DNA from: Bacillus sp. X1(2014)
GTDB taxonomy: Bacteria; Bacillota; Bacilli; Bacillales_B; DSM-18226
Direction: 5' to 3'
NCBI RefSeq assembly: GCF_007678255.1
Contig: NZ_VEED01000034.1
Location: 1-29,499 of the forward strand
DNA length: 29,499 nucleotides
The notes under the pieces are model-generated. The model saw only the letters and a list, made by a program, of their open reading frames with translations, did not search any database and was not told where the DNA came from. The position numbers and the translations under genes are program-made. This document shows, in pieces, positions 1 through 29,499 of the stretch (its first letter is position 1; each line of letters begins with the position of its first letter).

Positions 1-94
1 ATATCAAAGGTTATGAAATCCTGCGAATAAGCGAGTATTCGGGAGAAAATCGTATTAAACTGAGGGAGTTGAAGAAGAATTTTTTTTTGTGTAT
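1..94. other. Window edge, no gene identified
   Basis: No convincing coding frame is visible. Positions 56-90 read AAACTGAGGGAG, then TTGAAGAAG and a run of nine T. This resembles a degenerate module of the intergenic repeat found from 1.7 kb onward, but the CTAACGGG core is not recognisable, so it is not counted as a copy. Confidence 0.3.
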
Positions 95-113
95 ATTAGT
101 ACCAGGTATTAAT
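95..113 (+). promoter_or_regulatory. FapR-like operator upstream of fabF
   Basis: The 19-nt sequence ATTAGTACCAGGTATTAAT is a palindrome with one mismatch around a central A. It closely matches the FapR binding site as I recall it for Bacillus (TTAGTACC, short centre, GGTACTAA). FapR is the malonyl-CoA-responsive repressor of fatty acid and phospholipid synthesis genes. A TATAAT-like box follows at 122-127. The distance to the fabF start is about 240 nt, so the leader is long. The link to fabF fits the pathway but is inferred. Confidence 0.6.
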
Positions 114-355
114 ACCAAGTATATAATTTATAAAACGAGGTGATTATTCTATGTTCAAATCCAAAACAGTGTGATAGATTCGCATGTTCTAGGAAAGAAT
201 CATTAGCTGTCCTTCTGATTTCAAGCACAAAAGGCGGACTACAATATAGCGTGTTTTGGGGGAATACATTATTTTCAAATGTAATCGAACTTTTTAGAAG
301 TCTTTTGAAATAATCGTTTTAAGTATAGTGTGAAGAATTAAGAGGAGTGTTGATT
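114..355. other. fabF leader, no gene identified
   Basis: This 240-nt stretch contains a possible -10 box (122-127) and a ribosome-site-like GAGGTGATT followed by an ATG at 151 that opens only a seven-codon frame. That could be a leader peptide or a remnant. The real fabF ribosome binding site AGGAG lies at 343-347. I see no strong terminator or riboswitch fold. Confidence 0.35.
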
Positions 356-1603
356 ATGCCACGTAGAGTTGTAGTGACTGGATATGGAGTAGTTTCACCG
401 TTAGGAAATCACGTAGAAGAGTTTTGGAATAATATTAAAGAAGGTAAATCAGGGATCAAAAAAATTCAATCTGATGACTTCAAAGATATAGGCACTCAAA
501 TTGGTGGTTTTATTACCGACTTTAATGCAGAGCAATATCTTGATAAAAAAGAATTAGGGAAATATGATTTGTTTGTGCAATATGGTTATGCTGCTGCTAA
601 ACAAGCCTTAGACCAAGCAAATATTGATGTAGATAATATAAATAAGGAGCGATTCGGGGTATATATTGGCTCAGGTATTGGAGGAATTAATACCATATTA
701 GATAATCATAAATTCTTAATTGAAAAAGGACCAAGAAGAGTTTCTCCATTTATGGTTCCTATGATGATTAGTAATATGGCTTCTGGTATTATTTCCATAA
801 AAACAGGATTTAAGGGACCTAGCTATTCTCCTGTTTCTGCTTGTGCAACAGGGAATCAAGCGATTGGGGAGGCTTTTTTAAATATTCGGCATGGTTACTC
901 TGATGGAATATTAGCTGGAGGGGCTGAAGCTCCTATTAATCCTTTAGCTTTTGCTGGATTTTCAAGAATGAGAGCAATGTCCACTTTTAATGATATTCCT
1001 GAAAGGGCAAGCCGTCCATTTGACAGTCAACGTGATGGCTTTGTTATGTCAGAAGGAGCAGGTGTATTATTCCTTGAAGAGTATGAGCACGCTAAAGAAA
1101 GAGGAGCGACAATTTTAGGAGAAATTGTAGGATATGGTTCCACAACGGATGCCTATCATATTACTTCCCCTGATTATAACGGTGCAGCAAATGCTATGAA
1201 ATTAGCTTTAGAAATGGGTGAAATCAACTTTACTGATGTAAATTATATAAATGCCCATGGAACTAGTACCCCTGAAGGAGATAAATCAGAAACTAAAGCA
1301 ATTAAAAGTGTTTTTGGTATTCATGCTTATAATTTAAAGGTGAGTTCTACCAAATCAATGACTGGACACCTTTTCGGAGCTGCAGGGGGAATTGAGTCCA
1401 TTATAGCACTCAAAAGTATCATGGAAGATATAGCTCCTCCCACTATTAATTACGAAATACCAGATGAAAATTGTGATTTAGATTACGTTCCAAACCATGC
1501 AGTTAAGACAGAAATAAACTATGCTATTTCTAATGGTTTTGGTTTTGGAGGACATAATGCAGTCTTGGCATTTAAGAAGTTTTCGATAGATAAGACTAAA
1601 TAA
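356..1603 (+). CDS. fabF: Beta-ketoacyl-ACP synthase II (FabF family)
   Basis: This is a condensing enzyme of type II fatty acid synthesis that extends acyl-ACP with malonyl-ACP. At 415 residues it has the usual FabF length. The N-terminus RRVVVTGYGVVSPLG is typical. The active-site cysteine lies in SACATG, and the two catalytic histidines are in INAHGTSTP and MTGHLFGAAGG. The C-terminal GFGFGGHNAVLAF is the usual thiolase-fold end. The frame is also open to a GTG at 347, but AGGAG at 343-347 sits 8 nt before the ATG at 356, which is therefore preferred. No fabH, acpP or other fab gene is adjacent, so this is a stand-alone copy, perhaps a paralogue of a housekeeping fabF elsewhere. The FapR-like site upstream suggests lipid-synthesis control. 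Family call is firm; its special role is unknown. Confidence 0.93.
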   Translation: MPRRVVVTGYGVVSPLGNHVEEFWNNIKEGKSGIKKIQSDDFKDIGTQIGGFITDFNAEQYLDKKELGKYDLFVQYGYAAAKQALDQANIDVDNINKERFGVYIGSGIGGINTILDNHKFLIEKGPRRVSPFMVPMMISNMASGIISIKTGFKGPSYSPVSACATGNQAIGEAFLNIRHGYSDGILAGGAEAPINPLAFAGFSRMRAMSTFNDIPERASRPFDSQRDGFVMSEGAGVLFLEEYEHAKERGATILGEIVGYGSTTDAYHITSPDYNGAANAMKLALEMGEINFTDVNYINAHGTSTPEGDKSETKAIKSVFGIHAYNLKVSSTKSMTGHLFGAAGGIESIIALKSIMEDIAPPTINYEIPDENCDLDYVPNHAVKTEINYAISNGFGFGGHNAVLAFKKFSIDKTK

Positions 1604-1660
1604 AAGGATTAATCGGTAAGTCATATATTATCGTATCGATTAAATGCTAATTAATTAGAT

Positions 1661-1757
1661 GCTTCTTCAACTACCATGGGAGAATGGTAAATCTTCCATC
1701 TTCTGTGGTGCCACACTGTGGCATGGATGGCTAACGGGGGCGATGGTAAAATAACGA
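1661..1757 (+). repeat. Intergenic repeat, inverted-end form
   Basis: The left end (1661-1689) carries GCTTCTTCAACTACCATGG, the reverse complement of the TAGTTGAAGAAG module tail. The right end (1730-1757) is a direct module, GGCTAACGGGGGCGATGG. Between them are CTGTGGTG and GCATGG boxes around the small inverted repeat GCCACACTGTGGC. The same arrangement recurs at 8626-8862 with a different hairpin sequence, which marks this as a variant of the dispersed repeat family. Confidence 0.7.
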
Positions 1758-1767
1758 ATATTAAAAT

Positions 1768-1808
1768 AGCCTGTATCAATGATTACTTGGTAATCATTGA
1801 TACAGGCT
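1768..1808. terminator. Perfect 19-bp hairpin after fabF
   Basis: AGCCTGTATCAATGATTAC is followed by loop TTG and its exact reverse complement. The downstream tail TTATGTTTTG is T-rich but not a clean run. It may terminate fabF transcription read through the repeat. The stem is unusually long and perfect for a simple terminator. Confidence 0.6.
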
Positions 1809-2107
1809 TTATGTTTTGGTGACTATTTGTTCTTATATTTATTTAACCTGATGTGCGTTATTTTATTTTAGTGAAAAACTCTAAAGAAATAAATTGTATT
1901 TGAAAAGAAAAAGATTGGAAATTATTGTTAAAAAAGATAGTTAGACTAAAGTACGGAAGACTAAAGGTTATTTTAATATAATCTTTTTATTTAGAAGAGG
2001 GCATCATGAAGTGGAAATCACAATCACATTCTTAAATTAAGAAAACAGCCTTTGAATTAAAAAATGGAAAAGCACATTCTTGACAGAGCATCTCTAATTA
2101 ATTACAA

Positions 2108-2121
2108 TATTTCTAGAAATA
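2108..2121 (+). promoter_or_regulatory. ArsR-type operator, site 1
   Basis: TATTTCTAGAAATA is a perfect 14-bp palindrome, 36 nt before the GTG of the broken arsR. It is followed by CCGAAATAA, similar to the flank of the site at 4112. It probably lies in the promoter that now drives the nitroreductase. Binding by the ArsR protein at 3815-4078 is inferred from its repetition before the neighbouring genes. Confidence 0.6.
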
Positions 2122-2156
2122 CCGAAATAAGAATAACTGAAAGGATGTTTTTAACG

Positions 2157-2404
2157 GTGAATAATGATATTGCAGTAAAAGTCTAAAAGGCACTAGGTGA
2201 ATCGACTCGTTTACAAATCGTAAAATTACTTGCTCAACAATCAGAGTTAGCTTGCATGGAAATGGTAAATCAATTAAAAGTCCCTGCCAATTCAACATTG
2301 ACGCATCATTTAAAACCATTAATCGATTGCGGATTATTAGCAGTTCGGCAGAGAGGGAACCTTCAGATATTACAGTTTACAAGGAGAAGTCCTTGCACAA
2401 TACG
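2157..2404 (+). pseudogene. Broken ArsR-family repressor
   Basis: The sequence aligns closely with the intact arsR at 3815-4078. The tenth codon, TAT (Tyr) in the intact copy, is TAA here. Later an extra G (TTCGGCAGAG instead of TTCGCAGAG) shifts the frame, and the final few codons are lost at the duplication junction. The ribosome binding site is also altered to AAAGGA. No functional repressor can be made, but the promoter and operator remain upstream of the nitroreductase, 24 nt before its start. This is best read as a decayed duplicate. Confidence 0.9.
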
Positions 2405-2428
2405 ATTTTTCGAAAGGTGTGTATATAG

Positions 2429-3097
2429 ATGAACAATATAGATAAAAAACAAGAAATTCTAAAGGCATATCAATTTCGTTATGCTACAAAAGAATTCGAT
2501 CCGACAAAACGGATTTCCGATGAAGATTTTGAATTCATTTTAGAAACTGGCCGCTTATCTCCAAGTTCAATCGGGTCTGAGCCGTGGAAATTTTTAGTGG
2601 TCGAAAATGAGGAATTGAAACAAAAATTAAAAGCCGTTTCTTGGGGTGCACAAAGACAGCTGCCAACAGCAAGCCATTTCGTCATCCTTCTTGCTCGTAC
2701 AGATGTGCGTTACGACTCTGACTATATTTTAGACATTTATAAAAATGTCCAACAAATGCCGGAAGACGTTTTAGAACAAATGATTCATGGACTGAAAACG
2801 TTCCAAGAGGATTTCCGTCTATTGGAAAACGAGCGTTACTTATTTGACTGGGCAAGTAAACAAACGTATATCCCCCTCGGTAATATGATGACAGCTGCAG
2901 CTCAAATCGGAATTGATACCTGCCCAATTGAAGGTTTCAACTACAATCAGGTGCATGACATTTTGAAAAATGAAGGATTGCTTGAAGATGGCAAGTTTGA
3001 TGTCTCCGTTATGGTGGCATTCGGCTATAGAATTCATGAGCCAAAACGTGAAAAAACAAGAAGAAGCCTTGACCAAGTGGTTCAATGGGTAAGGTAA
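2429..3097 (+). CDS. NAD(P)H-dependent nitroreductase, YfkO-like
   Basis: FMN-dependent nitroreductase-family oxidoreductase of 222 residues, expected in the cytosol, reducing nitro compounds, quinones or similar electrophiles. Family hallmarks are RYATKEFDPTKRIS near the N-terminus (FMN phosphate contacts), SPSSIGSEPWKFLVV at about residues 45-60, and TAAAQIGIDTCPIEGF at about 155-170. The sequence strongly resembles Bacillus subtilis YfkO as I remember it. An AAAGGTG ribosome site at 2414-2420 supports the ATG. It is preceded by the broken arsR and operator site 1, and followed by a strong terminator, so it is a one-gene transcription unit probably in the same regulon as the reductase and exporter downstream. 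Substrate unknown. Confidence 0.88.
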   Translation: MNNIDKKQEILKAYQFRYATKEFDPTKRISDEDFEFILETGRLSPSSIGSEPWKFLVVENEELKQKLKAVSWGAQRQLPTASHFVILLARTDVRYDSDYILDIYKNVQQMPEDVLEQMIHGLKTFQEDFRLLENERYLFDWASKQTYIPLGNMMTAAAQIGIDTCPIEGFNYNQVHDILKNEGLLEDGKFDVSVMVAFGYRIHEPKREKTRRSLDQVVQWVR

Positions 3098-3109
3098 ATA
3101 GGTAAGGTA

Positions 3110-3143
3110 AATAGGATGGTTGACTAACCATCCTATTTTTTAT
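3110..3143 (+). terminator. Rho-independent terminator of nitroreductase
   Basis: AATAGGATGGTT, loop GACT, AACCATCCTATT, then TTTTTAT: a 12-bp perfect stem with a T-run, 12 nt after the stop. Just before it GGTAAATA is duplicated (3093-3113). Confidence 0.9.
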
Positions 3144-3292
3144 AAAAACAGCGAAAACCTCAGTCTGCTTCCACATTTTTATTTCCCCTAAAATTGTTGA
3201 CCCTAACCCATCTTATCACGGGAGCTGCAATTTTGACTCCGTAATCCAACAATTCGCTTTCTTGATAAACCCGTCAGGGTTTTTAACTTTGG

Positions 3293-3550
3293 TTGCTGAT
3301 TTTCGCATTATGTGGAGTAAATCAGTGGAAAACAGAAGCTGCAAATAAACCAGCGAATCAAGATTTAATCATTATTAACAAGTACTACAACAAGCTTGCG
3401 TATTTTTATAATGGTTATATTAAAATGGTTGATCCAGTAGCAACAGGAAAACGTTGGTTAGGATTAAATGCTAACGGTACGTATGGTGGTGATACATACG
3501 GCATTCACGACAATAACAATGAAAGCAGTATTGGAAAATACGTTAGTTAA
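3293..3550 (+). pseudogene. Truncated L,D-transpeptidase (YkuD family) fragment
   Basis: The 85-codon frame reads like the two ends of a YkuD-type peptidoglycan cross-linking enzyme. After a hydrophobic signal-like start comes DLIIINKYYNKLAYFYNG and VDPVATGK. It then jumps to RWLGLNANGTYGGDTYGIH. The central part of the domain, normally with a TPEGTF-like segment and an IPGGDP-like segment, is missing. The frame stops after SIGKYVS, exactly where family members continue into the catalytic GGCIRMHN motif, so the active-site cysteine is absent. The initiator is TTG with a stop four codons upstream, so the N-terminus is also damaged. The stop abuts the start of duplication copy 2 at about 3555. 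Nonfunctional remnant. Confidence 0.8.
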
Positions 3551-3554
3551 GGTT

Positions 3555-4061
3555 AATTGTATTCGAAAAGAAAAAAATTGAAAATTATTGTTAAAAAAGA
3601 TAATTAGACTAAAGTGCAGAAGACTAAAAAATATTTTAATATAATTATTTTATTTAGAAGCGAACATCATGAAGTGGAAATCACAATCACATTCTTAAAT
3701 TAAGAAAACAGCCTTTGAATTAAATAATGGAAAAGCACATTCTTGACAGAGCATCTCTGATTAATTACAATATTTCTATAAATACTAAAATAATAATTGA
3801 GGAGGTTTTTAACGGTGAATGATGATATTGCAGTAAAAGTCTATAAGGCACTAGGTGAATCGACTCGTTTACAAATCGTAAAATTACTTGCTCAACAATC
3901 AGAGTTAGCTTGCATGGAAATGGCAAATCAATTAAAAGTCCCTGCCAATTCAACATTGACGCATCATTTAAAACCATTAATCGATTGCGGATTATTAGCA
4001 GTTCGCAGAGAGGGAACCTTCAGATATTACAGTTTACAACGAGAAGTCCTTGCACAATACG
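3555..4061 (+). repeat. Segmental duplication, copy 2 (intact arsR)
   Basis: Partner of 1892-2404. The left junction lies a few bases after the truncated L,D-transpeptidase, which suggests the rearrangement that placed this segment here also cut that gene. The right junction is inside the last codons of arsR, which continues here to a normal end. Confidence 0.9.
3771..3784 (+). promoter_or_regulatory. ArsR-type operator, site 2
   Basis: TATTTCTATAAATA, a one-mismatch palindrome 31 nt before the GTG of the intact arsR. Its extended form TATTTCTATAAATAC matches the reverse complement of the site at 4112-4127. The position suggests autoregulation. Confidence 0.6.
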
Positions 4062-4078
4062 CTCCCGCTTTACTTTAA
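3815..4078 (+). CDS. ArsR-family winged-helix repressor
   Basis: An 87-residue DNA-binding repressor. The winged helix covers the whole chain: ALGESTRLQIVKLL (first helices), ELACMEMANQLKVPANSTLTHHLKPL (recognition region) and LLAVRREGTFRYYSL (beta wing). AGGAGG at 3800-3805 sits 9 nt before the GTG start, which is preferred to the upstream TTG at 3797. Only isolated cysteines are present (in ELAC and LIDCGLL), not the CxC of arsenite sensors, so the ligand is probably not arsenite. Palindromes before its own gene, the broken copy, the reductase and the exporter mark it as the likely local repressor. The stop lies in a terminator-like hairpin. Confidence 0.85.
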   Translation: MNDDIAVKVYKALGESTRLQIVKLLAQQSELACMEMANQLKVPANSTLTHHLKPLIDCGLLAVRREGTFRYYSLQREVLAQYAPALL

Positions 4079-4095
4079 TGTTAAAGCGGAATAAT
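4065..4095 (+). terminator. Terminator or attenuator at the arsR end
   Basis: CCGCTTTA and TAAAGCGG form an 8-bp stem around a 9-nt loop that contains the arsR stop codon; ATAATTTTAATTT follows. It separates arsR from the reductase, which has its own operator and presumably its own promoter. Confidence 0.55.
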
Positions 4096-4111
4096 TTTAA
4101 TTTAAATTTCA

Positions 4112-4127
4112 GTATTTATAGAAATAC
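4112..4127 (+). promoter_or_regulatory. ArsR-type operator, site 3
   Basis: GTATTTATAGAAATAC, a near-perfect 16-bp palindrome 31 nt before the reductase ATG. It is preceded by TTTCA, as at site 4. Confidence 0.6.
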
Positions 4128-4157
4128 CGAATAATTGAAATGAACGGAGGAAAATGT

Positions 4158-5258
4158 ATGGGTCAAATTAGCAAAGAAACAAATTCTTGGGGAAATTTAA
4201 AAAATGGTATAGAAAGTAAATTGTTTGAACCGATAAAAATCGGAGCTTGGAATTTACGCTCTCGTATCGCAATGGCACCATTAACAAGAACCTTTGCAGA
4301 TGATCAAACGGGGGTAGTAGGAGAGGATATTGTTGAATATTACCGAAAACGTGCTGCCGACGGAGTTGGTTTAATCATTTCAGAAGGAACGATCATTAGT
4401 CCTCGTGGAAAAGGCTATCCTGGAATTCCAGGCATTTATTCAGATGAACAAATAAAGGGATGGAAAAAAGTGACTGATGCTGTGCATAAAGAGGGAGGAA
4501 CAATGATCGCTCAAATATGGCATGTTGGTCGTTTATCTCATCACGAGCTTGCTGGAAATCTGCCTCCTCAAGCACCATCAGCTATTCCCGCTGAAGGACT
4601 TGTCTCTCGTTTCCGTAAGCCATATGATGTTCCTGAAGAAATGACAATTGAAGATATTAATGAAGTAATCAATCAATTTGAACAAGCTGCGAAAAATGCA
4701 ATAGCAGCAGGTTTTGACGGTGTGGAAATTAACGGTGCCCACGGATACTTAATTGACCAATTTAATTCAGATATAACAAATCATCGTACAGACGAATATG
4801 GTGGTGACCTTGCTCAAAGATTAACGTTCATGAAGGAAGTAATTAAAGCGGTTATCGACGCAATCGGTACAGAACGAACAATGATCCGATTCTCTGCTCA
4901 TAAAACAGATATACCAAATTACATGTGGGAAGATCCAGAAATGGCTATTCGTACATTTGTTGAGGCATTTAAGGAAGCGGGTGCAACAATGATTCACCCA
5001 TCTATTATGCAATTTGATCGAGTGCTTGCAGATGGAAAAACGATGCATCAATTAGTCCGAAAATACTGGGATGGTGTCATTATTGGGGTAGGTACATTAA
5101 ATCCAGAAATGGCGAATCAGGCGATTGAAGAAGGAATAATTGATGTCGCTGCTTTCGGACGTCCATTAATTTCTAATCCTGATTTTATTCATCGTTTAAA
5201 AAATGGTAAAGAATTGGAAGAATACGATGTTAAGAAGCATCTTAATACATTAATTTAA
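4158..5258 (+). CDS. Old Yellow Enzyme family NADH:flavin oxidoreductase
   Basis: A 366-residue FMN-dependent ene-reductase, a TIM barrel that reduces activated C=C bonds, and in some members nitro esters. Motifs are LFEPIKIGAWNLRSRIAMAPLTR (residues 22-44), AQIWHVGR (118-125), INGAHGYLIDQF (191-202), NHRTDEYGG (208-216) and AFGRPLISNPD near the C-terminus. The substrate-binding pair that is usually His and Asn or His is here Asn192 and His195, with the usual Tyr197 kept. ACGGAGG at 4144-4150 sets the ATG at 4158 rather than the in-frame ATG at 4140. It lies between operator site 3 and a short hairpin, and is followed by the exporter. Likely role: reduction of electrophilic enones or quinone-like toxicants. 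Substrate unproven. Confidence 0.9.
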   Translation: MGQISKETNSWGNLKNGIESKLFEPIKIGAWNLRSRIAMAPLTRTFADDQTGVVGEDIVEYYRKRAADGVGLIISEGTIISPRGKGYPGIPGIYSDEQIKGWKKVTDAVHKEGGTMIAQIWHVGRLSHHELAGNLPPQAPSAIPAEGLVSRFRKPYDVPEEMTIEDINEVINQFEQAAKNAIAAGFDGVEINGAHGYLIDQFNSDITNHRTDEYGGDLAQRLTFMKEVIKAVIDAIGTERTMIRFSAHKTDIPNYMWEDPEMAIRTFVEAFKEAGATMIHPSIMQFDRVLADGKTMHQLVRKYWDGVIIGVGTLNPEMANQAIEEGIIDVAAFGRPLISNPDFIHRLKNGKELEEYDVKKHLNTLI

Positions 5259-5274
5259 ATCACTAGAATAGAAT

Positions 5275-5300
5275 GAAGCTTATATAGCTTCTTTCATTTT
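5275..5300 (+). terminator. Short hairpin after reductase
   Basis: GAAGCT, loop TATAT, AGCTTC, then TTTCATTTT. A 6-bp stem with a T-rich tail, between the reductase and the operator of the exporter; a weak or partial terminator. Confidence 0.5.
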
Positions 5301-5313
5301 ATATATTATTTCA

Positions 5314-5330
5314 GTGTTTATAGAAATATA
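5314..5330 (+). promoter_or_regulatory. ArsR-type operator, site 4
   Basis: GTGTTTATAGAAATATAG, preceded by TTTCA exactly as at site 3, 36 nt before the exporter start. One arm differs slightly from the palindrome. Confidence 0.5.
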
Positions 5331-5365
5331 GAAAATTAATAGTGATATTGAGGAGAAAATTTCAC

Positions 5366-6556
5366 ATGTCAAATACAGCAAAGATTTATATTTTAGCATT
5401 GATAAGTTTTTTAGTTGGTACTTCACAATACATCATCTCAGGTATTTTGGATAAAATGGCAGATGCTCTAGGAGTGTCAATTGGAGCGGCTGGTCAATTA
5501 ATTACAGTCTTTTCATTAGCCTATGCAATCGGTACACCTATATTAATGGTATTAACGACTAAAATGGAAAGACGTAAATTACTGATCTATACGTTATTTG
5601 TTTTTATTGTAGGAAATTTACTTTCAGTGATTGTACCAGGGTATGGATTATTTATGATTGCTCGCATTATTATGGCTTTAAGTACAGGTGTAGCGGTCGT
5701 TACAGTTTTAAGTATCGCAGCAAAGATTGCCCCTGCTAATAAAAAGGCAAGTTCAATTGCAACAGTTGTCATGGGATTTACCGCATCATTAATCATTGGC
5801 GTTCCCATTGGACGTTTTATTACATCTACGTATGGCTGGAAATTTGTATTTATCGGTATCGCATTATTAGTTTTATTTGTCATTTTTATTGTTATAAATA
5901 CAATACCAAAAATGAATGGTGATGCTTCAATCCCTTTAACGAGACAAATTGCTATGTTCAAAAAACCAAAAATTGCTTTAGCATTATCAATCACCTTCTT
6001 TTTAATGACAGGGTACGCGATTATTTTTACTTATTTATCTCCATTCCTTGTAAATACTGTAGGTATGAGTGATCATCTTTTAAGCATTACTTTTCTTGTT
6101 CTTGGAGTTGCAAGCTTATTTGGTTCTAAACTAGGTGGCTTAAGTGCAGATAAAAGAGGCGTAATTTTTACATTAAAAAGAGGGTTACTTGTTAACGGAA
6201 CATCTTTAGTCGTGCTTTCATTTATATCACATTCAATTATTGCAGTATTTATTATATTGACAGTCTGGTCATTTGCAGGATGGTCATCAGGTGCAACTCA
6301 GCAATATAATTTAGCAACGATATCACCTGAATCCTCAGATGTGTTGCTGGGTCTGAACCAATCCATGATGCAATTAGGTTTTGCTTTTGGTGCAGGTTTA
6401 GGTGGAGTAATTGTGGGGCAAATATCATTAACTTCAATTACATGGTTCAGTGCGTTAAGTGTTGTGTTTGCAAGTATTACAACATTGGGATTATCACGTT
6501 TCTTAAATAATAAAAAGGTAGTCAACCAAGATTTTGCGGCACAAAAGCGAGCTTGA
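5366..6556 (+). CDS. MFS transporter, drug-efflux type
   Basis: A 396-residue major facilitator with about 12 hydrophobic segments along its length and a loop after residue 190. The first segments (KIYILALISFLVGTSQYI, then LGVSIGAAGQLITVFSLAYAIGTP) and the basic loop TTKMERRKLLIY are typical of proton-driven DHA1-type exporters (AraJ and CmlR-like). GAGGAG at 5350-5355 sits 10 nt before the ATG at 5366; the frame is open upstream to GTG 5342 without support. It follows the Old Yellow Enzyme gene and carries its own copy of the presumed ArsR operator. It probably exports the compound, or a product, handled by the two reductases. Substrate unknown. Confidence 0.85.
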   Translation: MSNTAKIYILALISFLVGTSQYIISGILDKMADALGVSIGAAGQLITVFSLAYAIGTPILMVLTTKMERRKLLIYTLFVFIVGNLLSVIVPGYGLFMIARIIMALSTGVAVVTVLSIAAKIAPANKKASSIATVVMGFTASLIIGVPIGRFITSTYGWKFVFIGIALLVLFVIFIVINTIPKMNGDASIPLTRQIAMFKKPKIALALSITFFLMTGYAIIFTYLSPFLVNTVGMSDHLLSITFLVLGVASLFGSKLGGLSADKRGVIFTLKRGLLVNGTSLVVLSFISHSIIAVFIILTVWSFAGWSSGATQQYNLATISPESSDVLLGLNQSMMQLGFAFGAGLGGVIVGQISLTSITWFSALSVVFASITTLGLSRFLNNKKVVNQDFAAQKRA

Positions 6557-6606
6557 TCAAATTGGGAGTCTTAAATCGTTATCTTTGCATTTTGTTTACA
6601 CAATTT

Positions 6607-6631
6607 GGCTAGTCAATCGACTAGCCTTTTT
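6607..6631 (+). terminator. Rho-independent terminator of MFS gene
   Basis: GGCTAGTC, loop AATC, GACTAGCC, then TTTTT. Perfect 8-bp stem, 50 nt after the stop. Confidence 0.88.
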
Positions 6632-6684
6632 ATATAGGGTTAATAGTCTTTTAGACAAGTTATAAAAAAATGGGCGGTCCATTT

Positions 6685-6743
6685 TAGCTGCGGCGATTTT
6701 TTTTGCTTGTTGTACTAACGTGGCAGGTTAGTGGTATAAGAAG
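6685..6743 (+). repeat. Intergenic repeat copy
   Basis: AGCTGCGGCGATTTTTTTT (a half-decayed central terminator) is followed by the module ACTAACGTGGCAGGTTAG and TGGTATAAGAAGG. The next gene starts 63 nt later. Confidence 0.75.
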
Positions 6744-6806
6744 GTCTTTATAAAGTGAATGTAGAATAGATATGTAGATCAGTTTAAATGGAACGGAGAA
6801 GGAAAA

Positions 6807-7064
6807 ATGAAAGAATTGTTAGGTATTTTTATTATAGTACAAGCTATACTCACTGGACTCATCCTTTATGGTCTGAATACCATTTCAGATTCGATAATAA
6901 TGGCGGCTGCACATCAAAAGAACCCAATCAATACCCTTGCTTGGGGCGGGGGGTTGAACACCAGCACTTACATTTTACTGGGGGTAATAGTAATAGTAGG
7001 AGCTTATCTAATTGTCGTAAAAGATAAAAAGGTCAATGAAATTGCACCAAAGCTAAGTTTGTGA
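6807..7064 (+). CDS. Small two-helix membrane protein
   Basis: 85 residues, not recognised. Two hydrophobic segments at about residues 2-25 and 53-71, joined by a polar loop (AAAHQKNPINTLAWGGGLNTS), and a charged tail KDKKVNEIAPK. GGAGAAGG before the ATG supports the start. The stop codon TGA is part of TTGTGA, the first conserved box of the repeat copy at 7056, so gene end and repeat overlap. Confidence 0.7.
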   Translation: MKELLGIFIIVQAILTGLILYGLNTISDSIIMAAAHQKNPINTLAWGGGLNTSTYILLGVIVIVGAYLIVVKDKKVNEIAPKLSL

Positions 7065-7164
7065 ACAAATGTACTTAAACTAACGGGGGCAAGAGTTGAA
7101 GAAAGGGATTGCTGCGGCGATCCTTTTTTGGTTATTCAGCTAACGAGGCAGGATAGTAAATAAC
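7056..7164 (+). repeat. Intergenic repeat, near-complete copy
   Basis: This copy shows the full plan: TTGTGA, then GTACTTAAAC, first module CTAACGGGGGCAAGAG plus TTGAAGAAAGG, central terminator GGATTGC-TGCG-GCGATCC with a run of six T (7107-7128), and second module GCTAACGAGGCAGGATAG. It is a good reference for the family. Confidence 0.88.
7107..7128 (+). terminator. Central terminator of the repeat copy
   Basis: GGATTGC, loop TGCG, GCGATCC (7 bp with one U-G pair), then TTTTTT. A canonical rho-independent terminator 43 nt after the stop of the preceding gene. Confidence 0.85.
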
Positions 7165-7171
7165 AATTTCC

Positions 7172-7438
7172 TTATAGATTAAAAAAATCTAAAATGAAAA
7201 TTAAAGCGAACATAAAAGATGCTATAAAATATAAAATAAAATTAGCTTTTTTTTCCTTTAATAAATAATTCTCAATTCCAATTAGCAGTAAGAGTAAAGA
7301 TAGAAATAGATCACCATATGAACGATTGTTGTTTATGAAAAACAGCGAAAAATATCCAAAAATTAAAACAAGCTGTAAATAAAAAAGGGGTTTTATCCTT
7401 TTCTGCTTTTTTTCGAAAAATTTATTTAAAAGACCCAT
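7172..7438 (-). CDS. Small membrane protein, unknown
   Basis: 88 residues with a basic N-terminus (LLNKFFEKKQKRIK) and about three hydrophobic segments at residues 17-34, 44-59 and 66-86. Its composition and layout resemble small Bacillus membrane proteins of the YczI/DUF3953 kind, but I cannot assign it. It is convergent to the gene at 6807-7064 and divergent from 7622-8278. A weak AGGATT ribosome-like site precedes the ATG. It is AT-rich and unbroken, which favours a real gene; moderate confidence. Confidence 0.55.
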   Translation of the reverse strand: MGLLNKFFEKKQKRIKPLFYLQLVLIFGYFSLFFINNNRSYGDLFLSLLLLLIGIENYLLKEKKANFILYFIASFMFALIFILDFFNL

Positions 7439-7517
7439 TGCAAATCAATCCTATCTTAAAGTGTTAATGTAATTATACTTAATTAAGGGCACTTTACGAT
7501 AGCACCATTATTTAGAA

Positions 7518-7575
7518 GTACCCCTTTTAAATAAGATTGTGAGAGATTACACTTAAACTAAAGGGTGCGTTTCTA
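7518..7575 (+). repeat. Intergenic repeat, left part only
   Basis: GTACCCCTTTTAAATAAG, then TTGTGA, CACTTAAAC and TAAAGGGTGCG. The same extended left part occurs at 17064-17113. No central terminator or second module follows; the next gene starts 47 nt later. Confidence 0.7.
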
Positions 7576-7621
7576 AAAAATTTTATATACGACTTTTGTT
7601 AATAAATCGGTTGGAGGAAAA

Positions 7622-8278
7622 ATGATTAGAAATCTATATTCATTTTTAAATCAGAATTTTGAGGGGCTAATTTTAACCCCTCCTCTATTTTATTCTTGGA
7701 ATAATAGCATTAGGTTCGAAATTTCAAATCCTATAAGTCCACACTACTCAAAAGAAAATTTGCAACAAACCTTTCAACGGTCCATTACTTTGTTTAAAAA
7801 GGTGTTTGATGATAGGGATGAAATTCTGCTGGTTACCGATGTGCTTACTACAAGAAACAATCACTTTCTCCAGAGGAAACCTTTAAATGTTTATAAGAAG
7901 TATTTAAAAGATAAAAATCTATTATACAAATTACACCATCAACTTTTAGGTAGATTCTTCGAAGATGAAGCGGATGAGATGGTTATTCATCGATTTCTCC
8001 TCCAGTGCAAAAAGAACACTATTAGGTATGTCCCACTATTAAAAGCAATTTGTTATGAGGACTATGCTCATTCGTCTACTATCTTAAAAAGTAATCAAGA
8101 AAGTGGATATGAAATTTATTTTGTTAATCTAACTAAAAAAATAATTTTCCACTTATATGATGATCGTGGATGTGATATTTTAGCAGCAGATAAAGAGGAT
8201 ATTCGTTATCTTTATGAGGAATTTAACGATTGGATTTTAGATTATGATCGCAAAAGAATTGATCACTTGTTTAAGTAG
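7622..8278 (+). CDS. DUF3885 domain protein
   Basis: 218 residues, soluble, resembling the DUF3885 family found in many Firmicutes. Recognisable features are LILTPPLFYSWNNSIRFEI near residue 20, EILLVTDVL at about 67-75, RKPLNVYKKYLKDK at about 85-98, RYVPLLKAICYEDY at about 135-148, IYFVNLTKKIIFHLYDDRGCDILA at about 164-187 and the C-terminal DWILDYDRKRIDHLF. The function of the family is not established, and no toxin partner is adjacent. TTGGAGG at 7611-7617 supports the ATG. It is a single-gene unit bracketed by repeat copies at 7518 and 8301. Confidence 0.8.
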   Translation: MIRNLYSFLNQNFEGLILTPPLFYSWNNSIRFEISNPISPHYSKENLQQTFQRSITLFKKVFDDRDEILLVTDVLTTRNNHFLQRKPLNVYKKYLKDKNLLYKLHHQLLGRFFEDEADEMVIHRFLLQCKKNTIRYVPLLKAICYEDYAHSSTILKSNQESGYEIYFVNLTKKIIFHLYDDRGCDILAADKEDIRYLYEEFNDWILDYDRKRIDHLFK

Positions 8279-8291
8279 AACATAACCTACA

Positions 8292-8326
8292 TCTTCAACT
8301 ACTAACGGGGCAGGTTAGTTGAAGAA
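8292..8326 (+). repeat. Intergenic repeat, single palindromic module
   Basis: TCTTCAACTA precedes the perfect module CTAACGGGGCAGGTTAG and TTGAAGA, so the module tail appears inverted on the left and direct on the right. It forms a long imperfect hairpin 13 nt after the stop at 8278. Confidence 0.8.
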
Positions 8327-8356
8327 TAGCACGCATTTGAACTATATTATGGCATA

Positions 8357-8388
8357 AAAAATCCCCTCAAGTTTTTCTTGAAAGGAAT
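8357..8388 (-). terminator. Terminator of small minus-strand gene
   Basis: On the minus strand CCTTTCAAG, loop AAAAA, CTTGAGGGG is followed by ATTTTTTATG. The stem has mismatches but ends in a T-run just after the stop of the gene at 8388-8525. Confidence 0.6.
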
Positions 8389-8525
8389 CACGTTTGTTTT
8401 GCGTTTTCAAGTTTTGATTTAATTTGGTTATTTTGAGATATTATGACACTGCTAAAAATTATTGTTGCTACAAAGCCTAAAAGTGAAAAAAAGACAAAAA
8501 CAGCCAAATTGGTATTATCACGCAT
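8388..8525 (-). CDS. Small single-pass membrane protein
   Basis: 45 residues with one membrane helix (about residues 7-30, LAVFVFFSLLGFVATIIFSSVII) and a short polar tail. AAGGGAGG lies 7 nt before the ATG at 8525 on the minus strand, so the longer frame to 8573 is not used. Family not recognised. It is the only gene between two repeat loci and runs against their orientation. Confidence 0.65.
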   Translation of the reverse strand: MRDNTNLAVFVFFSLLGFVATIIFSSVIISQNNQIKSKLENAKQT

Positions 8526-8625
8526 AACAGAACCTCCCTTTAGTAATAAGTATAGTTTGTATAAAAAAACCATTTACTATTCGTAATTGCATACTTCGAG
8601 GAAAATGTGCAATAGAACAAAAGGA

Positions 8626-8862
8626 CTTGTTCAACTACCATGAAAATAAGTTTCTTCAAGATTAGAAAATGACAATACTTAAGAAGACCCTACTCAAACG
8701 TTAAAAAAAAGAGGAGAGCGATAATAATAAGTCTATGAATTAGGGTTGACTGGATTAAGGTCAGTATCAGTATTGACACTTCCTAACCATTTTCATTCTC
8801 TGTGGTGAAGCACTGATTTTGTGCTGCATGGAAGGCTAACGGGGCAGTTTAGTTCAACAAGC
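8626..8862 (+). repeat. Intergenic repeat, long inverted-end form
   Basis: The left end CTTGTTCAACTACCATG (8626-8642) is roughly the inverse of the right end CTAACGGGGCAGTTTAG and TTCAACAAG (8836-8862). Before the right module are CTGTGGTG, the hairpin AGCAC-TGATTTT-GTGCT, GCATGG and AAGG, the same order as at 1661-1757. The interior (8643-8798) has no evident gene. The next gene starts 69 nt downstream. Confidence 0.7.
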
Positions 8863-8930
8863 ATTGAAACAATATTGGTTGGGGAAACGTATAAGAGAGA
8901 TGAAATTTAAGATAGGTAGAGGTTAATGGA

Positions 8931-9167
8931 ATGGGAAAAGACTTTTATGCTGGTATTTTCAGCTTTATGGTTGGAGTTCTTGCAATTTATATGTTCTTCC
9001 ATGCCACAAGGGAACGTTTCTTGAACAATAAAACGTATGAACATATCAGGTATATAACCCCGTTACCTGTCTCTTTTAATTTCTGGTTCATTAAAATTTT
9101 GTTTATGGTCGGGGGACTTTTATGTTTGGCTGTCGGGGTATACGGAATCATTGAACCATTTCTTTAA
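8931..9167 (+). CDS. Small two-helix membrane protein
   Basis: 78 residues, unknown. Hydrophobic segments at about residues 6-24 (AGIFSFMVGVLAIYMFFHA) and 51-77 (FWFIKILFMVGGLLCLAVGVYGII) flank a polar loop ATRERFLNNKTYEHIRYITP. AGAGG about 10 nt before the ATG is a plausible ribosome site. It sits alone between the repeat at 8626-8862 and the repeat cluster that holds the group II intron. Confidence 0.68.
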   Translation: MGKDFYAGIFSFMVGVLAIYMFFHATRERFLNNKTYEHIRYITPLPVSFNFWFIKILFMVGGLLCLAVGVYGIIEPFL

Positions 9168-9180
9168 TCTAGTTGTTCTT

Positions 9181-9211
9181 GAATTAACTGGGGCGATTCT
9201 TCAATAAGTGG
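9181..9211 (+). repeat. Intergenic repeat module, degenerate
   Basis: GAATTAACTGGGGCGATTC followed by TTCAATAAGTGG, a decayed module 14 nt after the stop at 9167 and first of three tandem modules here. Confidence 0.6.
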
Positions 9212-9223
9212 TGACGTTTTTTT

Positions 9224-9237
9224 ACTAACGGGTGCTT
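9224..9237 (+). repeat. Intergenic repeat module, 5' half (intron 5' exon)
   Basis: ACTAACGGGTGCTT is the left half of a module cut by the group II intron; the right half, TACTTCAATAAGG, is at 11180-11192. The rejoined module closely resembles 17432-17460 (GGGGCTTTACTTGAAGAA), which fixes both intron ends. The last six bases are the presumed IBS1 and ACTAACG the presumed IBS2. Confidence 0.85.
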
Positions 9238-9746
9238 GTGCGGCCGAGCATAGGTCGTATCATATAGCGGGTGGGATTCCCGTCGAGTAAGAACTAGCCA
9301 TTCGCTCGTAGCGAGTCTTGGAGGGCTAAAGGTAACTTTAGTCTTTAAGCGTAGACAGTTAGGTAGCGGGCCGAAAGCCAAATGGTTGAAGGGATTGAGC
9401 TCCAAAATGTTAGTAAATCGAGAGGGCTGATGCCTTAAGCACAGCAGAAAGCTACATTTTATCTTTCGTTAGGGCAAGAAGGGTAAAACCTCTCTGGAGT
9501 CAGAGACCTTGGCACGTTATACATTGATATGATACGGCAACTCGGGAGACCCTACCGGTCTTTTCTTTTTTTTAGAAGAGTATGGTGTACAAGCGATAAC
9601 AAGCAAGGAAACCAAATGCCGATGTAGGGAGTCGGATAGCAGCGTAGTACCAATGAAGTTGGGTAATGCCGACGGAGGAAAGGCTAGCTACCAGTTATCA
9701 CCCTTACTAGGGACACATTTACTACACACAGAGGTAGGGATAATAA

Positions 9747-11075
9747 ATGGAAACAAAACTACTAAGGATAGCAGAATTAGCAAAATCAAATCCTAAAATG
9801 AAATTTACATCTCTTGCACATTTATTAAATGAGCAAGCACTATTTCAATGTCACCAGGAGCTACCTAACAAGAAGGCAACTGGGGTTAATGGTACAACTA
9901 AAGAGCAATACAGTGAAAATCTAAAAGAAAACATAGAGAATTTAGTAAATAGGCTTAAAAGCAAAAGTTATCGACCTGTTCCAGTAAGGAGAATGTATAT
10001 TCCAAAGCTCAATTCAAACAAGAAAAGACCATTGGGAATTCCGGAACATGAAGATAAGATTGTTCAAAGAGGCATTACGAAAATACTAAATACCATCTAT
10101 GAAAATGATTTTCTAGACTGTTCATTTGGATTCCGTCCAAATCGTAACTGCCACGATGCTTTGAAAATACTAAACCACTATATTGAAAAGAGAACAGTAA
10201 ATTATGTAGTAGATGTAGATATTAAAGGATTCTTTGACAACGTTGACCACACATGGATGATGGGTTTTTTAAAACTGCGACTAGCTGACCCTAACCTACT
10301 AAGAATCATTGGTAGATTCCTTAAAGGTGGATACATGGAAGAAGGTAAGAAATATAAAACAGACAAAGGCACACCGCAAGGTGGAGTAATATCTCCGATA
10401 TTAACCAATGTATACCTCCATTTTGTCCTTGATCTTTGGTTTGAGAAAAGGGTTAGTAAACAGTGCAAGGGACAAGCATACATAGTGAGATACGCAGACG
10501 ATTTTGTTTGTTGTTTTCAATATAAATGTGAAGCCGAGCAATTCTTCCATTCATTAAAGTTGAGATTAAAGAAATTTAATCTAGAAATAGCTGAGGATAA
10601 AACCAAAATCATACCCTTCGGGCGGTTTGCGGAGCAAAATGCAAATCAACAGGGTAGAAGTAAACCGGCAACTTTTGATTTCCTTGGATTTACACACTAT
10701 TGCGGTAGGAGTAAACAAGGGAAATTTCGAGTAAAACGGAGAACAAGCAGGAAGAAAGTCCAAGCTAAACTAAAAGAAACTAAAGAATGGTTGAAAATTA
10801 ACAGAAATAAAGACATTCATATGATTATGGATAGATTTAAACGCTCACTAGTAGGTTATTACAACTACTATTGCATCACAGATAATACCCAAAGTGTAAA
10901 CAAATTCAGAGACAAAATCGGGTACTTACTGTTTAAATGGCTCAATAGAAGAAGTCAAAGGAAATCATTTACTTGGGATAAATTCAGACTCTTTCTTAAT
11001 AAATATCCATTACCTTACGCAAGAGTTAAGGTTAATATATACAACTTAAGAAAAGAAATTAGCTATATTTTGTAA
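9747..11075 (+). CDS. ltrA: Group II intron reverse transcriptase/maturase
   Basis: 442-residue intron-encoded protein that binds and helps splice its own intron RNA and copies it into DNA during homing. Reverse transcriptase motifs: LGIPEHEDKIVQRGI (residues 96-110), FGFRPNRNCHDAL (128-139), VVDVDIKGFFDNVDH (154-168), KGTPQGGVISP (207-217) and the catalytic RYADDF (248-253), followed by FLGFTHYCG. Domain X (maturase) covers about residues 340-420 and includes VGYYNYYCITDN. The chain ends soon after a short basic region and no HNH endonuclease domain is present, so it probably primes on nascent DNA at replication forks or at hairpin-rich targets. AGAGGTAGGG upstream is the ribosome-like site. 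Length is normal for endonuclease-less members. Confidence 0.95.
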   Translation: METKLLRIAELAKSNPKMKFTSLAHLLNEQALFQCHQELPNKKATGVNGTTKEQYSENLKENIENLVNRLKSKSYRPVPVRRMYIPKLNSNKKRPLGIPEHEDKIVQRGITKILNTIYENDFLDCSFGFRPNRNCHDALKILNHYIEKRTVNYVVDVDIKGFFDNVDHTWMMGFLKLRLADPNLLRIIGRFLKGGYMEEGKKYKTDKGTPQGGVISPILTNVYLHFVLDLWFEKRVSKQCKGQAYIVRYADDFVCCFQYKCEAEQFFHSLKLRLKKFNLEIAEDKTKIIPFGRFAEQNANQQGRSKPATFDFLGFTHYCGRSKQGKFRVKRRTSRKKVQAKLKETKEWLKINRNKDIHMIMDRFKRSLVGYYNYYCITDNTQSVNKFRDKIGYLLFKWLNRRSQRKSFTWDKFRLFLNKYPLPYARVKVNIYNLRKEISYIL

Positions 11076-11089
11076 ATGATGACTAGGAG

Positions 11090-11122
11090 GAGCCGTGTGC
11101 GTTAATAGCGCAAGCACGGTTC
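11090..11122 (+). ncRNA. Group II intron domain V (catalytic hairpin)
   Basis: GAGCCGTGTGC pairs with GCAAGCACGGTTC across GTTAATAGC, and contains the AGC catalytic triad. It follows the maturase stop by 14 nt and is the most conserved intron piece. Confidence 0.85.
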
Positions 11123-11179
11123 TGTGAGGGGGGAGGAGTACAATTTACCGCAAGGTTGAAAGGCTCCCTTCTACTCGAC

Positions 11180-11241
11180 TACTTCAATAAGGAGTAAGGC
11201 TTATTTCTTTTAAACTAAAGAGGCAGTAAAGTTGAAGAAGG
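11180..11241 (+). repeat. Intergenic repeat: 3' half module plus another module
   Basis: TACTTCAATAAGG (intron 3' exon) is followed by an AATAAG-CTTATT hairpin with TCTTTT, then the module AAACTAAAGAGGCAGTAAAG and TTGAAGAAGG at 11212-11241. With the upstream modules this is a three-module cluster. Confidence 0.75.
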
Positions 11242-11329
11242 ATTCTTCATTATTGAGAGTGAATATAATTATTATTGGGTTATTAGATCGTTTTTATGGT
11301 TAATAAAAAAGTAGTATCTTGGAGGTAAT

Positions 11330-12043
11330 ATGGCACTTATAAAAAATATTGAATTATTCTTTCCAGAGGATAGAGAGGCTAATTTAGTCTTTTATAAAGA
11401 AACAAGATGCATCGCTGCTTTGTACAGTCATCTGCTTCCCATATTAAATATAGATGAAAACAATGGAATACTTATTAACTGTGTATCGGACTTTGACTAT
11501 ATCAACAATTTAGACTCTGATTTATTTATTACGTTTAATTATAAATCCGTTTTTACAAAGATTAATATGGAGGAGTTTCTGTCCTTGCCTTCTGACCAGA
11601 GGAAAAAAGAATATACTCTGGAAATTATTCAAAAGCCTTTAGAACAGTTAGCGTTAGAACTAAATTTGGACTTAAGCATTTTTAAAAATATCTATCAAAA
11701 AATAAAAAACCTGAATTTCGAAAATAAGTGGGTTTATGCGAAAAAGAGCAGCCCTAATAGAAAATATACGTGTAATATTTTATGTGAACAAGAAGTATCT
11801 CATATAGATGTGTATATAGAAATCAAAAAAAAGAATGGCAAAATCATAGGGAGAAATAGAATTATGAAAGAAGTCGATACCTATGAACAGCATCTGTTTA
11901 ACAAATTAGGGAGCATAGAGTGGACACACAACCACAAAGTTACATTCGCTGACCGAGATTATAAAACAAAATTTATCGTTACTTTCTTAGAAAAGGACGC
12001 TCCAGATAAATTATTTTGGAAATATGAACTTTTAACAAACTAA
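11330..12043 (+). CDS. Hypothetical protein, 237 aa
   Basis: Not recognised. A soluble, charged protein without signal peptide or membrane segment. Visible blocks are an N-terminal IELFFPEDREANLVFYKETRCIAALYSHL, a central acidic stretch ISDFDYINNLDSDLF-like (VSDFDYINNLDSDL), a helical part at about 100-135 (EQLALELNLDLSIFKNIYQKIKNL) and a lysine-rich C-terminal half with alternating strands (HIDVYIEIKKKNGKIIG, KVTFADRDYKTKFIVTFL). TTGGAGG 7 nt before the ATG supports the start. A single-gene unit between repeat loci at 11180-11241 and 12074-12161. Confidence 0.7.
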   Translation: MALIKNIELFFPEDREANLVFYKETRCIAALYSHLLPILNIDENNGILINCVSDFDYINNLDSDLFITFNYKSVFTKINMEEFLSLPSDQRKKEYTLEIIQKPLEQLALELNLDLSIFKNIYQKIKNLNFENKWVYAKKSSPNRKYTCNILCEQEVSHIDVYIEIKKKNGKIIGRNRIMKEVDTYEQHLFNKLGSIEWTHNHKVTFADRDYKTKFIVTFLEKDAPDKLFWKYELLTN

Positions 12044-12073
12044 TTTTAATCAAGTATCAAATAAAGTTAAACA

Positions 12074-12161
12074 AGGATTGTGAAAAAATACACTTAAACT
12101 AACGGGTGCGTTAGTTTAATAAGTAAGTAAGAAAACCATCTTATCTAAGGTGGTTTTTTAC
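12074..12161 (+). repeat. Intergenic repeat with perfect module hairpin and terminator
   Basis: GGATTGTGAAAAAATACAC and TTAA lead into ACTAACGGGTGCGTTAGT, a perfect 6-bp hairpin with loop GGGTGC, then TTAATAAG. A strong terminator follows at 12132-12161. Confidence 0.85.
12132..12161 (+). terminator. Rho-independent terminator in repeat
   Basis: AAAACCATCTT, loop ATCT, AAGGTGGTTTT (11 bp, one T-G), then TT. It ends the unit with the gene at 11330-12043. Confidence 0.88.
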
Positions 12162-12310
12162 TTTGTGTTTATTTAATTTGAAGGATTAAAACAAATAGGT
12201 AATTTAAGATCGGTATCAATAGCCAGCCTATTTTAGTTTATTTATTTCGACATTTTTCTGCATTCTAAGAAGGGTAACAAAATACATAAGATCTTAGAAT
12301 TATAAAAAGA
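12162..12310. other. AT-rich spacer, nothing recognised
   Basis: No ribosome site with an open frame, and no clear hairpin or promoter. Together with 12311-12553 it forms the longest plain gap in the window after the repeat loci. Confidence 0.4.
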
Positions 12311-12464
12311 TTGTTGATTTTATTGACTTTGCCAGTCCTTACAGTTGTTTGTGTGTATATTAATTTTTGTTAAGTTAAGAATTTGTCAAATCTTGACCTT
12401 TTTTTTAGCTTTAATAACTTTCGTATTATTTGTAAAATATAAAAAAGTCAAAAAACACTTGTAG
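12311..12464 (+). pseudogene. Possible remnant of a small membrane protein
   Basis: Two hydrophobic stretches occur in different frames. TTGTTGATTTTATTGACTTTG onward reads LLILLTLPVLTVVCVYINFC and stops. From 12393 another frame reads LTFFLALITFVLFVKYKKVKKHL and stops at 12464. Joined, they would make a plausible two-helix protein with a basic tail, like other small genes here. There is no ribosome site or good start. Chance hydrophobic frames in AT-rich DNA are an alternative. Confidence 0.25.
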
Positions 12465-12553
12465 GAATAACTAAATGAAATTGGATTTATTTAGTGAAGT
12501 GGAATGAATAAAAAGTTAGAATTATTAGAATTATAAAAAGGAGATAGAGCAAA

Positions 12554-12688
12554 ATGTACAAGTATACAATCTATGTAACACATAAGGGTAAAGTTTATCA
12601 AACCAACGTAATAGCTACCAAAAACCAAACAGAAGAAGAAGTTTATCGTATAGCAAAAGAACAAGTACTTAAACAATGGGAAAATTAA
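12554..12688 (+). CDS. Small protein, resembles BA3454-type stress family
   Basis: 44 residues: a beta-strand-like N-terminal half (YKYTIYVTHKGKVYQTNVIA) and a helical half rich in Glu and Gln (EEEVYRIAKEQVLKQWEN). The pattern resembles the short BA3454-family proteins of Bacillus, described as stress-related; the match is from memory and the function is not known to me. AAAGGAG at 12537-12543 with 10 nt spacing gives a strong start. No own terminator is evident before the next small gene at 12854, so the two may be cotranscribed. Confidence 0.62.
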   Translation: MYKYTIYVTHKGKVYQTNVIATKNQTEEEVYRIAKEQVLKQWEN

Positions 12689-12853
12689 ATAAGGGATCCT
12701 GAGATTAAAAGGATTTCGAATGGAACTTCCACTTGAAAAATAGATTTTGGATAGCTTCCTTTACTTGGATATCCCGCTGCCAATAGCGGCTTTAGAAATT
12801 TTATGAAGAATACTAATTATATATAAATTATAATAAGAGGAGTTGGTAGGTTT

Positions 12854-13012
12854 ATGAAGAATACTAATAACCTTACTATAGAGGAGCTGGAAAGACGTAT
12901 TACTCATTTTGAGGATCGTCTTACGGATTTTATTATTACCGATGAACAAAGAGAGTTAATCAAAGAAAGCTTAAGGGAACTAAAGAACGCTAAAGAGCGC
13001 AAGGCTTCCTAA
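12854..13012 (+). CDS. Small helical protein, unknown
   Basis: 52 residues, probably almost entirely alpha-helical and amphipathic: LTIEELERRITHFEDRLTDF, then TDEQRELIKESLRELKNAKERK. GAGGAG at 12837-12842 precedes the ATG. The 18-nt start region TTTATGAAGAATACTAAT also occurs at 12801-12818, where it opens a frame of only a few codons. That is a short local duplication and perhaps an old start. Function unknown; a regulatory or adaptor peptide would fit its size. Confidence 0.6.
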   Translation: MKNTNNLTIEELERRITHFEDRLTDFIITDEQRELIKESLRELKNAKERKAS

Positions 13013-13126
13013 ACTTTCTAAATAAAATAATAAATATAAATTAAAGAGTCTTATCTGTGAAACATATATAGATTTTTATTAATTTTTCCATCATCTGGAT
13101 AGAAAAAGGTATAAAGTTCTTATTAT

Positions 13127-13211
13127 GCTAACGGGTGCTTATGTTAAATAAAAAGTCGCAGCAGCGACTTTTTTTCATGTTCCACTAAAGCATCCGGATA
13201 GTTGAAGAAAC
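13127..13211 (+). repeat. Intergenic repeat, complete copy
   Basis: First module GCTAACGGGTGCTT, then ATGTTAAATAA; central terminator AAAGTCGC-AGCA-GCGACTTT with a T-run (13152-13175); second module ACTAAAGCATCCGGATAG and TTGAAGAAA. The first 14 bases differ at one position from the exon sequence next to the group II intron. Confidence 0.85.
13152..13175 (+). terminator. Central terminator of repeat copy
   Basis: AAAGTCGC, loop AGCA, GCGACTTT, then TTTT: perfect 8-bp stem whose sequence is unlike that at 7107 although the flanking modules match. Confidence 0.88.
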
Positions 13212-13262
13212 GCTTGGTTTCATATGGTAAAGCGATTCCTTTAAAGACGCAGAAAGAACAGA

Positions 13263-13320
13263 AGCAAGAGTTTTAAATCCAAGCTGTCATATCGGCAGCT
13301 TTTCTTATTGATCTAATGGG
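13263..13320 (+). repeat. Intergenic repeat, decayed copy
   Basis: GCAAGAGTTTTAAATCC, the hairpin AAGCTG-CAGCTT with TTC, then CTTATTGATCTAATGG. It aligns with the better copy at 18551-18610. Confidence 0.5.
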
Positions 13321-13388
13321 AAGTATGGACACTCTAATCGAATAATTTGATATGATTATCTCAAATAGTTTATTTGGAGGAAATACCT

Positions 13389-13883
13389 TTGGAACATCTA
13401 CGAATTACTAAGAAAAAAGTATTGAAATACTTTCTAATAGTTTCAGTCGTTGTCTTATTTGTTGTTATTTTTTATACACCTATACTAAAAATGCCAATAA
13501 GTTGGGCTGGTTCTTGGGTGGGGATAGAAGCTGAACCAGGCTATATCCCTTTTGAGTATAGTAAGAGTTACATGACCTCTTCATCCTGCGGTAAGAGGTG
13601 CGATAAACTAAAATTACATTACATATCAAAAAAAACCGAGCTTGTAGTAACTGCCACTAATAACGTAAGTTGGTATAATGATCCCAAATGGGATAAAAAG
13701 AACAGAATTAAAGGAACAAGATATTTTTATAAAGAAAAAAACGGAAAGCAATACTTAGATTGGGAAGACGAAAAAGAAGAATTAGAATTAACTGTTGAAT
13801 ATCAAGGTGAAAACAAATTAGCTAAATCAGAAATTGTAAAAATTGCAAACTCTATAAAAGCTGAGGGCAAGTTATTAAACTAA
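13389..13883 (+). CDS. Membrane-anchored protein, unknown
   Basis: 164 residues from the TTG at 13389, chosen because GGAGG at 13376-13380 lies 8 nt upstream; the frame is also open to TTG 13374. A basic start (RITKKKVLKYF) leads into one membrane helix at about residues 11-30. The rest is an extracytoplasmic, lysine- and tyrosine-rich domain with a Cys-Gly-Lys-Arg-Cys motif (SSCGKRCDKL) that could form a disulfide, and a C-terminal helix. Family not recognised. Its stop TAA is the TAA in AAACTAACGGGGG of the repeat at 13877, so gene and repeat are fused. Confidence 0.65.
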   Translation: MEHLRITKKKVLKYFLIVSVVVLFVVIFYTPILKMPISWAGSWVGIEAEPGYIPFEYSKSYMTSSSCGKRCDKLKLHYISKKTELVVTATNNVSWYNDPKWDKKNRIKGTRYFYKEKNGKQYLDWEDEKEELELTVEYQGENKLAKSEIVKIANSIKAEGKLLN

Positions 13884-13898
13884 CGGGGGTGAATGGTT
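13877..13898 (+). repeat. Intergenic repeat, single module at a stop codon
   Basis: AAACTAACGGGGGTGAATGGTT; the core provides the stop codon of the preceding gene. No terminator follows; the next gene is convergent. Confidence 0.7.
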
Positions 13899-13984
13899 AC
13901 AAGCGTTTGGCGATCATGACGAGGATATACAGTAGCCAAATAGTCTAGAGACTCAATCAACTTCATTAGTAAAAGATATAAAAA

Positions 13985-15058
13985 TTAACGAGGTTCCATA
14001 CCCCAGAAAATTTCTTCGCTCTTTGTAAAAGATTGAAGAAATTCTCTATCTACAAGTTGTGAACGGTAAGCTCGAATAGCCTTTAGCTTTTGAAGTGCAA
14101 CATCTTCATTCAGAGGCACTCTTTCTGGCGGAGGCCATGGAACAAAGCGAGGAATAGGAATTCCTTTAAAATCAAGTGCTTCATGATGAGCAAAAGGATC
14201 TCGTGGCGTAACCCCTTGGGGCCATGGCCATTCGGAATCAGGTCCACTGTGGATTAAATAGGTATGAACACGACCTTTATACCCTAAAACTTTAATTGCG
14301 TCTCGAACAAACCAGTTAACTGCCATGTGGTCAAGGTGTTGATCGGCTGCATGAGTGACATAGATCTCTTTCGGCTGAAAAATCTGAATGAGATCCATCG
14401 TATCAGAGAGTGCGAATTTCTTCAGATAGGGTGCAGGTTTTCCATATGCAAGCCTGTGATAGTCAATTTGGGCAAGTCCATAGGTTTCATATTTAAGAGT
14501 AGTGGGCGACTGGAAATAATTAGAGCCTTCACTCTGGTATACCTTATTTACCCCTCCGTCAGGGTACCCTAGAAAAGTAATATTGGAAGGGTTTAGTCCC
14601 AGCGTCTTAGTAGCAGTATACACTTCCAACTGGCGTACCCTTGACAATTCAAGGTAATCCCAAGAACTAAGATTATCAATATTCTTGTTCACTAGCATGG
14701 AAGCAGCTTTTGTGTAACCATCACCATTCGTAAAGATGACTACATGAACTCGCTTTCCCGCTGCCAATGCATGCATAATCAATCCCCCACAGCCAAGCGT
14801 CTCATCATCGGGATGTGGAGCGAAAATCATGATGTCTACCGAATTAACGCTAACACCTAAATTACGTGTAAGATTACCTGAAACAGCTCGTGGTGAATAA
14901 AATGGTGCTAAGGGTATTTGTGGTGTTAAAAAGGCTGGTTCTGATAAGTGATGGGGCGGTTGGTGATACGGATTAAAGTGCATCCTATCAAATTGATGAG
15001 ATTTTTTTGAGTTGGGCGAATAAATAGTAGAAACCTGATGTAATTCAGATTTATTCAC
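13985..15058 (-). CDS. PIG-L family deacetylase
   Basis: 357-residue zinc-dependent deacetylase of the PIG-L/LmbE superfamily, which removes acetyl groups from N-acetylglucosaminyl substrates. The metal motif APHPDDE is at residues 80-86 and the HAADQHLDH segment at 236-244; GYPDGG near 165 is also typical. The N-terminal 70 residues are polar and proline/histidine-rich, without a signal peptide, and are not typical of BshB-type enzymes. The chain is much longer than bacillithiol deacetylases (about 230 residues), so a sugar or glycan substrate other than GlcNAc-malate is likely. GAGGAGG 7 nt before a GTG start is clear. It stands alone and opposite to the repeats. Confidence 0.85.
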   Translation of the reverse strand: MNKSELHQVSTIYSPNSKKSHQFDRMHFNPYHQPPHHLSEPAFLTPQIPLAPFYSPRAVSGNLTRNLGVSVNSVDIMIFAPHPDDETLGCGGLIMHALAAGKRVHVVIFTNGDGYTKAASMLVNKNIDNLSSWDYLELSRVRQLEVYTATKTLGLNPSNITFLGYPDGGVNKVYQSEGSNYFQSPTTLKYETYGLAQIDYHRLAYGKPAPYLKKFALSDTMDLIQIFQPKEIYVTHAADQHLDHMAVNWFVRDAIKVLGYKGRVHTYLIHSGPDSEWPWPQGVTPRDPFAHHEALDFKGIPIPRFVPWPPPERVPLNEDVALQKLKAIRAYRSQLVDREFLQSFTKSEEIFWGMEPR

Positions 15059-15369
15059 CTTAATTCCTCCTCTATATTAGTAGTAAGAACTCTTTCTAGA
15101 AGAATTTCCAGTTAATGTTGATTGGATCCTCTAAAATTCACTCCCTTAAGATTTTCAAGACCAGTCTTTCGGCTTCCCCATTTATATACATTTATGTTTT
15201 ATCCTTGTTTTACTTACTTGATAGGGAATCAGAAGTAAAGAACCACATTTATAATTATGGATATATGTGTTATCCATTTTCTACAAGAGGAGGGATCCTC
15301 ATGCTTCTTTGAAATGCCTCTAATTGAATATCCAAAAATGGCTAAGTATGGAGGAGACTCAGCGAATGA
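15059..15369. other. Spacer upstream of the PIG-L gene
   Basis: It holds the minus-strand ribosome site (GAGGAGG at about 15066-15072). A strong plus-strand site AGAGGAGGGATCCTC at 15285-15299 opens only a three-codon frame (ATG CTT CTT TGA). No supported gene was found. Confidence 0.35.
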
Positions 15370-15567
15370 CACCTTCATTTTTTACCGACACGAATTCATT
15401 ATGTCTATTTTATGATGGGTAATGGTGCTTCAATTACTGATTTTTTTGTTTCTAATGATCGATACCCTGCTCAAACGTTTGTTAAAAGTACATATAGTTG
15501 GCAAAGTGGAATGTACAGTACAACAATTATTGCGAAACTAAAGCTCCATAGAGGGCTAACAGGATAG
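15370..15567 (+). pseudogene. Possible C-terminal gene remnant
   Basis: An open frame without a proper start reads protein-like: IHYVYFMMGNGASITDF, VSNDRYPAQTFVKSTYSW, QSGMYSTTIIAKLK. A different frame just upstream reads MAKYGGDSANDTFIFYRHEF. They look like pieces of a decayed secreted or cell-surface gene, but I cannot name a family. The stop TAG at 15565-15567 lies inside the repeat module at 15553, as for other genes here. Confidence 0.3.
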
Positions 15568-15581
15568 TTTTGTCCCAATAA
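15553..15581 (+). repeat. Intergenic repeat, single module
   Basis: GGCTAACAGGATAGTTTTG followed by TCCCAATAAC. A degenerate module 46 nt before the cardiolipin synthase gene. Confidence 0.6.
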
Positions 15582-15626
15582 CAAAAACTAACAAAATGAA
15601 AACGAGATATATAAAGGAGATTACAT

Positions 15627-16853
15627 ATGTTGAAAAAGATACGGAAAATCCTACAAGTACTCCTAATTGTATTTATCTGTGCATCTTTAATTTTGCTTGT
15701 TTGGGGGAAAATTGACAGAACAGTAGCCGAAAAAAGGATGGTATTTGACCAGCAGCCCATCCAATACCCGATTCGTCAAAGTAATATTACTATGTATACG
15801 GACGGGAAACAGTTAAACAATCAATTATTCTCAGATATCAGGAAAGCAAAACATTACGTGCATATCAACTTTTTCTCTATTGCTGATGATAAAGTAAGTC
15901 ATCAGTTTCTAGATTTATTGAAGCAAAAAAGCCAAGAAGGTGTAGAAGTATATTATGCAGTGGACAGGCTGGGTGGAATTTTACTTAAGAAAAGGGAAAG
16001 AGAATTATTGGTTAAAGCAGGAGTGCATTTTACGTATTACAATAAGCCTGCTTTTCCTTATCTTTTTGCTTCTTTGGATCGTCGGAATCATCGCCGTATT
16101 TCAATTATTGATGGAAGGATTGGTTACATTGGCGGATTTAACATAGGCAAGAAGTATTTAGGGGAAAAAGTAAAACTCGGTCATTGGAGAGATTATCACC
16201 TTCAAATACGAGGAGAAGGAGTGCAAGATCTAGAACATCAATTTGTGTTAGACTGGAAGAAAAACACAGAACAGCAGATTCCTATACACCCTGTGACGAA
16301 GGAAAAGGGAGCAACCTCTCATCGATATACTGCATATTATAGCGGAGAAAAACTTGGTGAAGATTATGCAATGCTGTTTCATCAAGCAAAAGAGTCTATC
16401 AATATAATAACACCTTATTTTATATTAAATGACAGAACTATTTGGAACTCATTAGTGGAGGCAAGAAAAAGAGGGGTTCGTGTTAAAATTCTGTTCTCAC
16501 CTCATTCGGATGCACTGTTAGTTAAAGAGGCAGCGTATCCATACATTCGAAAAGCATTAAAACAGGGAATAGAAGTATACGGTTATAAAAAGGGAGTGAT
16601 TCACGGTAAAGTATTCTTGATTGATAAATACGTATTAATGGTAGGGACCGTAAATTTTGATTCGCGCTCGTTTCATTTAAATGAAGAAATGAACTGCTAT
16701 ATCCATGACCCTGTCTTTATTTCTAAAATAAAACCGGTCATCAATGAAGACTTCCAAAATTCAAAGCGAGTAACATCCTCTGAGGTCAATCAATTATCTA
16801 TAAAAGAAAAACTGAAAGAAAAGTTTGCGAAAATGATTGAGTATTATTTGTAA
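15627..16853 (+). CDS. Cardiolipin synthase-like phospholipase D protein
   Basis: 408 residues. One N-terminal membrane helix (about residues 8-27) is followed by two phospholipase D domains, as in minor Bacillus cardiolipin synthases of the YwjE kind, which join two phosphatidylglycerols. The second HKD motif is complete: H326-G-K328, then D333, with the usual GTVNFDSRSF after it. The first is H155-R-R157, then D162, with Arg where the consensus has Lys, then GYIGGFNIG. Whether Arg157 is normal in this subfamily should be checked. AAGGAG at 15615-15620 supports the ATG. A single-gene unit between repeat loci at 15553 and 17064. Confidence 0.85.
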   Translation: MLKKIRKILQVLLIVFICASLILLVWGKIDRTVAEKRMVFDQQPIQYPIRQSNITMYTDGKQLNNQLFSDIRKAKHYVHINFFSIADDKVSHQFLDLLKQKSQEGVEVYYAVDRLGGILLKKRERELLVKAGVHFTYYNKPAFPYLFASLDRRNHRRISIIDGRIGYIGGFNIGKKYLGEKVKLGHWRDYHLQIRGEGVQDLEHQFVLDWKKNTEQQIPIHPVTKEKGATSHRYTAYYSGEKLGEDYAMLFHQAKESINIITPYFILNDRTIWNSLVEARKRGVRVKILFSPHSDALLVKEAAYPYIRKALKQGIEVYGYKKGVIHGKVFLIDKYVLMVGTVNFDSRSFHLNEEMNCYIHDPVFISKIKPVINEDFQNSKRVTSSEVNQLSIKEKLKEKFAKMIEYYL

Positions 16854-17063
16854 AAACTAAGTATTTTAATTTTAGACTGCATTTTATTAGAATAAATTAT
16901 ATTACTTACACTAAAATAGAATGCTATGGTGAGGAACATTGTTTTATTCTCTTTTTTAATTAGGCTATGTAAAGGGGTACTCATTTTTAATACCATTTAA
17001 GAACGATATTCTCTAAACCAAAAACTTATCAGCTTAGCGTTGTAAATCCGCATTTTCCTGATG
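16854..17063. other. Spacer after cardiolipin synthase gene
   Basis: No gene or clear terminator. AAGGGGTAC at 16972-16980 is the exact inverse of GTACCCCTT at 17064-17072, the left edge of the next repeat copy, so an 83-nt segment is bounded by a perfect 9-bp inverted repeat. It may be the left part of a longer element. Confidence 0.4.
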
Positions 17064-17150
17064 GTACCCCTTGTAAATAAGTCTGTGAAAAAATGTACTT
17101 AAACTAACGGGTGAAATAGATAAAGATTGAGATAGCTGGAGCAGGTTAGG
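17064..17150 (+). repeat. Intergenic repeat, extended left form
   Basis: GTACCCCTTGTAAATAAG, then TGTGAAAAAATGTAC, TTAAACTAACGGGTGAA and, without a clear terminator, GGAGCAGGTTAGGGG. It shares about 45 bp with 7518-7565. Confidence 0.75.
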
Positions 17151-17406
17151 GGTAGACAAAATCTTATTGCCCCTATCCTTGCTGAAGGATATGCAAAAAA
17201 GGATTCAAAAGGTGAGTACCAATTAGAGGGATATTGGTTATTACCAGGGCAGCAAATTGAATTCTGGTACGAAGGATGATTACGACCCAGAAACAAGTCA
17301 TTACTTAATTTCCGAAATTGGAGTTGATAAGGAAATATATTATATTGAATCCTTAAGAAAAGAAGTAAATATTGAAGGGGTAAAAATTCGGTTAGGAACT
17401 TATTAA
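17151..17406 (+). pseudogene. Frameshifted gene remnant, unknown
   Basis: Two adjacent frames together read like one protein end. The first is NLIAPILAEGYAKKDSKGEY, then LEGYWLLPGQQIEFWYEG, and stops at 17277-17279. The second continues at once with YDPETSHYLISEIGVDKEIY and YIESLRKEVNIEGVKIRLGTY to TAA at 17404. A one-base change at GGATGATTACG would join them. There is no start or ribosome site, so the 5' part is lost, replaced by the repeat module at 17141-17150. The family is not recognised. Confidence 0.6.
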
Positions 17407-17431
17407 AGAATAAAAAAATGTTTTTTTATTG

Positions 17432-17490
17432 AACTAACAGGGGCTTTACTTGAAGAAACTGAATTTCCGGACCTAAATGTGGTCTTTTTT
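17432..17490 (+). repeat. Intergenic repeat with terminator
   Basis: AACTAACAGGGGCTTTAC and TTGAAGAAACTG, then GGACC-TAAATGT-GGTC with a seven-T run (17469-17490). Its centre GGGGCTTTACTTGAAGAA is the best guide to the intact form of the module split by the intron at 9237/11180. Confidence 0.75.
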
Positions 17491-17710
17491 TATGCTGTTC
17501 TCTTTTTTCTTAAAGATTGTATTTTTTCAAACTTTACGGTTAAAGTAATCATTCTATACCAATTTTTCATTAGCTTTTGATTGCTTGATTTTGCATTTTT
17601 TTAATGATCCTTAATCCAAATTGTTTTACCGGTATGATTTACTTAATCTTACGTCATCATCTTAGATTTAGGCTATATTAAATCCTGATGTTGATCTTTA
17701 CGATAAGAAA
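17491..17710. other. AT-rich spacer, nothing recognised
   Basis: No coding frame with a ribosome site, no module, and no strong hairpin until the terminator at 17712. Probably non-functional or decayed DNA. Confidence 0.4.
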
Positions 17711-17731
17711 ACCGCCTCGTTGAAGAGGCGG
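17706..17731 (-). terminator. Terminator of the DHFR-like gene
   Basis: On the minus strand CCGCCTC, loop TTCAAC, GAGGCGG, then TTTTCTTATCG: a GC-rich 7-bp stem 47 nt after the minus-strand stop. Confidence 0.85.
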
Positions 17732-17777
17732 CTTATTGAGCTATCCTATCCGTCGTAATCTGCTTTAGGAGAAAAGG

Positions 17778-18353
17778 TCATCTAACCGTCTGGTAAACGA
17801 GGGCTATGGCTCCAGAATCAAATGTCTTGTTTTCGATCAGTTTAAGATTGACCTTCTCCTTAAGACCTTGGAATAACGGCAAGCCGCTGCCGATCAGGAC
17901 GGGAGAAACCGTAATTTTATACTCATCTATTAAATCAAGTTGCATAAGGTAGTGTGCTAACCTAGGACTGCCAAGGATGACCATATCCTTGCCTGGCTGC
18001 TGTTTGAGGTTCTTGATCTCTTCCTTGACATCTTCTTTCACCAGTCTGGAATTGTTCCATTCGACTTTCTCCAACGTCGTGGAAAAAACGATTTTGGGTG
18101 TCTTTTCGATCCACTCGGCATGATTCCGTTCATGCTGCGAAGCTGAGGGGTCAGAAGGCACAGATGTCCAGTAACTGTACATCATCTGATAAGTCTCACG
18201 TCCCCATATGACAGTGTCGGCAGTACTCAGAATTTCTTTCGCGTGTTTCTCCAAGTCAGCATCGTATGAAACCCAGCCAATGTCCATTTCTCCGTTCGGA
18301 CCTTCTACAAAACCGTCAAGCGATGCGTGCAGAAATAGAACGAGTTTTCTCAT
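17778..18353 (-). CDS. Dihydrofolate reductase-like (RibD C-terminal) protein
   Basis: 191-residue NADPH-binding reductase of the RibD_C/DHFR-like family (Bacillus YyaP and YwjB kind). It has the family start MRKLVLFLHASLDGFVEGPNGEMDW-like region, then ADTVIWGRETYQMM at about residues 46-59, KIVFSTTLEKVEW at about 86-98, DMVILGSPRLAHYLM at about 122-136 and SPVLIGSGLPLFQGL at about 153-167. AAAGGAG 7 nt before the ATG at 18353 sets the start and rules out the longer frame to 18494. Its GC content is visibly higher than that of its neighbours and stop and terminator are GC-rich, which may mean recent acquisition. Physiological substrate unknown. Confidence 0.85.
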   Translation of the reverse strand: MRKLVLFLHASLDGFVEGPNGEMDIGWVSYDADLEKHAKEILSTADTVIWGRETYQMMYSYWTSVPSDPSASQHERNHAEWIEKTPKIVFSTTLEKVEWNNSRLVKEDVKEEIKNLKQQPGKDMVILGSPRLAHYLMQLDLIDEYKITVSPVLIGSGLPLFQGLKEKVNLKLIENKTFDSGAIALVYQTVR

Positions 18354-18475
18354 TTTTAGTCTCCTTTGTTCATGAGGGAATTTTTTTTCATACTTCTTTA
18401 CTTCCAATGTAAGTATAACCAATTTTTTATAAATTTTGGTAAAAAAAGTTCTATAAGTTACACTAATTAAAATAA

Positions 18476-18509
18476 AGTGGGACGGTGCCAACATCAGTCC
18501 CGTTTTGTT
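18476..18509 (+). terminator. Possible terminator hairpin
   Basis: GTGGGAC, a 13-nt loop, then GTCCCGTTTTGTTTTG. A short GC stem (GGGAC/GTCCC) with T-rich tail, upstream of the repeat at 18522. No plus-strand gene precedes it directly. Confidence 0.35.
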
Positions 18510-18521
18510 TTGTTAAAGAGA

Positions 18522-18628
18522 AGATTGTGAAGAACTACACTTAAACAAACGGGTGCAAGGGTTGAAGATCCAAGCTGCCAACGTGGGCGGCTTTTCTTGT
18601 GCTAACAGAGCAGGTTACTTCAATAAGC
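18522..18628 (+). repeat. Intergenic repeat, complete copy
   Basis: ATTGTGAAGAACTACAC, TTAAACAAACGGGTGCAAGG and GTTGAAGATCC; terminator AAGCTGCC-AACGTG-GGCGGCTTTT (18572-18594); then GCTAACAGAGCAGGTTAC and TTCAATAAG. All parts of the family plan are present. Confidence 0.85.
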
Positions 18629-18741
18629 ACAATAGGATCATTCTGACACTAGATCCTACAACATTTCATAATCTGTTTTCGATAAATATTTTTAATAAAA
18701 ATTTGAAAAAATAAGTTCATCATGAAAGAGGAGCTTATCCA

Positions 18742-19542
18742 ATGAAAAAAATTTTGTTCATTAGCGTGGTTTTATTGATTTCTTTTTTCTCCTTTCAAGT
18801 AAATTCGGATGCATTCGATAACAGTCGAGAAGAATATGAAAAAACTGGGCGTGTTATTTGGGAAGTAAACACAAAAGAAAAGTTAGTTGCCCTTACTTTC
18901 GATGATGGACCTCATCCTGTTTTCACTACTCAAATACTTAATATATTAGCAAAACATGATGCTAAAGCTACATTTTTTGTGGCTGGCAATAAAGTAGTCA
19001 GATTTCCAGATCTTTTAAAGAGAGAAGTTAAAGAAGGACATGAAATTGCCAATCATACATTCCATCATATTTATGGCAATATAACCTCTGCAAAACTATC
19101 CTCTGAATTGGATGAAACAGATAAAATTATTAAGAAATTCACTGGTTTAAAACCGTCTCTCTATCGACCCGTGGGGGGGTTTTATAATGATGTAATTATT
19201 AATACCGCTATAAAAAATGGAAAAGAGGTCGTATTATGGTCATGGAATCAAGATTCTCGTGATTGGGCAGATCCTCCAGCAAGTCAAATTTACAGTAAAA
19301 TAAAAAACGGAGTAAAACCAGGTAATATCATTATTTTTCATGATTGGCATGGTAGTGAATATACTCAAACCTGTGTTACAACCAAAGCCTTAGAAAATAT
19401 TTTGGAGTTTTTAGACAAGAACGGGTATAAATGTGTAACGGTAACTGAATTGCTCTACCGATCAACGCAAATACTCCCAGAGTCTTTTGGAATCTATCCT
19501 TCAAAGAAAGGAAAAACTTCTCACATTAATTTAATATTTTAA
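18742..19542 (+). CDS. Secreted polysaccharide deacetylase (NodB/CE4)
   Basis: 266 residues. Residues 1-24 are a signal peptide or N-terminal anchor (KKILFISVVLLISFFSFQVNSDA). The NodB domain is complete: TFDDGP at 52-57 with the catalytic and metal aspartates, NHTFHH at 104-109 with metal histidines 105 and 109, YRPVGGF at 141-147, DSRDW at 171-175 and IIFHDW at 197-202. It should act on peptidoglycan or chitin-like GlcNAc polymers outside the membrane. GAGGAG at 18729-18734 supports the ATG. It lies 114 nt after a complete repeat copy; downstream is a decayed VOC gene. Which polymer it acts on cannot be told. Confidence 0.9.
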   Translation: MKKILFISVVLLISFFSFQVNSDAFDNSREEYEKTGRVIWEVNTKEKLVALTFDDGPHPVFTTQILNILAKHDAKATFFVAGNKVVRFPDLLKREVKEGHEIANHTFHHIYGNITSAKLSSELDETDKIIKKFTGLKPSLYRPVGGFYNDVIINTAIKNGKEVVLWSWNQDSRDWADPPASQIYSKIKNGVKPGNIIIFHDWHGSEYTQTCVTTKALENILEFLDKNGYKCVTVTELLYRSTQILPESFGIYPSKKGKTSHINLIF

Positions 19543-19555
19543 AAATATACTTTTT

Positions 19556-20123
19556 CAGATCGGTTTTGTGCAAAATGGATTCCGTATTTCTCAACGCATA
19601 GGAAAATACAATGGCGATTTTCAAGTCCTTAATCCTCCATTAGCGTAGGATGATTTTCGTTAAAAAAAGATTCTTTTTCGTATTATTGAGGCAAGAAAAG
19701 GGGCAGTAAATATTACTTTTGGTTTTGGAAAGAAGATTATGTTTGACCATATTGGCTTTTTAGTTTCAGAAGAAGAACAAGGTGATATATGTGAAAATGC
19801 AGCAAAAATGAATTGGGAGGTTGATAAAGGGGAACGTCGAACCTTTATTGCAACACCATACAATTTTAGAATTGAACTTCAAACCAATGAAGATGCAGTA
19901 GATTCCTTTAATCACCAGGTTAAAATCCAGGAATTTAAAATTAACAACAAAAAAAGCTGGATTAGAAAGCGACCTTTTTTCTTTGTTCGGTAATTCTGCA
20001 TATTACATGAGTTCAGAAGTTGGAGATGTGGTTACAATTAAACAAGCGGTAATAAAAAACCTCATTTCATCACCTATTGAAGACCCTAATTGCGTTGAAA
20101 TTACAAGTGACCAAGGTTTTTAG
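19556..20123 (+). pseudogene. Decayed VOC (glyoxalase-like) gene
   Basis: One protein can be followed through breaks. IGFVQNGFRISQRIGKYNGD and FQVLNPPLA run into two in-frame stops (about 19646 and 19661). The same frame then gives EARKGAVNITFGFGKK and MFDHIGFLVSEEEQGDICEN, then TFIATPYNFRIELQTNEDAV. Near 19965-19980 a run of A or T shifts the frame, and LESDLFSLFGNSAYYMSSEV and TIKQAVIKNLISSPIEDPNCV continue to TAG at 20121. DHIGFLV and FRIELQT are VOC metal-site regions. With two stops, one frameshift and no start it is nonfunctional. The stop directly abuts the repeat at 20124. Confidence 0.82.
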
Positions 20124-20200
20124 TTTGTGAAAAGATGTATTTAAACAAACGGGTGGGTTAGGTGAATAAGAGGAGGACCGTCAAGAGACGGCCTTTTTAT
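20124..20200 (+). repeat. Intergenic repeat with terminator
   Basis: TTTGTGAAAAGATGTAT and TTAAACAAACGGGTGGGTTAG, then GTGAATAAG and GGACCGTC-AAGA-GACGGCC with TTTTT (20174-20197). Confidence 0.85.
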
Positions 20201-20269
20201 TTACTTTTATTGTTCCCTCTATTGTGCATTTCCACTGAATAACTAGCTAATTTAATATGCTTGTGTTGA

Positions 20270-20458
20270 TTAGTCCTCACTTGTATCTAAATAAGGTTTG
20301 CCGCCAGTGTAACTAGAGTGAGTTGAAGGGTCCTCACTTGTTGTGTCTAAATAAGGATTATTAATCTGAATGGAAGGGTTCTTACTGGTATCTAAATATG
20401 GAAGTCCTCCAACATAATTATCAGATTCTCTTGGCAGTTTATGATCTTGTTCTCGCAT
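20270..20458 (-). CDS. Small protein with three PYLDT repeats
   Basis: 62 residues, very hydrophilic and probably unstructured. PYLDT(S/T) occurs at residues 20-25, 35-40 and 55-60, each preceded by Gly-Gly or Asn-Asn, and SEDPS/KNPS linkers alternate between them. AGGTGATT about 6 nt before the ATG on the minus strand is a strong ribosome site. The family is not known to me. The repeated tyrosine and proline motif recalls short spore or surface-layer peptides, but this is only an impression. It is read toward the repeat at 20124. Confidence 0.65.
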   Translation of the reverse strand: MREQDHKLPRESDNYVGGLPYLDTSKNPSIQINNPYLDTTSEDPSTHSSYTGGKPYLDTSED

Positions 20459-20610
20459 AAAAAATCACCTCCGTTATTATATGTTGTGTGGTTGAAGTGA
20501 TAAATATCAGTAGTATGGTGGTTTCAGTTGGTTAAATTCGGTACCATGTAATGGGTAATACATATAATAACTACAGTTAATCTAATAAATTTAGACGAGG
20601 AGAAAATTTT

Positions 20611-20937
20611 ATGCTTACCGAAGCCGATGCATTTAGAGTAGGCGATATAATAACTGTAATGCTCATTGGACAATTGCCCACACCATGTGATGAGGTAAAA
20701 GAACTCGTAAATTACCCCGCAAATGAAATTGGTTCTGCTCGAATTTTTCTTAGAGAGGGCAGAAAATCCGGAATGGAAAATATGTACTGTACCCAGGGAT
20801 TGGGGGGAATATGGAGTATAAATTCATTGATTCGTGACAGATATTCTAAGACAGTTGAGATTTTTATAAATGACCATTTTGTGAGGAAAATTCGGGTCAT
20901 AGAAATCTCACAAACAGGCTGGCATAACATACATTGA
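20611..20937 (+). CDS. Hypothetical protein, 108 aa
   Basis: Not recognised. Soluble, mixed alpha/beta, without signal peptide. Notable parts are EADAFRVGDIITVMLIGQLPTPCDEV, an RIFLREGRKSGMENMYCTQGLGG stretch and a C-terminal EIFINDHFVRKIRVIEIS. Two cysteines (about residues 26 and 60) are not in a metal motif. GAGGAG 8 nt before the ATG is a good start. A short hairpin with T-run follows at 20980. A single-gene unit. Confidence 0.65.
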   Translation: MLTEADAFRVGDIITVMLIGQLPTPCDEVKELVNYPANEIGSARIFLREGRKSGMENMYCTQGLGGIWSINSLIRDRYSKTVEIFINDHFVRKIRVIEISQTGWHNIH

Positions 20938-20979
20938 TTGATAGTTTACCCTTTTTCATATATAGTTTACACATTTTAT

Positions 20980-21000
20980 CTACCTGTATGGGTAGTTTTT
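20980..21000 (+). terminator. Weak terminator
   Basis: CTACC, loop TGTATG, GGTAG, then TTTTTC: only 5 bp. It is 43 nt after the stop at 20937. Confidence 0.45.
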
Positions 21001-21146
21001 CTTTGAATGAATTATTGCTATCTTTCTGAAATTTGGTTTGATTGTGAAGAAACAGCTTTTCATATTATGAAAAAGGGCTGGTTAGTGTAACATCACATAA
21101 TGAAGTATGATAGTGAAAATATACGTTTTTAAAAAAGAAGATTAAA

Positions 21147-21965
21147 ATGAAGAATAGATTTTCAATTGGAGAAATGGCTAAACTCCATAATACGACTATA
21201 AAAACCCTTAGATATTATGATGAAATTGATTTATTAAAACCTATACATACGGATAGAAACAACGGTTATAGATACTATTCCACAGAACAATTTGAACATT
21301 TGAACACGATTCATTATTTAAAGGAACTAGGTTTTTCGTTAAATGAGATTAAAGGACATCTGAAACACAGGGATATCGACGGTTTTCTGTATCTCTTAGA
21401 GGAACAGAAACGATTAACTGAAGAAAAGATGAAAGAACTGGAACGAATTAACCGAAGGTTCCAAAATCGAATCAAAGACATTAAATTAGCACGAGAGGTA
21501 AAGGAATTAGAAGTTCCATTCATAAAGGAGAGAAAAGAGAGAAGGATAGTTAGATTAATGGAAAGGATCAGTTCTGAACCAGAGCTGGAAGTTTCCTTGC
21601 GACGATTGGAAAGTTTGTCAAATATGAGTTCTTCCATATTTATTGGGGGAGTGGGCCTTACGATAAGTATTAATAATATATTAAATAACAAGTTCAATGA
21701 ATATAACTCTATTTTTATTTTAGTCGAGGATGATGATATTCAAAGTCCTTTAGTTACTAGTCTTCCAGAAGGAAAGTATGCATGTATTTATTATAACGGC
21801 AATCATAACAAATCCTCTGAATATTATAGTTCCTTACTGAAATGTATTCAAGATAACGGTTTCCAAATTATAGGGGACTCCATTGAAAGAACCATAATTG
21901 ACCATTATATCTCCGGTAGTAAAGAAGACTATCTGACAGAGATACAAATACCAATAAAGTGTTGA
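21147..21965 (+). CDS. MerR-family regulator, BmrR/BltR-like
   Basis: 272-residue transcription activator. The N-terminal MerR winged helix is clear: FSIGEMAKLHNTTIKTLRYYDEIDLLKP, then GYRYYSTEQFEHL and LGFSLNEIK (residues 5-70). A dimerisation coiled coil runs from about 78 to 115 (EEQKRLTEEKMKELERINRRF). The C-terminal part (about 120-270) resembles a GyrI-like effector-binding domain with EGKYACIYYNG, as in multidrug-sensing BmrR. No transporter is adjacent; the YdfK-like gene follows 63 nt later, beyond a terminator-like hairpin. The ribosome site is weak (AAGAAG). It contains no CxC metal site, so an organic ligand is more likely. Confidence 0.88.
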   Translation: MKNRFSIGEMAKLHNTTIKTLRYYDEIDLLKPIHTDRNNGYRYYSTEQFEHLNTIHYLKELGFSLNEIKGHLKHRDIDGFLYLLEEQKRLTEEKMKELERINRRFQNRIKDIKLAREVKELEVPFIKERKERRIVRLMERISSEPELEVSLRRLESLSNMSSSIFIGGVGLTISINNILNNKFNEYNSIFILVEDDDIQSPLVTSLPEGKYACIYYNGNHNKSSEYYSSLLKCIQDNGFQIIGDSIERTIIDHYISGSKEDYLTEIQIPIKC

Positions 21966-21993
21966 CCTTCCCCTTACAGGAGGGTCTATATTT
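21964..21993 (+). terminator. Hairpin at MerR stop codon
   Basis: GACCTTCC, loop CCTTACA, GGAGGGTC (8 bp, one T-G), then TATATTTTT. It overlaps the TGA and may attenuate readthrough into the YdfK-like gene. Confidence 0.6.
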
Positions 21994-22027
21994 TTGGTTA
22001 AGAAAAGTATATAAAAGGAGAATGATT

Positions 22028-22711
22028 ATGTTTGGAACAATATTTAATACATTGATGATAATCATCGGGAGCACTGTTGGAAGCATCTTTAAAAAGGGGA
22101 TAAGAGATGAATATCATACTATTCTAATGCAGGCTATGGGATTAGTTGCTCTGGGATTAGGAATCAATGGACTGGTACAACATTTACCTTCCAGCAAATA
22201 TCCAGTACTTTTTATTGTAAGTTTAGCAGTAGGGGGATTACTCGGTCAAAGACTTAATTTGGAATCCAAATTTAATGCTTTTGTTAATAAATATTCTAAG
22301 GGTAATTTAGCAGAAGGGTTATCTACCGCAATTCTTTTATTTTGTATTGGAACGATATCTATATTAGGCCCTGTAGAGGCTGCGTTAAAGGGAGATTATA
22401 CGTATCTGCTTGCAAATGGGATGTTGGATGGAATTACTTCAATTGTACTAGCATCCACATTTGGCATTGGTATAGCTGTAGCAGGCATTGTTTTATTTGT
22501 ATGGCAGGGTTCCATTTATTTAATTGCTCTTTTAATGGAGAACTCCATCAATAATGATCTTCTAAATGAAATGACTATTGTAGGAGGTATATTGATAGTC
22601 GCATCTGGTTTAAGTGTTTTGGGCATTAAGAAATGTAATACCTTAAATCTTTTGCCATCATTAATGATTCCTCCTATTGTATTTTTGATCATTAATTTAT
22701 TCCACTTATAA
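22028..22711 (+). CDS. DUF554 membrane protein, YdfK/YqgA-like
   Basis: 227-residue integral membrane protein of the DUF554 family. Typical start GTIFNTLMIIIGSTVGSIFKKG, conserved AMGLVALGLGINGL at about 35-48, SLAVGGLLGQRLNLE at about 62-76, and GNLAEGLSTAILLFCIGTISILGPVEAALKGDYTYLLANGMLDGI at about 90-135; six to seven hydrophobic segments. Its biochemical function is unknown. AAAGGAG at 22014-22020 favours the ATG at 22028 over the upstream starts (21959, 22022). It probably shares transcription with the MerR gene in part; whether MerR controls it is unproven. Confidence 0.88.
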   Translation: MFGTIFNTLMIIIGSTVGSIFKKGIRDEYHTILMQAMGLVALGLGINGLVQHLPSSKYPVLFIVSLAVGGLLGQRLNLESKFNAFVNKYSKGNLAEGLSTAILLFCIGTISILGPVEAALKGDYTYLLANGMLDGITSIVLASTFGIGIAVAGIVLFVWQGSIYLIALLMENSINNDLLNEMTIVGGILIVASGLSVLGIKKCNTLNLLPSLMIPPIVFLIINLFHL

Positions 22712-22740
22712 TATTTGGGATGAGCAAATCCATACATCGA

Positions 22741-22775
22741 AAAACAGCGGTAAATGAATGATTTACCACTGTTTT
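22741..22775. terminator. Bidirectional terminator
   Basis: AAAACAGCGGTAAAT, loop GAATG, ATTTACCACTGTTTT: 14 pairs with one central mismatch. It lies between the convergent YdfK-like and TetR genes and can serve both. Confidence 0.8.
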
Positions 22776-22828
22776 GATGGGAAAGAATCCTATGTTAAAT
22801 TTTATCTATGGCTGCGTTTAATAATGAA

Positions 22829-23374
22829 TTATAAATTCCTTTCTAATAAAATTCCTACTTGCTCTGCCATAACTAGAGGTGGATAAGGCATTCCATTCGT
22901 AATCCACCATTCCACAATTCCCACATATGAAGTGACAATAAATTGAAGAAGAACATCTTCAATTAATTCATGGTTTTTTCCTTGGGATGTATCGATTTCA
23001 TCCTTGAACTCTTCTACGAGAAACTCATGGAACTGCCTACGAAAAGATGGAGCTCCTTTACTTGCTAGCATCGTCGAAAAGAATAAATAATTACTATCAA
23101 GGTATTCAAACCAGGGCAAATTCGCATCTTTAAAATCCATTTCAGAAGTGGCTTCGCAGATTTCCCCCATTTGATTAATATGCTCCTCAATAATTTTATC
23201 AAGTAAATCAAACTTATCCACGTAATGAAGATAGATCGTTCCTCGGCTAACATTTGCGTGATCGGAAATGTCCTGAATGGTAATGTCATCGAATTTTTTT
23301 TCAGACATCAGCTCAATCAAGGCTTTTTTTATGGCTTCTTGACTTTTGGCTATTCTTCTATCTACTTTAGGCAT
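22829..23374 (-). CDS. TetR-family repressor
   Basis: 181 residues from the ATG at 23374; a TTG at 23389 is an alternative and neither has a clear ribosome site. The DNA-binding domain is at the N-terminus: KSQEAIKKALIELMSEKKFDDITIQDISDHANVSRGTIYLHYVDKFDLL. The C-terminal ligand domain (about 65-181) has the SNYLFFSTML and FIVTSYVGIVEWWITNGMPYPPLVMAEQV features of the TetR_C_7/DhaS-like group. It is divergent from the SDR gene at 23609, the classical arrangement for a TetR repressor and its target. Ligand unknown. Confidence 0.88.
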   Translation of the reverse strand: MPKVDRRIAKSQEAIKKALIELMSEKKFDDITIQDISDHANVSRGTIYLHYVDKFDLLDKIIEEHINQMGEICEATSEMDFKDANLPWFEYLDSNYLFFSTMLASKGAPSFRRQFHEFLVEEFKDEIDTSQGKNHELIEDVLLQFIVTSYVGIVEWWITNGMPYPPLVMAEQVGILLERNL

Positions 23375-23459
23375 TTTAAGATTAACCAACTTTCTTAAAA
23401 GATAATGAACAATTTTATTTGATTTGATTTCTATTAAACAAATTGCGTTGAATTAACAA

Positions 23460-23487
23460 TTGAAAAGATCCTATATCTTTATATAAT
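23460..23487 (+). promoter_or_regulatory. Sigma-A-type promoter for the SDR gene
   Basis: TTGAAA and TATAAT with a 16-nt spacer, in the divergent TetR-SDR intergenic region. The segment after it (TAGACGCGTGTTCA at 23489-23502) would cover the transcription start and contains the palindrome ACGCGT, a possible operator position. Confidence 0.55.
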
Positions 23488-23608
23488 AATAGACGCGTGT
23501 TCAATTATATGTCATTGTACATCTTTTTACTAGCATTGAATTGTATTACCTACGGAATGATAAAGCAAACCATAAATAATCCTAGAAAAAAATTAAGGAG
23601 GACATACT

Positions 23609-24442
23609 ATGAAGGAAGTTATACTTTGGACCGGTGCTGGACAGATTGGCATGGCAATAGCTAGAAGAATCGGTTTTGGTAAGAAAATAATTGTTGGTGA
23701 TAAGAACCTAGTTAATGCCAATTCTATTGCAAAAATGATGAAAGAATCCGGGTTTGATGTGGTACCTGTCAAAACGGACATTTCTTCCAGAAAATCTATT
23801 TTAAATTTGATAACAGAAGCTCAGAAGTATGGTGAAATCACAGCACTTATCAACGCAGCCGGCGTGTCACCTAGTCAGGCACCTATTGAAACCATTTTGA
23901 AGGTGGATTTGTACGGAACGGCAGTATTACTGGAGGAAGTAGGTAAGGTAATAGCTCATGGAGGCGTTGGTGTAACAATTTCCAGTCAATCTGGACATAG
24001 AATGTCTCAATTGGGAGTTGAAATTGATGAACAGCTAGCAACAACCCCAACTGAAGAACTCCTTAGTTTGGAAGTCCTTCGGCGAGAAAATATCAAGGAT
24101 ACGTTGCACGCTTATCAAATGGCGAAACGATGCAATGTGAAGCGCGTAATGTTTGAATCTATACGTTGGGGGAAGAAAAACGCTCGGATCAATTCCATTT
24201 CCCCAGGGATTATCGTAACACCATTAGCTATAGACGAATTCAATGGTCCAAGAGGAGATTTTTATAAGAATATGTTTGCTAAGTGCCCTGCTGGCCGACC
24301 AGGAACAGCTGATGAGGTTGCAAATGTTGCAGAACTGCTGATGATGCCGCAGGGAGCTTTCATCACCGGTTCTGATTTTCTAATTGACGGTGGAGCAACT
24401 GCTTCTTATTTTTACGGACCACTTAAACCAACAGAACAATGA
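23609..24442 (+). CDS. Short-chain dehydrogenase/reductase
   Basis: 277-residue NAD(P)-dependent oxidoreductase with a Rossmann fold. TGAGQIG at residues 8-14 is the glycine-rich cofactor motif, INAAG at 81-85 the NNAG equivalent, TISSQSG at 123-129 holds the catalytic Ser, YQMAK at 169-173 gives Tyr169 and Lys173, and NSISPGIIVTPL follows. Asp31 after strand 2 suggests NAD preference. A roughly 30-residue insertion between the Ser strand and the Tyr helix (RMSQLGVEIDEQLATTPTEELLSLEV) is typical of some actinomycete-like and Bacillus SDRs. AAGGAGG 7-8 nt before the ATG is strong. Its regulator is probably the divergent TetR. Substrate unknown. Confidence 0.92.
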   Translation: MKEVILWTGAGQIGMAIARRIGFGKKIIVGDKNLVNANSIAKMMKESGFDVVPVKTDISSRKSILNLITEAQKYGEITALINAAGVSPSQAPIETILKVDLYGTAVLLEEVGKVIAHGGVGVTISSQSGHRMSQLGVEIDEQLATTPTEELLSLEVLRRENIKDTLHAYQMAKRCNVKRVMFESIRWGKKNARINSISPGIIVTPLAIDEFNGPRGDFYKNMFAKCPAGRPGTADEVANVAELLMMPQGAFITGSDFLIDGGATASYFYGPLKPTEQ

Positions 24443-24465
24443 AAAATCTTTGAGAGATAGAAATT

Positions 24466-24486
24466 CTGCAGGTTGGTTGAAGAAGG
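24466..24486 (+). repeat. Intergenic repeat, half module
   Basis: CTGCAGGTTGG and TTGAAGAAGG: only the right half of a module, 24 nt after the SDR stop and 67 nt before the next start. Confidence 0.55.
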
Positions 24487-24553
24487 AATCTGTTTTTATT
24501 TGTAGAATTTCTAATGAAATAGAAAAATTAGAGAAACGAGGGAAATAATTACA

Positions 24554-24901
24554 ATGATAAAAGGTTTCGGAGGAATATTTTGGAGGACTAAAAATCTAGA
24601 AGCTACAAAAAAATGGTACAGTGAAGTGTTGAAGATTGAAATAGAAAATTGGAATGGGACTATCATCAAACCCCAGCCAGGAAATGAAACGATCTTTTCT
24701 TTCTTTACTGAAGATGACAGCTATTTCCCAACAGAACAGCAAGTGATGTTAAATTTCGAAGTTTATGATCTAAACGAGACGATTAAGCATCTTGAACAAA
24801 TTGGTGTACCTCTTGCAAAGGAAAAAGAAATTGGTGATTTTGGTAAGTTTATTTGGATTAAAGATCCTGAAGGCAGACTAGTTGAGTTATGGGAAAGATA
24901 A
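24554..24901 (+). CDS. VOC family (glyoxalase-like) protein
   Basis: 115-residue single-domain VOC protein with the usual beta-alpha-beta-beta-beta halves: GFGGIFWRTKNLEATKKWYSEVL at the N-terminus, and a second half VMLNFEVYDLNETIKHLEQIG, then FGKFIWIKDPEGRLVELWE. The final Glu of VELWE is a typical metal ligand, but the first-half ligand position is Phe or Trp, so metal binding is uncertain. ACGAGGG before the ATG is an acceptable ribosome site. It lies just after the SDR gene and may share its transcript. Function (lyase, dioxygenase or resistance) cannot be told. Confidence 0.8.
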   Translation: MIKGFGGIFWRTKNLEATKKWYSEVLKIEIENWNGTIIKPQPGNETIFSFFTEDDSYFPTEQQVMLNFEVYDLNETIKHLEQIGVPLAKEKEIGDFGKFIWIKDPEGRLVELWER

Positions 24902-24950
24902 ACGAGATATATTATTTCTATTCTTTGAATTTTATTTAAGGTTTAAAACA

Positions 24951-25106
24951 ATGGATTATTTAGTGTTTTCAGAGATTGATGTAACTGAACAGTTGCATAA
25001 TATGGCTAAGAAAAACATTAATTTTAATAAAATATTTGAATTGAATAAAATTCCTCATATAACCTTAGGTCCTGATGGTCAATGGCTAAATATCAATGAG
25101 TATTAA
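24951..25106 (+). CDS. Possible small protein, 51 aa
   Basis: MDYLVFSEIDVTEQLHNMAKK opens a short frame ending in ITLGPDGQWLNINEY. It reads protein-like (mixed strand and helix), but only a weak AAGG lies upstream, and it could equally be the C-terminal fragment of a lost gene. No family recognised. Confidence 0.35.
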   Translation: MDYLVFSEIDVTEQLHNMAKKNINFNKIFELNKIPHITLGPDGQWLNINEY

Positions 25107-25375
25107 AATAAAGTCTTATTCTAGAAACAAATGCAAGAGTTAAAGATCGCCATCAATTACAGTATTCCACCATTTTCTTTCCATTAATATTCCCGTTATT
25201 AACTTTAGCTTATTTATGTATAGTTTATTTGCCCATTAATAAAAATCAAGCCGGCAGTCACTATAAACTGCCGGTTATTTTTTGCAAATATATAATGTCA
25301 AGCAATTATCTAAAAGGAACCAGAACCTTTGATCAACTTGTTTTTATAACATAACATAGTAAAAGGAAGAGGCAA
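25107..25375. other. Spacer with a terminator, no supported gene
   Basis: A start-less open frame (about 25115-25350) contains one hydrophobic stretch (FFPLIFPLLTLAYLCIVYL), but it runs through the terminator at 25251 and lacks a ribosome site, so it is not called. The region may be what is left of a lost gene. Confidence 0.35.
25251..25283 (+). terminator. Rho-independent terminator
   Basis: CCGGCAGT, an 8-nt loop, ACTGCCGG, then TTATTTTTTG: perfect 8-bp GC-rich stem, 145 nt beyond the frame at 24951-25106. Confidence 0.85.
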
Positions 25376-25483
25376 ATGTCCATTACAATAAGAAGAAAAA
25401 TTTTAGCTGCCATAATTAGTAGTTCATTAGGAGTTAATTTGTTTATTCAATTTACGGACAGGTTGGTTCAAGAAGGATTTTAA
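25376..25483 (+). CDS. Possible 35-aa membrane peptide
   Basis: MSITIRRKILAAIISSSLGV is followed by NLFIQFTDRLVQEGF. Three positive residues precede a hydrophobic helix of about 17 residues. AAAGGAAGAGG 4-5 nt upstream of the ATG is a strong ribosome site. The last eleven codons are made of the repeat module at 25451-25476, so either the gene has captured the repeat as its end or it is an older gene cut by it. No homologue known. Confidence 0.4.
   Translation: MSITIRRKILAAIISSSLGVNLFIQFTDRLVQEGF
25451..25476 (+). repeat. Intergenic repeat, single module
   Basis: TTTACGGACAGGTTGG and TTCAAGAAGG. A degenerate module, 59 nt before the next gene. Confidence 0.6.
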
Positions 25484-25535
25484 ATCCCCTTGGAGAATTT
25501 TTAGATTATCCTATTTAAAGAGAAGTGATTTATAG

Positions 25536-25979
25536 ATGAAATATCAGCAAATGGATTTCACTGAAGAACTAAAGATAAAGATAAAAAATACTGAATCGTC
25601 ATTAAAAAAACATGTCGAAAAATTGTTAAATGAGAATAAATCTGTTTTTCTTAAGAAGAACTTACAATTTGATGCTGATTTTAATAAAGATGGCGATGAC
25701 CCTTTTAAGCCTGGGTATAGTTCCTCAGTTGCAATAAGTATTTCTGATAAAACTGACAAAAATGGCGAACTTATAGACTTACATATTATTAAAATATGGG
25801 AATGTGAACGCATCCTCTTAGGTATGCCAATTTCAAAACACATACTAGGAAGCAAGATTATTGGTGAACTACTTGATGAAACATTAGAAGAAATTAAAGA
25901 TGAATTAAAGGAATATATTGAGGAATTATTAGAGGATGCAAATCAGAGTTCTTCAACAACAAACGGGGGCAAGAGCTGA
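25536..25979 (+). CDS. Hypothetical protein, 147 aa
   Basis: Not recognised. The N-terminal part (about 1-45) is a charged helix (EELKIKIKNTESSLKKHVEKLLNENK), the middle has strands (SSSVAISISDKTDKNGELID, LHIIKIWECER) and the end is a highly acidic helix (GELLDETLEEIKDELKEYIEELLEDANQ). The last residues SSSTTNGGKS are encoded by the repeat: AACAAACGGGGGCAAGAGCTGA contributes the tail and the TGA stop. AGAGAAG upstream is a modest ribosome site. The repeat-derived tail suggests the original stop was lost when the repeat arrived. Confidence 0.68.
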   Translation: MKYQQMDFTEELKIKIKNTESSLKKHVEKLLNENKSVFLKKNLQFDADFNKDGDDPFKPGYSSSVAISISDKTDKNGELIDLHIIKIWECERILLGMPISKHILGSKIIGELLDETLEEIKDELKEYIEELLEDANQSSSTTNGGKS

Positions 25980-26047
25980 AGATTAAGATCGTGCTGCGGT
26001 CTTTTCTTTTTCAACTAATGTGGCAGGTTAGCGGAATAATAGGAAGG
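25957..26047 (+). repeat. Intergenic repeat, complete copy
   Basis: ACAACAAACGGGGGCAAGAG and CTGAAGATTAAG; terminator GATCG-TGCTG-CGGTC with TTTTC (25987-26010); then AACTAATGTGGCAGGTTAG and CGGAATAATAGG. The left part codes for the end of the preceding protein. Confidence 0.85.
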
Positions 26048-26096
26048 TAATCTATATCACTTTATCTAGTTATTTCGAAGGAAGGAGAAATAATCA

Positions 26097-26288
26097 ATGG
26101 GAATGACATACGAAGATTGTAAAAAAGTTATTAGAAATATGGAAGAAAGACTGGATTACCACAAGATGTTAGCCAGGTACACAAAACAAACAGTAAAGTT
26201 AAAAAAACATCAAGCTGACATAAAATACTGGGACGAAGCAATACAGCAAGTAAAAGAGGACTTTGGCTCTGTTTATTATAATAGATAA
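26097..26288 (+). CDS. Small helical protein, 63 aa
   Basis: A charged, almost wholly alpha-helical protein likely to form a helical hairpin or coiled coil: TYEDCKKVIRNMEERLDYHKML, then KLKKHQADIKYWDEAIQQVKED. One Cys at position 8. AAGGAG at 26082-26087, 9 nt before the ATG, is strong. No family recognised. A single-gene unit between repeats at 25957 and 26355. Confidence 0.65.
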   Translation: MGMTYEDCKKVIRNMEERLDYHKMLARYTKQTVKLKKHQADIKYWDEAIQQVKEDFGSVYYNR

Positions 26289-26354
26289 AATAGAAGAACT
26301 GTCTTTAACTTATCGGGATCGATACTTCTATAAAGTAGGATAACTTTTTCTTAT

Positions 26355-26380
26355 TGAAGTAACGGAGCATGTTTAATAAG
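26355..26380 (+). repeat. Intergenic repeat, single module
   Basis: TGAAGTAACGGAGCATG and TTTAATAAG. A degenerate module 58 nt before the next gene; a TATAAT box (26406-26411) lies in between. Confidence 0.6.
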
Positions 26381-26438
26381 AACTGATATAATTTGGTATT
26401 AATTTGTATAATGAGTATCAGTTTCAAGGAGGTACAAA

Positions 26439-27059
26439 ATGCATCAAATACAGAAAAAGTCTGATACTTTAATCATTGTAATACATGAAATTTATGGAAT
26501 TAACCAACATATGCTGAGTTTTTGTGATTTATTATCGAAACAGAATTTTAATGTCATTTGTCCAAATTTATTAGAACGAGAGATACCTTTTGATTATACA
26601 CAAGAGGAAGATGCTTATCGTAATTTTATGGTCAACGTGGGATTCGCTTATGCTTTGCATAAAATAAAAAATATTTTATCAGATGTTAAAGATGAATACG
26701 AAAAAATATTTATTATTGGATTTAGTGTAGGGGCGACTATTGCATGGTTATGTAGTGACCAGGACTGTGTCGATGGAATAGTCGGATACTATGGTTCCCG
26801 TATTAGGAATTACATGGAATTAACACCACAATGTCCTACAATACTATTCTTTCCGCAAGAAGAACAATCATTTAATGTGGATGAGTTAATTTTAGATTTA
26901 GAAAAAATGAATATCGAAATTCATAAATTTAACGGAAAACACGGATTCAGTGACCCATACTCTTCAGAATATAATGAAAAATTAGCACAAAAAGCATTTA
27001 GTGAAATGATGAAATTTTTTAAGAACCATTATTTAATCAACTGTTGTGTTATTAGCTAA
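26439..27059 (+). CDS. Dienelactone hydrolase-like alpha/beta hydrolase
   Basis: 206-residue alpha/beta hydrolase. The order of motifs fits the dienelactone hydrolase family: IVIHEIYGIN at residues 13-22 with the Glu of the nucleophile network, the nucleophile elbow GFSVGA at 94-99 and the catalytic His in GKHGFSDP at 166-173. The nucleophile is Ser96, not the Cys of classical dienelactone hydrolases. The catalytic Asp is expected near 140-145, where FFPQEEQSF has only Glu. CAAGGAGG before the ATG is strong. Its TAA stop belongs to GCTAACGGGTGC of the repeat at 27054, and the last residues (NCCVIS) are unlike the family's usual end. Confidence 0.82.
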   Translation: MHQIQKKSDTLIIVIHEIYGINQHMLSFCDLLSKQNFNVICPNLLEREIPFDYTQEEDAYRNFMVNVGFAYALHKIKNILSDVKDEYEKIFIIGFSVGATIAWLCSDQDCVDGIVGYYGSRIRNYMELTPQCPTILFFPQEEQSFNVDELILDLEKMNIEIHKFNGKHGFSDPYSSEYNEKLAQKAFSEMMKFFKNHYLINCCVIS

Positions 27060-27123
27060 CGGGTGCATTCCTTTAATAAGGAATGTTTTCTTATTCAACA
27101 AACGAGCTGTATAGTTGTATAAG
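27054..27123 (+). repeat. Intergenic repeat with fused terminator
   Basis: AGCTAACGGGTGCATTCC; here the module tail itself forms the terminator CATTCCTT-TAAT-AAGGAATG with TTTTC (27066-27090). A second degenerate module, AACAAACGAGCTGTATAG and TTGTATAAG, follows. Confidence 0.75.
27066..27090 (+). terminator. Terminator built from the module tail
   Basis: CATTCCTT, loop TAAT, AAGGAATG, then TTTTCTT: perfect 8-bp stem 7 nt after the stop of the hydrolase gene. Confidence 0.82.
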
Positions 27124-27236
27124 CTATATAAGGAAGCAATAGTTTTCATTTTACTTAAAAACTATGCATTCTTATAAAAATTAACAACGACATGAATGTA
27201 GGCTATTTTTCATACATTAATTTGGGAGGTGATGAA

Positions 27237-27680
27237 ATGGCAAGAGTCAGGGCTAGAAGTCATGAAGTAGATGAAATGGCAAGAATGATGAGAGCAGAAG
27301 CAGAGGGCGAAGGACAGCAAGGAATGTTATATGTTGGAAATGTAATAATAAATCGTGTTGTAGCAGAATGCTTAGATTTTAAAAGTGTAAACAATATTCA
27401 TGATGTAATATTTCAAGTACAAGGAGGAAATTATTCTTTTGAAGCAGTGCAAAAAGGGAATGTATTTTATCAAAGATCAAGAACTTCTGAAAGAAGATTA
27501 GCACAACAAAATATTAATTCTTGGAGAGATCATCCTGCGAAATATGCACTTTGGTATTTTAATCCAACGGCGCCAGCGTGTCCTCCTACATGGTACGGTC
27601 AACCTCATTCTGGTCAATTTAAAGAACATTGTTTTTATGAACCAAAACCTGGAACATGTGATAGTGTTTATAGGGGTTAG
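27237..27680 (+). CDS. cwlJ: Spore cortex-lytic enzyme CwlJ
   Basis: 147-residue cell-wall hydrolase of the SleB/CwlJ family, which breaks down spore cortex peptidoglycan during germination. It follows B. subtilis CwlJ closely as I recall it: VRARSHEVDEMARMMRAEAEGEGQQGM (presumed catalytic Glu21), GNVIINRVV, FYQRSRTSERRLAQQNIN, AKYALWYFNP and the C-terminal QFKEHCFYEPKPGTCDSVY. GGGAGGTGAT at 27224-27233 marks the ATG at 27237; the frame extends upstream without support. There is no signal peptide, as in CwlJ, which is placed in the coat by other proteins. The partner gerQ, adjacent in B. subtilis, is not here. It may be a stand-alone paralogue like the second cwlJ of the B. cereus group. Confidence 0.93.
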   Translation: MARVRARSHEVDEMARMMRAEAEGEGQQGMLYVGNVIINRVVAECLDFKSVNNIHDVIFQVQGGNYSFEAVQKGNVFYQRSRTSERRLAQQNINSWRDHPAKYALWYFNPTAPACPPTWYGQPHSGQFKEHCFYEPKPGTCDSVYRG

Positions 27681-27689
27681 GCTTATTTT

Positions 27690-27714
27690 TTAATGAGGCA
27701 GGTTAGTGAAAGCA
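27690..27714 (+). repeat. Intergenic repeat, half module
   Basis: TTAATGAGGCAGGTTAG and TGAAAGCAC, 10 nt after the cwlJ stop. Confidence 0.5.
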
Positions 27715-27830
27715 CATTTTGGATGGACTTTCTTTACAATAATAAGTACTTGATAAATATTTATTATACTTTAGATATAGCTAAATGGATATGTTGCAAT
27801 AAAAGGGGTTAGGACTTCCCAAAATCTAAA

Positions 27831-27905
27831 TCTTATTCAACCAGGAGTTGCATCGGCAGCTCTTTTTTTTATTATTGAGCTAACGTACAGGTAATTTGAA
27901 CAAGG
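27831..27905 (+). repeat. Intergenic repeat with terminator
   Basis: TCTTATTCAACCAGG; terminator AGTTGC-ATCG-GCAGCT with a nine-T run (27846-27870); then TGAGCTAACGTACAGGTAA and TTTGAACAAGG. Confidence 0.75.
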
Positions 27906-27962
27906 ATTTTGGTGAATTATATGGTATTAAATAGTTATTGATAATTTTTAGGGGGAGCAAAA

Positions 27963-28160
27963 TTGCGTAAGAAGGTTTTGTTATTAAAAATTTTTGGTTT
28001 AGCTTTTTTTCTTGTCCCAATCTTCATTACCAGATTTAAAATGGTTCCCAATATATCTTGGAGAATTTTTTATTTTACTTCTGGAATAGCTCTTCTTTTT
28101 CTTTTGGTAACAGACATTTTAGAGTGGAAAATATCAAAAAGAAAAGCGAATAAGGGGTAA
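27963..28160 (+). CDS. Small two-helix membrane protein
   Basis: 65 residues from a TTG start; GGGGGAG lies 6 nt upstream. Hydrophobic segments at about residues 4-22 (KVLLLKIFGLAFFLVPIFI) and 32-50 (SWRIFYFTSGIALLFLLVTDI), then a basic tail KISKRKANKG. Family not recognised. A single-gene unit between repeats at 27831 and 28192. Confidence 0.62.
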   Translation: MRKKVLLLKIFGLAFFLVPIFITRFKMVPNISWRIFYFTSGIALLFLLVTDILEWKISKRKANKG

Positions 28161-28191
28161 AAATTAACTCGTTCCATTGTGTATTGATTTT

Positions 28192-28240
28192 GAACTAATA
28201 GGTAAATGAGTTGAAGATTGGGATTGCAGCGGGGGACCAA
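28192..28240 (+). repeat. Intergenic repeat, decayed copy
   Basis: GAACTAATAGGTAAATGAG and TTGAAGATTGG, then GGATTGCAGCGGGGGACC, a terminator-like part whose pairing and T-run have been lost. Confidence 0.55.
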
Positions 28241-28392
28241 CAAATTGGGAAAAACAACAATCTCCTGTATCACCGTAAGAAACTTAAAACAAACTATTGC
28301 TTGTTTAACTATAGAGCAGTTTGTTTAGGAAGGATAGCTAAGAAAAATGGCGAATTTATACAGTATATAAGTAACACTTGGAGGTTTAATCA

Positions 28393-28836
28393 TTGGGAAA
28401 ACGTTTTGAAATTATTTATGACCTAGAAATCCTACAAGGCACTTGTTACGTTGAAATAAAACCAGGTAAATACTCAGGGGATAATTGGAACAAGGGTTCA
28501 ATATTCTTTACAGATGAAACCTTTACCTACTTTTCAAAGGCAATTGAGAAACATTTTAAAAATTATTCTCTATGGGGTGTAAGTGAGATAAACAGGGACA
28601 CTTGGAAGTTAATTCTAGATGAACTTGAAAATCTCAAGAAATTTTTAATAAACGATCCTAAACCTAAAGAATTGAAGAATCATATTGAATTTCTATATTT
28701 AAAAATTACAGAGAAATATGTTTTAGAAAACCTAAATAATAATTTGAAATATTTGGTTAAAGTTATCACTGATTTTCAATCTTGGATAGCTGAGAAGAGT
28801 AAAAATAACGAGTACATCTCTATTTTAGGTGTATAA
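28393..28836 (+). CDS. Hypothetical protein, 147 aa
   Basis: Not recognised. Soluble; an N-terminal beta-rich part (RFEIIYDLEILQGTCYVEIKPGKYSG, GSIFFTDETFTYF) followed by helices (YFSKAIEKHFKNY, WKLILDELENLKKFL, YLVKVITDFQSWIAEKS). The start is TTG with TTGGAGG 10 nt upstream. Size and layout recall small immunity-like proteins, but no partner toxin is seen and this remains a guess. A single-gene unit bracketed by repeats. Confidence 0.65.
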   Translation: MGKRFEIIYDLEILQGTCYVEIKPGKYSGDNWNKGSIFFTDETFTYFSKAIEKHFKNYSLWGVSEINRDTWKLILDELENLKKFLINDPKPKELKNHIEFLYLKITEKYVLENLNNNLKYLVKVITDFQSWIAEKSKNNEYISILGV

Positions 28837-28880
28837 CCATTAATGCCTAAATTAAGGATTTGCTCAATGTGATTGACAAA

Positions 28881-28988
28881 AGTTTGTGAAAGTTCCTACT
28901 TAAACTAACGGGTGCTTATGTTTAACAAAGGGTTGCGGTGGCAGCTCTTTTTTCTTGTTCCACTAACGGGGCATATAGTTGAACAAGG
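28881..28988 (+). repeat. Intergenic repeat, complete copy
   Basis: AGTTTGTGAAAGTTCCTAC and TTAAACTAACGGGTGCTT; terminator GGGTTGC-GGTG-GCAGCTC with TTTTTT (28930-28953); then CACTAACGGGGCATATAG and TTGAACAAGG. Positions 28904-28917 match the group II intron's 5' exon at all 14 bases but are unoccupied. Confidence 0.88.
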
Positions 28989-29129
28989 ATTATAAAAAGT
29001 CTGTGTTGAAATATATACAGTAAAGATAGGTATTTTGGGTCAATTATTGAATATACAATTAATATATTTTTATATAAATTAAACAGAAAAAGGGATGTTA
29101 TTTTCCTTCTTATCGGAGGTAGAAAATAT

Positions 29130-29192
29130 TTGAGAGATTTTATTATCTTTGTTATCTTACCAATTCTAATATTCATCACTTTTTATTATTAA
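29130..29192 (+). CDS. Possible 20-aa membrane micropeptide
   Basis: A TTG start 9 nt after a perfect GGAGGT opens MRDFIIFVILPILIFITFYY, then TAA. It is a single hydrophobic helix with a charged N-terminus. Such peptides can be small membrane regulators or type I toxin-like, but chance is possible in AT-rich DNA. The good ribosome site and position after a repeat copy favour a real gene modestly. Confidence 0.4.
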   Translation: MRDFIIFVILPILIFITFYY

Positions 29193-29329
29193 TTAATTTC
29201 TTTTGGTCTTTTGAGGGGGCGGCTCCGTTAACCTTTTCTGCGGTAACGAATTTATTTGAATTTTGATAATTAATTTATTGCTAGGAGTATAACCGCTTAC
29301 CTAAGTCTGATAAATAGTCATTCCTTATG
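29193..29329. other. Spacer with weak inverted repeat
   Basis: CGTTAACC and GGTAACG (29227-29250) form a small imperfect hairpin. No gene found. Confidence 0.35.
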
Positions 29330-29410
29330 CAACTATCGGGTGCAAGAGTGGAATAACGGGGATTGCTGCGACGATCCTTTTTGTTATTGAGCTAAACCAG
29401 CTAATAGTTT
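29330..29410 (+). repeat. Intergenic repeat, complete copy
   Basis: CAACTATCGGGTGCAAGAG and TGGAATAACGG; terminator GGATTG-CTGCGA-CGATCC with TTTTT (29360-29382); then GAGCTAAACCAGCTAATAG. The central stem nearly repeats that at 7107. Confidence 0.8.
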
Positions 29411-29499
29411 GTCAATATTTTTCATAAAAAACTTTAAATATCTCATGTTATACTAAAAAAGTGCATGCCAAATAACCTTCCGTTAGTCTGATTTTGGAA

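Follow-up and report, generated by a model that had tools for sequence, protein, structure and literature searches.

The window, that is, the whole analysed stretch of 29,499 nucleotides from Bacillus sp. X1(2014), is very probably part of an integron-like cassette array, the units of which would be exchanged by an Xer-like recombinase encoded in related arrays. The best reading of our data is that this system is integron-like and lies outside the IntI integrons. In our sequence comparisons, the edges of the exchanged units are shown to fall at short boxes of the repeat described below.

The repeat is real. When we scanned the window with a profile made from alignment A1 without its window rows (48 rows), 20 sites were obtained at E<0.05, and all 20 were on the plus strand, as the original prediction had stated for the direct modules. 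None was obtained in each of 10 dinucleotide shuffles, which were scanned with a profile including the five window rows. The motif CTAACGGGGCAGGTTAG, with at most 3 mismatches, matched the window 7 times, always on the plus strand (0.02 matches expected), and TTGAAGAAGG, which forms the right-hand arm of a box, matched 16 times in total over both strands with at most 1 mismatch (3.8 expected). Most of the 25 places named in the original prediction were recovered; those at 13.9, 24.5, 25.5, 27.7 and 28.2 kb score below the E<0.05 threshold, and on reading, the places at 25.5 and 27.7 kb are degenerate boxes. A group II intron interrupts a single site that had been counted as two places, at 9.2 and 11.2 kb. 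The sites and related features are listed in Table 1.

Table 1. Features of the repeat array in the window
Feature	Position	Strand	Evidence
Site, hairpin end and box 2	6685..6741	+	profile match
Full site: box 1, hairpin with T run, box 2	7070..7160	+	profile, 53.4 bits without window rows
Box 1 only	7550..7580	+	profile match
Box 2 only	8293..8327	+	profile match; core CTAACGGGGCAGGTTAG exact
Box 2 only	8836..8862	+	profile match
5' part of site, box 1 interrupted by group II intron	9174..9236	+	
Group II intron, 3' end approximate	9237..11180	+	Rfam RF02005, RF00029; 5' end at GTGCGGCC
Reverse transcriptase ORF inside group II intron	9747-11075	+	RVT_1
3' part of intron-split site, with box 2	11181..11241	+	profile match
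Box 1 only	12091..12126	+	profile match
Full site	13117..13209	+	profile match
Partial site	13257..13320	+	profile match
Partial site, box 1	17094..17144	+	profile match
Box 1 only	17425..17463	+	profile match
Full site	18538..18627	+	profile match
Box 1 and hairpin	20137..20201	+	profile match
Degenerate box 2, left edge of unit shared with genome G130	25442..25477	+	below E<0.05
Full site; box 1 holds right edge of G130-shared unit	25950..26040	+	profile match
Partial site	26305..26373	+	profile match
Both boxes, middle shortened	27052..27124	+	profile match
Degenerate box 2	27690..27714	+	core CTAACGGGGCAGGTTAG, 3 mismatches
Hairpin and box 2	27839..27905	+	profile match
Full site, top score of window	28895..28988	+	profile, 62.3 bits without window rows
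Box 1 and hairpin, box 2 degenerate	29323..29396	+	profile match

The module had been described as a single unit, and this description has to be revised. In a full copy, a hairpin and its T run lie between box 1 and box 2, whereas many copies have a single box only. Each box is nearly palindromic: two arms of the CTTRTTSAACTAAC / GTTAGTTSAAYAAG type enclose a centre of 7 nt, GGGTGCT in box 1 and GGGGCAG in box 2. The two boxes have the same direction and flank the terminator-like hairpin, which shows covariation.

The consensus of the site shows attC-like R and L boxes (CTAAC/GTTAG), and its arms are complementary, so that physical folding may be possible. We initially read these complementary-looking arms as a canonical attC fold, and this reading was rejected, since it lacked covariation support. 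That is, the arms did not covary consistently in the site alignment (z values of 1.2, -0.2 and -1.4 for R''/R', and of -0.6 to 1.8 for L''/L'). RNAalifold found no pair in the sites, and the site model R1 is therefore sequence-only. In a first set of sites, the arms at both ends of a cassette appeared to covary (z 2.1 and 2.6). In a larger set, these values came down to 1.0 and 1.6 (next-but-one control, 0.3 and -0.5), and the R''/R' and L''/L' pairs of the same site had |z|<2 throughout. Two column pairs linking one arm of box 2 to the other stood out (68-92, z 5.5; 70-90, z 2.6). The pair 92-68 was equally prominent between neighbouring sites (z 7.3), which suggests lineage make-up rather than pairing.

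The repeat extends beyond the window, with matches in related plasmids (40-85 site copies) and genomes, three of which hold at least 149 sites each. In Rfam, the group II intron gave the only match. The open-access journal papers searched described no such family, in agreement with the earlier statement that no named one was recognised, and listed no Bacillaceae arrays of such kind. Phage records gave no match to window positions 6600-14000. In array stretches chosen for their site matches, 856/858 sites agree with the orientation of their stretch. The longest ORF of 523 units runs with the site direction in 401 and against it in 52, and 70 have no ORF; the orientation of the site is kept where the gene is reversed (52/453 ORF-containing units). 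The replichore test proposed with the original prediction fits a recombination platform: 144 of the 150 sites listed on one closed chromosome are co-directional with replication.

The comparison of strains showed that gene order is not fixed and that units are gained, lost and relocated at the boxes, which supports the cassette-array-like layout proposed for the window. Of the three possibilities left open, namely a regulatory element, a mobile element and a recombination platform, the evidence supports the last. Single units and blocks distinguish two syntenic chromosomes, and one 412-bp unit is relocated between them. Homology between them breaks at a site in 14 of 22 cases, as compared to the 7.7% of the sequence that lies in sites, and away from sites in the other 8. 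Relatives of three window units occur in different surroundings, and their edges lie at or close to boxes. We mapped the edges of shared units in 60 pairs upstream and in 45 of 51 scored pairs downstream, the pairs being partly non-independent. The left edge lies at profile columns 84/85 (GCAGG^TTAG), like the crossovers of attC, which follow the rule G^TTRRRY. The right edge has two positions: where it is at box 2, the terminator stays, and where it is at box 1, the terminator is exchanged; the terminator piece therefore behaves as a separate module.

These exchanges might also be considered as ordinary homologous recombination of the RecA type, by which dispersed terminator repeats are shuffled. 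The covarying hairpin with its T run in the middle of the site agrees with this explanation, repeats of about 90 nt in hundreds of copies are able to recombine, and part of the breaks occur away from sites. However, the edges are restricted to two narrow positions instead of being scattered over the site, and site orientation is constant even in the units with a reversed gene. A recombinase gene with an attI-like box also occupies a fixed position in the arrays and co-occurs with the sites, as described below. We therefore regard this explanation as very unlikely.

The recombinase that we think moves the cassettes, clade A, is a 279-aa Xer-like tyrosine recombinase encoded within such arrays in related genomes. 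The window encodes no relative of it by tblastn, which agrees with the earlier remark that no integrase is visible there. At least 6 sites were present in 34/36 genomes carrying clade A and in 20/164 genomes without clade A as listed (200 genomes; Fisher p 5e-22). Sister clade B did not co-occur with the sites (at least 6 sites in 3/22 versus 17/142) and was rejected as the partner enzyme. At all 23 loci with sites, most sites are on one strand and the clade A gene is on the other. In related arrays it points away from the sites and adjoins an attI-like box, the left flank of which is constant and the right flank of which is the first cassette. This box lies 58-112 bp upstream of the clade A start at 17/24 loci by profile (E<0.02 in one scan and E<0.05 in another) and was seen by eye at 3 further loci; it was absent in the remaining 4 (L098, L100, L101, L102). 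Genome G271, with two clade A genes, has 0 sites at E<=1e-6, genomes G284 and G289, both with clade A, have 3 and 1 sites, and the clade A loci of these three genomes have no attI-like box. On plasmid pSHB26, the gene of a 62% relative and the sites share one strand.

If another tyrosine recombinase, such as the host XerC/XerD or a plasmid-borne enzyme, ran a site-specific cassette system, clade A might be merely a passenger cassette. The 20 genomes with arrays and without clade A as listed fit such a possibility, and plasmids W01-W03 have 5-7 tyrosine recombinase matches each. Against it, clade A is linked to the sites and has a fixed place beside the attI-like box, with loci in two families. 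The tyrosine recombinases near the plasmid arrays (P0001-P0004) were dropped as a common enzyme, the three first noticed there being of different families. This possibility seems very unlikely to us, and the movement of cassettes by clade A is the likely case, judging from its association with the sites.

A third explanation is that a canonical integron, one having IntI and folding attC sites, has so far been overlooked in this clade. The attC-like boxes of the consensus, the crossover at G^TT, and the opposed recombinase gene with its attI-like box would all be expected of it. Clade A, however, scored 95.9 bits against TIGR02249 (IntI), below the cut-off of 265. In phmmer searches, IntI4 aligned only at residues 185-266, whereas XerC-like, XerD and XerA proteins aligned over nearly the full length. 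The R''/R' and L''/L' covariation of a folding site is also absent, and we consider a canonical integron extremely improbable. With NF040815 ('site-specific tyrosine recombinase/integron integrase'; cut-off 220), the G001 protein scored just over the cut-off (224.2) and the pSHB26 protein under it (201.1). The AlphaFold2 model of the recombinase had a mean pLDDT of 67.8, with the C-terminal part below 50.

Sedentary chromosomal integrons and CALINs resemble the present arrays in having one-directional arrays of mostly single-gene cassettes, a recombinase gene that adjoins an attI-like box and is directed away from the array, the G^TT crossover, integrase-less clusters, and an orientation tied to replication. 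In contrast to IntI integrons, the recombinase here is Xer-like and under the IntI cut-off, two direct boxes around a terminator replace the one folding site, the terminator is exchanged separately, and arrays are dispersed over the chromosome and megaplasmids. IS110-type elements and group II introns are inserted at the boxes, and their fixed position resembles that of IS1111-attC elements and group IIC-attC introns. Unlike IS1111-attC, the one element tested here was assigned to the IS110 type by Pfam. In contrast to the usual group IIC-attC introns described in PMC7923331, the group II introns here are on the top strand, in the site direction. The dif modules of the Xer system on plasmids are likewise genes flanked by short sites for an Xer-type recombinase; the dif core has the form 11-6-11 and is bound by XerC and XerD. 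The sequence of the boxes, their pairing within a site and the attI-like platform are not known as features of dif modules.

Taken comprehensively, genes sit between short boxes all pointing one way, and units have been gained, lost and relocated at these boxes among related genomes. We infer that the clade A recombinase binds the boxes and releases cassettes, probably as circles, and that insertion occurs preferentially at the attI-like box; the sites may take part in this exchange in double-stranded or in folded single-stranded form. The window would then be a portion of an array without its own recombinase. A broader proposal, to which we give even chances, is a second kind of integron in Gram-positive Bacillales, which is Xer-based and uses an attI of its own together with tandem double-box sites. 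Genes and terminators would be shuffled separately, the recombinase's own gene, between box 1 and the attI-like box, would spread as a cassette, and platforms and arrays would seed themselves over chromosomes and megaplasmids.

According to PMC9668308, the usual search for IntI requires the IntI-specific domain. A system with an Xer-like enzyme would thus be missed. Passages of PMC9024848 describe integrons as extremely rare in Firmicutes, with one complete integron found by IntegronFinder 2.0 in this host clade, and a passage of the review PMC8618304 places Firmicutes among the integron-bearing phyla. An integron-like system would sit in bacteria reported to be nearly without integrons. If our reading is correct, a cassette system of their own exists in a large group of bacteria associated with soil and plants, and many of its cassettes have no known function. 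Integron-like capture would then have arisen from Xer in another form, which would offer a comparison case for the origin of folding attC sites, and the modular shuffling of terminators would become testable.

We scanned the window with a profile built from 48 sites of other replicons and obtained 20 sites, all on the plus strand, which bears out the original prediction that the direct modules all read on that strand; ten dinucleotide shuffles of the window, scanned with a profile that also includes five window rows, gave no site. The core CTAACGGGGCAGGTTAG, with up to three mismatches, occurs seven times in the window, always on the plus strand, against 0.02 expected. A complete site opens with box 1 (CTAAC GGGTGCT TTAGTTSAA) and closes with box 2 (TTSAACTAAC GGGGCAG GTTAGTTSAA), and a short hairpin and a T run sit between them. 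Each box is a near-palindrome about a 7-nt centre, the two boxes have the same direction, and single-box copies are numerous. Across several hundred sites, covariation is seen in the hairpin stem: two base pairs have z of 7.1 and 6.2 and a further two have 3.6 and 2.9, which is what a terminator would show. At the gathering scores of Rfam, a group II intron was the sole match in the window. The motif TGTGAA-N(3-8)-ACTTAAAC was also seen upstream of box 1 in 69 of the 592 box 1-bearing sites of the joined array stretches, against 2.25 expected at random places; in the window it lies at 7054, 12073, 17078, 18520 and 28879.

The repeat is not confined to the window, being matched in plasmids and in other genomes. 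At a lax limit (E 1), the site consensus matched 276 places in 83 of 72,556 plasmid records, of which 13 had a place spanning 80% of the query and the richest two had 28 and 27 places. Sorted by genus, the 83 records comprise 19 from Staphylococcus (none within the 40 best rows of the search), 13 from Peribacillus, 7 from Cytobacillus and 6 from Priestia, the remainder belonging to other genera. A strict pattern requiring both boxes located seven loci among the collected genomes, whose record titles name Paenisporosarcina sp. HGH0030, Paenisporosarcina sp. OV554 and Paenibacillus sp. BSR1-1. With the sequence-only model R1 at E 0.01, the three genomes with such loci, each scored for 150 candidates, had at least 150, 150 and 149 matches, and plasmids of Peribacillus simplex, P. 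frigoritolerans and Mesobacillus foraminis had 40, 69 and 85. Family-wide runs at 1e-6 scored about 20 candidates per genome; among 200 genomes from the family to which genome G001 belongs, 98 had a matched site, and among 193 from that of G003, where sites are nearly universal, 175 did.

The orientation of the sites is highly uniform. In 1.54 Mb of stretches picked for site matches, 856 of 858 sites agree with the orientation of their own stretch; neighbouring sites are a median of 715 bp apart, with 69% of the intervals falling at 250-1500 bp. When we examined the units, that is, the DNA between sites (523 units of 200-1500 bp, G063 excluded), the longest ORF, counting those with at least 60 aa, ran in the direction of the site in 401 and in the opposite direction in 52, and 70 units had no such ORF. 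On the closed chromosome of G063 (dnaA at base 22, terminus assumed half-way), 144 of the 150 listed sites, of 151, are co-directional with replication, so that the comparison with the replichore proposed earlier has a positive outcome. Sedentary integrons are likewise described in PMC11023631 as preferentially oriented towards replication, a property common to them and these arrays.

Two syntenic chromosomes, G001 (482-672 kb) and G063 (1.56-1.80 Mb), share long blocks of 97.0-99.9% identity. Apart from simple gaps, homology ends at 22 points. In at least one strain, 14 of these are no more than 30 bp from a site, and for 13 this holds in both strains; 8 lie away from sites. Of the G001 stretch, 7.7% is within 60 bp of a site, which gives a binomial p of 9e-10 for the 13 ends. 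Blocks of units differ between the strains (G001 495.4-501.5 kb against G063 1596.8-1616.1 kb), and a single 412-bp unit is relocated to a different part of the array region. The expected unit-wise differences between strains were thus found.

The edges of shared units were then located by comparing 689 units from all fetched arrays, which gave 107 similar, partly non-independent pairs. Both neighbours differ in 36 pairs, both are common in 9, and one is common and the other different in 4; in 58, a neighbour could not be judged. Where the upstream neighbours differ (60 pairs, of which 27-46 could be used at each variable column of the site profile and 21 at the last), identity of the upstream site is about that of chance through column 84 (column 69, 0.31 vs 0.34; 79, 0.52 vs 0.52; 84, 0.55 vs 0.49), with a slight excess at columns 62, 66, 70 and 80. 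From column 85, it exceeds chance at the variable columns (85, 0.90 vs 0.81; 88, 0.93 vs 0.68; 91, 0.58 vs 0.32; 94, 0.68 vs 0.37; 98, 0.86 vs 0.37). The left edge of shared units is therefore GCAGG^TTAG, between columns 84 and 85, a cut which we take to correspond to G^TT of attC, the folding cassette site of integrons.

Downstream, 51 pairs were compared: the hairpin is kept in 12, not kept or absent in 33, and unscored in 6. The 12 hairpin-keeping pairs match before the box 2 centre (63, 0.75 vs 0.30; 69, 0.75 vs 0.47) and lose identity past it (84, 0.45 vs 0.47; 91, 0.20 vs 0.35). In the group of 33, pairs with box 1 (13-18) have its left arm in common (9, 0.78 vs 0.37; 20, 0.83 vs 0.61) and are unlike further downstream (27, 0.35 vs 0.50; 36, 0.16 vs 0.31); the remainder have one box only. 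Because downstream edges fall at box 2 or box 1, both boxes are, judging from these sequences, exchange points, and the terminator piece is exchanged on its own.

A Pfam scan of three genomes and three plasmids for tyrosine recombinases identified a protein of about 280 aa encoded within arrays. No relative is encoded in the window, in keeping with the earlier remark that no integrase is visible there. G001 has two copies (99.6-100% to each other's query), G002 has relatives of 96-97%, G003 broken pieces of 69-73%, and plasmid pSHB26 one of 62%. Across 34 relatives there is no variation at R137, H227, H253 and Y262 and almost none at R230; we take these five to be the catalytic residues. Profile scores make the protein Xer-like: it reaches 207.6 bits with XerD and 200.9 with XerC, each under the cut-off of its model, and 224.2 with NF040815 (cut-off 220), and the integron integrase model TIGR02249 gave 95.9 bits against a cut-off of 265. 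Its phmmer alignments to XerC-like, XerD and XerA structures are nearly full-length, and that to IntI4 covers residues 185-266 only. A protein search at 1e-20 yielded 2508 relatives; the best 120 of them are 77-97% identical, and the named organisms are Bacillales genera, except for a metagenome assembly labelled Chondromyces.

In the 200 genomes of the G001 family, we distinguished clade A, the candidate enzyme (a match of 70% identity or more; short fragments may be missed), from its sister clade B (62-68% only), among the matches listed. The clade B branch has support of 100/98 and the clade A fork 85/89. Among the matches listed, six or more sites were present in 34 of 36 clade A genomes (the exceptions being G078 with 2 and G094 with none listed), in 3 of 22 with clade B only, and in 17 of 142 with neither (Fisher, clade A vs rest, p 5e-22; clade B vs neither, p 0.73). 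From this association, we infer that the recombinase catalyzes cassette exchange.

We read 24 clade A loci, one per genome (10 + 6 best loci, three from few-site genomes and five others). The recombinase gene is opposite to the majority of sites in all 23 loci having sites. In 17 of the 24, the profile finds a lone box 2, the attI-like box, 58-112 bp upstream of the recombinase start; it is visible by eye in L026 and L028 (degenerate in both) and in L034 (cut by a group II intron), and absent in L098, L100, L101 and L102. No such box accompanies the gene in the four clade B loci that we read (L103-L106, from G041, G064, G153 and G196). In 10 aligned clade A loci, sequence is conserved from the start codon to the box core and differs past it, as an integron platform site (attI) with different first cassettes would appear, and in 8 of them box 1 and a hairpin lie directly 3' of the gene. 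Against such a platform stand clade A genomes with few sites at 1e-6 (G271, 0; G284, 3; G289, 1) and the pSHB26 relative (L023:9526-10365), which is on the strand of its sites and forms a long branch of its own in the tree.

Other elements are inserted at the sites. A single type of group II intron, with the 5' end GTGCGGCC, has all eight of its 5' ends in the fetched loci at the identical box position, in box 1 six times and in box 2 and the attI-like box once each. The joined stretches contain the junction GCAG/CATTCCTGT 14 times, and 10 of these places run into the same kind of element, directly abutting GGGGCAG of the box in stretches of G063, G034, G008 and G001. Of six such units inspected, five contain an ORF of 425-440 aa and one is masked; a single ORF, compared with Pfam, was DEDD_Tnp_IS110. 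Insertion at attC is known for IS1111 elements, which target it (PMC11187229), and for group IIC introns (PMC7923331). A short non-coding element, tabulated below, is flanked by CTA on both sides (AACTA/CCATG ... GG/CTAACGGG, both ends seen in L014), and the window sequence at 8293 (AACTACTAACGGGG) may be its excision footprint.

Three units of the window have relatives in other contexts. Among 20 window ORFs scanned by Pfam, 6 cassette ORFs had no match, and the others were common accessory proteins and the reverse transcriptase of the intron; the best plasmid matches of the window, from Peribacillus and Mesobacillus, are mostly via this intron. The window also contains a segment of some 500 bp that is directly duplicated around an oxidoreductase region (1892-2404 and 3555-4061, blocks 92-98% identical) and a PLD-domain protein (15627-16853) weakly similar to DrmC-type defence models (1.4e-14).

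Table. Units with relatives elsewhere and elements inserted at sites.
Feature	Window position	Other loci	Remark
Unit	25442-25970	G130	78%; both ends in boxes in that comparison
Part of the same unit	25463-25970	Priestia plasmid	89%
Unit	27141-27681	G001	80%; ends within 20 bp of window boxes
Unit, MerR + DUF554	21050-22720	pSHB26	88%; pSHB26 copy ends at boxes
Group II intron	9237-11180	L001, L002, L023, L034	direction of sites
Non-coding element of about 200 nt, CCATG...CATGGATGG	8633-8841	L014, L112, L022	within a box

Because the integrase model fell short of its cut-off and an attC fold was not supported, we reject membership in IntI integrons, under which the arrays should not be filed. 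Our literature search, which covered neither subscription papers nor preprints, found no account of these arrays, and IntegronFinder 2.0, as reported in PMC9024848, gave one complete integron across all Firmicutes searched. Our best reading is that this array system works like an integron.
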